A stretch of 57,944 nt of DNA from a virus. A model generated the notes under the pieces. The model did no database searches, was not told the origin of the DNA, and worked only from the letters and a program-made list of their open reading frames with translations. Location of the stretch: the IMG/VR virus record IMGVR_UViG_3300032093_000154, positions 1 to 57,944 of that record; one strand, 5' to 3'. The translations under genes were made by a program, and so were the position numbers. Positions 1 to 57,944 of the stretch are shown here, in pieces. The first letter of the stretch is position 1. Each line of letters begins with the position of its first letter.

Positions 1-2607
1 GACATACAGAATCCTCAAGATCCTGCTGAATGGAAAATCGCAGGACCACTTGGTAGAGGGGCATATAGTAATCAAGGTGCAAACCAAAATTATGATTATG
101 AACAATATTATAATTTTTATCTTAGTTTAAGAGATAGTGCTTATGTTACTAAGGCTCCTGAAAAATGTTATGCGTCAGGAAGCACTGAACCATTCACAAA
201 AGAAGGTATACAGAAATTTTTTGATGATACGGTAATTTATAATTTTGAAAAAATTAAAAATGAATTTTTACCAAAAATAAAAGAAATTATTATTGATAAA
301 AAAGGTACAGTTACACTTGAGATGTTTGGGTCGGCATCACCAATACAAGAGGTACAATATAATCAATATTTATCTGATAGAAGAATTGATTCAGTTATTA
401 AATGGTTTAAAAAACAAAACATTGACGGGACAAGTTTTGATCAATTAATAAAAGATCAGAAACTAATGATAAAGACAGTCCCACAGGGAGAAACCGCTGA
501 AGTAAGTCCTATTGGAAAGGATGGAGGATCTCAATTTAAAATAAATTGTGGTGTAAATATTAGAGATAATACACCAAACGGCCCAATTAATAGAAATGGT
601 GGAGAATGGTATTCTGTTCCTGCTATGGCTTGTCGTAGAGTAAAAATAAATGGGATAATAGCGACAATTGGAAAACCTGTTGAAAAAATTGAAAACAATG
701 TAACGGTTGAGGAAGAAAATAAAACTCAAGATGATTCTAACGCAAATTTGAATAAGGATATACCGCCTATTAAACCTGTACCAAATCCTGATCCAATACA
801 AAAAGTTAAAGATGGTATATCTAAAAAAATATTAAGACATTTATTTTCTGAATGTGATTACTTTGATGTTATCAAGGAGTCAGATCCTATGATATATGAT
901 AGTTTAAGAGATAAGATTAGATATTTCAGTCCGGCTTTCCACTCAACAACACCTGAAGGATTAAATAGTAGATTAACGTTTTTACAACAATGTATGAGAC
1001 CAGGTCAAACAATACCTGTTATTGGGCCTGATGGTAAACCAAAATATAATGATTCGTTAAATACTGCTTTTGGTGCTCCACCAATATTAGTATTAAGAAT
1101 TGGTGATTTTTATCATACTAAAATAGTTCCAAACTCATTGAGTATAAGTTATGAACCATTAGTTTTTGACATAAATCCTGAAGGAATTGGTGTACAACCA
1201 ATGATTGCAAAAATAACTTTAAATTTTGATTTTATTGGTGGACACGGATTAGCTGGTCCGGTTAAAGAATTACAAAACGCATTATCATTTAATTATTATG
1301 GTAATACTGAAATATATGATGAAAGATCTATTGCAACTGAAGATACTAGCGAAAGAGACGCTCAATTGGTTGAAAAAATAGTAAAAGGTGGTAGTACAAC
1401 AATTGCTCCCGTAACGACTAATCAGGTAAATAATCAACAACCACAAATTGGAGGAGGTACTGTAGGTACGATATTATCTACAAATCTTCAAAATGACGGA
1501 TCTTTTGAAACTGGTGAGATAGAATATAAATCATTAATAACCGAATTATCAAACGGAACACAAAACTATTTTAAAACAATATTCAATCAGTTGAAAACAA
1601 TAACAAATACCACAAATTATGGTATTATGGGATTGGCTTATTTGGATAGAGACTTTTCAACAGGTGAAATAAGTGAGTATAACGATTCTCAACCTAACAT
1701 ACCACTTTATGGTAAATCTAATTCTATTGAAAAAAGAGTTAAAAGTTTGATAGAAGCAACATTAGATGATGTAAAATTAAATAATGATCCAATAACATCA
1801 AATAAAGATAAATATAAAACACAGAATAATGCTACAAACGCACAAATTAGAAATTTAGAAACAAAGATACAAGAAGAAGTTGCAAAAATGCAAGAAGAGA
1901 TAAATTTAACTATTATTACCCCACTTAACACAATGACATCATATCAAGAAAACTATAATTACACATTAAGAAAAATGGATGTGATATCTGATAGTTTTGA
2001 TGGTATTAAATTAGGTGGTGGAGATTATAAAGTTTATACGTTGATAAGTGGTGATAGTGTTATTAACGAAATACGAAACACTTACATTACTGATGTTGGT
2101 GGAGCTTTGCTTGGGTACGATATTTCATTTTTAAATGGAATGATATTTAATACTAATGTTTATAATGAAAAAAATAATCTTTTTGTTCCTGTTGATACGT
2201 CAACCAATATTTCTATAAATGCTAATAACAGATTCTATATGGTTATGTCTTCAATTTTTACAGATGATAATAAATATAATACATTTGTTGATTCAATAAC
2301 TTCTGTTGATAAAGTTAAAGATAATCAAAGTTTAATTGAGGCGATAAAACAAACTTGTGAGGAAATTAAATTGCAACACAAAAAAGAACATGATGCCGAA
2401 ATTAAAAAATTTGATGACATAGAAAAAGGTGAAGTATATAAACAATTTGAAACTTTTACTATAACTGAATTTGATACTAAAGTTTCTTATACAACCGATA
2501 ACATTGGTAATAATTTACAGAAAAAGAATAGATTAAAAAATTTATATTCAGATGTTAATGTGAATGTAAGTAATAAAACATATAATGGTAAAGTTAAATT
2601 TGTATAA
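1..2607 (+). CDS. Tail/baseplate protein with OmpA-like domain (5' end outside window)
   Basis: The reading frame is open from base 1 with no stop, so the gene starts upstream; 868 codons are visible. A first internal ATG at 322 would cut into a domain and is not the likely start. Visible residues about 70-150 resemble an OmpA C-terminal peptidoglycan-binding domain: a hydrophobic strand, a GSAS turn, then the YNQYLSDRR helix signature. Residues about 350-430 contain a strand-rich segment (PPILVLRIGDFYHTKIVPNSLSI, given here in part: IVPNSLSISYEPL) of the kind seen in baseplate and tail-tube-initiator proteins. A region near residues 600-640 is a helical Glu/Lys/Gln stretch. It overlaps the gp53-like gene by one base (TAATG) and heads the baseplate cluster. 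A baseplate or tail-tube-cap role is inferred from context; the OmpA-like call is by motif only. Confidence 0.7.
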   Translation, partial: DIQNPQDPAEWKIAGPLGRGAYSNQGANQNYDYEQYYNFYLSLRDSAYVTKAPEKCYASGSTEPFTKEGIQKFFDDTVIYNFEKIKNEFLPKIKEIIIDKKGTVTLEMFGSASPIQEVQYNQYLSDRRIDSVIKWFKKQNIDGTSFDQLIKDQKLMIKTVPQGETAEVSPIGKDGGSQFKINCGVNIRDNTPNGPINRNGGEWYSVPAMACRRVKINGIIATIGKPVEKIENNVTVEEENKTQDDSNANLNKDIPPIKPVPNPDPIQKVKDGISKKILRHLFSECDYFDVIKESDPMIYDSLRDKIRYFSPAFHSTTPEGLNSRLTFLQQCMRPGQTIPVIGPDGKPKYNDSLNTAFGAPPILVLRIGDFYHTKIVPNSLSISYEPLVFDINPEGIGVQPMIAKITLNFDFIGGHGLAGPVKELQNALSFNYYGNTEIYDERSIATEDTSERDAQLVEKIVKGGSTTIAPVTTNQVNNQQPQIGGGTVGTILSTNLQNDGSFETGEIEYKSLITELSNGTQNYFKTIFNQLKTITNTTNYGIMGLAYLDRDFSTGEISEYNDSQPNIPLYGKSNSIEKRVKSLIEATLDDVKLNNDPITSNKDKYKTQNNATNAQIRNLETKIQEEVAKMQEEINLTIITPLNTMTSYQENYNYTLRKMDVISDSFDGIKLGGGDYKVYTLISGDSVINEIRNTYITDVGGALLGYDISFLNGMIFNTNVYNEKNNLFVPVDTSTNISINANNRFYMVMSSIFTDDNKYNTFVDSITSVDKVKDNQSLIEAIKQTCEEIKLQHKKEHDAEIKKFDDIEKGEVYKQFETFTITEFDTKVSYTTDNIGNNLQKKNRLKNLYSDVNVNVSNKTYNGKVKFV

Positions 2608-2930
2608 TGGCACTACAGTATTATAATAGATATAGTCAATTTATTTTAAATGGAGAACAGACTGTTGTCCCGTATGTTAATTTACCAAAAAAATCATCAG
2701 ACAAGAACTATATTTATAAAGTTGGTATATCAAGATTAGATAAGGTTTCACAACAATATTATGGTTCACCATTTTTTGGTTGGTTAATAATGTTGGCAAA
2801 CCCTCAATACACTGGACTTGAATTTAATATACCCGATGGTGCGGTATTGACAATTCCTTTTCCTTTATTAGGTTCTTTACAAGACTATAAAACAACATTA
2901 GATAACCACTTCTTCTATTATGGTAGATAA
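2607..2930 (+). CDS. 53: Baseplate wedge protein, T4 gp53-like
   Basis: A 107-aa protein whose centre reads VGISRLDKVSQQYYGSPFFG followed by a Trp and a hydrophobic helix ending in AN, then PDGAVLTIPFP. This is the pattern of the gp53 baseplate wedge family, which has a LysM-like fold: a start-up Arg-x-Asp-x-hydrophobic-Ser segment, a Tyr-Tyr-Gly turn, and an Ile-Pro strand. In T4, gp53 joins neighbouring wedges around the hub, at about 196 aa; this version is shorter. The start overlaps the upstream stop by one base, and the 3' end overlaps the hub gene by 11 bases, so the three genes are probably translationally coupled. Family membership is fairly secure from the motif and its place next to the hub gene. 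Confidence 0.8.
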   Translation: MALQYYNRYSQFILNGEQTVVPYVNLPKKSSDKNYIYKVGISRLDKVSQQYYGSPFFGWLIMLANPQYTGLEFNIPDGAVLTIPFPLLGSLQDYKTTLDNHFFYYGR

Positions 2931-5900
2931 CGGAGAAAATATATTAGTAGAATTTGATTACCAAAACATATCTGTAATTGATCCAAACAAGATTATTGAT
3001 GAGAATGGTAATGCAAAGGAAAGACTTATAAATCAAGAAAATCTTGTTTTTTACGCTAATTTGGAATGCTCGGTTTTACCAAGAACTAAATTGGCTCTTG
3101 GGGTTCCTTTAGAAGATAGTGTAAGAACAATATCTGTTGGTAAAATTAATTTTTTAAATCCGGGTGGAAATAAATTTTTAAATACTGATTGGTCTGATGA
3201 GATAACAGGTAAAGATACATTAATTGGTAAAGGGATCAATCAACAAAGAATAGATCAAATTCCAATAGAAGGTAAAGATAATGATTATTTTTTTAGACAG
3301 ACAACACTATCAAATGGTAATGTTGGGTCTATAGATACTGGATTATTAGGTATAACAAATATTAACATATCTTATGGTTTAGACTTTTTACCTGTAATTG
3401 ACATTGTCTTGGAAGATGTAAAAGGTAGGGCTTTATTTGAAGGAGGTAATAACTCACCATACGCCGCATTCTTCCAACTACCATATCCATTATTCTATCT
3501 TACATTAAAAGGTTATTTAGGTAAGGCAATAAAACTTCCATTAATGTTGCAGAGTTTTAACGCAAGTTTTGATCCTGGGACTCACAATTTTAGAGTAACT
3601 TTAAAACTTTATACGTACAAATATACAATAATGTCCGACATTAATTGGAGAGCGATGTGGGCAACACCATTAATGTATCAATCAAGTGTTACAATAACAG
3701 ATCAAAGTTCAACAGGTAATGGACCTAAAAATAGTACCGTTACAAAATCTTGGTCTAGTAGAGGGTATTCTAAAATAAAAGAATTATATGCTGAATATAA
3801 GGCAAAAGGATTAATTGATGATAATTTCCCTGAATTAACAATACAAGAGTTAAAGGTGAATTTAAACAAAGTATTAACCAGTATCATTGACAAATACTCA
3901 AAAACAAATCTAAATGTCTTAAATGATCTTAAAGATTACGCTGAAGTATTAAGACAATATGAAGGTTATGTTTATTATTATTCTGACTCGGACGGAGGAT
4001 GGGCAAGAAAATATTTAGATTTCCAAAATCCATTTGTAACAAAACCACAAACAAATCAAAAAAATGGGTATGTTATTTATCAATTTAAAAAAGAATATAA
4101 TAACCCACAAGCAAGACAAACGGCATTAACAGAACTTTCTGGTGTTGTTAAAAAATTTAATTCAGGTTTAAGAGGTAATAATACTTTGGGTGATGGAAAA
4201 CCAAATAGTATACCCGTTAACATAAGTTTAGATATAAATAAAATTGAGAATAGTACTTTTTATTCTAATTTTACAATCAATGATATTGATGAAAAAAGAA
4301 CATATTCTCAAAGGAACAATAATAAAGAACTACCTGGAACTGGAAATACTCAATTTATTTCTTACTTAAACACTCAGTTTAATGATGGGCCTAAATTTTA
4401 TTTTGAAGGTAAAAATTCTTTTTTAGATAAAACATCAACTATTGCTGAAAATTATCAGAAAAATAAACAATCGGTAGAGGAAGGTTTAACAAAAGATCTT
4501 ACTAATCAAATATCAAAAAGCGTTAAAGATGGTGGATTAGGATTTACACCAACTGTAAGAAATGTACTTGCGGTATTCTTTGCTCAAGGTGAAGCGTTTT
4601 TAAGATTAATGGATGAGGTTCATACAAAGGCTTGGGACTTGAGGGATGACATATATCGTAAACAGGCGATATATTCAAACTCATCAACGGTTAATAGTGT
4701 TGACATTAAAGACATTGGAGTGTTAGATACACCAATTTATCCTTGGCCTCAATTAATTATTGAAAACAATTTAAAAGATAACGGAGATAAATATGAGTTA
4801 GTTTATCCTGGCAATAGTTCTATTGCCGCTAAAATTAGGGCGTACTCACCTGAAATATGGCCTGAAGTCCAATTTGTGGAAGAGTTTTTGAAGGCAACAA
4901 TTGAAAGAGAGGTTCCACCACAATTTCCACAAACATTATCAAACGCTCAAACAAAACCAAATAGATTGAGTTTTAATGCTATTGAATTCCCTATAGATAA
5001 TGAAGTTTATCAAAATACGGAAGAAGTTAAATTTTTCTATGAAATATATGAAAGATTACTATTAAATGCGTTATATAGTAAATTAGGGAGAGATTCAAAT
5101 GTCCTATATAATATGACAGAATTTTATTCTGAATCGGAAGTATTAAATATGATTAATGCTTTGGGGAGCGATAATCCTTTCTTAACTAAAAAACTTAAGG
5201 AGTATGATTTAAATTCTTCTAACTATGTTGGTTTCTTAAAGCATATTTCTAATGGTGGATCTGGAGATTCTTGGCAAAATTATATTAGAGGTGAGTTTAA
5301 TACTCCATATATCAAAAATGATGTTAATACACCCTTTTTATTAATAAATCAAGATATATTTGATAACGATAAATCTCAACCATTAGCATCACTAAAAAAT
5401 ACTGAACAGGTTGAGAAATATTTTGGAGATTCAAATATAGTTGAAAACTATGATTTTACTGATCTATATCCAATAACAAATTTGGGTTGGGTAAATAATT
5501 ATTTGGCAGATGCTAATCAGATCCAAAATGCTGAACAAGTATTTAAAACGACTCAGGTTTTAGAATACAATAATACACATAAAATAATAACAAATTTTAT
5601 TCAAAATGGTAAAGACAAACAACCGGTAACATCTTTTTGTTATAAGAGTAATAGTAATGTTTTTACCCAAACACTTGATTTAACAAATCTAGAATCTTTT
5701 TATGAGAACAGAGAAATAAAAGATCAATATATAACTGAAGGTAATGTTAACTATTTTGATTACACAAACAAATTAGTGGAAAATCAAACGACCTCAATGT
5801 TGAATACGCCATATTTTATAAATGCAATTCAAAAAGGTGTTTATAATTACAGGTATAATTTAAATGATCTTTATCCATATAAATCAGCGGCTTATTTATT

Positions 5901-8900
5901 TTTGAATAGTTTACCGCTTGGAACTTTAAGAGAAAAATATAAAGAATATAATGAAAATCAAAGCTCAAATGATTTAGATTATATTGTTTCTACAATTAAG
6001 AAGTATGGTGCGATTCATAAATTACCATATGCTTGGGTATTAAAATATGGTGGTATATGGCATAGATACAAAAATTGGATAAATAATGGTGTAGACTTTT
6101 TAGATGAGGTTTGGGGTGATTTTAATTATTTGGATAATTTTGATCCTTTAACAAGTGCAAGTACAACAAATTACCAATTACAAATTGATGGTAATCCATA
6201 TAATATGATATTACAAGATGATATCGTAAGTGGATCATTAACACAAACATATATTAATACGGGATTCTATCCAAAAGTTATTGACGATTTTAATGTCTTC
6301 TATCAGGGAGTTAGAGCTTTCAGTTCTGTGGCACAAATAAATGGAACTTGTACAATATCAGGAACTACATTAGAGGTATTATCAGTTTCAAGTAATGACC
6401 TATTCCCTGGATTAGTATTAAGTGGTGATAGTGTGTTATTAGGGACAACAATTATAAATCAAATAAATGGTACTTTAGGTGGTGTTGGTACTTATACCGT
6501 TAACTTTCCGCAGGACATTACCTCACCAATTGGGTTTATTGTGACAAATTATTCTGTTGCGGGATATACAAGTTCATCAATACAAGATGCGATTAATAAT
6601 GGACTATATGTTAAAAAAACAACAACATCAAATATTGTTAAATCCGCAGGTTTTGATAATGGAAATCCAAATAGATCTTTACAAATAACACCTTGGAGTT
6701 GTTATATTGAAACCTCAGATGGAACTGGTGTTTATCCTTTACCATCATTTGGATCAAGAGTAAATCAAACAAATGATGAATGTTTTAAAACAAATGGTGA
6801 ATTATTTACCGAAGTTAAAGATAATCCTGCGATGTATAATGGATCCGTTAGATTATTTTGGAAAGCACCAAATTATGGATATTTTGATAATGGTAAACTA
6901 ACAAAACCAACTCCTGAAAAATATTTAAAACAGATTTTTAACAATGAATCACAACAACAAAGTTTTTCAATAAATGGAGCATCAGATGATTACACTTCAA
7001 TAAGTGAAATGTTTACTACTTTTGATAAAGAAATATTAGACATATTAGAAACTGAATTTTTGAACTTTAGTAGATCTGTATATGATTTTACAAATACATT
7101 ACCTGAAACTTCACCTGTAGACCCAACCTCATATAAAGTAGAACAAAATTTCCAAGCTTTGATGAGACAAGTTATGAAATTAACAAAACCTGTTGGTAAT
7201 GTATTAAATGGTGATGTTATTATTGATGAAATACAAGAATTACAAATATCAAATTTCTCAAAATATATTAGTAATTTTATGGAGTATAAAGTTACTGTTA
7301 AACATGGAAACCCATCATTTTTTGATAGAAAATTGTTTTATACATTCTCAACTCAATATATTGAGGATCCATACACATATCAGGGATATTTCCAAGGATC
7401 ACCAAATAGTTTACCAACCGCAGGGGGATCATTAACTCTTGCTCAATCTAAAACTCAGAATCCACAAACTTGGAGAGATTTGGAAACGTATGTTGGGTTC
7501 TCTGAAATACCTGAATTGGCGTATACGGATAATGGATCTTATATTACGGATTTCTTTGTGGATATGAATGTTGAGTTTACTGAAACAAGTGTAAAGACAT
7601 TTGCTCCAATAGTTAAAATATATACAACTCAAAAACTTAAAAACCCAAATATAACACCTACCGAATTTTATGGTTTAATGAATGATTATTTAAATAAAAA
7701 TACAACATACATTAATACTCTATTAAACATTGAATTAACAAACTTAAGGAAAAAATTACCTTCAGTTAATGTTAGTCCTGTAAATAATAATGTAAGAGCG
7801 GATAGAGTTGAGGGTGAACAAACAAGATATGAAACTTGGGAATTATTTAAATCAATAAATGATAAATGGATTTCTGGTGGAGATTTTAAAACTAAAACAT
7901 TATTTGAAGATGTTTTAATTGTGGATAGAGCAAGTAGAGACGTTGGTCAACAAGTATATGTGGATGTCTTCAAGTTAAAAAACTTGATTGAATCTTCTGA
8001 TTATAAAAATAGTCTTTTAAGTATTGTTAATACAATTTTAACAGAAAATAACTTTGTTAGTTTTTCATTACCGGCATACGCTAATTTTTATAATGTTAGA
8101 GATGTAAGTAAAAACCCAACACCAAAACCTGAAGGAACTTTAGAATTTGCAAATTCTTTATTCGGAACATTTTTAAATGTTGATTATAGAGAAACATCAC
8201 CAAAGTTTTTATGTATCTACGCTTGGAAACCAAGTCAGCATTTAAATTTGAATGAGAATGTTGATTATAGATATAGAGACGATGCATTTGATTTGAGAAG
8301 ATCTTCTGATAATCCTCTTTTAGAAAATTTAACAAATAAGACAAATTGGGATAAATCAAACAAAGTTGTTGGATTTAATGTTGATATTGGGCCTCAAAAT
8401 CAACAGATATTTAAGCAGTTTGATATATCACAAGATCCTGGTCAACCAACCGCAGAATCTTTGGAGGTGTTAAATCAAATGGCTAATTTATCTAGAAACA
8501 GAGCGGGTTATTCACAAAGTGTTTCCTTATATAATGTATATAAGAATAGGAGTTATAAGTGTTCTATTGATATGATGGGTAATGCTCTTATACAACCAAC
8601 AATGTATTTTAATTTAAGAAACGTTCCTATGTTCAGTGGGCCTTATATGATCACAAAAGTAACACATAGAATATCTGAAAATGGGTTTGATACGACATTT
8701 GAAGGTCAAAGACAACCATTCTATAGTATCCCTAAAATAGAGACATATATCCAATCGTTAACAACAAATATTTTAAAGAACATACAAGAACAAATTACAG
8801 AAAAAGATAGAGAATCTCAAAAAAATCAATTGAATACAATATCACAAACAAGCGGTAAAGTCAATGATGCAAAAAGAACCAATAATGCAACTTTATCTTC

Positions 8901-9474
8901 AAATCAGAATTGTTCTACATATTTGGCTGAGGCATATAAAAATTATACGGTTGATGAGAATATTACAAAAACCAATATTAATAAGAAAACTGCGGCTCAA
9001 ACAATTACTAATATCATGAATACAGAATTTAAAATTCCGGAAAATGAGGCTAAAAAAGTTGGAGGATTCATTTACGGTATAATGACATTAATGTTAAGTC
9101 CTGTTGAAAAATTTGAAACTTATGGAAACAATTATTCTTTAATACCATTAACAAAACCATTTGGTGAAGGTTTAGATAATATAATGACATCTAAATATTT
9201 TTGTCAAGCGAGTGAGAATTTACCGATAGCAACTTTTAATACGTTTGAATCGTACGTAAGATTTATGATCTCAAAATATATAACATCAATAAATGGTATT
9301 AATTTTAATAATAATGATGTTTACTATTCTCAAGGTTTAACAAAATTCTATATGGATAATTACCCATCTAAAGAGAATGCAGATCTGTTTGATAAATTAA
9401 TTGAACAAGATAAGTCTACGATTGAAAATATATTTGAATCTGCGTATAAAGAGTATATACAATTGATAAGTTAA
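2920..9474 (+). CDS. Giant baseplate hub protein (gp27/late-control-D type), 2184 aa
   Basis: Very large structural protein. The N-terminal 250 residues contain a strand-rich stretch (SPYAAFFQLPYPLFYLTLKG followed by YLGKA) typical of baseplate hub N-domains. Residues about 1860-1935 read like the hub closing domain of the gpD/VgrG/gp27 fold: Cys-x-Ile then an N-A-L-I-Q-P turn, then MFSGPYMITKVTHRIS and a Thr-Thr-Phe-Glu-Gly-Gln strand. Residues about 1141-1210 are a separate small beta module (GTCTISGTTLEVLSVSS to GTLGGVGTYTVNFPQ) common as an inserted unit in phage tail proteins. No lysozyme motif is evident, unlike T4 gp5. T4 gp27 is only about 390 aa, so the protein carries much extra material of unknown role. 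It overlaps the gp53-like gene. The hub assignment is inference from the C-terminal motif and neighbours. Confidence 0.7.
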   Translation: MVDNGENILVEFDYQNISVIDPNKIIDENGNAKERLINQENLVFYANLECSVLPRTKLALGVPLEDSVRTISVGKINFLNPGGNKFLNTDWSDEITGKDTLIGKGINQQRIDQIPIEGKDNDYFFRQTTLSNGNVGSIDTGLLGITNINISYGLDFLPVIDIVLEDVKGRALFEGGNNSPYAAFFQLPYPLFYLTLKGYLGKAIKLPLMLQSFNASFDPGTHNFRVTLKLYTYKYTIMSDINWRAMWATPLMYQSSVTITDQSSTGNGPKNSTVTKSWSSRGYSKIKELYAEYKAKGLIDDNFPELTIQELKVNLNKVLTSIIDKYSKTNLNVLNDLKDYAEVLRQYEGYVYYYSDSDGGWARKYLDFQNPFVTKPQTNQKNGYVIYQFKKEYNNPQARQTALTELSGVVKKFNSGLRGNNTLGDGKPNSIPVNISLDINKIENSTFYSNFTINDIDEKRTYSQRNNNKELPGTGNTQFISYLNTQFNDGPKFYFEGKNSFLDKTSTIAENYQKNKQSVEEGLTKDLTNQISKSVKDGGLGFTPTVRNVLAVFFAQGEAFLRLMDEVHTKAWDLRDDIYRKQAIYSNSSTVNSVDIKDIGVLDTPIYPWPQLIIENNLKDNGDKYELVYPGNSSIAAKIRAYSPEIWPEVQFVEEFLKATIEREVPPQFPQTLSNAQTKPNRLSFNAIEFPIDNEVYQNTEEVKFFYEIYERLLLNALYSKLGRDSNVLYNMTEFYSESEVLNMINALGSDNPFLTKKLKEYDLNSSNYVGFLKHISNGGSGDSWQNYIRGEFNTPYIKNDVNTPFLLINQDIFDNDKSQPLASLKNTEQVEKYFGDSNIVENYDFTDLYPITNLGWVNNYLADANQIQNAEQVFKTTQVLEYNNTHKIITNFIQNGKDKQPVTSFCYKSNSNVFTQTLDLTNLESFYENREIKDQYITEGNVNYFDYTNKLVENQTTSMLNTPYFINAIQKGVYNYRYNLNDLYPYKSAAYLFLNSLPLGTLREKYKEYNENQSSNDLDYIVSTIKKYGAIHKLPYAWVLKYGGIWHRYKNWINNGVDFLDEVWGDFNYLDNFDPLTSASTTNYQLQIDGNPYNMILQDDIVSGSLTQTYINTGFYPKVIDDFNVFYQGVRAFSSVAQINGTCTISGTTLEVLSVSSNDLFPGLVLSGDSVLLGTTIINQINGTLGGVGTYTVNFPQDITSPIGFIVTNYSVAGYTSSSIQDAINNGLYVKKTTTSNIVKSAGFDNGNPNRSLQITPWSCYIETSDGTGVYPLPSFGSRVNQTNDECFKTNGELFTEVKDNPAMYNGSVRLFWKAPNYGYFDNGKLTKPTPEKYLKQIFNNESQQQSFSINGASDDYTSISEMFTTFDKEILDILETEFLNFSRSVYDFTNTLPETSPVDPTSYKVEQNFQALMRQVMKLTKPVGNVLNGDVIIDEIQELQISNFSKYISNFMEYKVTVKHGNPSFFDRKLFYTFSTQYIEDPYTYQGYFQGSPNSLPTAGGSLTLAQSKTQNPQTWRDLETYVGFSEIPELAYTDNGSYITDFFVDMNVEFTETSVKTFAPIVKIYTTQKLKNPNITPTEFYGLMNDYLNKNTTYINTLLNIELTNLRKKLPSVNVSPVNNNVRADRVEGEQTRYETWELFKSINDKWISGGDFKTKTLFEDVLIVDRASRDVGQQVYVDVFKLKNLIESSDYKNSLLSIVNTILTENNFVSFSLPAYANFYNVRDVSKNPTPKPEGTLEFANSLFGTFLNVDYRETSPKFLCIYAWKPSQHLNLNENVDYRYRDDAFDLRRSSDNPLLENLTNKTNWDKSNKVVGFNVDIGPQNQQIFKQFDISQDPGQPTAESLEVLNQMANLSRNRAGYSQSVSLYNVYKNRSYKCSIDMMGNALIQPTMYFNLRNVPMFSGPYMITKVTHRISENGFDTTFEGQRQPFYSIPKIETYIQSLTTNILKNIQEQITEKDRESQKNQLNTISQTSGKVNDAKRTNNATLSSNQNCSTYLAEAYKNYTVDENITKTNINKKTAAQTITNIMNTEFKIPENEAKKVGGFIYGIMTLMLSPVEKFETYGNNYSLIPLTKPFGEGLDNIMTSKYFCQASENLPIATFNTFESYVRFMISKYITSINGINFNNNDVYYSQGLTKFYMDNYPSKENADLFDKLIEQDKSTIENIFESAYKEYIQLIS

Positions 9475-9501
9475 AAAAGTAAATTTTTCTGTAATTAATG
9501 A

Positions 9502-9509
9502 TATTTATA
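9502..9509 (+). promoter_or_regulatory. TATTTATA late-promoter-like motif
   Basis: TATTTATA lies 14 bases before the ATG at 9524 in the 49-base gap after the hub gene. It matches a motif found before many other transcription-unit starts in the window and resembles the T4 late promoter TATAAATA. The motif is short and the DNA is AT-rich, so a chance match is possible. Confidence 0.4.
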
Positions 9510-9523
9510 ATAAAACAATAATT

Positions 9524-9748
9524 ATGAGCGTAAAATTTATTTTAGATAATTATCTTGGTAAGAACACAAGAATATCAGAGAAAGATGCCGGTAACGGATT
9601 TAAAGAAGTGTGTGATTTGGACACAGGAGATTGTTATACAGTTAGAATGAAAGATGGTCTAATTGAAAGAGTTGATAATACAATGAATACAAATAAAAAA
9701 ATACAAGTAGAAACCAAGTCAGGTATTAAACAACTTTTAAATGGTTAA
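9524..9748 (+). CDS. Small protein of unknown function, 74 aa
   Basis: I do not recognise this protein. It is a 74-aa mixed-charge polypeptide with a Cys pair in the segment EVCDLDTGDCYTV (about residues 29-41) that looks like a beta hairpin, followed by a strand of alternating charged and hydrophobic residues and a Lys-rich C-terminal half. No signal peptide or membrane segment. It is preceded by a TATTTATA motif and followed after only three bases by the proline-rich 218-aa gene, so the two probably share a transcript. The position between hub and replication genes gives no firm clue to its role. Confidence 0.65.
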   Translation: MSVKFILDNYLGKNTRISEKDAGNGFKEVCDLDTGDCYTVRMKDGLIERVDNTMNTNKKIQVETKSGIKQLLNG

Positions 9749-9751
9749 GAA

Positions 9752-10408
9752 ATGAAAATAGACGATAGAATAATTGAAGAAATTAGAAGACACAATTCAA
9801 TTAATAACTACATTTTAGAACAAGAAGCTGGTGAATTACCACCACCACCTACCGGAGAAGTTCCGGCACCTGATCTTGGAGCTCCACCCGTAGGAGAAGC
9901 TCCCGCACCTGAAGGGGCAGTTCCTCCAGCACCAGAACCACCGGCAGCTGAAACACCACAACCTATTGATGTTGCAACAGATCCTGACGTTGAAGAAGTT
10001 GGTAAAGAAGAAGAGGATAAAGAGGAACTTGAAATAACTGATTTAGTTGATTCTCAAAAAAATCTTGAACAAAAACAAGAAGAATATTTTAATCAATTAT
10101 TTAGTCAATTAGAAAATCTTGAGAGTAGATTGGGTGAGATGGATAAGTTGGTTGGGGCAATCAATTCACTTGAACAAAAAGTTGAAAAATATAGACCTAA
10201 AACACCTGAAGAAAAATTGGAATTGAGAAGTTTGGATTCAGGTCCATTTAATCAAAAATTATCAGATTTTTTTGATGACAAAATGGAAGACATGGAAAAA
10301 TCTGGAAAAAATGAATATGTTTTAACTACTGATGAGGTTGAAGATTTTTCACCAAAAGAAATTAAAACAACTTTTGATACTTATGATGACGAAGATATGA
10401 TGCCGTAA
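9752..10408 (+). CDS. Proline-rich, acidic, coiled-coil protein, 218 aa
   Basis: Not assigned to a family. Residues about 1-25 form a charged helix; residues about 28-75 are a disordered Pro/Ala/Glu tract (PPPPTGEVPAP and similar repeats); residues about 76-95 are strongly acidic with EEVGKEEEDKEE; residues about 98-150 are a likely coiled coil rich in Gln, Leu and Glu; the C-terminus ends acidic (TYDDEDMMP). Such a layout fits an oligomeric scaffold, core or adaptor protein, but nothing proves this. The gene follows a 74-aa gene by three bases and is closed by a hairpin at 10413. Low-complexity composition makes homology searches with this protein unreliable. Confidence 0.65.
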   Translation: MKIDDRIIEEIRRHNSINNYILEQEAGELPPPPTGEVPAPDLGAPPVGEAPAPEGAVPPAPEPPAAETPQPIDVATDPDVEEVGKEEEDKEELEITDLVDSQKNLEQKQEEYFNQLFSQLENLESRLGEMDKLVGAINSLEQKVEKYRPKTPEEKLELRSLDSGPFNQKLSDFFDDKMEDMEKSGKNEYVLTTDEVEDFSPKEIKTTFDTYDDEDMMP

Positions 10409-10412
10409 TAAC

Positions 10413-10448
10413 GAAAGGGAGAAATCCCTTTCATAATTACGATTTTTT
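10413..10448 (+). terminator. Probable intrinsic terminator before ssb
   Basis: A perfect 8-bp stem (GAAAGGGA / TCCCTTTC, 10413-10420 and 10425-10432) closes on a GAAA tetraloop and is followed about ten bases later by a T-run at 10443-10448. The gap between stem and T-run is longer than ideal. It would end the transcript of the 218-aa gene and insulate the ssb promoter just downstream. Confidence 0.6.
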
Positions 10449-10450
10449 AT

Positions 10451-10479
10451 TTGACAATTTACTTTTATACAGTTATATT
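10451..10479 (+). promoter_or_regulatory. Sigma70-like promoter for ssb
   Basis: TTGACA at 10451-10456 and TATATT at 10474-10479 are separated by exactly 17 bases, close to the classical -35/-10 consensus. Predicted initiation near 10486 would give a leader of about 20 bases before the ATG at 10508. It lies directly downstream of a terminator, which supports a new transcription start. Bacteroidota primary sigma factors usually use a different consensus, so the factor that reads it is uncertain. Confidence 0.6.
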
Positions 10480-10507
10480 TTCTACGTAAACTTTTAATTT
10501 AATATAT

Positions 10508-11371
10508 ATGGCGACAAACAATGTTTTAGATTCAGTTTTGGCTCAGTATGAGAACTCAAAACAAGGTAGTTCATCTTCTACCTCAAAAATGTCTCAAGAT
10601 GAAAGAATGAAGAAGTATTTCGCGGCAATTCTTAAAGACAGCGAAAAGCAAGGTCAGAAACGAGTTCGTATTCTACCTACATTAGACGGATCTTCACCGT
10701 TCAAAGAAGTATGGTTCCACGAGATCCTTGTGGACGGAAAATGGCAAAAGTTTTATGATCCGGGAAAAAATGACAATGAACGTTCACCTCTTAATGAAGT
10801 TTATGAGGAACTTATGTCAACAGGAAAAGATTCCGACAAAGAACTTGCTAAACAATATAAAGCTCGTAAATTTTATATTGTAAAAGTAGTTGATCGTGAT
10901 AACGAGCAAGATGGTGTTAAATTTTGGCGTTTTAAACACAATTACAAACAAGAAGGAATTCTTGATAAGATTATTCCTATTTGGAAGGCAAAAGGTGATA
11001 TTACTGATTCTGATAAAGGACGTGATTTGATTTTGGAATTGACCAAAGCGAAAACACCTAAAGGTGCGGTTTATACTGTGATCCAAACAGTAATGTATGA
11101 TGATCCTGCACCAATCCACGAAGACAAGGAAACTGCAGATTCTTGGGTTAATGATGAATTAACTTGGGAAGATGTCTATTCAAAGAAACCTGTTGAGTAT
11201 CTTGAGGCAATTGCAAGAGGAGAAACTCCACGTTGGGATTCCGAAAAAGGAGGATACGTTTACTCAAACGACGAAGTTGGGGAAACATCAATTGGAGGTA
11301 CAAAATCAGAGTCAAAACCATCTGTTGATCCACAAGTAGATGAAGAGGTAGATGAAGAGTTACCATTCTAA
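10508..11371 (+). CDS. 32: Single-stranded DNA-binding protein, T4 gp32-like
   Basis: A 287-aa protein coating single-stranded DNA during replication and recombination. It has a Ser-rich, Lys/Arg-containing N-terminal arm (residues about 1-40, needed in gp32 for cooperativity), a central OB-type core with aromatic/basic strands (KRVRILP; FYIVKVVDRD; FWRFKHNY), and an acidic tail ending DEEVDEELPF. T4 gp32 is 301 aa and binds zinc through three Cys and one His; this protein contains no cysteine, so that zinc site is absent. The tail tip resembles the bacterial SSB tip DDDIPF. Seven of ten arginine codons are CGT, whereas neighbouring genes use AGA, suggesting high expression. It has its own promoter and is followed by a strong terminator, then uvsX, as expected for a T4-type recombination-replication cluster. 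Confidence 0.85.
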   Translation: MATNNVLDSVLAQYENSKQGSSSSTSKMSQDERMKKYFAAILKDSEKQGQKRVRILPTLDGSSPFKEVWFHEILVDGKWQKFYDPGKNDNERSPLNEVYEELMSTGKDSDKELAKQYKARKFYIVKVVDRDNEQDGVKFWRFKHNYKQEGILDKIIPIWKAKGDITDSDKGRDLILELTKAKTPKGAVYTVIQTVMYDDPAPIHEDKETADSWVNDELTWEDVYSKKPVEYLEAIARGETPRWDSEKGGYVYSNDEVGETSIGGTKSESKPSVDPQVDEEVDEELPF

Positions 11372-11392
11372 AAAAAAGATATCCTATATCGT

Positions 11393-11425
11393 AGGTAGTG
11401 ATTTACAATGTCACTACCTTTTTTT
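11393..11425 (+). terminator. Strong intrinsic terminator between ssb and uvsX
   Basis: A perfect 9-bp stem AGGTAGTGA / TCACTACCT (11393-11401 and 11411-11419) with a 9-base loop runs directly into a seven-base T-run. No convincing promoter is seen between it and the uvsX ATG at 11451, so it may act as a partial terminator that keeps SSB output above UvsX output. Confidence 0.85.
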
Positions 11426-11450
11426 ATCTTTTTAAAAAACAGATTTAACT

Positions 11451-12446
11451 ATGGCAATTAAGAAAAAAGAAATAACGTTAGAGTCAATAAAGGGTAAATA
11501 CTCAACAAAAACAAAATACAAACCTGAGTCATATTATAATTGTGGTGAAGCGTTTATGGATGCTTGTGGTTTACCTGGGCCTATTATGGGTGGTATAAAT
11601 ATGTTTTTGGGACACTCAAATTCATCTAAAACAACCGCAATGATTTTGGCGGCGGCAGATGCACAAAAAAAGGGTCATCTTCCTGTTTTTATCATTACTG
11701 AAAGAAAATGGTCTTGGAAACACGCAGTTGAATTAGGGTTAGAAGCGGAACAAACAGAAGAAGGTGATTGGGATGGAATGTTCATTTTTAATGATTCTTT
11801 TGATTATATTGAGCAAGTAACTGATTTTATCAATGATTTGATTGACGCTCAAGAAAAAGGGGATATACCTTATAATTTGTTATTTTTATGGGACTCTGTC
11901 GGATCTATCCCATGTAAAATGACATATGATGGTAAAGGTGGTAAACAACACAATGCCGCGGCTTTGGCGGATAAAATAGGTATGGGAATTCACTCAAGGA
12001 TTGCCAAATCAAAGAAGGAAGATTATCCATACTATAACACAATGGTTGTTGTTAATCAGCCTTGGGTTGATCTACCTGATAACCCATTTGGTCAGCCTGA
12101 AATCAAGGCAAAGGGTGGTGAGGCACTTTGGTTGGCGTGTTCATTTGTGTTCCTATTTGGAAATCAGAAAAAGGCGGGTATTAATCATATTACCGCAACT
12201 AAAAACGGTAGAACCGTGTCTTATGCGATTAGAACGAAAATATCGGTTCTTAAAAATCACGTAAATGGTATTTCATATAAAGACGGTAAAATAATTGCCG
12301 TACCTCAAGGATATATAAAAGATGATAAAGCAGCGTTGGATTCATATAAAAAGGATTATTCGGATTATTGGAATAAAATTCTTGGAGGAGATGGAGAAAT
12401 TAAGTTTAAAGATGAGTATGTATCCACCAATGAAGAAGAAGATTGA
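11451..12446 (+). CDS. uvsX: UvsX/RecA-family strand-exchange recombinase
   Basis: ATP-dependent recombinase that forms filaments on single-stranded DNA and catalyses strand exchange for recombination-dependent replication. The Walker A loop is GHSNSSKT (residues 54-61), with Ser where RecA has Gly; T4 UvsX has the same kind of variant loop (GPSKSFKS). Glu84 in FIITER fits the catalytic glutamate, and LLFLWDSV (143-150) is Walker B with Asp148. A DNA-binding loop 2 region follows (MVVVNQPW to KAKGGEALW, about residues 198-225), with the Gly-Gly characteristic of the family. At 331 aa it is shorter than T4 UvsX (about 391). The acidic C-terminus (STNEEED) resembles the regulatory tails of RecA proteins. 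It lies downstream of ssb and upstream of the RNase H gene. Confidence 0.9.
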   Translation: MAIKKKEITLESIKGKYSTKTKYKPESYYNCGEAFMDACGLPGPIMGGINMFLGHSNSSKTTAMILAAADAQKKGHLPVFIITERKWSWKHAVELGLEAEQTEEGDWDGMFIFNDSFDYIEQVTDFINDLIDAQEKGDIPYNLLFLWDSVGSIPCKMTYDGKGGKQHNAAALADKIGMGIHSRIAKSKKEDYPYYNTMVVVNQPWVDLPDNPFGQPEIKAKGGEALWLACSFVFLFGNQKKAGINHITATKNGRTVSYAIRTKISVLKNHVNGISYKDGKIIAVPQGYIKDDKAALDSYKKDYSDYWNKILGGDGEIKFKDEYVSTNEEED

Positions 12447-12472
12447 TTGTCAAACAATTTAAAAAAATTATA

Positions 12473-13480
12473 ATGACCAAAACACTTATTGTTGATGGTA
12501 ACAATTTGTTAAAAATAGGATTTCACGGTGTTAAAGATTTCTTTAATGGATCAGAACACGTTGGTGGAACTTGGCATTTTTTAAACACCTTACGTAAATT
12601 TTTAGAGGAAACAAACTTTAATAAAGTAGTTGTCTTTTGGGATGGAGATAAAAATTCATCCCAAAGAAAACTATTATACCCAAAGTATAAGGGAAATAGA
12701 AAGTCTTCATATACTGAAGAAAAAGAAAATTCATTTCTTAACCAAAAAAATAGAATAAAACAATATTTGGAAGAAATGTTTGTTAGACAACTTGAAGTTG
12801 AAAATGCTGAAGCGGATGATTTAATTGCTTATTATTGTCAAATATCATCAGATGAACACAAAACTATATTCTCAAGCGATAAGGATCTCACGCAATTAAT
12901 TTCAAGTAATGTATCCATATATTCACCACAACAAAAAAGATATTATAGGGTTGGGGATAACATTAAATTTAAGGATTGTAGTATACCACACTACAACGTA
13001 AAAACATTTAAAATACTTGCTGGTGATACATCCGATAATATTGATGGAATAAGTTTAATGGGAGAAAAAACATTAATAAAATTATTCCCTGAAATACTTG
13101 ATTCAGAGATTTCATTTACTGATATTTTAACAAAGGGTAAAACATTACTCCAAGAACAAACTAAAAGTGTTGTTTTAAACAATCTAATAGTTGGTAAAAC
13201 AAAAGATGGTATTTTTGGGAATAAGTTTTATGAAATAAATGAAAAGTTGGTTGATTTATCTAAACCAATGATAACAGAAGAAGGTAAAGAATTGGTTAAA
13301 CAATACTATTCCGAAAGTTTAGATCCTGATGGTAGAGGATATAGAAATCTGATTAGAATGATGATGGATGACGGATTTTTTAAGTACTTACCAAAAGGTG
13401 ATGACAATTGGGTTGAGTTTTTAAAACCATTTTTAAAATTAACAAGAAAAGAAAAAACAAATTACAGAAACAAAAAATGA
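12473..13480 (+). CDS. rnh: RNase H / 5'-3' exonuclease (T4 Rnh-like, FEN family)
   Basis: Structure-specific 5' nuclease that in T4 removes RNA primers from lagging-strand fragments. I chose the ATG at 12473 (335 aa, MTKTLIVDGNN) because it puts the first metal-binding Asp at residue 8; an upstream TTG at 12443 overlaps uvsX and adds only ten unlikely residues. The FEN-family acidic residues are all visible: D8 in VDGNN, D57/D59 in FWDGDK, E113/D115/D116 in AEADD, D136/D138 in SSDKD, and D185/D188 in GDTSDN. YKGNR (72-76) is the conserved basic segment after the second acidic site. Length fits T4 RNase H (305 aa). The stop overlaps the next gene's start (ATGA), implying coupled translation. 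Confidence 0.9.
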   Translation: MTKTLIVDGNNLLKIGFHGVKDFFNGSEHVGGTWHFLNTLRKFLEETNFNKVVVFWDGDKNSSQRKLLYPKYKGNRKSSYTEEKENSFLNQKNRIKQYLEEMFVRQLEVENAEADDLIAYYCQISSDEHKTIFSSDKDLTQLISSNVSIYSPQQKRYYRVGDNIKFKDCSIPHYNVKTFKILAGDTSDNIDGISLMGEKTLIKLFPEILDSEISFTDILTKGKTLLQEQTKSVVLNNLIVGKTKDGIFGNKFYEINEKLVDLSKPMITEEGKELVKQYYSESLDPDGRGYRNLIRMMMDDGFFKYLPKGDDNWVEFLKPFLKLTRKEKTNYRNKK

Positions 13481-13935
13481 AAAGTATGAGAGAACAAGAA
13501 TTTACAAAAGTTGAATTCCTTTTGAAATGTAACGAGAGTATTATCGTACAAAGATTTTTTAATGTTAGAGATTTTAATCCCGAATCTAAAAAATCTATGG
13601 AATTATATGATTATGTAAAACAGGTATGCGACAACATGAAAAAAGATCTCAAGATGAGAACGGTTGTTTATATGTTGGAAAATCAATACGAAATTCAGGA
13701 GAATCCTGAAATTTTAAATACGTCTTATACCGATGGAGATGAGAATTATCATATGATTATTAAGACATCAGATATGACAATTTGTCATAGAATATTTGAC
13801 GCTAAACTATACCCACCAAAGGTAAGATACACCGTAGACCTACGCCCGTACCTAAAAGGTATATTATCTGATCTAACTGACATTTTTTCAGGTAAAAATT
13901 TTAATTTTGAATACGCTGGATTTAATATAGCTTGA
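13477..13935 (+). CDS. Unknown protein between rnh and helicase genes, 152 aa
   Basis: I do not recognise this family. The protein has no cysteine-rich, membrane or nucleotide-binding motif. It begins with a charged strand (EFTKVEFLLKCNESIIVQRF), has a helical Lys-rich stretch (YVKQVCDNMKKDLKM, about residues 47-61), a Tyr/Asp-rich middle, and ends with a strand-helix segment (VRYTVDLRPYLKGILSDL). It overlaps rnh by four bases (ATGA), so the two are probably made together. In T4 the neighbourhood of rnh encodes the helicase loader gp59 and the late co-activator gp33; this gene sits just before the helicase, so a loader or accessory role is conceivable but unsupported by sequence. A second ATG at 13486 is a possible start. 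Confidence 0.75.
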   Translation: MKSMREQEFTKVEFLLKCNESIIVQRFFNVRDFNPESKKSMELYDYVKQVCDNMKKDLKMRTVVYMLENQYEIQENPEILNTSYTDGDENYHMIIKTSDMTICHRIFDAKLYPPKVRYTVDLRPYLKGILSDLTDIFSGKNFNFEYAGFNIA

Positions 13936-13937
13936 TA

Positions 13938-13945
13938 GTATTTAT
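13938..13945 (+). promoter_or_regulatory. GTATTTAT motif before helicase gene, with SD-like site downstream
   Basis: GTATTTAT stands 23 bases before the helicase ATG. Unlike most genes here, the leader also has a purine run AAGGGAG (13952-13958) about ten bases before the ATG that could pair with 16S rRNA. The motif is the same as that found before structural genes, so it is not exclusive to them. Confidence 0.4.
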
Positions 13946-13968
13946 CTTTACAAGGGAGAAAAAAAACT

Positions 13969-15348
13969 ATGGCGACAAAGAAAAATTTTGATTATTTAGG
14001 GAGTAATTTTCAGATTCAATTATTGAATCAAATTATTTTAGACAAAGAATTTGCACATTCTATTATTGATGTAATTTCACCAACTTATTTTGAAAATAAG
14101 TACTTTAAATTAATCATCCAAATGATTAAGGAATACTATAAAAAGTATAACCACACACCTTCATTTGACACACTAGAACAAATTACTAAATCCGAATTAC
14201 AACAAGAGGTTGCATCCAAAATTGTATTGGATATGATCGGTAAAATTAAGGACGCACCTATAGATGGAGGGGATTTTGTACAAGAAAAGGCTCTTAAATT
14301 TTGTAAGCAACAAGAGGTTGTTAAAGTAATGACCAAAGCTCAAAAAATTGTTGATGGTGGAGAATTTGAAAGTTATGATACCATTGAGGAAATGTTTAGA
14401 GAAGCTCTTCAGGTTGGTGAAAAAGACATTAGTAATTTAAATGTGTTTAGTAATTTGGATCAGGTGTTGGATGATGATTACAGACACCCAATCCCAATGG
14501 GAATTCCTGGTATTGACAGACTACTAAAAGGTGGTTTGGCTAAGGGTGAGATTGGTGTTATATTGGCACCAACTGGGGTTGGAAAATCAACATTCTTAAC
14601 CAAGATCTCAAATCACGCATTTAACTTAGGTAATAACGTACTTCAGATCTTTTTTGAGGATAACCCAAAGATAATTCAGCGTAAACACATTACTCTTTGG
14701 ACTAAGATTCATCCTGACGAATTGTCAGACAAAAAAGAAGAAGTTCTCAACAAATTGGATGAGATTCAAAAAGAAATGCCTAATCAACTAATCTTAAAAA
14801 AATTACCATCTGACACAAAAACAATGTTGCAGATCAAAAACGAAATCAGAAAAATGATTGCAGATGGTAATAAAATAGATATGGTTGTTTTAGATTATAT
14901 TGATTGTGTTGTTCCTGACAAAAATTTAGGTGATGAATGGAAGAGCGAAGGATCTGTAATGAGAGGTTTTGAAGCAATGTGTCATGAATTGAACATTGTT
15001 GGATGGACTGCAACTCAAGGAAATAGATCTTCAATCTCATCGGAAGTTGTTACAACAGATCAAATGGGAGGATCAATTAAAAAAGCTCAAGTTGGACACG
15101 TAATTATTTCTGTTGCAAAAACATTACAACAGAAAGAACTAAAATTAGCCACAATTGCAATTACCAAGTCTCGTATCGGAGATGATGGTGTGGTGTTTGA
15201 AAATTGTAAGTTTGACAACTCAATGCTTGAGATTGATACCGAAAGTTCAATGACATTTTTAGGTATTGAAGAACAAAAAGAAGAAAGACAACGTCAACGA
15301 GTTAAAGAGTTGATGGAAAAAAGAAAACAAAAAGAATCAAAAAATTAA
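13969..15348 (+). CDS. dnaB: Replicative DNA helicase, DnaB/gp41 family
   Basis: Hexameric 5'-3' helicase that unwinds the replication fork and works with the primase encoded at 55259. The N-terminal 150 residues form a helical DnaB-N-like domain; the C-terminal RecA-like motor begins at about residue 175. Walker A is APTGVGKST (200-208), Walker B is MVVLDY with Asp309, followed by the family's WTATQGNR motif and the DQMGGSIKKAQVGHVIISV region that forms the arginine-finger side of the interface. The C-terminus is a charged Lys/Glu/Gln/Arg helix. Its 459 aa match T4 gp41 (475) and bacterial DnaB (about 470). No intein is present. The call is secure for helicase family; gp41 versus host-type DnaB ancestry would need a tree. 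Confidence 0.92.
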   Translation: MATKKNFDYLGSNFQIQLLNQIILDKEFAHSIIDVISPTYFENKYFKLIIQMIKEYYKKYNHTPSFDTLEQITKSELQQEVASKIVLDMIGKIKDAPIDGGDFVQEKALKFCKQQEVVKVMTKAQKIVDGGEFESYDTIEEMFREALQVGEKDISNLNVFSNLDQVLDDDYRHPIPMGIPGIDRLLKGGLAKGEIGVILAPTGVGKSTFLTKISNHAFNLGNNVLQIFFEDNPKIIQRKHITLWTKIHPDELSDKKEEVLNKLDEIQKEMPNQLILKKLPSDTKTMLQIKNEIRKMIADGNKIDMVVLDYIDCVVPDKNLGDEWKSEGSVMRGFEAMCHELNIVGWTATQGNRSSISSEVVTTDQMGGSIKKAQVGHVIISVAKTLQQKELKLATIAITKSRIGDDGVVFENCKFDNSMLEIDTESSMTFLGIEEQKEERQRQRVKELMEKRKQKESKN

Positions 15349-15370
15349 TAAACAAATTAAATTAAAAAAA

Positions 15371-17230
15371 ATGGACATTTCACAGAAAATATTGAGTGAT
15401 ATTACCGTGTATATGAAATATGCGAAATATGATCCCGAAAAACAAAGAAGAGAAACTTGGGAAGAACTGGTGACAAGAAATAAAGAAATGCACCAAAAAA
15501 AATACCCTCAAATTAAAGATGAGATTGAAGAGGTATATAAGATGGTGTACGATAAAAAGATTTTACCATCTATGAGATCACTTCAGTTTGGAGGTAAACC
15601 AATTGAAATTTCACCAAATAGAATCTACAATTGTGCATATCTACCTATTGATCATGTGGATGCGTTTTCAGAAACAATGTTCCTTCTTTTAGGTGGAACT
15701 GGAGTTGGGTTCTCAGTACAAAAACATCACGTAGACAAACTACCTGAAATTTTAAAACCAAATCCAAATAGAACAAGAAGATATCTGATCGGTGATAGTA
15801 TTGAAGGGTGGGCAGATGCAATTAAAGTATTACTTGAGTCATATTTTGGACACAAGTCATCAACACCTATTTTTGATTTTTCTGATATTCGTCATAAAGG
15901 AGCTCTTTTAGTAACATCAGGAGGAAAAGCACCAGGACCTCAACCACTTAAAGATTGTATTCATAACATTAAAAAAGTTTTGGACGCAAAGAATGATAAT
16001 GAGAAACTTTCCCCTATTGAAGTACATGATATTGTATGTCATATTGCGGATGCGGTTCTTGCGGGAGGTATTCGTAGAGCGGCACTTATTTCACTATTCT
16101 CCGCAGATGATGATGAAATGATTTCATGTAAGTCTGGGGCGTGGTGGGAACAAAACCCACAAAGAGGTAGAGCAAACAATTCTGCGGTTCTTTTGAGACA
16201 TAAAATTACTCAAGAATATTTTATGGATCTATGGAAGAGAATTGAATTGTCAGGAGCGGGTGAACCGGGTATTTACCTATCTAACGATAAGGATTGGGGT
16301 ACAAACCCATGTTGTGAGATTGCACTTCGTCCATATCAGTTCTGTAATCTTTGTGAGGTAAATGCTTCTGATATTGAATCACAAGAGGATTTTGATAAGA
16401 GAGTTAGAGGAGCGGCTTTTATTGGTACTCTACAGGCGGGTTATACCGATTTCCATTATCTTCGTGATGTATGGAAAAGAACAACGGAAAAGGATGCCCT
16501 TATTGGTGTTGGAATGACGGGTATTGGATCTGGTGTTGTTTTGGGTTATGATATGAAAGCAGCAGCAAAGGCGGTTAAAGAGGAGAATGAGAGAGTTGCT
16601 TCTTTGATTGGTATTAATAAAGCCGCAAGAACAACAACAGTAAAACCTTCAGGAACATCATCACTTGTCCTTGGAACCTCATCGGGTATTCATGCTTGGC
16701 ATAATGATTATTATCTAAGAAGAATTAGAGTAGGTAAGAATGAGGCGATCTATACTTACCTATCAATTTATCATCCTGAACTTATTGAAGATGAGTTCTT
16801 CCGACCTCATGATACTGCGGTTATTACAATCCCTCAAAAATCACCTGAAGGATCAATATTGAGACACGAATCTGTATTCCAAATGTTGGAAAGAGTGAAG
16901 AAAGTTTCACAAGAATGGGTTAGATCTGGACATAGAACTGGTCAAAATACTCACAACGTATCTGCAACAGTTTCTATTAAGGAAGATGAGTGGGATCTTG
17001 TTGGTGATTGGATGTGGAATAACAGAGATCATTATAATGGTCTTTCGGTATTACCCTATAATGGTGGGACATATACCCAAGCACCGTTTGAGGATTGTGA
17101 TAAAGAAACCTTTGAAAAATTACTTAATACATTAAATGATGTAGATTTAACAAAGGTTGTTGAATTACAAGATAATACAGATCTTCGTGGTGAGGCGGCT
17201 TGTGCCGGTGGAGCTTGTGAAATAGTATAA
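15371..17230 (+). CDS. nrdJ: Adenosylcobalamin-dependent (class II) ribonucleoside-triphosphate reductase
   Basis: Makes deoxyribonucleotides from ribonucleotides using coenzyme B12 to create the active-site radical, so it needs no oxygen and no separate small subunit. Residues match the monomeric Lactobacillus leichmannii enzyme: NPCCE at 312-316 gives Asn312, the thiyl Cys314 and Glu316; Cys325, eleven residues on, and Cys88 (IYNCAYLP) make the reducible pair; the C-terminal CAGGAC (Cys611, Cys616) is the shuttle pair with correct spacing. GGTGVGFSVQ (108-117) and KPSGTSSLVLGTSSG are conserved nucleotide-loop motifs. At 619 aa it is shorter than the 739-aa bacterial model, so regulatory segments may be trimmed. 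It follows the helicase gene by 22 bases, and no class I genes are seen in the window. Confidence 0.92.
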   Translation: MDISQKILSDITVYMKYAKYDPEKQRRETWEELVTRNKEMHQKKYPQIKDEIEEVYKMVYDKKILPSMRSLQFGGKPIEISPNRIYNCAYLPIDHVDAFSETMFLLLGGTGVGFSVQKHHVDKLPEILKPNPNRTRRYLIGDSIEGWADAIKVLLESYFGHKSSTPIFDFSDIRHKGALLVTSGGKAPGPQPLKDCIHNIKKVLDAKNDNEKLSPIEVHDIVCHIADAVLAGGIRRAALISLFSADDDEMISCKSGAWWEQNPQRGRANNSAVLLRHKITQEYFMDLWKRIELSGAGEPGIYLSNDKDWGTNPCCEIALRPYQFCNLCEVNASDIESQEDFDKRVRGAAFIGTLQAGYTDFHYLRDVWKRTTEKDALIGVGMTGIGSGVVLGYDMKAAAKAVKEENERVASLIGINKAARTTTVKPSGTSSLVLGTSSGIHAWHNDYYLRRIRVGKNEAIYTYLSIYHPELIEDEFFRPHDTAVITIPQKSPEGSILRHESVFQMLERVKKVSQEWVRSGHRTGQNTHNVSATVSIKEDEWDLVGDWMWNNRDHYNGLSVLPYNGGTYTQAPFEDCDKETFEKLLNTLNDVDLTKVVELQDNTDLRGEAACAGGACEIV

Positions 17231-17233
17231 GTT

Positions 17234-17461
17234 ATGACAGTTCACTCATCTAAAGATTGGATACAAGAATTATTTGTGAAGGAGTTTGTAACACCCAAAC
17301 TCCTTCCAAGTGATTTTTACTACGATAAAGAAGGAAGAATGGTTATGACCGAATCTTATCACATAAGAAGAGGTAAATGTTGCGGTAGTGGATGTTTAAA
17401 TTGTCCATATGAACCTAGACATCAGAGAGGTACTACAAACTTACAGAAATCACAACAATGA
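17234..17461 (+). CDS. DUF5522-type small cysteine-rich protein
   Basis: A 75-aa protein with the core LPSDFYYDKEGRMVMTES then YHIRRGKCCGSGCLNCPY. The CCGSGC-x2-CPY signature (Cys49, 50, 54, 57) and the preceding Asp-Phe-Tyr, Tyr-His-Ile segment are those of DUF5522, a small family common in Bacteroidota chromosomes. Four closely spaced cysteines suggest metal binding, but no biochemical function is known to me. It starts three bases after the reductase stop, so it is almost certainly co-expressed with it; a redox or metal-related helper role is only a guess from that pairing. The last codons lie within the upstream arm of a terminator hairpin. Confidence 0.8.
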   Translation: MTVHSSKDWIQELFVKEFVTPKLLPSDFYYDKEGRMVMTESYHIRRGKCCGSGCLNCPYEPRHQRGTTNLQKSQQ

Positions 17462-17475
17462 GTTGTGATTTTTTT
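17447..17475 (+). terminator. Intrinsic terminator ending the replication/reductase unit
   Basis: A perfect 10-bp stem AAATCACAAC / GTTGTGATTT (17447-17456 and 17462-17471) with a five-base loop is followed by more T residues to 17475. The stop codon of the DUF5522-type gene lies at the loop, so coding sequence and terminator overlap. Confidence 0.85.
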
Positions 17476-17501
17476 ATTTAATTAAAAATATTCTAACAGT
17501 A

Positions 17502-17508
17502 TATTTAT
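17502..17508 (+). promoter_or_regulatory. TATTTAT late-promoter-like motif before gp25
   Basis: TATTTAT, inside GTATATTTATG, ends only five bases before the gp25 ATG and lies just after a strong terminator, so a transcription start is needed here. If used like a T4 late promoter, the mRNA would be leaderless or nearly so. Confidence 0.5.
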
Positions 17509-17513
17509 GTTAT

Positions 17514-17972
17514 ATGGCAAATGGTATTACATATGGTATTAGTTTTCCTTTTTTAGATTCTTACGTTGGTAAATATTTGGATTGTTCTGACACACCTGAT
17601 GAGGAAATAAGAAATAATTTGGTTCATCTACTTTTAAGTAAAAAAGGTACTAGATATTTTTTACCTGATTTTGGTAGTAGATTGTATGAATACATTTTTG
17701 AACCATTAGATGGGCCTACGTTCAGTGAAATTGAATCAGAAATAAGACAATCGGTTGAAACCTATTTACCTGGAATAACAATAACTAATATAAAAATAAC
17801 CGACGCTTCCGATGGGGAGGAAAACAAAGGGACTTATGTGAATGGTGAAGGTAATAGAGAGTATACCGTACCAAACATATCTCAATTGGAACATACCGCA
17901 AAAATAAGAATAGATTATAAAAACACAAATTCAGCATTTGAATCAAGTGATTTTGTGATCATTAATATATAA
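17514..17972 (+). CDS. 25: Baseplate wedge protein gp25
   Basis: Member of the GPW/gp25 family, a conserved wedge component of contractile tails and related injection systems. The core is visible at residues about 38-90: the LLLSKKGTRYFLPDFGSRL segment, the family's YIFEPLDGP turn, then a helix with EIRQSVETYLPGI and a strand ITNIKIT. T4 gp25 is 132 aa; this one is 152 aa with a small insertion rich in Gly/Glu/Asn at about 103-120. It opens a new transcription unit after the terminator at 17475 and is followed five bases later by the gp6-like gene, the order seen in T4. Confidence 0.9.
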   Translation: MANGITYGISFPFLDSYVGKYLDCSDTPDEEIRNNLVHLLLSKKGTRYFLPDFGSRLYEYIFEPLDGPTFSEIESEIRQSVETYLPGITITNIKITDASDGEENKGTYVNGEGNREYTVPNISQLEHTAKIRIDYKNTNSAFESSDFVIINI

Positions 17973-17977
17973 TTGTT

Positions 17978-19816
17978 ATGGCAAACAAAAAAATATCATA
18001 TACAACCAGAGATTTTCAAGGGATAAGAACCGAATTAATTAATTTTACAAGAACTTATTACCCCGATCTAATCCAAAACTTCAATGATGCGGGTATTTTC
18101 TCCGTTCTATTAGATTTAAATGCTGCGGTTACTGATAACCTACATTTTAATATTGATAGAAGTATACAAGAAACTGTATTACAATATGCTCAACAAAAAT
18201 CATCAATATATAATATTGCAAGAACTTATGGTTTAAAAATACCGGGACAAAGACCATCTGTTGCTTTGGTTGATTTCTCAATTACAGTTCCTGCGTTTGG
18301 TGATAAAGAAGATTTAAGATATTGTGGAATATTAAGAAGAGGATCACAGGTTAATGGGGCTGGTCAACCATTTGAAACGGTTTATGATATTGATTTTTCT
18401 TCTGCGGTAAATGCTGAAGGATCCCCAAATAGACTAAAAATACCTAATTTTGATGGTAGTGGTAAATTACTAAACTACACCATAGTTAAACGAGAAGTTG
18501 TTGTAAATGGAATTACAAAGGTATTCAAAAGAACAATAAGTCCAAATGATATTAAACCATTCTTTGAATTATTTTTACCTGAAAAAAATGTATTAGGTAT
18601 AACAAGTGTTTTATTAAAAGATGGGACACAATATACTAATGTACCGACAGCTCAAGAATTCTTGGGATTAAATAACAGGTGGTATGAAGTTCCTGCGTTA
18701 GCAGAAAACAGAGTCTTCATTGAAGACCCAACAAAAGTGTCAGATCAACCAGGGGTTAAAGTTGGGAAATATATAACAACAGATAGTAAATTTATAACTG
18801 AATATACTCCTGAAGGTTTCTTAAAAATGACTTTTGGTGGTGGTAATGTTTCCGCTGATGAACAATTAAGAGAATTTGCGAGAAATGGTTTTAATTTGGA
18901 TTTAAGTAAGTATATAAATAATTTAGCCCTTGGATCCGCATTAAAGGCAAATACAACCTTGTTTGTACAATATAGAGTTGGTGGTGGGCAAGCAACCAAT
19001 TTAGGTGTTAACGTTATAAATCAGATTGGAACTGTGTCATTTTTTGTGAATGGGCCTTCTGAATCAACAAACACAACTGTCGTTAATTCTTTAACTTGTA
19101 ACAATGTTACCGCAGCAATCGGAGGATCAAATGCTCCGACAACGGAGGAAGTTAGACAATATGTTAGTTATAACTTTGCCGCTCAAAATAGGGCGGTTAC
19201 GATTAATGATTATGAATCAATTATAAGAAATATGCCTTCACAATTTGGTGCTCCTGGTAAAGTTGCAATTACCGAAGAAAATAATAAAATTAAAGTTAAA
19301 ATGTTATCATACGACTCAACAGGTAAATTAACTGAAGTTATATCAAACACATTAAAAAATAATGTTGCAAATTATTTATCAAACTATAGAATGATAAACG
19401 ATTATATCTCAATTGAATCGGCAAATGTTATTGATTTGAGTGTTAATGTTGATGTGGTTCTTGATGCAAGTCAAAATCAAGGAGTTGTGGTTGCAAAAAT
19501 TATTGAACTTATAACAAATTATTTTAGCCCCTTACAAAGGCAAATGGGTGAAAATGTATATGTTTCAGAATTAAGAAGACAAATACAAAGTGAAAATGGG
19601 GTTATTAGTATTTCTGACATGAAGTTCTTTAATCAAGTTGGGGGTCAATATTCATCATCACAAACTTCACAATCATATTCTGATCCTACAACAAGAGAGA
19701 TAGGGTTAGTTGCTGATACTATATTTGCAGAACCGACCCAAATATATCAAATAAGATACCCTAACACAGATATTAATGTTAGAGTTCTTAATCTTGCTAC
19801 GGTGAATTTCTCTTGA
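17978..19816 (+). CDS. 6: Baseplate wedge protein gp6 (baseplate J-like)
   Basis: A 612-aa protein that in T4 forms the inner ring dimers of the baseplate wedge. The N-terminus (TTRDFQGIRTELINFTRTYY, then DLIQNFNDAGIFSVLLDLNA) matches the gp6/baseplate-J start, where a helix leads into the DxN/HFxxD segment, here NLHFNIDRS. A middle strand-rich domain follows, then the segment TINDYESIIRNMP (about residues 408-420) and a C-terminal ferredoxin-like region with VSELRRQIQSENGV, all typical of the family. T4 gp6 is 660 aa. It lies immediately behind gp25. The start ATG is the only plausible one. Confidence 0.88.
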   Translation: MANKKISYTTRDFQGIRTELINFTRTYYPDLIQNFNDAGIFSVLLDLNAAVTDNLHFNIDRSIQETVLQYAQQKSSIYNIARTYGLKIPGQRPSVALVDFSITVPAFGDKEDLRYCGILRRGSQVNGAGQPFETVYDIDFSSAVNAEGSPNRLKIPNFDGSGKLLNYTIVKREVVVNGITKVFKRTISPNDIKPFFELFLPEKNVLGITSVLLKDGTQYTNVPTAQEFLGLNNRWYEVPALAENRVFIEDPTKVSDQPGVKVGKYITTDSKFITEYTPEGFLKMTFGGGNVSADEQLREFARNGFNLDLSKYINNLALGSALKANTTLFVQYRVGGGQATNLGVNVINQIGTVSFFVNGPSESTNTTVVNSLTCNNVTAAIGGSNAPTTEEVRQYVSYNFAAQNRAVTINDYESIIRNMPSQFGAPGKVAITEENNKIKVKMLSYDSTGKLTEVISNTLKNNVANYLSNYRMINDYISIESANVIDLSVNVDVVLDASQNQGVVVAKIIELITNYFSPLQRQMGENVYVSELRRQIQSENGVISISDMKFFNQVGGQYSSSQTSQSYSDPTTREIGLVADTIFAEPTQIYQIRYPNTDINVRVLNLATVNFS

Positions 19817-19866
19817 TGATTTATTTTTACAATAAAAGAATTATTTTTTGAAAATAGGAAATAAAC

Positions 19867-19873
19867 TATTTAT
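19867..19873 (+). promoter_or_regulatory. TATTTAT motif before the 1730-aa gene
   Basis: TATTTAT lies 16 bases before the ATG at 19890 in the 73-base gap after gp6, one of the few real gaps in the structural cluster. The same gap has a second, weaker GATTTATTTTT at 19819. Support is positional only. Confidence 0.4.
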
Positions 19874-19889
19874 CAAAAAAGATTAATTG

Positions 19890-22800
19890 ATGCCTAAATC
19901 ATATAGAATAAGGACACAACCGGGTGTTGATAAGTCCATTAAAATACAATTAGATCAGGATTTTGAATACTTGGAGATCTTATCACTTAAGATACTCCAA
20001 AGTGATATATATACAAGAGTTTGTTCTGATTATGGTGTTGTTGTTGGTAGAGTATTAGTTAATGGTGGATTTGGTGTCCCAAATGCAAAAGTTTCAATCT
20101 TTATTCCAATATCAGAAGAAGATCAAAATAATCCAATTATTTCTGAATTATATCCATATACATCTCTTGATGATGTGAATGAAGATGGATATAGATATAA
20201 TTTATTACCATATGAACCATCATATCAAGGACACGCCGCAACAGGAACATTTCCATCAAGAGAAGATGTTTTAGTTAATAGTCCATTGGTTGAGGTGTAT
20301 GATAAATATTATAAATTTACCGTAAAAACAAATGAAAGTGGTGATTATATGATATTCGGAGTTCCAACAGGAACTCAAACCGTGTTTATGGATGTTGATT
20401 TATCTGACATTGGTTGTTTTTCATTATCACCACAAGATCTAATAAATGCCGGAATTGCAACAGAATCACAAGTTAATGGTAATAAATTTAAATCATCAAC
20501 TAACTTAAGAGAACTACCACAACTAGTGACATTAAATAAAATAGTTGAAGTACAACCATTATGGGGAGAACCTGAGATATGTTTATTAGGAATTACAAGA
20601 GTTGATTTTGACTTAACAGGATCCGCAAATGTAAATATACAACCTACTTCAGTTTTCATGGGTTCAGTTGTCTCAACCGCAAATGAAGATTCGCTTAAGA
20701 AAAATTGTAAACCAAAAATTAATACAGGTAATATGTGTGATTTGGTTGCAGGGCCAGGTCAGATATTATCAATAAGACAAACGATTGAAACGGATCAAAA
20801 TGGGGATCCTATTCTTGAACAATATGTTTTGGAGGAAGATGGAAAAATTATAGATGGAGATGGTACTTGGTTAACAAATTTACCAATGAATTTGGATTAT
20901 ATAACAACAAATGAATTTGGTGAGCAAGTTATATCAAATGATCCTACTGTCGGTATCCCAACAAAGTCAAAATATAGATTTAAAGTAAAATGGCAGAATG
21001 AAGAAGGATTGAATAATAACTTCATGAGAGGTAATTATCTTGTTCCTAATGTGAAAGAACACGGATGGTCAAACCCAAATACTGACCCAACATCATTACC
21101 CACATTAAATTATGATTTCCAATTTGCGGTGGGTGTTACTGTTGTAACAATTACAATACCACAAGGTGGGTTAGTTTTCAGTAATGCGATAAATAATCAA
21201 GAAAATTTCTCAATTGAAATAAATGGTGTTCCTTATGGTGGGAGTTTTGAAAGTATTCCACTACCACTTGTTAACAATACTGTTCAGATAACATCAAATC
21301 CTGTTGACCCTACTCAACCACAAAGTATTGTGTTTACATATTACCCTGAAGATTATTTTCAAGTAATAAAATCATATGCGTTTAGTTTGGATTGGGATGA
21401 TTATGTTGATAAACAATCGGCAATTGATTGTGAGGACACTTTTTATGAATTTCATTATAATAAAATTTATACTGTAAGTTCATTTATTGATAGATATAAA
21501 AATGGTACAAATAGATCAAGACATTTAGGTATTAAAGAAATAACTGAAAGATCTTGTCAGAGTGAAAATAATAAATTTCCCGTAAATGACGGACAAAGAA
21601 ATTTTGATTTCTTGCAATTTATTACAAGTATTTTTTTAAATATTTTAACGTTTCCGATAATAGTTCTATTATCTTTGGCGCATATTATTGCATTGATATG
21701 GCCTGTTTTAAAGTGGTTTTTTATATTTGGGGTAAACGCTTGGTTAATATTTAGTGCTTACGAAGCGGGGGCGTCAATGGTTGGAGCGTTCCCTGCGGTT
21801 GGATTAATTGCGGTAAACGCTTTAAAATTGTTGTTCTATCTTGGATTAATTGCATTATTCAATGCAATTGTTGTTCCGGCGATTTTAAAGGTAAAAAACT
21901 TTACAAGACTTGCATTACCAATGATATCATATCCCGATTGTGATAGTTGTACTTGTGAAGATAAAAAAACTGAGTATGATGAGGTTGAGGGTGAAGGAAC
22001 AAATCCATCAGGTTCGGTTGCGGTTGATAGTAATTCATCATTTTTAGCGGATATTAATACTAGGTCTCTGTTCTTTGGTTTAAATCCATCAAACGCATTA
22101 AATAGTCCACCTAATTATTCATTTATACAAAACAGTTATCCTAGTCTTGCTCAAGGAGCTCAAAACGATTGGTTATCAATTTTTTCGGGTATTGATGATT
22201 CGGATCCTACCGTTACAATTAAAAGAGCTCCAAGACAATTCATAACAGATAAAGCGAGTAATGGTAGTGAATTGTATGGTTATCCTTTAACGGAAACTCT
22301 CTCTCAAAAAATGAATTCATTTAATTTAAGGGATAAATATTTCAATAACTTTAATGTTATGAAATATAGTGTTAACGGGTCTGCGGATATTTATGATCAG
22401 GTTTTTGTTACGTTAGTAGATCCAAATGTTATAACTGGAATTCAGTCAGGGGATATTCTATCATTCCAAAATCCATCATTAAGTGGGGATTGGAATAGGT
22501 TAACAGGTTTAACGGTAACAAATCAATTTAATAACACTTCAATAACGGGAACTACATTTACAGGATCAACACAAATTATTAGTGGTAATTATAATGACCC
22601 AACGATGTCAACAAATTTACCACCCGTAACAATTAACATAATACAAGATACCAATGAGAGTTATTATGGTTTTGCTTCTGATATTGAATATTTTCAGTGT
22701 ATAACAGGAATGACTGTAGGTGACTTCCTTGATACATCAATAGGTGGTGGTAATAGTTTTAGAGATAATTATATTCTTCATTTAACCAGATACACATGGG

Positions 22801-25079
22801 GGGAATGGTTTGATGAAACAGATACTTCTTTAGGTTACGGGATTTATAGTTCATCAAAAAATGCAATACAACAAATCCAAAACTATAGAAATTTGGGTAT
22901 CATATTTTATGTAAGAGGAGTTGACACATATACCCAAAGACAAAATATAAGTTATGATTTATCTAAAATATTTGGATTAGGTTGGGGTCAAAAAGTTATT
23001 ACAGGAAATTTTAAACTTAATATCCCAATACGAGGTTTTATTGGAGGAACAACACCTGCAATACATAATAGATACAATAACACCGCGGCATTTAATAATA
23101 ATCAATTATTTTATCCATCTTATGGGTTTTTACCTGATTTAACGCAATATAATAATAACCCAAGCACAGGGTCAGAATTACCTTATTATTATTTGTGTAC
23201 CGATGATTCAGCTATAGGTGGGGTTAGTTTTTGGACTAATTTCACTGACAATGGGTCACCAACTGAAACACCATTAGGGGTCATATTGAATACCGATAAC
23301 ACAATAACATTTTCAAATAGATTATTACCTATTTCTTCGGCGTATTATCAACCATTAACAAATTATTATGTTGGTGGAGGGTCATTTATATATACTTCAA
23401 CATCAGATCCAACACCTGATGTTGGATCTCCATTAACATATTGGCATTTATATTCGCCAGCATATCTTTTATATGCCCCTAGCGGAGCTTTCCCATATAT
23501 GGGAACATTAAATTTTAACGATAGACTTAAAATTGTAATGAGAAGTGATAGATTACCTATCTCAACTTCTGTTGATCAAGGTACTAATAATTATTTTGCT
23601 CTTCATCAAAATAACAATTTCACATATTATAAAATACCTGACGAAGGTGTTATTGGATTTACCGAAACTGTTAATATAACTTCAGATACTTCATCTGGTA
23701 ATATTTCTGATGTTGATGGAAACCCAACCTTATTCACGTCTTTAACTTGTGAAAATATGGTTAGTTTAGAATGTTATACAGGATACGGAACTGGTTTTAC
23801 TGTTAATAGTAGTTGTGATCAAATTGATAAAGTTGTTGGCGGTTGTTATTATCTTTTAAATAAGCCGTATGTTGCGGAACTTGGAAACGACATAAATTTA
23901 TTTTTAGAATGGAAAGCAAGATTTAATGTTATGTTTGCGGCTTGTAGAGGGGTGTTTAGTCATATGTTCCAAAACAATTGGATAAATGGTACTCTATATA
24001 TGCCGTCATTTAATAAACAAACGGTATTTAATTCTTTAGGTCAAGCTCGTTATAAATACTGTGATGATATTGTTATCTATAATGATGTAAGTAATAATTT
24101 CTATTATCGTAGTTCTCCTTGGAATGGTAATGATTTTATAGGTGCGCCATCTCCAATACCAACATCAATATTTGGTACATCATCTCCTGATGATTCCGCA
24201 AATTCAAGACAGATACTTTTCCCAACAACTATTTTAGATATGGGTAAGAGAGATGAATTTATCTCTGAAATATGCTCATCATCTGAATTTGAAGGTAGGT
24301 ATATTGGTAATTCTTTTATGAGTACATCATATAATGACAGTTCGGATGTTTTACAATTAGGGATAATTTCAAGATTAGTTAACGCAACTTGGGGACAACA
24401 ATTGTTCCAAGCAGGATCCGCATCAATCAATCAATTCTTCTCAAGAACAGGACAAAGAATAGATGGGGATGTCGCTCAATCATTCTCAATAAATTCTGAA
24501 TATCAAATAAATCCATTTATAAGTGGAAATTATGATGACAATACTGTATATGTTGGTCAAGACTCAACCGGGCCTGTCTTTGGTGTGTTCTATAATGCAA
24601 CAGGAGTAACAAATAATAGTGAGTATAGAAATAGAAGAGCTTTGTCTCCGGGAATTAACATATACAATTTCTCACCATTATTACAGACAATATATGGTTA
24701 TCCTAAATCTCAAGAAGTACCATTGTATAAATGGAAAATAGAAAGTAGTAATAGTATTTTCGGTAATGAAGATAATAATTGGTTTACCACTGCAAATGGT
24801 AATCAAACAGGTACAGGGTTCTATAGTCAAAGGTATCAAGGGTTAGATGCGTCTAATGATGATTATTTTAAAACCGCATTAATGGGAGGATCATTCCCTA
24901 ATATTTATTACGGGTTCATAACTAATTTTGATTCAAGTGGTAATCCTGTTATAAGCACACCACCAATTGCCAATCCTGTTATTGTTGGGACTCCAAATCA
25001 TTTTTATTTTGGGTTAAAGAATGGTAAAACCGCATTAAATAGGTTTATAAAACTATATATAGATACAGCAGAAGACTAA
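19890..25079 (+). CDS. Giant baseplate-associated protein with internal hydrophobic segment, 1729 aa
   Basis: Start set at the ATG at 19890 (MPKSYRIRTQPG); a TTG one codon upstream is unnecessary. The N-terminal 200 residues form a wedge-type domain with a carboxypeptidase-regulatory-like beta fold: a VVVGRVLVNGGFGVPNAKVS strand set, later NESGDYMIFGVPTGT. Residues about 574-667 are strikingly hydrophobic, with at least three stretches long enough to span a membrane (for example PIIVLLSLAHIIALIWPVL), followed at once by a CDSCTCEDKKTE cysteine cluster. The remainder is Asn/Ser/Tyr-rich beta structure. Its place after gp6 corresponds to T4 gp7, the large wedge protein (1032 aa), but I see no motif proving homology. 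The membrane-like segment is unusual for a baseplate component. Confidence 0.75.
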   Translation: MPKSYRIRTQPGVDKSIKIQLDQDFEYLEILSLKILQSDIYTRVCSDYGVVVGRVLVNGGFGVPNAKVSIFIPISEEDQNNPIISELYPYTSLDDVNEDGYRYNLLPYEPSYQGHAATGTFPSREDVLVNSPLVEVYDKYYKFTVKTNESGDYMIFGVPTGTQTVFMDVDLSDIGCFSLSPQDLINAGIATESQVNGNKFKSSTNLRELPQLVTLNKIVEVQPLWGEPEICLLGITRVDFDLTGSANVNIQPTSVFMGSVVSTANEDSLKKNCKPKINTGNMCDLVAGPGQILSIRQTIETDQNGDPILEQYVLEEDGKIIDGDGTWLTNLPMNLDYITTNEFGEQVISNDPTVGIPTKSKYRFKVKWQNEEGLNNNFMRGNYLVPNVKEHGWSNPNTDPTSLPTLNYDFQFAVGVTVVTITIPQGGLVFSNAINNQENFSIEINGVPYGGSFESIPLPLVNNTVQITSNPVDPTQPQSIVFTYYPEDYFQVIKSYAFSLDWDDYVDKQSAIDCEDTFYEFHYNKIYTVSSFIDRYKNGTNRSRHLGIKEITERSCQSENNKFPVNDGQRNFDFLQFITSIFLNILTFPIIVLLSLAHIIALIWPVLKWFFIFGVNAWLIFSAYEAGASMVGAFPAVGLIAVNALKLLFYLGLIALFNAIVVPAILKVKNFTRLALPMISYPDCDSCTCEDKKTEYDEVEGEGTNPSGSVAVDSNSSFLADINTRSLFFGLNPSNALNSPPNYSFIQNSYPSLAQGAQNDWLSIFSGIDDSDPTVTIKRAPRQFITDKASNGSELYGYPLTETLSQKMNSFNLRDKYFNNFNVMKYSVNGSADIYDQVFVTLVDPNVITGIQSGDILSFQNPSLSGDWNRLTGLTVTNQFNNTSITGTTFTGSTQIISGNYNDPTMSTNLPPVTINIIQDTNESYYGFASDIEYFQCITGMTVGDFLDTSIGGGNSFRDNYILHLTRYTWGEWFDETDTSLGYGIYSSSKNAIQQIQNYRNLGIIFYVRGVDTYTQRQNISYDLSKIFGLGWGQKVITGNFKLNIPIRGFIGGTTPAIHNRYNNTAAFNNNQLFYPSYGFLPDLTQYNNNPSTGSELPYYYLCTDDSAIGGVSFWTNFTDNGSPTETPLGVILNTDNTITFSNRLLPISSAYYQPLTNYYVGGGSFIYTSTSDPTPDVGSPLTYWHLYSPAYLLYAPSGAFPYMGTLNFNDRLKIVMRSDRLPISTSVDQGTNNYFALHQNNNFTYYKIPDEGVIGFTETVNITSDTSSGNISDVDGNPTLFTSLTCENMVSLECYTGYGTGFTVNSSCDQIDKVVGGCYYLLNKPYVAELGNDINLFLEWKARFNVMFAACRGVFSHMFQNNWINGTLYMPSFNKQTVFNSLGQARYKYCDDIVIYNDVSNNFYYRSSPWNGNDFIGAPSPIPTSIFGTSSPDDSANSRQILFPTTILDMGKRDEFISEICSSSEFEGRYIGNSFMSTSYNDSSDVLQLGIISRLVNATWGQQLFQAGSASINQFFSRTGQRIDGDVAQSFSINSEYQINPFISGNYDDNTVYVGQDSTGPVFGVFYNATGVTNNSEYRNRRALSPGINIYNFSPLLQTIYGYPKSQEVPLYKWKIESSNSIFGNEDNNWFTTANGNQTGTGFYSQRYQGLDASNDDYFKTALMGGSFPNIYYGFITNFDSSGNPVISTPPIANPVIVGTPNHFYFGLKNGKTALNRFIKLYIDTAED

Positions 25080-26821
25080 TGGGAATTGATGATGAAACAA
25101 GAATAATTTTAGGGTCATTAAGATACAAAACATCTCCTAATACGATTTTATCACCAAATGTTGTATTGGAACAAACACATAAGGAGAATGTTGAGTTTGA
25201 TCGTAGTGTTGATTTAAATCTTCAGCAGGTTTTTATTGATGAACGAGAAAAATCAAACATATTTAGACCTGTTACAAAATTTTCATTCATATTTAAAAAT
25301 GAATATGTTGGATCCGTTTCATATACACCATTTAAAAATAATTTATATTATACCAATGCGGTTAATAATGCGGTTTCTTCACTATCAAACCCATCTTCTC
25401 CGTGGGAAGGACATCCTCAATATTTTGAATTTGATTTCATCAGAACTGACAATAATAATGTAGGATACACCCAACCACCGAACAATCATTTAACATTCGT
25501 TAACAAAAGTGCGACAACCTATAATTGGACGCATTATTTGAGTTATGCATATGAAAATGTTAGTAATAGGACTTTACAGGCGATTGATCCACAAACATCG
25601 GTATCATGGGTTTGGACGGTATCTGATGGTATACCATTTATAATTGATACGGGAAGTAATAATAATACAAGAAATATATCATTTAGATGTGTGATGCCTC
25701 ACGGACTTTCTGTTGGGGAATATGTTAAATTATCTTTTGATTATAATGGTCAAGATCTTTTCCTAATATCAAGTTTAGGTAATCCTGGGTTTGGTAGTGA
25801 AGAGTTTGTTTTCAACATAAGTAATGTTGGATATACGGGAACAACATTTTTACAGGGAAATACAGGGACATTTAAAAGAGTGATAAACAACGATAATGAG
25901 TCTGAAACAATTTCAACTTATTATGTAAGAAGACATAAGATTTTAACAAATTCTGAAGATGCGATTTTGGTTAAGGCTGGATTTGAACAAAACATATTTA
26001 ACTCAAAAATTAAATATGAACCAGCGGTTTTAACTCCTAATAATATTGCTAGGTCTTCCGTTAAAGAAGGTGGGCAAGCATACACATTATCCTTTAATGT
26101 TGATATTGATATAAGTGATTTGGTGGACAATCAAAAACGACCACTAACGGAATTATATTTTACAACAATATGGAGAGGTTATTTTGGATGGACAAAAGAA
26201 CTTAAACAAGGGTATGAGTTTAATCTCCCATTATTTTATGGACAACCATCACCTTGGTGGGATGTTGCAAACTCTTCATCTAATACCACAATACCTACTA
26301 ACACATATTTTAGTCAAACCACCCCACCAACCGGGCCATTTATATATCATGAAAACTTACAAGTTGACGATATTATTGATGGGGATTTCTGTGAGTTTAA
26401 TTCGTACGAACAAACAGAAAGGGTAATATCTGATCTATATCATAAAATAACCTTCAACCCTTTTTGGTTCTCATTAAATAATACAATAAATGTTAACAAT
26501 CAATTTGGGTATTATTATAAACCTCACAACCCAATAACGATTAGAGTATTTTCGGATTACATTGAGGAAGGGGAATCTTTGGAAATTGTTGATATACCTG
26601 ATTATTCATTCTATTCTAATTTATCTAATAGTTTTAGATGGAGAGATTTATATCCTTATGGGTTCATTGATGGTGATGGACTTGGGGTTGATTATCCATT
26701 TATGAATGGTAAACACTATCCTTTTGTTAATACCATATTTAGATTAATACCTGAAGGATCTCAAACTGCCAATCAGTTTATAAACGAAATTGATGACCCG
26801 ACAATAGATGAGTGTGAGTAA
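25079..26821 (+). CDS. Unknown structural protein, 580 aa
   Basis: Not recognised. It starts within the upstream stop (TAATG) and overlaps the next gene by 14 bases, so it belongs to the baseplate operon. The sequence is rich in Asn, Tyr, Phe and Ser, with many short strands and aromatic turns (EGHPQYFEFDFIRTDNNN; WRDLYPYGFIDGDG) and no membrane, signal or catalytic motif. About residues 195-285 look like a small beta-barrel (PHGLSVGEYVKLSFDYNG then GYTGTTFLQGNTG), similar in style to ring-shaped phage 'GTT' loops. A baseplate or fibre-attachment role is inferred from neighbours only. Confidence 0.75.
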   Translation: MGIDDETRIILGSLRYKTSPNTILSPNVVLEQTHKENVEFDRSVDLNLQQVFIDEREKSNIFRPVTKFSFIFKNEYVGSVSYTPFKNNLYYTNAVNNAVSSLSNPSSPWEGHPQYFEFDFIRTDNNNVGYTQPPNNHLTFVNKSATTYNWTHYLSYAYENVSNRTLQAIDPQTSVSWVWTVSDGIPFIIDTGSNNNTRNISFRCVMPHGLSVGEYVKLSFDYNGQDLFLISSLGNPGFGSEEFVFNISNVGYTGTTFLQGNTGTFKRVINNDNESETISTYYVRRHKILTNSEDAILVKAGFEQNIFNSKIKYEPAVLTPNNIARSSVKEGGQAYTLSFNVDIDISDLVDNQKRPLTELYFTTIWRGYFGWTKELKQGYEFNLPLFYGQPSPWWDVANSSSNTTIPTNTYFSQTTPPTGPFIYHENLQVDDIIDGDFCEFNSYEQTERVISDLYHKITFNPFWFSLNNTINVNNQFGYYYKPHNPITIRVFSDYIEEGESLEIVDIPDYSFYSNLSNSFRWRDLYPYGFIDGDGLGVDYPFMNGKHYPFVNTIFRLIPEGSQTANQFINEIDDPTIDECE

Positions 26822-27626
26822 ATATAAAATACTACAATCTAGTCTTGATAGACAGATAGATATTCCTATTGAAATTAAGTGGGATTTCAGTGGTAGGGAA
26901 GATAGTGTTGAAGAATATCAAAAAACCGTATTGGAAGAAGTTATTGGTTTGGCTAATGATTTTGAAATTGATAGATTTTCACACAATACTTATTTTGAAC
27001 AAAATGTTGAAAAGACATCAATAAATTATGAATTTTATTTTTATAGTGGTAGTACCGCAAATATACCAACCGCCAATATAACTGATTATGTGGATAGTTA
27101 TCAAGTTGATGGATTTACGGGTGAAGAATTATATTACTATAGAAAACCATTTACGAAGTCCTTCTTCAAATTGGATTTTTATGATACGGCAAACCCAACA
27201 ACACAAAAAAATTATTTCACAATAATTTTGCCCGTTCAGCAAGGTTTTACCGAAAATATATCAATATCACAAACATTACCTAATGTTAATGTTAAAAAAC
27301 CAAAAATGAAATTAGATTTTATTGGGGATAAAGAAGGGTTTTTTATTTATTGGTTAAGAAGTAGAGATTTCATAGATCTATCTGAATTCTATATGTCCGC
27401 TAAGTTCTTTAACGGAAGAACCGGGGTTTTCACCACCATGATTAACACACCACAATTCCAAATAGCAAGTCCTTTTACCTTTAATGGTGAAAATTATTTC
27501 TACTATAAAGTTAATTTAAATTATAATAATAAAACTTATGAGGTTTTTAATCCAACAAATTTAGTTCAAAGAGTTGGGTTAGACTCATTACCTATTGTAT
27601 GGTATGAATATGTAAATCCTGTGTAA
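26808..27626 (+). CDS. Unknown structural protein, 272 aa
   Basis: Not recognised. The N-terminus (YKILQSSLDRQIDIPIEIKW) leads into a helix with EEYQKTVLEEVIGLANDFEI and then beta structure through to the end. The segment IDRFSHNTYF and a Tyr/Phe-rich middle suggest a compact tail domain. It overlaps the 580-aa gene by 14 bases and is separated from the following PKD-domain gene by a single base, so all three are probably produced from one mRNA at linked rates. No cysteine, no membrane segment. The role is not determinable from sequence; wedge or fibre connector is the contextual guess. Confidence 0.75.
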   Translation: MSVSKYKILQSSLDRQIDIPIEIKWDFSGREDSVEEYQKTVLEEVIGLANDFEIDRFSHNTYFEQNVEKTSINYEFYFYSGSTANIPTANITDYVDSYQVDGFTGEELYYYRKPFTKSFFKLDFYDTANPTTQKNYFTIILPVQQGFTENISISQTLPNVNVKKPKMKLDFIGDKEGFFIYWLRSRDFIDLSEFYMSAKFFNGRTGVFTTMINTPQFQIASPFTFNGENYFYYKVNLNYNNKTYEVFNPTNLVQRVGLDSLPIVWYEYVNPV

Positions 27627-27627
27627 T

Positions 27628-28800
27628 ATGGTAGAACAAAAATATTATTTTAAAATATCGCCCGAAAATATTAAATCCGATCTATTAACAATAAATTATA
27701 TAGATGGGATTGAATATAACTATGATATTGATCCTTGTTGTCCTATCACCGCAATTACCGAAAATACAATATCAGGTACTACAGGTGTGTATACAGGAAT
27801 GACATATGTGTTATCTGGGGCATCAGGAGGTACTTCTGTGATGACAGGTTTGACGATACCATTATTGTTCACACAGACCGCGGTTGATTATGGGTACTAC
27901 TCTGTATTTGATGGTGCTATCCTACAAAAAGATGTTGTTACGAATTTCATATTTTCGGCAACAACGGGTAGTCCATATACCTATTATGTCTATAACACAT
28001 CCGATCTTGAGTTTAAAACATTTTTGAATGTAACGACATTTACCATTGATTGGGGAGATGGATCCACAGTACAAACATTAAGTGGTGCTTTACCGATAAC
28101 ACACAACTATCCTATTGGGAATGGTCAATATGTAATAACAATAAATGCAACATCACCTTGGGGAATATCACAAGTTTCAAAAACAATCACGGTTCCATAT
28201 GTGTTTGTACCAAATTTGGATCCTTTTGGTGTTGCAACTTTTACATCTTTTAATGGTAATTGGAGTGCAACCCCAATAAATTATGATTACATATTTACAG
28301 GAGACTCAAATACAGACATAAATGATTTTTATAGTTATAACTATACTACGGTTCCTTTTATTATAACAGGATATACTCAATCATCCGTTAACGATCTTGC
28401 TCAATACGGGCCTAAATACGCACTATCGGGAGGTAAATTTAAACTTGGGATTGAAGTAACTGGTACTTCAAATACTGTTGGGACATATTGGGGGACGGAT
28501 CCTAATAATGAATACATTGCATATACCATAAATGGTGTGGATTATTATGATTATCCTGATGGAACAACATTATATGTGATACAATCTTCAGGTTTTACAC
28601 AAGATGATCTAATATTATCGGCAATAACCAAAAATGAAGCATTAATAAATGTTATAGATCAACCTGAAATAATATCAAATGTCTTTATTGAAAGAGGAAA
28701 AATGTCTGCGTTAGAATATGTGGAAAGATTGGGTGAGGTGGACAATGTTGGTGATTTAGAGAAGTACGGATACGGATTTTTTAATGTAGAAAAACAATGA
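27628..28800 (+). CDS. Tail protein with PKD domain, 390 aa
   Basis: Residues about 130-195 form a PKD-type immunoglobulin-like domain: TFTIDWGDGSTVQTL carries the diagnostic Trp-Gly-Asp-Gly-Ser, then THNYP and YVITINATS strands and a final SKTITVPYV. The rest is Thr/Gly-rich beta structure, with a charged helical C-terminus (ERGKMSALEYVERLGEVDNV). PKD domains are protein- or glycan-binding modules frequent in secreted Bacteroidota proteins and also found in tail proteins. The gene starts one base after the previous stop and is followed by a gap with a GTATTTAT motif. A surface-exposed structural role is likely; its exact place in the tail is unknown. Confidence 0.75.
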   Translation: MVEQKYYFKISPENIKSDLLTINYIDGIEYNYDIDPCCPITAITENTISGTTGVYTGMTYVLSGASGGTSVMTGLTIPLLFTQTAVDYGYYSVFDGAILQKDVVTNFIFSATTGSPYTYYVYNTSDLEFKTFLNVTTFTIDWGDGSTVQTLSGALPITHNYPIGNGQYVITINATSPWGISQVSKTITVPYVFVPNLDPFGVATFTSFNGNWSATPINYDYIFTGDSNTDINDFYSYNYTTVPFIITGYTQSSVNDLAQYGPKYALSGGKFKLGIEVTGTSNTVGTYWGTDPNNEYIAYTINGVDYYDYPDGTTLYVIQSSGFTQDDLILSAITKNEALINVIDQPEIISNVFIERGKMSALEYVERLGEVDNVGDLEKYGYGFFNVEKQ

Positions 28801-28806
28801 TTTTAA

Positions 28807-28814
28807 GTATTTAT
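28807..28814 (+). promoter_or_regulatory. GTATTTAT motif before the GTG-start gene
   Basis: GTATTTAT is followed by a 36-base A-rich leader to the GTG at 28851. The octamer matches those at 13938, 35300 and 41851 exactly. No -35-like element is seen. Confidence 0.45.
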
Positions 28815-28850
28815 ATTTAAAACGATAAACAAAATTTAAAAATAAAAATT

Positions 28851-29759
28851 GTGGCGACAGGTAGTTACGGAACAATAAGACCCGCTGATGTTAGTCCTGA
28901 TGATGTTGATATCATTTTAAACTATACACCAAGCAGAGACGATACTGATAATTTTGTATTAACAAAATTGGATGCAAAAACAATTTTACGACCATATTTT
29001 AACAATAATGAAACTGGCGGAAACGCTAATGTTGAAATATTGGGTGGTTTATATAATTTAAAATTACCTGCAGATCAATTTAATAAGTTAGGAATTTATA
29101 CTTTATATATCAGACCTGCGGAGATAAGAACAAGAATTACTGATTGTGGAATTTTATCGGCATTACCTAACGTAAAAGGTATTGTGATTGATGTTAATAA
29201 TGTCCCAACACAATTTAGAAATAAGTTCGTTAATCAAGGATTAATTGGATTTAGAGTAGAGTATTTAAATTCCGATGGTACGAAAATACCTAATTTCTTT
29301 AGAATGATTACCTCATCATTTTATTGTGAACCTGTTATACAGAATTTAACAAATACATCACAAAAATCTATAAGATATAGATATACTGAAGGGGTAACAA
29401 ATTTAGTTTTTTGTACATTATCACCATCATCATCACCAACTAATAAACCAAACGCAACTCCATTTATAGGACAACCAAATCAAGATATTGTCATATCAAA
29501 CACATTTTTTAATCCTATAACAACTGAAATTGAAATAGTTGAACACGATATATCAACACTTGCGATTGCTCTTTATGGTAATCAAACTAAATCAATTGAT
29601 GACGGAATTTATACTATTTACGACAATAATAACAACATCTTTAAACAATACAATTTGTATGAGATTAGAGATCAATTCAATGACTTATTGTATGAGGTTA
29701 GACAAGATAGAGGTAATAACATTGACTTTACTAAGAACTTTACAAACATAACAGGATAA
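28851..29759 (+). CDS. Unknown structural protein with GTG start, 302 aa
   Basis: Not recognised by family. I keep the GTG start because GTGGCGACA parallels the ATGGCGACA starts at 10508 and 13969 and follows a leader with a GTATTTAT motif. The protein opens MATGSYGTIRPADVSPDDVD and has an early ILNYTPSRDDTDNFVLTKLD segment that resembles baseplate or tail-completion proteins. Residues about 60-130 contain a strand-rich part with ILGGLYNLKLPADQFNKLGI. The C-terminal 60 residues form alternating strands and charged loops. It overlaps the next gene by one base (TAATG). A baseplate wedge-associated role is inferred from position. Confidence 0.75.
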   Translation: MATGSYGTIRPADVSPDDVDIILNYTPSRDDTDNFVLTKLDAKTILRPYFNNNETGGNANVEILGGLYNLKLPADQFNKLGIYTLYIRPAEIRTRITDCGILSALPNVKGIVIDVNNVPTQFRNKFVNQGLIGFRVEYLNSDGTKIPNFFRMITSSFYCEPVIQNLTNTSQKSIRYRYTEGVTNLVFCTLSPSSSPTNKPNATPFIGQPNQDIVISNTFFNPITTEIEIVEHDISTLAIALYGNQTKSIDDGIYTIYDNNNNIFKQYNLYEIRDQFNDLLYEVRQDRGNNIDFTKNFTNITG

Positions 29760-32758
29760 TGGCGGTTACAAAATATACTTGCCCACCACAAGCAAGCGGT
29801 GAAGGTAGTTTTTCTGACAATTTGGTTGGGGTACAATTAGTTGCCGGTGGAGGACTTACGCAAGCGAATTTTGAGTTTACAACAAACGTTACTGAAAAGG
29901 TTAACAGAACTTTTACTATTGGAACATTTTCTGATCCAATATCCTTGAGTACGTTAAATATCTCAGATATTGAACAATCAAAACTCCTTGTTGCTAAAAA
30001 TTTTCAAGTATATCCTAATTACGATTTAAGTGAAATAACAAACTTTACATTGTATGGATCGCTAGCAAAAAGAATGTCGGTATCCGTTACAAAAATAATA
30101 AATTTTTACCCTGCGGCATTAGAAATATATTCAGCAACAACACAATATAATATTACAAAAACTGCAATTAACATACAATATGATAGTGTTGAAAATGAAA
30201 CATATTTTGAAATACCATTGGAATCTATTAGAAATCCATTGGATATTGATTATACTATTGATGCTGCAAGAAATTTACAACTAAGAGAATTTTCTGTATC
30301 ACCATTGAGAGATATAACATTAGAATATCCTAAATATGGGGTCATTATAAATGATGAGGTTTATACTATTAACTCATTAATACCAACAACCGAAACAGAT
30401 ACAGTATTAAAATTATATATTGAAGGTAATCCTTTTAGTGGACAACAATCATATGATACTATCATAATACGACCAACAGATTTTTATGTTAATAAGGTTT
30501 TCAATGAGGATTTTGATAAAGTTGAGAATTTTTTATTGAATAGAGATGTAAGTCCAAAATATACAGCATATTTTAACACCCCTGTTGAAAATGAATCTGG
30601 TGGATATACTTTAACGGTAAAAGTTGCAAGATTTCCTGTTAATGGTAGTTGGAATATATCAATATCTGGTACTGATTTTAATCAATATTTATTGAATCTT
30701 AATGAGATTGCAGAAAGTTTGGATGAGTACCGTACAAATTTAGTTTCAAGATTTTTAACGGCAGGTGCAATAAAAGAGTTTGATACCCAAGATCAAAAAG
30801 TTGAAAAAATGCTTCAGATCTATGGTAGAAGTTTTGATGAAACCAAACAATTTATAAGTGCGTTGGCATTTATGAATTCAGTTAACTATACGGTTAAGAA
30901 CGATATTCCATCACAATTATTAAAAAATTTGGCATTGACATTAGGATGGAAAGATAACATCTCACCAATCACAAATGAACAATTATTAAATTCTGTCTTT
31001 AGTAGTGGTGAGAACACTTTTACAGGACTCTCAAAGGGACAAACACCTGAAGAATTAAATTATCAATATTATAGAAATTTAATTTTAAATTCCGCATACC
31101 TATTCAAGTCAAAGGGAACAAGAAAATCAATTGAGATTTTATTGAGATTAATTGGAGCTCCTGATGCAATCACAGAATTTAATGAGTATGTATATGTTGC
31201 CGATCAAAAAATAAATCTAAATCAATTTGGAGAGCAATACGCACAATTGACAGGAGGAACATACGTCCAATACACACCAACATTAGACACTACGGACATC
31301 TACTCAATCATGGGTGTCCAATATACAGGATTTACCACTAATATAACAACGCAAGACATAAGTGTAAGAAGATCCGATTATCCAATGGATTCTTTTGGAT
31401 ATCCAAGTATGCCGTTAGACAGCGAAAGTTATTATTTCCAAATAGGAGGTGGTTGGATAGAGTCAACACCTCAACATAGAATGCCAGCTCAAGTTGATAT
31501 TACTTTATCAACATTTACAGGTCAAAATCCTGACTATCAAACAACTTTATTACCATTTAATTATGGTGATGAGTATCTTCAAAGGTATAGACAATTCCCT
31601 TATATGGAAGTTGGATATAAAATTAGAAAAACAATAGATAATAAGAAAAGTTGGATCATTAATGAAAGTAGATTAAGAAAAAGTTCTGATGGAGGATTTA
31701 ACGCTTATTATCCTGTTGGTGATGAAAGATTGGTATTGAACGTTAAAAACGTTGATATATTTATGAACCCATCACAAGGTTTAGTTTATGATGTATGGAA
31801 TATGTCAAGAACATATAATTTCCCAATACCAGAACAAGGTTTAAGATATGTACCACCAACCTATTGTGATCCTAATCCAAACACACCATACCCATCAAGA
31901 GGGGGTATTGATTGGACTGAAATCGTACCAAAACCAAAACAAAAAACATTTTTTGAGTTTGCTCAAAGTTTTTGGCATAATACGATTAATGTTAGAAACA
32001 GACAATTTATAACTGATGGTAAAACAGGAGGATATCCAACATTACAATCAATATATTGGAAATATCTTGAATCAATGTCTTTAGCTGGTGTTGATAACGA
32101 TAATTTTACATATCAAACAATGATTGATTATGTGAATGGATTGGGTGATTACTGGATCAGATTGATTGAACAAATGGTTCCGGCAACAACAATATGGAAT
32201 ACAGGGGTTAAGTATGAGAACTCAATATTCCACAGACAAAAATTTGTATGGAGAAGACAAATGGGTTGTCAGATTGTTCTTGTACCTTGTAATCCTTGTT
32301 TATTGGTTGGACAAATATTCCAATATGATTGTCCTATACAAGCATTAACTTGTCCTTTATATCCTTGGGAAGAAGGATCAAGAATAACCAATTTTGGTGG
32401 AATTCTAGGTGCAACTTTAAAACCATTCTTAATATCAAATGGATTAACATTAGGTGATTGTGATTTAACAACACTACAAACAACATGGTATGTTAACGTT
32501 AACTTTAATGGTACTGACATTATAAATTACCCATTCTTTAATGGATTGGGATATAATAATCCTTTATCTGTACCAACAGAGGCGGCTTGGACTGGAGCGG
32601 TACAAACGAGTTTTGTTACTTTACAAGACTATGGTTTGAGTTATGTTATAACAGGTAATAATACATTTACGGTTTATAATAATAATTGTATTCCATTAAG
32701 TGAAACACAAACATTTACATTAAATGTGGGAATAAACTTTAATCTTTTATGTAATTAA
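29759..32758 (+). CDS. Large baseplate protein with tail-protein-I-like motif, 999 aa
   Basis: About residues 434-484 read YYRNLILNSAYLFKSKGTRK then SIEILLRLIGAPDAITEF. The 'K-S-K-G-T-x-x-x-I-E-x-L-L-R' helix is the hallmark I associate with the P2 tail-protein-I / baseplate family, which links wedges to fibres. Upstream (about 330-430) is a helical stretch with KVEKMLQIYGRSFDETKQFI; downstream are Asn/Gly/Tyr-rich strands and a Cys-rich part near residues 840-875 (CQIVLVPCNPCLLVG, then CPIQALTCPLYPW). It starts at the previous stop (TAATG) and its own stop overlaps the SprB-repeat adhesin gene the same way. It may be the base to which the fibre bank that follows is attached; this is inference. 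Confidence 0.75.
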   Translation: MAVTKYTCPPQASGEGSFSDNLVGVQLVAGGGLTQANFEFTTNVTEKVNRTFTIGTFSDPISLSTLNISDIEQSKLLVAKNFQVYPNYDLSEITNFTLYGSLAKRMSVSVTKIINFYPAALEIYSATTQYNITKTAINIQYDSVENETYFEIPLESIRNPLDIDYTIDAARNLQLREFSVSPLRDITLEYPKYGVIINDEVYTINSLIPTTETDTVLKLYIEGNPFSGQQSYDTIIIRPTDFYVNKVFNEDFDKVENFLLNRDVSPKYTAYFNTPVENESGGYTLTVKVARFPVNGSWNISISGTDFNQYLLNLNEIAESLDEYRTNLVSRFLTAGAIKEFDTQDQKVEKMLQIYGRSFDETKQFISALAFMNSVNYTVKNDIPSQLLKNLALTLGWKDNISPITNEQLLNSVFSSGENTFTGLSKGQTPEELNYQYYRNLILNSAYLFKSKGTRKSIEILLRLIGAPDAITEFNEYVYVADQKINLNQFGEQYAQLTGGTYVQYTPTLDTTDIYSIMGVQYTGFTTNITTQDISVRRSDYPMDSFGYPSMPLDSESYYFQIGGGWIESTPQHRMPAQVDITLSTFTGQNPDYQTTLLPFNYGDEYLQRYRQFPYMEVGYKIRKTIDNKKSWIINESRLRKSSDGGFNAYYPVGDERLVLNVKNVDIFMNPSQGLVYDVWNMSRTYNFPIPEQGLRYVPPTYCDPNPNTPYPSRGGIDWTEIVPKPKQKTFFEFAQSFWHNTINVRNRQFITDGKTGGYPTLQSIYWKYLESMSLAGVDNDNFTYQTMIDYVNGLGDYWIRLIEQMVPATTIWNTGVKYENSIFHRQKFVWRRQMGCQIVLVPCNPCLLVGQIFQYDCPIQALTCPLYPWEEGSRITNFGGILGATLKPFLISNGLTLGDCDLTTLQTTWYVNVNFNGTDIINYPFFNGLGYNNPLSVPTEAAWTGAVQTSFVTLQDYGLSYVITGNNTFTVYNNNCIPLSETQTFTLNVGINFNLLCN

Positions 32759-34983
32759 TGAGTATATCAGTATATAATTATTCTGTAACGGGAGACTGTA
32801 GTAATTCTGGGGTTGGTGCAATTTATTTTGATATAACAGGAACATCATCACCATTTTCGGTCTTTGAAACCGCACCAACTACAGGGTATTTCCCAACTTC
32901 AGGTACAACAACTTTATATTCTGTTACAGGTATTCCTGCTGGTGAATACTCAATTACAATTACCGACGCTTCATTTAGTGCGGTTACGTATCCTATTTAT
33001 ATTTCTTCAGGAACTTGTGTTTCAATAGATAGTGAAAATACAAGTTGTGGTGATTCTAATGGATCTATAACCGCAATAACACAAAATGTTTATCTATCAG
33101 GTGCTGATTTTTATTTATATGATATAAATGATAATCTAATTGATTCGGCAACAAATGTTGGTGCAACGCACATATTCCCATTCTTATCTGCCGGAACTTA
33201 CTATGTTGTTGGTGATGACGGTGGTGGATGTACAGGTAAAAGTGAATCTTGTATTGTAAAATCATCTACCACATTTACATATGGTACTTATGTTATTAAT
33301 GATAGTAATTGTGAATCGTTATTAGGTACGGGTAAAATATATGTTACCGGACAAACAGGAAATCCTCCATATACCTATTCTTGGCTACCTGGAGGAGAAA
33401 CAACTTCATTTATTACAGGTTTAACAAATGGTGTTTATACTGTTACTGTTACTGATTCCAATGGGTGCTCAATAAGTCAAAATGCGGTTGTAACTACCGC
33501 ATCCGCACCAAATATCGTTTCATTTACAACCACATCACCTTCTTGTTTTTCCAATGATGGTGAGGTTGAGGTGTTGGTTGTTGGAGGTACTCCACCATAT
33601 TATTTTTCAGGTTCAAATGGATATGTTGAAGTAACTTTTTCAAATACGATTACATTTACAGGTTTATCATCAGGAATATTAACTGTGATGGTTACCGATG
33701 CGGGACTTTGTACAGATATTGATAGTGTTGAATTAATAACGCCAAATGGGTTTTCAGTAGTCTCAATAACAACCACAAACTCAAACTGTAATAATAATGA
33801 TGGATCTATAGACGTTTTAATAAATGCTGGGTCACCATCAGGAACTTTTACTTATGTTTTAATTGATAGTTCAGGAAACACGGTATCAATAAATACTGCA
33901 GGTGTTAGTAATACATTCCCTTCAGTACCTTCAGGAAATTATACTGTTGAAGTTAGTAATGGTACTTGTATATATACGGGAACAACAACCGTAAGTAATA
34001 CAAATCTTTTTACAATTACTGCTAGTACAACGGGAACAACTTGTGGTCTTAATAATGGATCAATTCATATATTGGCTTCATCGGGGGGTACATTACCATA
34101 TACATATGAAGTAACAGGATTTCCTTCAGGGCCGGTATCGTCGTTTAATAATTTATCACAAGGATTTTACAATATAATAGTAACAGATGCGGGAGGATGT
34201 AGTCAAACTGAAACCGTTTATATTACAGGGTCAGTCGGAGTTTATTTTGACTTTTTCAATGTCCAACCATTGGTAGGTAATGACGGAGAACTTTCAGCTT
34301 TAATAACAAGTGGGGTTCCACCATTTACACTTAATTGGTCTCCGAACGTTAATGGTCAAACAGGAACAACGGTAACAGGATTAACCGCAGGGACATATTC
34401 ATTACAAGTTATTGATAATAATGGATGTTCATTTACAAGAACAACTACATTGAATGGAACAACATTATTTACAGGATACGAGATCTATAATGTTTGTGCG
34501 GATAAATTTAGAAATACTGGGGTATCGGGAAGAAGAGGTGTTTTACAAATGTTTAATGAAGGATATTTTGATCTAACAAGTGGTGATACGGGTTGTATAT
34601 TAAATTCCGCCACATTTACTGCTGATGTTACGGTTAATGGTGTGAATCAACAAAGTATTTTCTACACCGCATCAACAATGAATGATTATCCTACCGATGA
34701 GGAGTGGGTAACAGCGATAACCGATCTACTTTATTCTTTTAGTGGTATAACAAGTGTTGTTGCAAATATTGAAACAAATCAAATCATTATAAAAAGTGGA
34801 TGTATAACTGGAGGAACAGCTTGTCAACCAACAACAATAAACCAACTTGATGATGCGAATGTTGTTATAAATTTAATAATTAATTATGACATTTCTTGTG
34901 TATTCTGCGGTGGAGACACAAAGATATTCCAAGATGATGTTGAATTTTTATTTATGGATAATATAAATTATGTATTCCAATAA
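32758..34983 (+). CDS. SprB-repeat adhesin / tail fibre protein, 741 aa
   Basis: About seven tandem beta-sandwich repeats of 70-80 residues fill residues 1-575. Each carries the SprB-repeat pattern: a Cys/Asn-Gly start (NDGEVEV, NDGSIDV, NNGSIHI), a GTPPYYF or NPPYTYSW strand, a GL-x-x-G-x-Y-T-V-T-V-T-D turn, and a G-C-S close. These repeats were named from the SprB gliding adhesin of Flavobacterium and are rare outside Bacteroidota. Residues about 576-741 are a distinct C-terminal domain with several Cys, ending IFQDDVEFLFMDNINYVFQ. The first repeat has a Thr/Ser-rich variant. The gene is coupled to both neighbours by TAATG overlaps. A host-surface binding role is inferred. Confidence 0.8.
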   Translation: MSISVYNYSVTGDCSNSGVGAIYFDITGTSSPFSVFETAPTTGYFPTSGTTTLYSVTGIPAGEYSITITDASFSAVTYPIYISSGTCVSIDSENTSCGDSNGSITAITQNVYLSGADFYLYDINDNLIDSATNVGATHIFPFLSAGTYYVVGDDGGGCTGKSESCIVKSSTTFTYGTYVINDSNCESLLGTGKIYVTGQTGNPPYTYSWLPGGETTSFITGLTNGVYTVTVTDSNGCSISQNAVVTTASAPNIVSFTTTSPSCFSNDGEVEVLVVGGTPPYYFSGSNGYVEVTFSNTITFTGLSSGILTVMVTDAGLCTDIDSVELITPNGFSVVSITTTNSNCNNNDGSIDVLINAGSPSGTFTYVLIDSSGNTVSINTAGVSNTFPSVPSGNYTVEVSNGTCIYTGTTTVSNTNLFTITASTTGTTCGLNNGSIHILASSGGTLPYTYEVTGFPSGPVSSFNNLSQGFYNIIVTDAGGCSQTETVYITGSVGVYFDFFNVQPLVGNDGELSALITSGVPPFTLNWSPNVNGQTGTTVTGLTAGTYSLQVIDNNGCSFTRTTTLNGTTLFTGYEIYNVCADKFRNTGVSGRRGVLQMFNEGYFDLTSGDTGCILNSATFTADVTVNGVNQQSIFYTASTMNDYPTDEEWVTAITDLLYSFSGITSVVANIETNQIIIKSGCITGGTACQPTTINQLDDANVVINLIINYDISCVFCGGDTKIFQDDVEFLFMDNINYVFQ

Positions 34984-35288
34984 TGGGTCAATTAGTAATA
35001 AATAATGTTACGGGTATTACATTACCATATGAAATTTATGTTTGTAATGTTTATGGTAATGGTTGTATATTGGTTGCAACAGTAAATACCGCAATTCCAC
35101 CATCAGCAACTATTGTATTACCACCGGCATTTGATATGGCACCAGCAATTGGTGTTAAAATTATTGATGGTGTGGGATGTGAGAAATTTATGATTTTAAA
35201 TTGTGTTGACCTACCACCAAAAGGAAAACAATTCCAAGATGGGGACTATTTTTATTTTATGAACTATGATATTTATCAATTCCAATAA
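34983..35288 (+). CDS. Small YVC-type beta-domain protein, 101 aa
   Basis: A single small beta-domain with the pattern I-x-x-V-T-G-x-x-x-P-Y-E-I-Y-V-C, a second Cys (NGCILVATV), a PP-rich strand, and V-K-I-I-D-G-V-G-C. The same pattern recurs at the N-terminus of the (-) strand gene at 52641-53849 and in the 73-aa gene at 54964-55185, so the three are paralogous. After this domain comes a short tail ending QFQDGDYFYFMNYDIYQFQ, which closely matches the final residues of the upstream SprB-repeat protein. It begins at that gene's stop (TAATG). A fibre tip, adaptor or capping subunit is possible; the function is unknown. Confidence 0.7.
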   Translation: MGQLVINNVTGITLPYEIYVCNVYGNGCILVATVNTAIPPSATIVLPPAFDMAPAIGVKIIDGVGCEKFMILNCVDLPPKGKQFQDGDYFYFMNYDIYQFQ

Positions 35289-35299
35289 CAAACTAACTT

Positions 35300-35312
35300 G
35301 TATTTATAAATA
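35300..35312 (+). promoter_or_regulatory. GTATTTATAAATA: late-promoter match before YadA-like fibre
   Basis: This 13-base run contains both the local GTATTTAT motif (35300-35307) and an exact T4 late consensus TATAAATA (35305-35312). It ends ten bases before the ATG at 35323, in the only gap of the fibre bank so far. It is the best late-promoter candidate in the window. Confidence 0.6.
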
Positions 35313-35322
35313 AAAAAGATTA

Positions 35323-37287
35323 ATGGCATTTTTAACAGATCAAATACCGGCAACAGGAGTAAATCTAACAGATTTATTTCATATTGTTGATCCTAATGAT
35401 TTATCCCAAGGTAATCCTGCTGGGTCATCCTATAAGGCAACTTTTGGTCAAGTTATATCGGCTTTAACAGGTGGAACATCTGTAATGGTATTGAGTACTG
35501 GTGTTGGATCCGTTGAGAGATGTGGTAATAATAATGATGCGGTTGGTGATTACTCTACCGTTAGTGGTGGTTTAGATAACACATCCATAGGAAATTATAG
35601 TGTTGTTGCGGGTGGATCAGGAAATACCGCAAGTGCTTACTATGGTTATAATGTGATAGGTGGGGGAGGGTATAATACTGCTTCAGGAACTGGAGCAAAC
35701 ACGATAAACGGTGGGTTTTTTAATATTGTTGATAGTTATTTTGGATCAACAATTGGTGGAGGATCTTTTAATAGTGTATCTGCTTATGGAGGAACAACTA
35801 TAAGTGGAGGGTACTTCAACACGGCATCAGGATACTCATCAACAATTGGAGGGGGTAATTATAATATTGCAATAGGTAATGGATCAACTGTGGCTGGTGG
35901 AGGGGGATCTTGCCCTCAAAACGGTAACCAAGCATTGGGTTATGAATCAACAATTGGTGGTGGTAATGGAAATACTGCAGCTGGGTTATCTTCATTTATT
36001 GGTGGTGGGATTAGAAATACAACATCATCATATTTATCAACAATAGTTGGTGGTTGTAAAAACAAAACAACATCAAGATTATCGTCAATTGGTGGTGGTA
36101 ATTGGAATATAACATATTCACCAATAGATGAATGTACTTCCGCAGGGATAACAATTGGTGGTGGTTTTGCAAATAATACAACAGGTGGAACTATAAATAC
36201 TACCGATTGGTCATTTATTGTAGACCCAATACCTGTTGATGGAGGTCTATTTTCTGTTATTAGTGGTGGTAGACAAAATTTAGGAACGGGTGATTATTCT
36301 GTAATTGGTGGAGGACTTAAAAACACATCATCGGGTTGCTATACAACAGTAAGTGGTGGATATTCTAATACAACTTTATGTGATCTAAGTACAGTTAGTG
36401 GTGGTTATAATAATAAATCAATTTGTTTTTTTTCCACCGTAAGTGGTGGGTATCATAACTCTGCAATAGGTCTTGGAGCCACAATAGGTGGTGGTTATTT
36501 AAATTTAGTGATTGATAATGGAGGTACAATAGGGGGAGGTAATTATAATACATTAAGTGGTTATGGGTCAACTATTGGGGGAGGGATTCAAAATATAGGG
36601 TCAAATAATGGTATAACAATAGGGGGAGGTAGATGTAATACCTCATCAGGATATTTCTCAACAATTAGTGGTGGTAGGTTTAATGTGTTAATATCTGATT
36701 TCACAACAATTTCTGGTGGAGAATGTAATACAATTTTATCAACAGGTTCAACAATTAGTGGGGGTTATTTAAATACTATTTTATCAAGTGGGTCAACAAT
36801 TATTGGTGGAAGCGGTAATACCATTACACATGATTATTCTGCTGCCGTTGGTAAAGGGGTATATTCTGTTTCGGCATGTACTTTACACACTAATTATCTT
36901 GGATTACAAAATACTCCAGATTCAGACCCAACAAACACAAATTTCTTGGTTAGAGACGTATCAACAGGCGTTGTTAAAACAAGAGCTTTAAATGCTGTAT
37001 TTGAATATTATCCAACAACCGCAATAACAACATCACAAACAATTAGTTGGGATAAAACATATTGGGGTGTTAGCGGAAGTTCAAATGTGGATCTAACTTT
37101 ACCATCAACAGTTGCTAAAGATGGATATATATTAATAATAAAGGATGAGGCAGGTACTTCAGGTTCTTATAGAATAAGATTAACACCGGCATCAGGATTA
37201 ATTGATAATAATTCATACGTTGATATGAATATAAACTATATGTCTCTTACAATAATGGTAAGAAACGGAAATTGGTATTTAATATAA
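35323..37287 (+). CDS. YadA-head-like repeat tail fibre with C-terminal tip domain, 654 aa
   Basis: Residues about 1-75 are an assembly domain shared almost line for line with the 550-aa fibre at 38533 (both contain NPAGSSYKATxGQV). Residues about 75-510 are 13-15 residue repeats of the form STIGGG-x-x-N-T-A-S-G, the left-handed parallel beta-roll of YadA-type trimeric adhesin heads. A neck segment follows (FLVRDVSTGVVKTRAL), then a globular C-terminal domain of about 90 residues (TISWDKTYWGVSGSS; VAKDGYILIIKDEAG; ending MVRNGNWYLI) of a kind seen at the tips of phage fibres. Trimeric fibre architecture is established for the fold; receptor binding by the tip is inference. Confidence 0.85.
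   Translation: MAFLTDQIPATGVNLTDLFHIVDPNDLSQGNPAGSSYKATFGQVISALTGGTSVMVLSTGVGSVERCGNNNDAVGDYSTVSGGLDNTSIGNYSVVAGGSGNTASAYYGYNVIGGGGYNTASGTGANTINGGFFNIVDSYFGSTIGGGSFNSVSAYGGTTISGGYFNTASGYSSTIGGGNYNIAIGNGSTVAGGGGSCPQNGNQALGYESTIGGGNGNTAAGLSSFIGGGIRNTTSSYLSTIVGGCKNKTTSRLSSIGGGNWNITYSPIDECTSAGITIGGGFANNTTGGTINTTDWSFIVDPIPVDGGLFSVISGGRQNLGTGDYSVIGGGLKNTSSGCYTTVSGGYSNTTLCDLSTVSGGYNNKSICFFSTVSGGYHNSAIGLGATIGGGYLNLVIDNGGTIGGGNYNTLSGYGSTIGGGIQNIGSNNGITIGGGRCNTSSGYFSTISGGRFNVLISDFTTISGGECNTILSTGSTISGGYLNTILSSGSTIIGGSGNTITHDYSAAVGKGVYSVSACTLHTNYLGLQNTPDSDPTNTNFLVRDVSTGVVKTRALNAVFEYYPTTAITTSQTISWDKTYWGVSGSSNVDLTLPSTVAKDGYILIIKDEAGTSGSYRIRLTPASGLIDNNSYVDMNINYMSLTIMVRNGNWYLI
35548..36840 (+). repeat. Coding repeat tract, YadA-like 39-45 bp units (first fibre)
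   Basis: About thirty degenerate units encoding variants of S-T-I-G-G-G-x-x-N-T. The nucleotide units differ by synonymous changes and length, so repeats are protein-level rather than exact DNA repeats, but short identical tracts such as ATTGGTGGTGG recur and could mediate unequal recombination with the second fibre gene. Confidence 0.8.
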
Positions 37288-37293
37288 AATAAT

Positions 37294-38514
37294 ATGTCGT
37301 TCATTTTTAACAATAAAGTTGCTTATTCGGATAGTCCAAATATTGATGCTTTTGGTAGATTAAGAACCGCCGCAGTTCAAAATTTAGTGGATATTAAACA
37401 CGTATATGATAAAAATCCATTACAAATTAATGAGGTAACCGCAGGAACTGCAACATCCATTTTTAACCAAGAATACGCAAGAGTTAGAATGTCAACATCC
37501 GCAAATAATGATTTAGTTATTAGACAAGGTAAAACACACCCAATTTATCAACCAGGTAAGAGTCAATTATTTCAAGCGAGTTTCTCAAATTTTCAGTTAG
37601 AAACAAATGTCATAAAAAGGGTTGGGGCTTTTACAACAATAACAGGGTCACCATACAATTCTGTTTTTGATGGATACTTTTTGGAAAGTAATGGGGTTAC
37701 AAATCAAATAAGCTTTCAGATATGGAGGTCGGGCACTACAGTTTACACTGCGGCAACAACCACATGGAACAGTAATGAATTTGACCCAACAGGGATAAAT
37801 TGGACTAACACTAATTTAATGTCAGTTGATTATCAATGGTTAGGTGTTGGTAGAATGAGATTTGGTTTGGATTTATCGGGTATATTAATTTATTTCACTG
37901 AACATAATTGTGCAAATAATGAACCAAATGTTTATATGTCATCACCAAATCAACCTATCAGGTATGAAATAAGACAGGTTGGGGTTGGTTCAGGTTATTT
38001 TGATATGATATGTTCACAAGTATCGACTGAAGGTGCATTAAACGGACTATACTCAACCGTAGGTGTTATAAACTCAACAACGGCAGATTTAAATTCATCA
38101 GGTACAAAATATCCATATATTGGTTATAGGCTTAAACAAGGTTATAAATCAGTGACATCACAATACAGTAGTTTGAGTATTTTAAACACCTCAAACGATA
38201 ATTACTTAGTAACTATTGAGTTTAACCCCACATTATCCGTAACACCAAGTTGGACAGACATACCAAATTCACCATTCCAATACTCAGTTTACAACGGAAC
38301 TGTGACAACAACAATAACATCACCAGGTCACATTATGTCATCCTTAATTGGTGAATCAGGGACATCGGCACTTACAACGATTAGAGTGGATGACAATCAA
38401 ATTAGAGTTGGTTCTAATGTTGACGGAACACTTGACGAAATGTGGGTGTGTATAACACCATTAAGTGCAAGTGCAACATTTTTAGGTACTGCGGAAATAT
38501 TATATTATTTATAA
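37294..38514 (+). CDS. Tail-associated structural protein between two fibres, 406 aa
   Basis: I cannot name the family with certainty. The N-terminus reads NNKVAYSDSPNIDAFGRLRT; the DAFGRLR segment is one I have often met in phage structural proteins. Residues about 50-240 are strand-rich with LVIRQGKTHPIYQPGKSQLF, and a jelly-roll-like receptor domain would fit the pattern of Trp, Gly and Thr in the rest (WLGVGRMRFGLDLSG; EMWVCITPLSASAT). It sits between the two YadA-like fibre genes, seven bases after one and 18 before the other, and has a TATTTAA-like AT tract upstream. A fibre-connector or capping role is inferred from context. Confidence 0.75.
   Translation: MSFIFNNKVAYSDSPNIDAFGRLRTAAVQNLVDIKHVYDKNPLQINEVTAGTATSIFNQEYARVRMSTSANNDLVIRQGKTHPIYQPGKSQLFQASFSNFQLETNVIKRVGAFTTITGSPYNSVFDGYFLESNGVTNQISFQIWRSGTTVYTAATTTWNSNEFDPTGINWTNTNLMSVDYQWLGVGRMRFGLDLSGILIYFTEHNCANNEPNVYMSSPNQPIRYEIRQVGVGSGYFDMICSQVSTEGALNGLYSTVGVINSTTADLNSSGTKYPYIGYRLKQGYKSVTSQYSSLSILNTSNDNYLVTIEFNPTLSVTPSWTDIPNSPFQYSVYNGTVTTTITSPGHIMSSLIGESGTSALTTIRVDDNQIRVGSNVDGTLDEMWVCITPLSASATFLGTAEILYYL
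38506..38513 (+). promoter_or_regulatory. TATTTATA motif before second YadA-like fibre
   Basis: TATTTATA overlaps the stop of the preceding gene and lies 19 bases before the ATG at 38533, with an A-rich leader between. If active it would allow separate expression of the second fibre. Confidence 0.4.
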
Positions 38515-38532
38515 ACAAAAAAAAATTTAAAA

Positions 38533-40185
38533 ATGCCAACACAAAAATTAACCGATAGAGTATTAGTAACAGGAGTTACACTTAACGATCTTGTTCATAT
38601 TGTAATCCCAACAGACATATCACAAAATCCTGCAGGATCTTCATATAAAGCCACAATTGGACAAGTTATGAATACAATAACAGGATCAACAATTATGATT
38701 TTGGGCGATGGAGTTGGATCCACAGAAAGATGTGCAAATAATAATAATGCTTGTTGTGATTACTCAACTGTTAGTGGAGGTAGATGTAATACTGCTTTAA
38801 ATACTTATTCCACAATTGGGGGTGGATGTAGCAATTTTGCGTGTGGATCAAAATCAACAGTTGGGGGTGGTACTAAAAATACCGCTTATGGAGATTTCTC
38901 AACACTTAGTGGGGGGTATTGTAATACTTCTGAAGGTGTTTTATCTACACTTAGTGGTGGATATTGTAATACTTCATTTGGGTATACATCAACAATAGCG
39001 GGAGGGGCTCAAAATACAACATCATCGTATTATTCTATTATTGGTGGTGACTTTATTGGTGGGGGACAACAAAATACCATCTCATCATATTCTTCATATT
39101 ATTATAGTGGTTTAAATTTTATTGGTGGAGGACAACAAAATACCATTAATGTTTTTAGTAACTCATTTACACCGTCAGCATATAATTTTATCGGAGGAGG
39201 ATTTTTAAATGTTATAACAGGTGAAAGCACTAATACTATTGTTGGAGGAGGTAGTAATTTTATTGGATCGGATGTTAGTTCATTCATAGGTGGTGGGGGA
39301 GGAAATACAATATCCCCCCAAGTAAATTATAGTACTATAGTTGGTGGTACAAATAACACATCTAATGGATGTGTTTCTTTTATAGGTGGTGGTGATTCTA
39401 ATACATCAAATGGTAATTTATCGGTGGTAGTTGGTGGAAGTACTAATATATCAAGTAAATTGCACTCAGTTGTAGTTGGTGGTTATGGAAACATATCAGA
39501 TGGAATTTATTCATTCGTTGGGGGAGGTGTTGGAAATGAATCTTTTGGTGAATTTTCGTTTATTGGTGGCGGAACTACAAATACTTTATCAAGTTATGGA
39601 TCAACAATTGGGGGTGGTAGATTAAATAAAATTTTAACATCAGGATCTTCAATATCTACAATTGCTGGTGGTAGTGGTAATACAATTACCTCAACAGGAT
39701 CAACTATTGGATCCACAATTGCGGGTGGTATTTTTAACACGATAATAGGTGATTGCTCAATTGTTGGTGGTGGATATAAAAATACTTCTAATTGTTGTTA
39801 TAGTGTTGTTGTTGGAGGTGAGTGTAATACATCTAACAGCAGATACTCAATTATTTTAGGGGGGCAAAGTAATACGTCAAGTGGAAGTGCATCAACAGTT
39901 GTTGGAGGTATTAGTAATTTCACAAACGGTAATTATTCTTTTATTGGTGGAGGTGGGTACAATACGTCAAATGGAGTACATACTGGAATATTAGGGGGAT
40001 CAGGAAATACTATTTCAAATAATTGTTCATTCATAGTAGGTAATGGTATTACAACAGATAGAGACAATACAACATTTATGAATTGTTTATCAATTGTGGA
40101 TCTACAAGATGGTGCTGGTGGATTACCATCAGGATCTGTTTATTATTGCTCAACTGACTCTAATAGAATATATTACGTTCCATAA
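38533..40185 (+). CDS. YadA-head-like repeat tail fibre, second paralogue, 550 aa
   Basis: The first 75 residues match those of the 654-aa fibre (TDRVLVTGVTLNDLVHIV versus TDQIPATGVNLTDLFHIV, then NPAGSSYKATIGQV), and both continue through ERC-x-N-N-N into the repeats. Residues about 75-500 are YadA-type G-G-G-x-x-N-T repeats, some with longer loops such as SSYSSYYYSGLNFIGGG. The end differs: instead of the large tip domain it has a short SIVDLQDGAGGLPSGSVYY segment and closes with NRIYYVP. Paralogues with a common base but different tips suggest alternative receptor-binding ends. It sits at the end of a sub-cluster and is followed by a possible hairpin. Confidence 0.85.
   Translation: MPTQKLTDRVLVTGVTLNDLVHIVIPTDISQNPAGSSYKATIGQVMNTITGSTIMILGDGVGSTERCANNNNACCDYSTVSGGRCNTALNTYSTIGGGCSNFACGSKSTVGGGTKNTAYGDFSTLSGGYCNTSEGVLSTLSGGYCNTSFGYTSTIAGGAQNTTSSYYSIIGGDFIGGGQQNTISSYSSYYYSGLNFIGGGQQNTINVFSNSFTPSAYNFIGGGFLNVITGESTNTIVGGGSNFIGSDVSSFIGGGGGNTISPQVNYSTIVGGTNNTSNGCVSFIGGGDSNTSNGNLSVVVGGSTNISSKLHSVVVGGYGNISDGIYSFVGGGVGNESFGEFSFIGGGTTNTLSSYGSTIGGGRLNKILTSGSSISTIAGGSGNTITSTGSTIGSTIAGGIFNTIIGDCSIVGGGYKNTSNCCYSVVVGGECNTSNSRYSIILGGQSNTSSGSASTVVGGISNFTNGNYSFIGGGGYNTSNGVHTGILGGSGNTISNNCSFIVGNGITTDRDNTTFMNCLSIVDLQDGAGGLPSGSVYYCSTDSNRIYYVP
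38757..40040 (+). repeat. Coding repeat tract, YadA-like units (second fibre)
   Basis: Degenerate 39-60 bp units encoding G-G-G-x-x-N-T-x-S, homologous in pattern to those at 35548-36840. Several units share stretches with the first fibre, for example AGTGGTGGATATTGTAATAC-type segments, so gene conversion between the two is possible. Confidence 0.8.
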
Positions 40186-40215
40186 TTCACTTTTAAGGAT
40201 TTATGAATATTATTT

Positions 40216-40249
40216 TAATTAATTACCTCAAAAATAGGTTAATTGATTA
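40216..40249 (+). terminator. Possible hairpin terminator after second fibre
   Basis: TAATTAATTACCT (40216-40228) pairs with AGGTTAATTGATTA (40236-40249), with one mismatch and one bulge, around a 7-base loop. No proper T-run follows and the stem is AT-rich, so termination is uncertain. It overlaps the next TATTTAT motif. Confidence 0.35.
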
Positions 40250-40254
40250 TTTAT
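40248..40254 (+). promoter_or_regulatory. TATTTAT motif before the 520-aa gene
   Basis: TATTTAT followed by TATAAA lies 17 bases before the ATG at 40272 in an 86-base gap, one of the longest gaps in the fibre bank. Confidence 0.4.
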
Positions 40255-40271
40255 TATAAAACACCATTTAA

Positions 40272-41834
40272 ATGTCAAATTGTTATTGTTTAGAGTTTAG
40301 TTTTGCGAGTTTAAGTGAGTACGAATTAACGTACAACAATTGTACTGGTGGAACCGTAACTGAAACATTTTTAAGTGGAGTTACATATAATATTTGTAGT
40401 CAAGATTTTAATCCGATTACATCATGTCTTGATATAAATTTTGAGGTAAAAGGACTATGTGTTGATGGAACTTGTCCGGGAGAAACACTTAAATATCAAA
40501 ATGAATGTAACGTCCTAACAATATTTCCAATGGGAGTCCAATGTTTTGTGGATCAACCAACACATCCAGGATCAACAGATGGAACTGTAAGTTTATTAAT
40601 CACAGGAGGAACACCACCTTATTATATAAATTGGGAAAATGGAAGCCATTCACAAACTATAACAAATTTGGGTGTTGGAGAATATTCTGCAACGGTTATA
40701 GATTATTATGGTGATTTTACTGCAAACACAATATGTGTTTTAACGGGAGATACACCAACACCTAGCGTTACGCCAACACCAACACCTACCCCTATACCGG
40801 CATTCCCTGATCTATGTTTGGTTATTAAAGGTAGATTTGGAAAAGTTTCATTATTGGAAGTTATTGATTTTACATTTAATGGTTATTATGGTGGAAAACC
40901 TAGTTGGATCTCCTCAGATACTTTTAAATTAATACGTTGGGATTCCATAAATAATCAGTGGGAAATAACAGGATTACCATATACATTGGTTAATTTAAAT
41001 CCTGCGGTTCCGCCATTAACGGGATGGAATACGATAGGTGTAACTTTACCATACCAAATACAGTCAATATCTCTAACTGAAGGTAATTGTGGGACACAAG
41101 ATATATTAAGATATAATCTCACTATTAATCAACCAACCTGTGGATGTGACGGAAGTATAGTTTTTGATATTATTGACGGAGTACCTCCATACCAATACTC
41201 AATAAATGGGGTTAATTATTTCAATAATCAACCAATATTCCAAAACCTATGTGGTGGAATTTATTCAACTTCAGTAATAGATTCTTCGGGTCAAACTTTT
41301 AATCAAACCGCAACTTTAAATTTTCCACCACCAAATCAAACATATGTTATAACATTAACTTTGAATAATATTGGAAATACATTTAATGTATCGGTAACAC
41401 CTTCATTACCTGTTGGATCCTCGGTAACATTTGATTTGGTTCATGTAAGTGATTTTACGGTTTCACCTGTATTCAGCGCATATACCTATAATGATAATGT
41501 TGTTGTGAATGTTAATGGATCACCTATTTCCGTAACATCACAATCAACACAAAATATACAAACATTGTTAGGTAAAGGATGTAATAATTTTGCAATACCA
41601 AATCCAACATCAACTAATAGTGTAACAACAAAAACTTGGGGTAATATTACGATGATACAAGGAACAACTGTTAATGGTACAATAAATAATGTGACAACAC
41701 TTAATCCATTACTTGATCCTGATACTCCTTGTTTGTCAGAAAAACATTCTTATACGTTAAATTTAAACAATGTGGAAATTAATGGGTGTGAATGTTGTGA
41801 TGTTGCAATAGTAAACCCCCCATTGGTGTTGTAA
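40272..41834 (+). CDS. Modular adhesin: CYC module, Thr/Pro linker, SprB-like repeats, 520 aa
   Basis: Residues about 3-80 form a Cys-rich module beginning CYCLEFSFASLSEYELTYNN, with later NICS and GLCVDGTC; a related module is in the (-) strand proteins at 52641-53849 and 53852-54961. Residues about 85-155 are an SprB-type repeat (STDGTVSLLITGGTPPYYIN), then a short Thr/Pro linker TPTPSVTPTPTPTPIPAFP (about 158-176), a unique domain, a second SprB-like repeat (CGCDGSIVFDIIDGVPPYQY, about 292-350), and a Thr/Asn-rich C-terminal domain ending with CECCDVAIV. No signal peptide. It lies between the second YadA-like fibre and the 811-aa protein. It is most likely a virion surface adhesin; the receptor is unknown. 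Confidence 0.75.
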   Translation: MSNCYCLEFSFASLSEYELTYNNCTGGTVTETFLSGVTYNICSQDFNPITSCLDINFEVKGLCVDGTCPGETLKYQNECNVLTIFPMGVQCFVDQPTHPGSTDGTVSLLITGGTPPYYINWENGSHSQTITNLGVGEYSATVIDYYGDFTANTICVLTGDTPTPSVTPTPTPTPIPAFPDLCLVIKGRFGKVSLLEVIDFTFNGYYGGKPSWISSDTFKLIRWDSINNQWEITGLPYTLVNLNPAVPPLTGWNTIGVTLPYQIQSISLTEGNCGTQDILRYNLTINQPTCGCDGSIVFDIIDGVPPYQYSINGVNYFNNQPIFQNLCGGIYSTSVIDSSGQTFNQTATLNFPPPNQTYVITLTLNNIGNTFNVSVTPSLPVGSSVTFDLVHVSDFTVSPVFSAYTYNDNVVVNVNGSPISVTSQSTQNIQTLLGKGCNNFAIPNPTSTNSVTTKTWGNITMIQGTTVNGTINNVTTLNPLLDPDTPCLSEKHSYTLNLNNVEINGCECCDVAIVNPPLVL

Positions 41835-41850
41835 TAAAATAGAAAATATA

Positions 41851-41858
41851 GTATTTAT
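41851..41858 (+). promoter_or_regulatory. GTATTTAT motif before the 811-aa gene
   Basis: GTATTTAT ends only seven bases before the ATG at 41866. A T4-like start 6-7 bases downstream of the motif would give an essentially leaderless mRNA. Confidence 0.5.
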
Positions 41859-41865
41859 ATAACAA

Positions 41866-44301
41866 ATGGCATATATACTTAAAAATACATCGGGTTTAGT
41901 AAATACTAGAGTAACCGACACAGGAAGACAAAAATTGTCTGAAGGTAATTTTAATATTGCTTATTTCCAAATTGGAGATAGTGAAGTATCATACAACGCA
42001 TTACCTAGCAGTTATAATCAACCATATAGTATGGTTTTAGAACCACCATTTAATACACAAAATAGTGCTGGAATACCTCAATCAAATAGACAAAGTGTTA
42101 AATACCCTTATTTTGTTGATAGTAGTAATGGGAATACATATGGTATACCATATATGGATTCAGATATTGAACCTGTTTTTAATAGGGCTCCATTAAGGGG
42201 ATTTTTTACGGGTAATACAACCGCAACAACGATAAATTGGAGTGCTTTAACTAATGACAATTATGTTATAAATTCTAATTATGTTGTAAATTTAGGTCAA
42301 CTTAGTGGGTCAAGTGAAATAACATTGATTTTTTCGGGTGTTAGTTATAATACATCAACAACACCTTCAGTTGGGGATCTTATAACAATATATTTTGATG
42401 GTAAATCAGACACCAATCAAATTTGTTATAATGTACCAACACCTACGCCGACAGCGTCCCCCTATTCAACACCGACTTCTACCCCAACACCAAGTAGTAC
42501 AAATAATATTGAGTGTACGCCAACTGCAACACCAACACCAACAAAAACTCCTTGTGTAACTCCATCGTCAAGTCCTGCTTGCCCACCACCACCACTACCT
42601 GATTGTTTAATGTCTCTTGAGAGTTGTTATCCTATGATGACATATAAGATTGTTGGTATTTGTGGTAATGTTGTTACATTGGATAGAAATACCCCTGATT
42701 TATCAAATTTCTCAGGTAATTGTTATTCAAGAGTATTAATATATCCACCAAACATGACAACGATATATGATAGTATTACACCAGGCCCACATTGGAGTCA
42801 GGATGTAATTAATTTTGAATCTGTTTGTGATATAGATCAATTTGATGTAAAGGTTTGGAACATGAACATTCCTTGGAGTGAAAATCCGGCAGGTTTGATA
42901 CCATCTGTATATCAAGGTTATAATTATTTTGGATCCAAAGATTATTTGGGGACTAAAGAATATTTGGGTTATGCTTCCACATTAGGAAGTAGAGACACTA
43001 GTTCTGTTTACTATTATAACTCGTTTGATGAGAAAATAACAGTAACACCTAGTGAACAAAAGGCAATTGCGATCATTCACTATACTAATCAAACAATTGA
43101 TTTCTTCTATGGTGAAAAATTTGCTCTTGAACCTTATGATCCAACAAACCCTGAAGACACTACAGGACAAGCAAGAAACTTTAAATTACACGTTCCTTGG
43201 CTTATGTGGCACAAGAATTCACAATGTTGTTTTGGTGAAACTTTTTGGGTAGATCCTGCGGGATTTGAGGATAAGAATTTATTTGAAGTTCATTATATTG
43301 AATCAACAAAGAATTCAGGAATGAACCAACCAGGAATTAGATATTATCATCTTTGGGATACTCATGCAAATGCTGACGGATACCCAAGTAGAGTTGGTAA
43401 AGTTTTCCCTGATAGTAAAATAATTGTTATTGACGATGAAGAAATTATTGCGGCAATGTCTTATAAGTCAAATAGAAACTGGACATTAACCGCACCACAA
43501 ATATCTTTGATCACTCCTAACACTTGTGGTCAATCAACAACAACCATTGATGGAATTTTGACAGGAAGTAATGAAACTATGTTCGTTACTTATAGATTGT
43601 CAAATCCGACAGGATTTACAAACTCACTACATTGTAATTATTACTCAAAGATAACAGGAAATAATAATGATTGTAATCCTGATACAACCAAAAATGTTGC
43701 GGTTAGATTCGGAGAAGAATTTAAATGTTTGGTTCAACCATCATTTAGTGCCGGTAGTGAATGTATTACATCTTGTGTTGTTCCTAATGGTTATTATGCA
43801 ACTAACTTTGAAATATTATGTCAAAAAGTAACTACAGGAACAAGACCAAATCCTGCGAATTGGAAGATCATTGATTTTACCTCATCACTTTCAGGATCTA
43901 CAATAAATGGTTATTTAACTGAAAATGGATTAACAGGAACTACATTTGTTATTACACCTGATTTATATAATACCGCACCGACATATAATCTTAATAATTA
44001 TATTTCATTGCCACAAATTGGAGCAACGGGTCAAACACTTAATTTCGGTGATGAATATTATTTCTATGGATCATTTGAGACTGACATCCAAGCAACAATT
44101 TACGAAATGAAATACAAGGTCAATTTAAGTAATGCTGAGTTCCTTAGAAGTACAAATCCTACTTGGACACAAGGTAATCCATTATATATTAGTGAAATTG
44201 CATTACTTGATAGAAACAAAGATGTTTTGGTTGTCTCTAAATTACAATCACCTGTTTTAAGACAAGGTATTCAGCAATTTGTGGTCAAGTTAGATTTCTA
44301 A
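41866..44301 (+). CDS. Structural protein with internal Thr/Pro insert, 811 aa
   Basis: The N-terminus is distinctive: ILKNTSGLVNTRVTDTGRQK, then LSEGNFNIAYFQIGDSEV, a segment I associate with conserved virion proteins of T4-like Bacteroidota phages without being able to name the T4 equivalent. Residues about 188-245 are a Thr/Pro/Ser linker with PTPTPTASPYSTPTSTPTPS and several Cys, apparently inserted into the protein. The middle (about 250-520) holds a folded domain with His, Trp and Asp clusters (YHLWDTHANADGYPS) suggestive of metal or carbohydrate binding, and the C-terminal 150 residues return to a conserved strand-rich style (PLYISEIALLDRNKDVLVVS). It is the last structural gene of the (+) bank. 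Confidence 0.75.
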   Translation: MAYILKNTSGLVNTRVTDTGRQKLSEGNFNIAYFQIGDSEVSYNALPSSYNQPYSMVLEPPFNTQNSAGIPQSNRQSVKYPYFVDSSNGNTYGIPYMDSDIEPVFNRAPLRGFFTGNTTATTINWSALTNDNYVINSNYVVNLGQLSGSSEITLIFSGVSYNTSTTPSVGDLITIYFDGKSDTNQICYNVPTPTPTASPYSTPTSTPTPSSTNNIECTPTATPTPTKTPCVTPSSSPACPPPPLPDCLMSLESCYPMMTYKIVGICGNVVTLDRNTPDLSNFSGNCYSRVLIYPPNMTTIYDSITPGPHWSQDVINFESVCDIDQFDVKVWNMNIPWSENPAGLIPSVYQGYNYFGSKDYLGTKEYLGYASTLGSRDTSSVYYYNSFDEKITVTPSEQKAIAIIHYTNQTIDFFYGEKFALEPYDPTNPEDTTGQARNFKLHVPWLMWHKNSQCCFGETFWVDPAGFEDKNLFEVHYIESTKNSGMNQPGIRYYHLWDTHANADGYPSRVGKVFPDSKIIVIDDEEIIAAMSYKSNRNWTLTAPQISLITPNTCGQSTTTIDGILTGSNETMFVTYRLSNPTGFTNSLHCNYYSKITGNNNDCNPDTTKNVAVRFGEEFKCLVQPSFSAGSECITSCVVPNGYYATNFEILCQKVTTGTRPNPANWKIIDFTSSLSGSTINGYLTENGLTGTTFVITPDLYNTAPTYNLNNYISLPQIGATGQTLNFGDEYYFYGSFETDIQATIYEMKYKVNLSNAEFLRSTNPTWTQGNPLYISEIALLDRNKDVLVVSKLQSPVLRQGIQQFVVKLDF

Positions 44302-44351
44302 AACTTTAATTTTTTTTATTAGTCATTATATTATTAATAAATAATTTTTTT

Positions 44352-44957
44352 ATGGCAAAAAATATTAAGAACTCACCCAAGATATTAGGATTAGATGTCT
44401 CAACAAGAACTATAGGTTGGGCTTTATTTGATATACAAACAAAAGAACTTTTAGAGTTATCTCACGTTTCACCAAGACCAAAAGCTAAAGATTTTGGTGA
44501 TAATAAGATGTTAGAGCTTATTTTAAAATCTGAAATTTTTAAAACAAAATTATTGGAATATAAAAATTTGGGTATTGTAAACGTAATCATTGAAGAACCA
44601 TTATTAAATTCAAATAACGTATATACAATACAAACATTATTAAGGTTTAATACATTGATATGTAAAGAAATATATGATGTTTTAGGTATTGTTCCTGAAT
44701 TTATATCAACCTATAATTCAAGAAAATTTGCATTCCCTGAATTGGTTAAGGAAAATGATAAAAAGAAATTTGTATTATTTGGAGGATTACCAAAAGATGT
44801 TGATAAGAAAATGATAATTTGGGAATTAGTTGCAAAAAAGGAACCACAGATCCAATGGTTATACACCAAAAATAATACTCTCAAGAAAGAAAACTTTGAT
44901 CAAACTGATGCATATACTTGTGTTTTAGGATATATGAGATCAAGAGAAATTTGGTAA
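44352..44957 (+). CDS. ruvC: RuvC-like Holliday junction resolvase
   Basis: A 201-aa protein of the RNase H-fold resolvase family. ILGLDVSTRTIGWALFD (11-27) supplies the first catalytic Asp (15); VIIEEP (78-83) supplies the second acidic residue; FDQTDAYTCVLGY near the C-terminus supplies the third and fourth (Asp183 and Asp186). This order matches RuvC: D, E, D-x-x-D. The enzyme would resolve recombination junctions or debranch DNA before packaging, the job done in T4 by the unrelated endonuclease VII (gp49). It sits alone between the two fibre banks, reading toward the (-) bank, 50 bases after the 811-aa gene. Family assignment is strong; substrate preference is unknown. Confidence 0.85.
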   Translation: MAKNIKNSPKILGLDVSTRTIGWALFDIQTKELLELSHVSPRPKAKDFGDNKMLELILKSEIFKTKLLEYKNLGIVNVIIEEPLLNSNNVYTIQTLLRFNTLICKEIYDVLGIVPEFISTYNSRKFAFPELVKENDKKKFVLFGGLPKDVDKKMIIWELVAKKEPQIQWLYTKNNTLKKENFDQTDAYTCVLGYMRSREIW

Positions 44958-45004
44958 ATCATCTAATTAAACGATAATTTTAAATATCATATAATTAGAC
45001 GATT
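44957..45004. terminator. Long imperfect hairpin between convergent gene banks
   Basis: Arms 44957-44976 and 44985-45004 pair at 17 of 20 positions around an 8-base AT loop. It fills the 54-base gap between the convergent stops of the resolvase gene and the 64-aa (-) gene, so it probably ends transcription from both sides, although neither side has a long T-run. Confidence 0.55.
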
Positions 45005-45011
45005 ATATTAA

Positions 45012-45206
45012 TTATTCGGGTTGATATATTCCATACTTAATATAATATGCCGGATATTGATATAATGGGAAATCAGGTGGATATATTGGGTTATTTAATT
45101 CACCGACTAATACCATTTCATCATATTCATATTCACCACTAACACAAACAACCCTATTTGGTTCATTGTGTAATATTTCTCCTTTTTCTAGTAAAATTTT
45201 TTCCAT
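45012..45206 (-). CDS. Small acidic protein of unknown function, 64 aa
   Basis: Not recognised. It is rich in Glu, Tyr and Pro, opens MEKILLEKGEILHNEPNRVV with a strand CVSGEYEYDEMVLVGEL, and ends with the aromatic/proline segment PPDFPLYQYPAYYIKYGIY. No membrane or metal-binding motif. It is the last gene of the (-) strand bank, three bases after the 53-aa gene, and its stop faces the RuvC-like gene across the hairpin. The organisation says it is co-transcribed with the fibre genes. A fibre chaperone or capping protein is a possible role, judging only from the habit of T4-type phages of ending fibre operons with small chaperones. Confidence 0.65.
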   Translation of the reverse strand: MEKILLEKGEILHNEPNRVVCVSGEYEYDEMVLVGELNNPIYPPDFPLYQYPAYYIKYGIYQPE

Positions 45207-45209
45207 AAT

Positions 45210-45371
45210 TTAACTTATAAAAATAAAACTAACTTCACCCGTACCACCACTGGTTTGTTGAAAGTCAAAATTATCACCATCATAACTGTACCCAAGAGTA
45301 ACCCCACCTGGGGTACTTTCAGGTGTTTCATATATAAAGATTAATGAATCATATGTTATATCATCTATCAT
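45210..45371 (-). CDS. Very small protein coupled to fibre gene, 53 aa
   Basis: This frame reads MIDDITYDSLIFIYETPEST, then a Gly-rich middle, and ends TGEVSFIFIS. Its ATG overlaps the stop of the 721-aa fibre gene in the arrangement ATGA, and the 64-aa gene begins three bases after its stop, so it fills the gap exactly. It would be a small beta-strand protein with alternating Phe/Ile residues. Support is genomic fit only (correct strand, coupled start, no leftover gap); I know of no family. Confidence 0.6.
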   Translation of the reverse strand: MIDDITYDSLIFIYETPESTPGGVTLGYSYDGDNFDFQQTSGGTGEVSFIFIS

Positions 45372-47533
45372 GTGTATAATATTGGTTTAACTATTAATCC
45401 TGATGCGGATAAGGTACTTGCACTATATCTAATATAATTACCCACAGTATTTGCCGATGATGACCATGAATTCCATGTATTACCATCATTTGATGAATAT
45501 TGCCAAATACCATTTGTTGATCCACTAACACTATCACTTAATAGTAATGTACTACCAGTTACATTATAAATATTAATATTAAGATTTGGTATTTGGTCAT
45601 TGAATATAGAACTTTGCCTCCAAGAAAAAATTTGAGACCCAATATTTGTATTTTCAATTGATGGGTCGTAATATGTTGTTGAAAGTGGGGTGTTATTTTC
45701 GTAATAGGACATTGAAATTCCATATATTTTTGATGGAATACAATTATTACCGATTGTTTTAAATGTTAGTTTAAATTGAATGCTTGAACCTGATGAGGAA
45801 GAAATATCTCCGTTTTGGCCAACTAATACCCAAGATCCTGTGTCTGCAGTTATTCCTGAAGTTCTATAATAAATGTCAAAATTTTCTGTTGGGACAATAA
45901 ATCTATCTTCATTAAAATATGATTTTGATTTAACATAAATTTTATTATATGTTGTTGCTGATGGTGTAGAAAACTCTGGTGTTATAATATAAGCATTTGT
46001 TGTTGTATGATATTGTTTGTCTGCCTCTAAAGGTAATGCGTATATGATATTATTATTAGTTGCTACATCCCTAACAATGTATGACAACTCATCAAAATAA
46101 TATGATCTTATTGGTGAGCTAATATAGTTAGCTGTAGGCTCATCAATACTAAACACCGTATATGTGTTTGTTTGGACTGTGTCATTTGTTAATGCAACTC
46201 TCTCAAAAGTGGTGGTTGAACCACTAATGTATGGGGTAACATAATGCCTAAATGTTCCTTGTAAATTTGGTATATAAAATCTTTGTGATTTTTCTAAATA
46301 GTGGAACCCTTGTAATTGTGAACTGGTACTAAAAGTAACCGCAGACCCAGGAGGGTTCTCAACCATAGTGTCTGAAATAAAAGTTGTTGATCCACTAACT
46401 ATATTTGCAGGAATTACTCTACCAATCCTTGTGTAATAATTTATATAATAATTATTATTAGTTCCTTTGATAAATGAATTGAAGAATCCCATATTTGTTC
46501 CTCCATGGGATTGAGATCCTGTTGTTAATAAAAATGGAGAATTTGAAACTCCACCAACAACTGTTAATGGTGATCTTATGTTGAATTTTTGTATGGATGA
46601 TGTTGTGGATGATAGATAACTCAAACTATATAATTCTTGGTTAGTAAAAGACGTTTTATCTTCCATTATAAGACCAATTGGTATGAATGATGCGGTAGTT
46701 CCTGTTGCATCTATTATTCTGTATCCTGCCCTTATGTTATCTACGGTTGTTGCAACAGGAATAACAGTTGGAGTTGGTCTGAAAAGTTCATATCTTAAAC
46801 CTTTAGTAATCATAATACTTCTAATTGATGCTGTTGCAACCCCATAATTGGTATAAATTAATCTAAAATCCTCAATTACATATGGAGTACCTGCGGAATA
46901 TGATAAACCATTAGTTTCGCCATCAGTACTATATTCTTTACCTATAATTAAAACTGTATTAGCCGATACTGATGTAATTTCATACCATTTAGTAATTGCA
47001 CTTGATATTGTTGATCCGAAGCCAATTCTATTGCCCGCACATACACCATTGGTAACCCAAGAAGTACTATCACCACTAACAATTGTTGAATTAACACTTA
47101 CAGTACCGCCAGTATGATATTCCATAGATGGTGTTATAGAATATGAGGTATGTGAAGCATTATTTGGTGCGTTAACCGTAATACTACCAATATTATTAAA
47201 TTCTTTTGTGGATTTTGTGTATGTACCTAAAAAAAATCTTTTAGCCACATTTCCCGTATTTTCTGTACCATGGTTATATATAATCCAGTTTACGTCTGAA
47301 TTATATTTTAAAAACCCTAATGAATTAATTTGGTCGTTATATACCGTTGAAAACTGTCTTACAACCTCATAACCTCTTATAAAAAAAGGTTCATATGGGG
47401 TTACGTAAATGTCTCCATATGAATCGGTATTTTTTTCCATTAAATACCCCAAATTCAATTTTGTGGAATCGTAATTAAGAGGATAGTCAACCGACTGAGT
47501 ATCAAAATTATATTCAATAAAATTTTTATACAT
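45368..47533 (-). CDS. Fibre protein, paralogue without propeller, 721 aa
   Basis: The N-terminus (MYKNFIEYNFDTQSVDYPLN) is related to that of the 1114-aa protein upstream (MAKNLIEFDAYSADVVDYNN). The two share a TGGTVSVN / TGGTVQVN strand with GNRIGFGS / GSRIGFGS and the SAGTPYVIED / STGTPYVIEE segment, and have similar C-termini (FSWRQSSIFNDQIPNLNINI versus FAWRQDSLWNGNIPDLKLRL; both with W-S-S-A-x-T-V-G-N-Y-I-R-Y). In this protein only about 30 residues separate the two shared blocks. It is Thr/Ser/Tyr/Asn-rich beta structure without Cys clusters. Location in the (-) bank suggests a host-binding fibre; no enzyme motif is visible. Confidence 0.8.
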   Translation of the reverse strand: MYKNFIEYNFDTQSVDYPLNYDSTKLNLGYLMEKNTDSYGDIYVTPYEPFFIRGYEVVRQFSTVYNDQINSLGFLKYNSDVNWIIYNHGTENTGNVAKRFFLGTYTKSTKEFNNIGSITVNAPNNASHTSYSITPSMEYHTGGTVSVNSTIVSGDSTSWVTNGVCAGNRIGFGSTISSAITKWYEITSVSANTVLIIGKEYSTDGETNGLSYSAGTPYVIEDFRLIYTNYGVATASIRSIMITKGLRYELFRPTPTVIPVATTVDNIRAGYRIIDATGTTASFIPIGLIMEDKTSFTNQELYSLSYLSSTTSSIQKFNIRSPLTVVGGVSNSPFLLTTGSQSHGGTNMGFFNSFIKGTNNNYYINYYTRIGRVIPANIVSGSTTFISDTMVENPPGSAVTFSTSSQLQGFHYLEKSQRFYIPNLQGTFRHYVTPYISGSTTTFERVALTNDTVQTNTYTVFSIDEPTANYISSPIRSYYFDELSYIVRDVATNNNIIYALPLEADKQYHTTTNAYIITPEFSTPSATTYNKIYVKSKSYFNEDRFIVPTENFDIYYRTSGITADTGSWVLVGQNGDISSSSGSSIQFKLTFKTIGNNCIPSKIYGISMSYYENNTPLSTTYYDPSIENTNIGSQIFSWRQSSIFNDQIPNLNINIYNVTGSTLLLSDSVSGSTNGIWQYSSNDGNTWNSWSSSANTVGNYIRYSASTLSASGLIVKPILYT

Positions 47534-47534
47534 A

Positions 47535-50500
47535 TTATATTTTATTTAATCCTACTCTTAATTTTATTCCTGAAGGTACAAAATCGGCAACATAACGAAT
47601 ATAATTACCGACTGTATCTGCCGATGATGCCCAAGACTGCCAAGTATTCCCATCTGTTGAATACTCCCATGTTCCTGAAGATGAGGTTGATACCGTATCA
47701 TAAAATACAATATTGTTATTTGTTGAATTATATAATCTTAATTTAAGATCGGGAATATTACCATTCCATAAGGAATCTTGTCTCCACGCAAATATTCTAT
47801 TATTTAAATTTGTTTTAGCGACGGATGGACTGTAATGAGAATCAGTTCTATCATCTTCATATAATAAACTAAACCCATATATTCTATTCACTAAGCAAGT
47901 ATTGCCAGCAACTTTATATGAAAATCTAAATTGTATTGTTATGTCATCTAAAACACCTTCACAGATTATATCATTATTTAAATCCTCAACTGAAGTAAAC
48001 GTTGTCCAAGATCCTGAATTATCATCAATTCCTGTAGTTCTATAATCAATAACAATTGGTTCTGGTGGTAATGCAAATGGGTAACTTCCATACTCTTTAA
48101 GAGTATTAACAAATAACCCTGTAATTGAAATTACGTTTGGTAAAGTATATTTTGGGCTAATAAAAACATTATTAGATGTGTCAACATATTTTGCCTCACA
48201 AGATAATGGTACGGAATATAGGTTATTTTGTATGGTATTTAAAGGTCTACATAAATGTAAAACACCATTACAAACAGACCCAAAGAATCCAGTTCCTAAT
48301 GTGTCAGGATATTTAGGTGCATTAGCGTTTGATGTATTTCCTTGTAGTTGACCTCCATTAAATAAAAATGCCAAATCAAATGAATTTTCATATGCTAAAT
48401 TATTATAAGTTTCTCTACCATAAAAGGTACTCACCAATGTTGGTTGTTGTAAGTTTGTTCTATATCCTGTTATATAACTTTTTGCCGTTGTTGATGTGTT
48501 TAAAACAATTAATCTATCAATTTCAGGCATATAATATACTCTACCTACGTTTCCTGCCGCAGCATAAGTGGTTGTTGACCCTGGAGGAACCTCAGACATT
48601 ACACTAAATGAAAGTGTTGCCTCGTTTGAGAAAGATTCTATTGGTGATTGAATAACACCTGAACCGTCCATATAAAACGACTCAACTCCTTGAGCACTTC
48701 CTGATTGCATTGTTGATATTGTAAATTTACCTGTTGAATATGTATTTGGGGCAGATCCTGTGGTATCAAGAACTGCGTTTGTGCTTTCAATTAATTGACT
48801 AAAAGTGTTAAATTTAATACGACCACTACTATCACCAATTTGATTTATTGTTGGACTTTTAATATTAAATCTTGCTATTCTTCCTGTACTATTAATTACA
48901 TAAAGATATTGAGTATTTGCACTTATTACACCTGTAATATAATTATCTTTTATTGTGTTTGTAAAAGTGGCAACATAGTTAGGGCCTCTAGCGACAGTAT
49001 AGTTACAATCTTCTAATTCATACATACCTTTAGATAATGCAGCGTAATTGAAAACAGGAGTTACAATTGAGGTTGGGGATATTGTAAAATCTTGTTTTGC
49101 AAGTCCTTGTATCATAAAAGGCCCGGTGCCTGTTCTATACGTAAATAATTTTAGTTCCTCAATAACGTAAGGAGTTCCTGTGGAAAAAACACCGGCAGAA
49201 CTATTTAATGAGATCCTTTGTGATATATAGTCTGTGGTTGTTATAAAATTAGGATCTCTTGTTCCTCCCGTTGTTTCAACACAAACGATTCCATTATCTA
49301 TTGCCGTATTAGATGTTGTTAAATATAACCTATCTTCACTAGGACTTAATGCCATTGCATTATTTGAATAACTTACAGCGTTTGCTGCGGAAGTTAAATT
49401 AAATAAAAAATTTGGATCCGCGGTTAATGTATTGATATTTCTTTTAGTTGTGGTAAATTGATTTGTGTTAATATAAATATTATTTGACGAATCAACCACC
49501 ATTGAATATGGTTGTACAGCAGAAGGTGATGCCGATGTAATAATGGCGTTACCCGTTGAGGATAATTCAGTTAAATGTATATTACTTGACCCCTTCCAAC
49601 TACCAAATGAACCACCCGCAATAATTGTATTTGTAGAAGATTTATAATGAATCGTAAAAACTACACCATCAAAAGCATTAGACGAACCAGCCGCACCAAC
49701 AACAAAAGTGGAATCAGTACCACCTGTTTTTAAAATTTTTGCAATGTATCTTGAGTTATTTGCCACCGCACCAACTTGAGTAAAGTTACCACCAATATAG
49801 ACATCATTATTATTATCAACAGCAATTGTATTAACATTTGTGTTTGGACTATTTGTTGTTGAATAACTAACATCCCTAGTTCCACCTGTTGTGAGTTTTG
49901 CTAAATATGGTGAAGAAACCCCACTGTAAGTTGTAAAAGCACCTCCCACCCATAAGGATCCGGTAGAGTCAAATTGAATATCATAAACAGTACTATTAAA
50001 ACCTGAAGTATTGTCAAATGAGGTATCTTTAGTACCATCAGTATTTAATTTTATTATTCGGTTATTTGTCTGTCCACTATATTGAGTGAAATCACCACCA
50101 ACATATAATTTACCGGATGAGTCAAATTTAATCACCCTAACTGTTGAATTAAATCCTGATGTGCTAAATGAAGTGTCTATGGTTCCGTTTGAATTTAATC
50201 TGGCAATCCTATTAGTACTAACTCCATTGTATGTTGTAAAATCTCCTCCGATATAAATTTTCCCTGAATTATCAACCCTTACACAATGTATTGCTCCATT
50301 TGAAACTGAAGGTGTTGTCATGTTTGTATAACCACTAATTCTATACCATTGAGTGATTTGAGACGGGTCATTTGATCCAAATCCAATCCTTGATCCTACG
50401 GCAATCCTATTACTAATCCAATCAGTACTTGTCCCTGTAACTGAAGTCCCGTTTACTTGAACTGTGCCTCCTGTGTAATAATTTAAACTTGCTTTTATTG

Positions 50501-50879
50501 CGTGTTGAATTCTAAGGTTGGAACTATCTAAGTTTGCGCAAGAAATTGCACCAACATAACTGTAAGTGAAATTTGATTTATCAAATTCATACATTGCAAT
50601 GTCTGTTGTTGCGACCGAAGCATCAAAACCCTTTAGTGCGAATAACCATTGAGTATTTCCGGTATATGGTATTACGTCTATATCTCCCCAGTTATTAACA
50701 CCTGTATCTTGTGTTATATCTCTAAATGTTGTTGGATTTGGTGAAATATAATAATCACTTGTTGTTGCACCCGTAAATTTATATATATCAGGGCCTAAAA
50801 CTGTTTTTGTTGAGTTATAATTATTATAATCAACAACATCAGCACTATAAGCATCAAACTCTATTAAATTTTTAGCCAT
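47535..50879 (-). CDS. Fibre protein with inserted DUF5122 (delta-60) beta-propeller, 1114 aa
   Basis: Residues about 1-185 and 551-1114 match the 721-aa paralogue, while about 187-550 are extra. The insert holds repeated blades of the form VRVDNSGKIYIGGDFTTYNG, FDSSGKLYVGGDFTQYSG, FDSTGSLWVGGAFTTYSG and VDNNNDVYIGGNFTQVGA, with linking N-x-D-G-T-x-D-T-S-F segments; this is the DUF5122 / delta-60 repeat, a beta-propeller found in secreted bacterial proteins. At least six blades or part-blades can be counted. The C-terminal part carries the W-R-Q-D-S and SSADTVGNYIRYV signature of the family. It starts four bases after the 583-aa gene. A binding platform for host surface polymers is the likely purpose (inference). 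Confidence 0.85.
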   Translation of the reverse strand: MAKNLIEFDAYSADVVDYNNYNSTKTVLGPDIYKFTGATTSDYYISPNPTTFRDITQDTGVNNWGDIDVIPYTGNTQWLFALKGFDASVATTDIAMYEFDKSNFTYSYVGAISCANLDSSNLRIQHAIKASLNYYTGGTVQVNGTSVTGTSTDWISNRIAVGSRIGFGSNDPSQITQWYRISGYTNMTTPSVSNGAIHCVRVDNSGKIYIGGDFTTYNGVSTNRIARLNSNGTIDTSFSTSGFNSTVRVIKFDSSGKLYVGGDFTQYSGQTNNRIIKLNTDGTKDTSFDNTSGFNSTVYDIQFDSTGSLWVGGAFTTYSGVSSPYLAKLTTGGTRDVSYSTTNSPNTNVNTIAVDNNNDVYIGGNFTQVGAVANNSRYIAKILKTGGTDSTFVVGAAGSSNAFDGVVFTIHYKSSTNTIIAGGSFGSWKGSSNIHLTELSSTGNAIITSASPSAVQPYSMVVDSSNNIYINTNQFTTTKRNINTLTADPNFLFNLTSAANAVSYSNNAMALSPSEDRLYLTTSNTAIDNGIVCVETTGGTRDPNFITTTDYISQRISLNSSAGVFSTGTPYVIEELKLFTYRTGTGPFMIQGLAKQDFTISPTSIVTPVFNYAALSKGMYELEDCNYTVARGPNYVATFTNTIKDNYITGVISANTQYLYVINSTGRIARFNIKSPTINQIGDSSGRIKFNTFSQLIESTNAVLDTTGSAPNTYSTGKFTISTMQSGSAQGVESFYMDGSGVIQSPIESFSNEATLSFSVMSEVPPGSTTTYAAAGNVGRVYYMPEIDRLIVLNTSTTAKSYITGYRTNLQQPTLVSTFYGRETYNNLAYENSFDLAFLFNGGQLQGNTSNANAPKYPDTLGTGFFGSVCNGVLHLCRPLNTIQNNLYSVPLSCEAKYVDTSNNVFISPKYTLPNVISITGLFVNTLKEYGSYPFALPPEPIVIDYRTTGIDDNSGSWTTFTSVEDLNNDIICEGVLDDITIQFRFSYKVAGNTCLVNRIYGFSLLYEDDRTDSHYSPSVAKTNLNNRIFAWRQDSLWNGNIPDLKLRLYNSTNNNIVFYDTVSTSSSGTWEYSTDGNTWQSWASSADTVGNYIRYVADFVPSGIKLRVGLNKI
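49230..50321 (-). repeat. DUF5122 propeller insertion within the fibre gene
   Basis: These bases encode residues about 187-550, the part absent from the neighbouring paralogue. The repeat unit is about 45-50 codons, marked each time by a hydrophobic-hydrophobic-G-G-x-F-T triplet. Flanking shared blocks on both sides make this a clean domain insertion (or loss in the other copy). Confidence 0.8.
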
Positions 50880-50882
50880 ATC

Positions 50883-52634
50883 TTATGTTTTTATAACATT
50901 AATTGTTAAATTTATTTTTGTTACGGTTGATGCCGATAAAACATTAAAAGCAACTATATCACCAACCGAAAAATTAGTTGTCCATCCACTTAAAGTGGTG
51001 TCTTGATTAATTTGTTGAGAACTTAATGAAGGATAGTTTCCTCCTGTTATTGAATCTGCAACTGTAGGTGGAAAATTACCATAAGAATCTTTCCATATAT
51101 CAACAGAAGTGGATCCAGACTGATCCCCAATTATTACCCATCCTGTAATATATCCATTATAAGGTAAAGATAAATAATTCTTCAACCCTGTTGTAATAAC
51201 AGACCCACCACCATCTATCGTTATACCAAAAGATCCTAGAGTGACGCCTGTAGATGTAAAACCACTTACATTAAATGTACCTCCCGTATTATTTGTAAAA
51301 ATCGCAGTTCCATTTGAATACGTACCACCCGTAACAAATACATCAACACCTGACGTTCCACCTGTTGTAAAACCTGTAACAGTAAATGTGCCTCCAGTAT
51401 TATTAGTAAAAATCGCAGTACCACCTGAATACGTTCCTCCTGTTACAAAAACATCCAAAGGTAAATTTTGATATGTTGTTGCAGATATTGTTGTCGCAGT
51501 TAAACCTTGGGTGAAAATTGTATTACCGGTTACTGTACCACCACTTAAAGGTAAATATTCACCACTAATGACTGATGTTGATCCTGTTGTTAATCCTGTT
51601 ACGTCAAAAGTACCCCCTGTTATGTTTGTAAAAGTTATTGTTCCTGCAGAATAAGTCCCTCCTGTTACAAATACATCAGTTCCTCCCGTGTAAAATCCTG
51701 AAACATTAAATGTCCCTCCCGTATTATTTGTAAATATTGCAGTTCCTGATGAATATGTTCCTCCTGTTACAAATACATCAGTCCCAGATGTTCCGCCTGT
51801 TGTAAATCCACTAACATTAAATGTTCCGCCTGTATTGTTTGTAAAAGTTGCGATTCCCGTTGAATTGTTATATGTCCCACCAGTTACATAAACATCTGTA
51901 AAACCTGTTATGGTTATTGTACCTCCTGTTGAATTTAAAGATAATGTCCCCGTGTTATAATTAAATGTACCCCCAGTAATGGAATCACCACCGCTACCAC
52001 CTGAAATACCTGTTATATTTACTGTACCTCCCGTTATGTTAACTAACGTGAGTGTACCCATACTATAGGATCCTCCCGTTATTGAAAGATTATTTCCATA
52101 ATATTTTTTCCAAACAGCATTAGGTCTAGTTACTCCACTAACACCATCAATAGTATTTGCAGTCCAACCACTAATAAATGCAATACCTTCAGGTGAATTT
52201 GCCTTTACTGTTGTACCAAAATCTGATATTACAACTGTTGACCCACCAACACCTGTTGCTCCTGTGGCTGAATTCCATAAAGACTCATAGTTATCAATGT
52301 TGTATTGATATACTTGATCCTCATTTTTTACATAAACCAACATACCAATTTTTCTTCTACCCGAAGAAATATTATCAGGACTTAAAGTTAGAGTGTCTAA
52401 TGAAAATGTCGTCCCACTACCCTTTGAAAACATTATAGGTATTGAATTACCTGAAAAATTAATTGCTCCGTATGTTGAGGGTGGTATTGTATAATATAAT
52501 TGATCAAGTGAATATACTTCCATGTATCCACCTGTAGATAGGGTACTAAAATTTGTACCAAAAGACTTATCTCTTGACACACTTTGTGTGCCAATTATTT
52601 GTATCGGTGTTATTGGATTCTTATATGGAAACAT
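50883..52634 (-). CDS. Tail fibre with seven Thr/Gly tandem repeats, 583 aa
   Basis: Residues about 1-180 form the base domain (NPITPIQIIGTQSVSRDKSF; later GWTANTIDGVSGVTRP). Residues about 180-465 are seven repeats of about 30-37 residues; five are nearly identical (DVFVTGGTYSSGTAIFTNNT then GGTFNVSGFTTGGTSG) and the first two are degenerate. A different module, LPLSGGTVTGNTIFTQGLTA, interrupts the array before the last two repeats; that module is common in phage fibres. The C-terminal 115 residues are a distinct domain (GYITGWVIIGDQSGS; ending TKINLTINVIKT) that resembles a beta-sandwich tip. The shape would be a long thin shaft with a terminal knob. It lies four bases upstream of the propeller fibre gene. 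Confidence 0.8.
   Translation of the reverse strand: MFPYKNPITPIQIIGTQSVSRDKSFGTNFSTLSTGGYMEVYSLDQLYYTIPPSTYGAINFSGNSIPIMFSKGSGTTFSLDTLTLSPDNISSGRRKIGMLVYVKNEDQVYQYNIDNYESLWNSATGATGVGGSTVVISDFGTTVKANSPEGIAFISGWTANTIDGVSGVTRPNAVWKKYYGNNLSITGGSYSMGTLTLVNITGGTVNITGISGGSGGDSITGGTFNYNTGTLSLNSTGGTITITGFTDVYVTGGTYNNSTGIATFTNNTGGTFNVSGFTTGGTSGTDVFVTGGTYSSGTAIFTNNTGGTFNVSGFYTGGTDVFVTGGTYSAGTITFTNITGGTFDVTGLTTGSTSVISGEYLPLSGGTVTGNTIFTQGLTATTISATTYQNLPLDVFVTGGTYSGGTAIFTNNTGGTFTVTGFTTGGTSGVDVFVTGGTYSNGTAIFTNNTGGTFNVSGFTSTGVTLGSFGITIDGGGSVITTGLKNYLSLPYNGYITGWVIIGDQSGSTSVDIWKDSYGNFPPTVADSITGGNYPSLSSQQINQDTTLSGWTTNFSVGDIVAFNVLSASTVTKINLTINVIKT
51241..52090 (-). repeat. Near-identical coding tandem repeats of about 105-115 bp
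   Basis: Five copies encode D-V-F-V-T-G-G-T-Y with only a few silent and missense differences, and two older copies lie at the 52000 end. The array is broken by a LPLSGG-type module around 51,470-51,590. High DNA identity makes copy-number change by slippage or unequal crossing-over likely. Confidence 0.8.
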
Positions 52635-52640
52635 ACATAA

Positions 52641-53849
52641 TTACGGGCTTACTACACTACCTCTAAAATAAATATCGTTTAATGTATTATCTAACAAGAA
52701 ATCATTAGATGGATACGTTGTATAAACTCTATAAGTAACAGGAGGTATTGTTGATCCTGTATATGTAAATGTGTTAACACTTATTGTTGGTTCGGTTAAA
52801 ACACTTGTAAAAATATTTGGATTTGATAAGCTAACATCAATTTCACTCTGATAATTAAAATTAGTTAAACCTATTGGGATTAACCAAGTATACCATGCGT
52901 TTGTTGATATCGTTCCAGCAGAGACCTGAACAGTTTCAAAATTGTATGAAACAATAGGATTACCAAATGAATCAACACCTCCTGTCACTTGTGGTACGTT
53001 TGATGTTATAATAGTTGGTAATTCACCATTTGTCCAACCAGAATAGTCAAGATATAAATTAAGTTCATTATCAAAATCAATAGCGTTTACGCTAGGTTGA
53101 GTTGTGTTTGAGAACCCAAAGAATTGAGGTGAACTATTTGAATACATATAATTCCCTATTGATGTGGATGCGGTCAATGGTTCAATTATTAGGTATGCAA
53201 ATCCTGTTGTTGGAGTTGAAGATGGAGTAACCGTAGGAGTGTTAGTTGGTGTATTTGTAGGTGTTAACGATATTGTAGGTGTTACGGAAATTGTTGGCGT
53301 ATTTGTAGGTGTGTTAGTTGGTGTTAATGATATCGTTGGTGTATTTGTAGGTGTTGTTGTTGGGGTTGGTGTAGGATCTGGACAACTATTTGAAATACAT
53401 AGACCACCAACCGTTATGGAAACTTGGTCAGGTAATGTTGGATTAGAACCACAAACATATATTGTCATATCTGCCGGAACCGGAATTTTTTCAATTAGTA
53501 CTCCATCACAATCCACATAGTAGAATGAACCTGTTGTCATGCCTGTGTTAACTGCGGTTATGCAATAACATAGATCTGTTGGTGTTGGAGTTGGTGTTGG
53601 AGTATATGTTGGTGTTGGAGTTGGAGTAACGGGACAAGAAAAAGGTTCAAAGTACTCACAACCCGTTGAATCAATTATTTTAACAATTATTGAAACCGCA
53701 CCATCCAATGGAGGAGGAGGGTTAAATGTAAATGTTGGAGGTATTGTTGTGGATCCTGTTACAAGATAACAATATGATAATGTTTGATCACAAACATATA
53801 CCGAATATGGAGGTGTTCCCGTTGCCCCTGTTATTTGTATTTCAGTCAT
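52641..53849 (-). CDS. Modular adhesin: YVC domain, two Thr/Pro linkers, CYC module, 402 aa
   Basis: Residues about 1-72 are a YVC domain (MTEIQITGATGTPPYSVYVC) like the 101-aa protein at 34983 and the 73-aa protein at 54964. A linker of VTPTPTPTYTPTPTPTPT follows (about 73-91), then a CYC module (CYCITAVNTGMTTGSFYYVD, about 93-160), then a long Thr/Pro/Asn linker of about 60 residues, then a C-terminal domain of about 180 residues with NNTQPSVNAIDFDNELN-like strands and an Ile/Trp-rich core. No cysteine in the last domain. The modules are joined like beads, as in secreted bacterial adhesins. It lies between two other (-) genes with gaps of two to six bases. Confidence 0.75.
   Translation of the reverse strand: MTEIQITGATGTPPYSVYVCDQTLSYCYLVTGSTTIPPTFTFNPPPPLDGAVSIIVKIIDSTGCEYFEPFSCPVTPTPTPTYTPTPTPTPTDLCYCITAVNTGMTTGSFYYVDCDGVLIEKIPVPADMTIYVCGSNPTLPDQVSITVGGLCISNSCPDPTPTPTTTPTNTPTISLTPTNTPTNTPTISVTPTISLTPTNTPTNTPTVTPSSTPTTGFAYLIIEPLTASTSIGNYMYSNSSPQFFGFSNTTQPSVNAIDFDNELNLYLDYSGWTNGELPTIITSNVPQVTGGVDSFGNPIVSYNFETVQVSAGTISTNAWYTWLIPIGLTNFNYQSEIDVSLSNPNIFTSVLTEPTISVNTFTYTGSTIPPVTYRVYTTYPSNDFLLDNTLNDIYFRGSVVSP
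53211..53378 (-). repeat. Thr/Pro/Asn-encoding low-complexity linker
   Basis: The coding strand repeats T-P-T-N-T-P-T-I-S-L/V units, with an 18-24 base period, for about 55 codons. Shorter related tracts occur at about 53580-53640, 54100-54165, 54480-54700, 40750-40800 and 42430-42590 in other adhesin genes, so the same linker type is used by four genes on both strands. Confidence 0.75.
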
Positions 53850-53851
53850 TA

Positions 53852-54961
53852 TTACATTATAATACTTTCAGTTGATGAAGGAGTTGGAGTGTTTGTTGGA
53901 GTTACCGTTGGAGTAACACAAGGGCAATCAATAAATACAACATTGATTGAATTACCAACAGGAACCGTATTTGATTTTACGGTTATTGTAGATCCTCCGT
54001 TTATGTTTACGATCTGACCTAAATTTGTTGTACAATTTGTAATACCGAATGTATTTGCACTAAATAATAAATTCGTTACTTGGTATTCACAACAAACTTG
54101 TGGTGTTGGTGATGGTGTTAGTGTTGGTGTTGGAGTAACAGTTGGTGTAGGGGTTGGAGTTGTCGTTGGAACGCAAGTACTACATCCACCATCTACCTCA
54201 AGACCAAGTTCACTATTTAATGTGATACTTTCAACACCACTAATTGTATCTATATTTCCAATATATACAACACAAACGTTTATCTCATTAATTGTTGCGT
54301 CATATACCATACCAATAGTTGGAGTCCCACCTGTTGGATTTAAAACAACATCACTTGTTGAATATACATACCCATTCGCACAATCTCTAAATTGTTTACT
54401 TGTTGCACATCTAATATAATCATCCAATGTGTTAAAAGTAGCAATACCTGTATAATTACAAGGTCTGGTAACTTCAGGGGATGGTGTTGGGGTTTGAGTT
54501 GCCGTTGGTGTTGGGGTTGGAGTATATGTCAAACCACTTACCGCAATTCCTCTACCACCACAAGGAGATGTTGGAGTTGGGGTTGGAGTTAAAGTTGATG
54601 TGGGTGTAACAGTAGGTGTTGGTGATGGTGTGACTGGTACATCACAATCAAATATTGCATCAAAATCCACATTACAAGGTGGTGTAGGTGATGGTGTTGG
54701 TGAAGGACAAGGGCCAACATTAAAGAAGTCCTCACAAAGATCTGGACAAACTGACAAACAAGGTGATTTACCAAACAATAAACAAGTTGGATCACCTAAT
54801 GAAGTTGCCAAACACCATCTTGTTTGTCCTGTTGAATAATATAATGTATATGTGTCCCCTGTATAATAGTCATAACCATCATAAGTTCCCGCGGAAAAAT
54901 AACCACCATCATAGTTGGTTCCCGTCCCACTAATACAATATTCTGTTGCGCAAGTTAACAT
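53852..54961 (-). CDS. Modular Cys-rich adhesin with repeated Thr/Pro linkers, 369 aa
   Basis: The N-terminal domain (about 1-85) begins MLTCATEYCISGTGTNYDGG and has eight or more Cys, including CLLFGKSPCLSVCPDLCEDF. Three Thr/Pro linkers (PSPTPSPTPPC; VTPSPTPTVTPTSTLTPTPT; VTPTPTLTPSPTP) separate further small domains; the last holds a Cys module CCEYQVTNLLFSANTFGITN similar to the CYC modules in two other genes. There is a middle domain of about 95 residues (CNYTGIATFNTLDDYIRCAT). The protein ends STESIIM. It starts two bases after the 73-aa gene. Disulfide-rich, extended structure suggests an exposed fibre or adhesin; the number of cysteines is remarkable for a protein folded in the cytoplasm. 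Confidence 0.75.
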   Translation of the reverse strand: MLTCATEYCISGTGTNYDGGYFSAGTYDGYDYYTGDTYTLYYSTGQTRWCLATSLGDPTCLLFGKSPCLSVCPDLCEDFFNVGPCPSPTPSPTPPCNVDFDAIFDCDVPVTPSPTPTVTPTSTLTPTPTPTSPCGGRGIAVSGLTYTPTPTPTATQTPTPSPEVTRPCNYTGIATFNTLDDYIRCATSKQFRDCANGYVYSTSDVVLNPTGGTPTIGMVYDATINEINVCVVYIGNIDTISGVESITLNSELGLEVDGGCSTCVPTTTPTPTPTVTPTPTLTPSPTPQVCCEYQVTNLLFSANTFGITNCTTNLGQIVNINGGSTITVKSNTVPVGNSINVVFIDCPCVTPTVTPTNTPTPSSTESIIM

Positions 54962-54963
54962 AT

Positions 54964-55185
54964 TTATACGGTTACTGTATCAAAAATTATACATTCATCA
55001 TCATCCACCACTTTAACAACAAAATCAGTCAGGGTTAAATATACTGGGGGAATCTCAAATGTGTAAGGTAAATCACCACTTGTAATTGTTGAAACGTAGA
55101 TACAAGTTGTTAGTCCTGTATTACAAACGTATACATCAAATGGTGTTGAACCTGAAATATTGGTTATTGTGATATCTGTTGGCAT
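54964..55185 (-). CDS. Small YVC-type beta-domain protein, 73 aa
   Basis: One complete YVC domain and nothing else: ITNISGSTPFDVYVCNTGLT, a second Cys in TTCIYVST, a PYTFEIPPVY strand and VVKVVDDDECIIFD at the end. It is the first gene of the (-) bank and is paralogous to the N-terminal domain of the 402-aa adhesin and to the 101-aa protein at 34983. Its upstream region holds a TATTTAT motif six bases from the start codon. It might be a minimal fibre adaptor, or a remnant from which larger adhesins were built. No function is known. Confidence 0.7.
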   Translation of the reverse strand: MPTDITITNISGSTPFDVYVCNTGLTTCIYVSTITSGDLPYTFEIPPVYLTLTDFVVKVVDDDECIIFDTVTV

Positions 55186-55190
55186 CTTAC

Positions 55191-55197
55191 ATAAATA
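55191..55197 (-). promoter_or_regulatory. TATTTAT motif heading the (-) fibre bank
   Basis: Read on the (-) strand, TATTTAT (with a G after it) lies five bases before the ATG at 55185, in the 73-base divergent gap. The position mirrors the motif before gp25 at 17502. All eight (-) genes follow without a comparable gap, so this could drive the whole bank. Confidence 0.5.
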
Positions 55198-55222
55198 TAA
55201 TGGAAGACAAAAACTTGTGAAG

Positions 55223-55251
55223 TTGATTAATTGATATTTTAAACTTATATT
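55223..55251 (+). promoter_or_regulatory. Sigma70-like promoter candidate for primase
   Basis: TTGATT (55223-55228) and TATATT (55246-55251) are separated by 17 bases, the same spacing and -10 as the ssb promoter at 10451. Initiation would fall near or at the ATG at 55259, giving a leaderless mRNA. The -35 has two mismatches to consensus, and the region is AT-rich. Confidence 0.4.
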
Positions 55252-55258
55252 ATGATAT

Positions 55259-56161
55259 ATGGATGAAAATGAATCACTTGTTGAGTTGTTGGAAGAAGTT
55301 TTTGGTGATCATGGGTTACATTACCCAAATCGCGGCCAAATTTCCTTTAATTGTCCTCAATGTGATGAAGGAAGAAATAAACACAATTTGGAAGTTAATT
55401 ATTTTAACAATGTGTTCCACTGTTGGGCGTGTGGGGATACTGAAGGTACTCACGGGCATCTTGGAAAATTGTTTGATCTATATGGTAATAAGAAACAAAA
55501 AAAATTATTCAGAGTTTTATGTCCTGATAATAGAGAAAAAATAGTTAAAGTAAAAAAACCAAAAGTAGTTCTACCTGATAACTTTACTCTATTCAAAGAC
55601 TCCCATCCCGTATATCCTGTTAGAAAACAAGCCATAAATTACCTACATAATCGGGGAATTTCCGATTATATGATTGAAAAATATCAAATTGGTTTTTGTG
55701 ATAAAGGAAGTCATGCTGGTAGAATTATAATTCCATCATATGGTTTAAATGGTGAGTTAAATTATTATATTGGTAGAAGTTGGGATCCAAATAGTAGAGC
55801 CAAATATCGTAATCCTGAGGCAGAGAAAGAAAAGATTATTTTTTGGGAAAACTTAATTGATTGGAATAAAGATATCTATCTTGTTGAGGGAGCATTTGAT
55901 GGTATGTTCTTGGACAATCCTGTTGTAATGTTGGGTAAACATATGTCGGAATTATTGTTTGAAACAATCTATGAAAAGGCGAATGGAAATGTTATCATAT
56001 GTCTTGATGGTGATGCTTGGAATAACGCTGTTAAATTATATCACGAATTAAATGGCGGAAAATTGTGGGGTAAAGTTAAAATTTTAAAATTACCCAAAGA
56101 TAGAGATGTCTGTGATTTAAAAGGACAGATTGATGAATATTATTATGAAATAAGAGATTAA
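55259..56161 (+). CDS. dnaG: DNA primase, DnaG/gp61 type
   Basis: Makes RNA primers for lagging-strand synthesis. The N-terminal zinc-binding domain has CPQC (Cys32, Cys35) and HCWAC (Cys55, Cys58), a four-cysteine or CHC2-type finger. The catalytic Toprim domain has VEGAFDG with Glu210 and ICLDGD with Asp250 and Asp252, the classical E and D-x-D acidic residues. A segment INYLHNRGISDYMIEKYQIG (about 126-145) is the linking helical region found in DnaG-type primases before Toprim. At 300 aa it is compact, near T4 gp61 (342). It should act with the helicase at 13969, although the two genes are 40 kb apart. It is followed by the nuclease gene after one base. Confidence 0.9.
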   Translation: MDENESLVELLEEVFGDHGLHYPNRGQISFNCPQCDEGRNKHNLEVNYFNNVFHCWACGDTEGTHGHLGKLFDLYGNKKQKKLFRVLCPDNREKIVKVKKPKVVLPDNFTLFKDSHPVYPVRKQAINYLHNRGISDYMIEKYQIGFCDKGSHAGRIIIPSYGLNGELNYYIGRSWDPNSRAKYRNPEAEKEKIIFWENLIDWNKDIYLVEGAFDGMFLDNPVVMLGKHMSELLFETIYEKANGNVIICLDGDAWNNAVKLYHELNGGKLWGKVKILKLPKDRDVCDLKGQIDEYYYEIRD

Positions 56162-56162
56162 T

Positions 56163-57020
56163 ATGGATTTATATAAAATAAGAGATGAAATAAACGAAAT
56201 CATCAAAAACAAACAAAATGAATTGTGTCTTACTTTTGAGGAAGATACTCACACATATACAATGAAAGATCTTGATGGTAATCTTAGATCTGATTGGCCT
56301 TCTGTGTCAAAAGTCATGAAATTATTTTATGAAGAATTTGATTCTGAAGGTATTGCACATAAAAAGGCTAAAGGGGATCCAGAAGAAAAGGATAGATTAT
56401 TGAAAGAGTGGGCAGATGCTGGAACATACTCAACAAATATGGGTTCTAGAGTTCACTTTTTTCTTGAACAAAAATCTTTAGAGATGTTTGGGATTGATAA
56501 AGAAGTTAGACAACCAATTTTTGATTGTGATTTTACACAAATTTTAAAAGGTGACTCAATGATTCATGCGGGGACAAACTTTTTAGAATTGATGAAAGAA
56601 AGAGGGGGGGTATTACTTGATACCGAGATTGTTTTTGGTTCTAATGAATTAGAATATACCGGACAAGCGGATACTGGTTGGTTATTTTTTAATAAAGAAA
56701 AAACTGAAATTGGTATCGTTATAACGGATTATAAGACAAACAAAAAGAAAAACTTTGAGGCAAACAATTTTACAAAAAAAATGAAGTATCCTTTTAACAA
56801 TATTGATGATACTGCTCTTGGTCATTATTTTACACAATTACCTTTTTATGGTAAACTATTCTTAGATATGTTGAAAGGATCTAAATACGAACATATTAAG
56901 TTGTATGGTTGTATTATTGTTCATTTAAGTGATGATGGTAAATTTGAAGAATTTAGAATACCAAAAGATGTTATTAATACAATATTGAATATGGATATTA
57001 AAAAGTATTTGACAAAATAA
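56163..57020 (+). CDS. PD-(D/E)XK nuclease, RecB/AddB-like
   Basis: All signatures of the RecB-type nuclease core are visible in order: MGSRVHFFLE with His98 (motif with G-x-x-x-H), Glu155 in DTEIVF, Asp170 in GQADTGW, Asp189-x-Lys191 in ITDYKTNKK, and YFTQLPFYGK with Gln225 (the Q-x-x-x-Y motif). The protein (285 aa) is a single nuclease domain with no helicase part, as in phage exonucleases that process DNA ends or degrade host DNA. In T4 the comparable end-processing is done by gp46/47; here this enzyme may serve in recombination together with UvsX. It lies immediately after primase and probably shares its transcript. Confidence 0.85.
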   Translation: MDLYKIRDEINEIIKNKQNELCLTFEEDTHTYTMKDLDGNLRSDWPSVSKVMKLFYEEFDSEGIAHKKAKGDPEEKDRLLKEWADAGTYSTNMGSRVHFFLEQKSLEMFGIDKEVRQPIFDCDFTQILKGDSMIHAGTNFLELMKERGGVLLDTEIVFGSNELEYTGQADTGWLFFNKEKTEIGIVITDYKTNKKKNFEANNFTKKMKYPFNNIDDTALGHYFTQLPFYGKLFLDMLKGSKYEHIKLYGCIIVHLSDDGKFEEFRIPKDVINTILNMDIKKYLTK

Positions 57021-57042
57021 ACTTAATAAATTATATTACATT

Positions 57043-57132
57043 ATGGAATCAGAGATTACAATTGCTTGGTGGTATAACACCACTTGGGATTATCAAATAG
57101 GTAAAATAAACATCAACTATATAGTAAAATGA
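57043..57132 (+). CDS. Very small ORF coupled to next gene, 29 aa
   Basis: The frame MESEITIAWWYNTTWDYQIG runs to a TGA that overlaps the next gene's ATG (ATGA). It begins 22 bases after the nuclease stop and fills the gap before the 84-aa gene exactly. It is Trp-rich (three Trp in 29 residues) and lacks a membrane segment. It may be a real micro-protein or a leader ORF that couples translation into the next gene; sequence cannot separate these. Confidence 0.45.
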   Translation: MESEITIAWWYNTTWDYQIGKININYIVK

Positions 57133-57383
57133 AAATCAGAATGAGTAAAACTTATACGGTTTACGAACTTTATGACGAAATTGAGGTCAATAAAGAAGAT
57201 TACCCCGAACTTGAAGGTATGTCAGATAAAGACGCTTTAGAATATCTTAAAGATAATTTGCATGAATTTGAAATTAAAGATGGGTATGAAGGGTCTTTAG
57301 CGAATGAATTTGAATTCGGTAAATACGTTATCAAAGACGAACAATTTGATGAAAAATATGAACTTTATTTAATAGAAGAATAA
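57129..57383 (+). CDS. Small acidic protein of unknown function, 84 aa
   Basis: Not recognised. It opens MKIRMSKTYTVYELYDEIEV, has an acidic helix with EGMSDKDALEYLKDNLHEFE (about 28-47), and ends DEKYELYLIEE. The alternation of strand, helix and strand suggests a small alpha/beta fold, and the overall charge is strongly negative. It overlaps the preceding 29-aa ORF by four bases and is followed one base later by the zinc-ribbon gene. The surrounding early-type genes imply a role in takeover or DNA metabolism, but nothing more specific can be said. Confidence 0.75.
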   Translation: MKIRMSKTYTVYELYDEIEVNKEDYPELEGMSDKDALEYLKDNLHEFEIKDGYEGSLANEFEFGKYVIKDEQFDEKYELYLIEE

Positions 57384-57384
57384 G

Positions 57385-57597
57385 ATGGAAGATATTATTA
57401 GACCAAAAATTGATTTAAGAACACAAGAAACAGTTCACTGTGAAAAGTGTCACGGAAAGTTCTTCAAAGAAGTTGTCATGTTAAAAAAAGTACCTAAACT
57501 TTTAACAGGTAGTCCAGAAGATACTATGGTGCCATTTCCGACTTATATGTGTAACGGATGCGGTCATGTTAATATTGATTTTCAATTATTTGATTAA
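57385..57597 (+). CDS. Zinc-ribbon protein, 70 aa
   Basis: Two Cys pairs, CEKC at residues 19-22 and CNGC at 55-58, form the knuckles of a zinc ribbon, with a linking segment of about 32 residues (FFKEVVMLKKVPKLLTGS...). The final IDFQLFD is a hydrophobic strand that would complete the ribbon. Small zinc-ribbon proteins of this size occur in many large phages; some bind nucleic acids or host RNA polymerase, but the function here is unknown. It is one base after the 84-aa gene and is followed one base later by a 48-aa ORF, all in the same direction. Confidence 0.8.
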   Translation: MEDIIRPKIDLRTQETVHCEKCHGKFFKEVVMLKKVPKLLTGSPEDTMVPFPTYMCNGCGHVNIDFQLFD

Positions 57598-57598
57598 A

Positions 57599-57745
57599 AT
57601 GGAAATAGGTAAGATGACAATATCGGAAGCGTATCCCCATCTAAAGATGGTTGCAAATACCTATGGATTAAATTTAAATAGGGTTAAAGAATTTAAATTT
57701 GCTAGAATAATACTTGTAAACCTTTATAATAGAGAGCTTGTATGA
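57599..57745 (+). CDS. Small basic protein, 48 aa
   Basis: Frame MEIGKMTISEAYPHLKMVAN then LNLNRVKEFKFARIILVNLY and a TGA that overlaps the next start (ATGA). The ATG comes one base after the zinc-ribbon stop. It looks helical and moderately basic, with an amphipathic C-terminal helix. Support is the perfect head-to-tail packing with both neighbours; no family is known to me. Confidence 0.6.
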   Translation: MEIGKMTISEAYPHLKMVANTYGLNLNRVKEFKFARIILVNLYNRELV

Positions 57746-57944
57746 CACATAAAGAATTTTATATTTGGTTGGAAGGGTATCTATATGGTAAATTAGAAAA
57801 TAAACATATAGATATCTCACCAATTGTTGAAAAGATGGGAGAAGTTAGAGATGAACCAAAAATTGGAATTGCAGAACCTTATACAATACCGGTACCAGTT
57901 AACCCCTTCCCAAGACCAAATGACCCATTTAGACCACCATATGA
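57742..57944 (+). CDS. Small protein, 3' end beyond window
   Basis: The frame opens MTHKEFYIWLEGYLYGKLEN and is open to the last base (67 complete codons). The N-terminal part is a Tyr/Trp-rich helix, followed by a short charged helix with VEKMGEVRDEP and a Pro-rich segment (TIPVPVNPFPRPNDPF). It overlaps the 48-aa gene by four bases. The C-terminus and full length cannot be seen. Unknown function. Confidence 0.6.
   Translation, partial: MTHKEFYIWLEGYLYGKLENKHIDISPIVEKMGEVRDEPKIGIAEPYTIPVPVNPFPRPNDPFRPPY

Follow-up and report, generated by a model that had tools for sequence, protein, structure and literature searches.

Opposed banks of adhesin-type genes in a large freshwater phage, with shared tails and inverted cassettes among its relatives

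Two convergent gene banks

The window analyzed here, 57,944 nucleotides long (positions 1 to 57,944 of IMG/VR record IMGVR_UViG_3300032093_000154), belongs to a large, uncultivated freshwater phage whose modular genes of a surface-binding type are arranged in two opposed sets. T4-like PHROG matches (single-strand DNA binding protein, UvsX-like protein, exonuclease, DnaB-like helicase and baseplate wedge subunits) identify it, at the level of replication, recombination and baseplate gene content, as a large T4-superfamily-like phage. Open reading frame calls bore out the layout described in an earlier note on this DNA, with seven adhesin/virion-type genes on the plus strand (32758-44301) and eight genes on the minus strand (55185-45012). 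The RuvC-like gene on which the banks were said to converge is present (44352-44957) and the banks meet at 44957/45012, but the hairpin placed there is weak: the intergenic stretch 44950-45030 folds at -14.5 kcal/mol (z -2.7), is not listed by a terminator scan of the window and lacks the perfect palindrome that many relatives have. The features of the locus are as follows.

29759-32758, plus: B, baseplate-region protein of 999 aa, a conserved anchor upstream of the bank and downstream of the baseplate wedge genes
32758-34983, plus: G1, SprB-repeat/Ig-like virion-type protein (PF13573, E 7.8e-17; phrog_2973, Hoc-like, E 5.5e-7)
34983-35288, plus: G2, stand-alone YVC domain of the plus-bank type
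35323-37287, plus: G3, fibre-like, with 15-residue repeats (repeat family D1), homologous to G5
37294-38514, plus: G4, virion structural protein (phrog_1645, E 1.7e-48)
38533-40185, plus: G5, second fibre-like protein with 15-residue repeats, homologous to G3
40272-41834, plus: G6, N-terminal Cys (CYC) module, SprB repeat and Thr/Pro linker (PF13573, E 2.3e-7; CYC HMM)
41866-44301, plus: G7, conserved protein with Thr/Pro linkers
44352-44957, plus: R, RuvC-fold, Holliday-junction-resolvase-like, at the edge of the cassette inverted in some relatives (phrog_827, phrog_159)
44958-45015, no strand: 28-bp tandem repeat and weak hairpin between the convergent ends
45012-45206, minus: M8, small ORF
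45210-45371, minus: M7, small ORF
45368-47533, minus: M6, 721-aa protein, a paralogue of M5 minus the propeller
47535-50879, minus: M5, M6-like scaffold (BLAST against M6) plus about 380 extra residues with a DUF5122 beta-propeller (PF17164, E 3.5e-33)
50883-52634, minus: M4, fibre-like, C-terminus matching a virion protein family (phrog_35197, E 8e-23; phrog_10330, "virion structural protein", E 3e-12)
52641-53849, minus: M3, opening with a YVC domain that most resembles the plus-bank type and continuing with Thr/Pro, CYC, Thr/Pro and a domain without an assigned family
53852-54961, minus: M2, Cys-rich and Thr/Pro-linked, the usual minus-bank gene, with a tail variable in relatives
54964-55185, minus: M1, YVC domain of 73 aa that heads the minus operon and is predicted to fold as an Ig-like beta sandwich
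55186-55230, minus: promoter-like element upstream of M1, a palindromic box followed by TATATTTAT

B has no PHROG match, and G7 neither a Pfam nor a PHROG match. The PHROG labels "virion structural" and "tail fiber" fall on G4, M4 and the M2 of one relative (L191); these labels and the gene neighborhood suggest that the locus proteins are probably located on the virion. R is, as modeled, a RuvC-fold protein (AlphaFold mean pLDDT 90.8; best PDB match RuvC 7xhj, E 6.8e-7) and a predicted Holliday junction resolvase with putative cleavage activity, and its residues D15, E81, E82, D183 and D186, which we take to be the acidic active-site residues of a RuvC-type resolvase, are invariant across 51 sequences. 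The promoter-like motif TATATTTAT occurs in 50 of 53 distinct M1 upstream regions, and the spaced pair of palindromic box and motif in 27 of the 53, against a mean of 0 in 200 base shuffles.

The domains that the earlier note saw reused across the banks were recovered in large part. Pairwise BLAST found YVC common to all three genes named as its carriers (G2-M3, 46%, E 2e-9; G2-M1, 35%, E 5e-7; M1-M3, 34%, E 4e-6), the copy at 53849 being the N-terminus of M3, and Thr/Pro linkers are visible in all four of G6, G7, M3 and M2, those of G7 also in 91 of 97 distinct homologues. The Cys module was confirmed in two of its three supposed carriers: an HMM built from G6-type genes only (42 seeds) detected M3 at residues 94-157 (iE 5e-6), with 26 nonseed entries below 1e-2 (window M3 counted twice) against none in a locally shuffled control, but did not detect window M2. 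Pairwise BLAST gave E 0.19 for this module between G6 and M3 and nothing relevant between G6 and M2. Most YVC domains belong to one or other of two paralogous groups, and changes of strand are few, suggesting that these N-terminal Ig-like modules are mostly inherited vertically; their Ig/FnIII-like fold (best Z 7.5) is too common for a function to be named from it. Single-linkage clustering of modules chained unrelated ones together and was set aside, the linker counts alone being kept.

Six of the minus genes, M3 to M8 (45012-53849), are extra genes found together only in the window phage among the loci compared. Elsewhere among these loci M6, M7 and M8 had no match, M5 was matched only in its propeller, M4 only in a motif of 40-49 aa within plus-strand fibres and M3 by one YVC match at the cut-off used; a scan with M6 returned only two other records of the window phage, and neither donor nor relative was found for the expansion as a whole.

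Shared tails and inverted cassettes among relatives

Three scans of viral_contigs, the first with B, confirmed 191, 101 and 337 relatives, and the best 80 of each scan were kept. Genes in relatives were taken as the longest nonoverlapping ORFs and named after the window gene that each matched best in unmasked BLAST, which leaves start codons and some labels approximate, M3 and M4 above all. The typical order on these viral contigs is baseplate-region gene, SprB-repeat G1, fibre genes, R, convergent M2-M1 and primase. Between R and primase, 51 of the 80 RuvC-anchored contigs hold exactly M2 and M1, four M2 alone and ten other minus-strand ORFs, the remainder being cut off by the locus end (10) or inverted (5), and baseplate-anchored and primase-anchored loci agree with this layout. 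Many relatives carry a palindromic, terminator-like hairpin at the convergent ends (a scan made without a shuffled control), found only on the R side, beside R/M2. Searches elsewhere returned little: tblastn against INPHARED found no cultured relatives for the 19887 protein, B, G7 or R and weak partial matches only for M5 and G1 (3 records and 1 record), no relative of R or B was confirmed in bacterial genomes (genome_contigs), and no paper on this adhesin locus was among the open-access PMC matches listed.

The G1 proteins of relatives have a core of some 720-735 aa, behind which there is often an exchangeable tail; window G1 lacks this tail. Behind their conserved cores, 16 of 84 distinct G1 and 9 of 77 distinct M2 proteins carry tails from one pool, although the two genes lie on opposite strands; the shared tails are DUF285/PKD-like, and the best match reaches 70% over 340 aa, whereas 28 of the 37 G1-M2 tail matches show 33-53% identity only. 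Tails are also replaced between close relatives, which carry unrelated ones. Twelve phages with R 95-100% identical, including one near-identical pair, were picked by hand from a single R cluster; among their 66 pairs, the G1 alignment ends at residue counts of 721-733 in 59, 11 of which involve L191, whose G1 is tailless. The relatives are mosaic, not the syntenic genomes with nonmosaic fibre genes that had been named as the outcome to look for against a modular system.

Six contigs carry the cassette that ends in R in inverted orientation, namely five of the 80 RuvC-anchored ones and L078. Across 174 loci with R, several of which share contigs, 162 are upright, seven inverted (on the six contigs) and five ambiguous (L135, L161, L165, L166 and L167). 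Parsimony implies at least three inversion events: a tree of distinct R proteins requires two changes and L182 adds one, with L078 on a long branch. L182 (inverted) and L183 (upright) are separate records that encode an identical R protein and share 5.73 kb at 97%; the breakpoints lie in the M2 3' end, within the G1 linker and immediately before the next gene. The left end of L182 reads as an M2-type tail whose 3' terminus differs and which runs into the sequence preceding the next gene, while at the right end a remnant of the M2 terminus is retained against the G1 linker. L182 and L078 are single contigs in which assembly error is possible, and neither covers the whole of M2. In separate lineages, inverted cassettes end at G1 and, where visible, at M2.

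The G1 tail of the inverted clade L196-L198/L225 has near-full-length matches beyond the clade only in the R-proximal M2 tails that upright L231 and L203/L204 carry (37-43%), as predicted by a linker crossover accompanied by inversion. The same tail in part matches upright G1 tails (L066, 46% over 139 aa; L019, 57% over 84 aa; further partial matches in L047, L176, L086 and L016), so an M2 origin is not unique. No counterpart of the L225/L116-type M2 tails was detected on upright G1 genes, which thus lend no support to a reciprocal swap.

Exact sequence matches are short. In relatives the longest exact G1-M2 match has a median of 13 bp, the same as in codon-shuffled genes (n = 58), and matches of 20-27 bp occur only in L177, L183, L184, L187 and L188; exact G7-M2 matches have a median of 16 and reach 28 bp. 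Since most of the exact G1-M2 matches do not exceed those of codon-shuffled genes in length, ordinary homologous recombination would be inefficient. Long inverted homology that could act as a general driver was not found. Within the window, the longest exact matches of G1, G6 and G7 to M2 and M3 (11-14 bp) are no better than those of the control gene B (13-15 bp). Two other assemblies of the window phage are upright and 99.99% identical, differing from it at 2 and 4 unclustered positions over 38,186 bases. The proposal that domains are shuffled between genes and strands is supported among relatives, by tail sharing, tail replacement and inversions; it gains no support from the largely vertical YVC domains, from the M3-M8 genes, for which no donor was found, from the short matches within the window itself or from the two upright assemblies.

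Origin of the rearrangements

The explanation we favor, and consider probable taken as a whole, is that the window phage has its adhesin locus here, with fibre and decoration genes, and that this mosaic locus is rearranged by general recombination, not by a programmed switch. Each protein would presumably be anchored on the virion by its conserved front part, be it the core of G1 or M2 or an N-terminal YVC Ig-like module; behind this there is often a flexible Thr/Pro linker and a swappable tail (DUF285/PKD-like, DUF5122 propeller or concanavalin-like) that presumably contacts the host surface. G1 and M2, facing each other, take tails from one pool, and the intervening cassette of fibre genes and R has been flipped several times in evolution. 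We infer that these changes are driven by general phage recombination acting on short linker matches or transiently shared tail domains; the window encodes a UvsX-like general recombinase besides the RuvC-like R. The proteins would bind receptors, presumably of Bacteroidota hosts, and the tails would probably set host range.

Several other readings were weighed against this one. Tails might have been gained independently from phages or bacteria by illegitimate recombination, out of a common environmental pool and with inversions as unconnected rare accidents; the low identity of most G1-M2 tail matches, the occurrence of surface-type domains (DUF285, PKD, DUF5122 and LamG) in several of the locus proteins, the short exact G1-M2 matches and the partial likeness of the inverted clade's G1 tail to upright G1 tails all suit such slow, ordinary evolution. 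We nevertheless regard it as rather unlikely, since inverted cassettes in separate lineages are bounded by G1 and, where visible, M2, and since L182 has M2-type sequence at both ends. A recombinase-free inversion system is very doubtful in our view; here the R-carrying cassette, with a single-copy RuvC-fold resolvase at one edge, would flip whenever the convergent adhesin genes come to share a linker or tail, the sharing itself making the inverted repeats and each flip re-pairing anchors and tails. A diversity-generating retroelement or other targeted hypermutation could be suggested by the many adhesin-like repeats and variable ends, but is extremely improbable given that the reverse transcriptase family RVT_1 (PF00078) was found in 0 of 15 records and that the conspecific differences are so few and unclustered.

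A programmed, invertible host-range switch, in which a dedicated recombinase of a perhaps unrecognized family swaps C-termini, would account for the convergent genes with tails from one pool, for the inversion of the same cassette in at least three lineages by parsimony and for the two orientations with identical R protein in L182 and L183. In the G segment of Mu and the C segment of P1, a constant front part is joined by inversion to alternative C-terminal ends through the serine recombinases Gin and Cin and fixed sites, and the inversion module of phiCh1 comprises two opposed genes with exchanged C-termini. According to PMC8651126, an invertase flips the tail-fibre module of this haloarchaeal myovirus, and the inversion yields adhesion variants. 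The locus here resembles Mu and P1 in its constant front part and alternative C-terminal ends, and phiCh1 in its convergent genes and inverting tail-fibre-type module; in contrast to all three, no dedicated enzyme was found in the 15 records scanned, and the piece flipped between L182 and L183 spans 5.7 kb and several genes, including the RuvC-fold one. Phage_integrase (PF00589), Resolvase (PF00239) and IS110-type (PF01548) families exceeded the cut-off in 0 of 15 records each, which may be fragments; the scans for RVT_1, integrase and resolvase covered the inverted contigs of L225 and L116, and that for IS110 all six. A subthreshold Phage_integrase piece in one record (G009), 21 profile positions long, was taken as chance. 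The earlier note had likewise seen neither recombinase nor reverse transcriptase for programmed switching, and neither a site-specific recombinase nor a reverse transcriptase is named among the window genes scanned with PHROGs or in the two banks by Pfam. Further arguments against a switch are that no long repeat is common to the ORFs of G1 and M2, that the palindrome was found on the R side only, that all three assemblies of the window phage are upright and that the L182 breakpoints do not coincide with a tidy repeat, and we judge this explanation quite unlikely.

The locus hints at the way in which large phages of a widespread but uncultivated group remodel the proteins that presumably contact their hosts: tails are common to opposite-strand genes, and whole fibre cassettes invert without a recognized invertase. 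If the tails set host range, the readable scheme of anchor, linker and tail would allow host range to be predicted from metagenomes and then tested. The gp38 adhesins that Trojet et al. are said to have described as modular host-range determinants in T4-superfamily phages differ in having other domains, whereas here sharing crosses strands and cassettes invert. The passages of PMC12619734 on moraphages mention neither adhesin exchange nor this cassette. By description, those aquatic phages, whose genomes reach 307 kb, whose predicted hosts are mostly Bacteroidota and whose reported rearrangements include inversions, resemble the phages studied here, relatives of which reach 304 kb.

Layout of the opposed banks and their order in relatives

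The 57,944-base record is covered completely by the window and classed as linear, and its PHROG matches include T4-superfamily-like replication and baseplate genes. The earlier note had described two opposed banks of adhesin genes, and this arrangement held: the two sets converge on a RuvC-like gene (R), with the following parts.

32758-44301, plus strand: seven genes (G1-G7)
44352-44957: RuvC-like gene (R)
55185-45012, minus strand: eight genes (M1-M8)
G1 and G6, plus strand: SprB repeats
G3 and G5, plus strand: 15-residue repeats
G4, plus strand, and M4, minus strand: PHROG matches labelled virion structural protein
M5, minus strand: DUF5122 propeller

M5 aligns by BLAST as M6 with about 380 additional residues that hold the propeller, which is a module difference visible within the window itself. 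Of the Cys modules previously assigned to three genes, an HMM recovered those at 40272 (G6) and 52641 (M3), but not the one at 53852 (M2). Thr/Pro linkers, counted in distinct sequences with fragments included, were found in all 77 M2, 91 of 97 G7, 62 of 103 G6 and 48 of 104 G1 proteins.

Loci in relatives were compared through three anchors, for each of which the best 80 loci were used, from 191, 101 and 337 confirmed relatives respectively. The common order is a baseplate-region gene (B), G1, G2, fibres, G6, G7 and R on the plus strand, M2 and M1 on the minus strand, and then a plus-strand primase gene. Among the 80 RuvC-anchored contigs, the interval between R and primase holds exactly M2 and M1 in 51, M2 alone in 4 and other minus-strand ORFs in 10; a further 10, including the window's phage, end before primase at the locus edge, and 5 are inverted. 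The minus bank of the window's phage has six genes beyond M2 and M1. Long proteins with the Ig-like YVC domain occur in L211 and four near-copies (1750 aa) and in L242/L244 (727 aa). The minus bank of L095 has two added ORFs between M1 and M2 (one of 394 aa, the other labelled M4-like by unmasked BLAST), perhaps a further expansion of the minus operon. The fibre cassette of L183 contains a gene of ~325 aa (5065-6039) matching phrog_4417 (unknown function; E 3e-70); genes of this type take the equivalent place in many relatives and are missing from the window's phage.

Tail sharing between strands and cassette inversion

The G1 protein has a core of some 720-735 residues, which in many phages is followed by an exchangeable C-terminal tail; the window's G1 lacks a tail domain. 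We compared G1 pairs, with low-complexity linkers masked, from 12 phages that share 95-100% identity in R. Of the 66 pairs, 59 aligned over 721-733 residues, including 11 that involve the tailless G1 of L191, so unrelated tails occur in close relatives; in the other 7 the alignment extended further. The proposal that genes on opposite strands have domains in common was supported in relatives, where tail domains are shared between plus-strand G1 (16/84 distinct full-length proteins) and minus-strand M2 (9/77). The best match, between L176 G1 and L144 M2, reaches 70% over 340 residues; 28 of the 37 matches show 33-53% identity, and all those listed start past G1 residue 735. The tails examined include DUF285 with PKD-like parts, as well as stretches without a family.

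The cassette ending in R is reversed relative to B and G1 in five of the 80 RuvC-anchored contigs, L182, L196, L197, L198 and L225, as well as in L078. The R-protein tree requires two orientation changes, to which L182 adds one, since it and the upright L183 have identical R proteins. Between these two, 5.73 kb are inverted at 97% identity; at the right end of L182 a remnant of the M2 3' end lies between R and the G1 linker, and at the left end an M2-type tail is fused to the upstream region of the gene that follows. In L196-L198/L225, nearly the whole G1 tail is related (37-43%) to the R-proximal tails that M2 carries in upright L231 and L203/L204, a pattern as predicted if a crossover in the linkers accompanied inversion. 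Parts of this tail also match upright G1 tails (L066, 46% over 139 aa; L019, 57% over 84 aa; others), and the comparison detected no inverted M2 with an upright G1 tail, which would be the reciprocal half of the swap.

Relocation of YVC domains

The YVC domains at 34983 (G2), 53849 and 55185 (M1) proved to be related, as had been suggested, with pairwise BLAST E values of 2e-9 to 4e-6. An HMM seeded with the M1 and G2 proteins and scanned across the fetched loci found 144 domains, 141 of which start in the first ~14 residues of the ORF. Because nearly all lie at the ORF front, we regard YVC as an N-terminal module. Of the three deeper starts, one is at residue 14; the other two, at residues 43 and 47, are in ORFs (115 and 118 aa) whose called starts are probably too early. 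The domain tree, which rests on 75 columns and has many weak forks, separates a G2 type from an M1 type with six bank changes, three of them forced by well-supported branches. Its G2 side includes minus-strand domains of L148, L152, L242 and the window's M3, whose exact place is unsure because it and L245 join as two long branches. Further minus-strand G2 copies come from L116 and L143, which are the inverted contigs of L197 and L225 viewed from the primase side. M1-type domains lie on the plus strand in the more distant relatives L161, L162 and L165-L167. With so few bank changes, the domain movement between strands suggested in the earlier note is real yet uncommon. In L161-L167, M2-, M1- and M3-like genes lie on the plus strand upstream of G6, apparently through an older rearrangement that switched their strand.

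Possible routes of rearrangement and flanking elements

The locus has its closest working analogue in the invertible tail-fibre module of phiCh1, which is equipped with an invertase (PMC8651126). As anticipated, searches for a reverse transcriptase, tyrosine integrase, serine resolvase or IS110 enzyme (15 records each) gave none above the cut-off. The longest exact G1-M2 matches have a median of 13 bp, equal to codon-shuffled controls (n=58); matches of 20-27 bp occur in five loci, of which L177, L183, L184 and L187 fall in the R cluster of L182, and exact G7-M2 matches are slightly longer (median 16, up to 28 bp). Two further assemblies of the window's phage, both upright, show 2 and 4 differences from it across 38,186 bases. 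Given no switching enzyme above the cut-off in those records, short exact matches and upright, near-identical assemblies, we prefer occasional general or illegitimate recombination to a programmed switch. Such events would be carried out by the phage's own machinery: it encodes a UvsX-like protein and R, a single-copy RuvC-fold protein that might participate in rearrangement. We rate the locus as belonging among modular phage adhesin loci, and the lineage may be that of the published moraphages.

In 55 of 80 loci, the 110 bases that follow R contain a perfect hairpin with an arm of 8 bp or more; the sequences vary, and the count stands without a shuffled control. One specific palindrome occurs in 105 copies, all adjoining R or M2; it has no copy in the window, whose convergent region is still able to fold. 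Added ORFs lie between M1 and primase in L172 (5229-5918), L225 (79-804), L094, L096, L097 and L108, and visual inspection of the L172 and L225 ORFs suggests HNH-type homing endonucleases. Upstream of M1 (window 55186-55230, minus strand), TATATTTAT is present in 50 of 53 distinct upstream regions from the window and its relatives, preceded in 27 of the 53 by a palindromic AACTnCACAArTT box; this element may serve as the minus-operon promoter.
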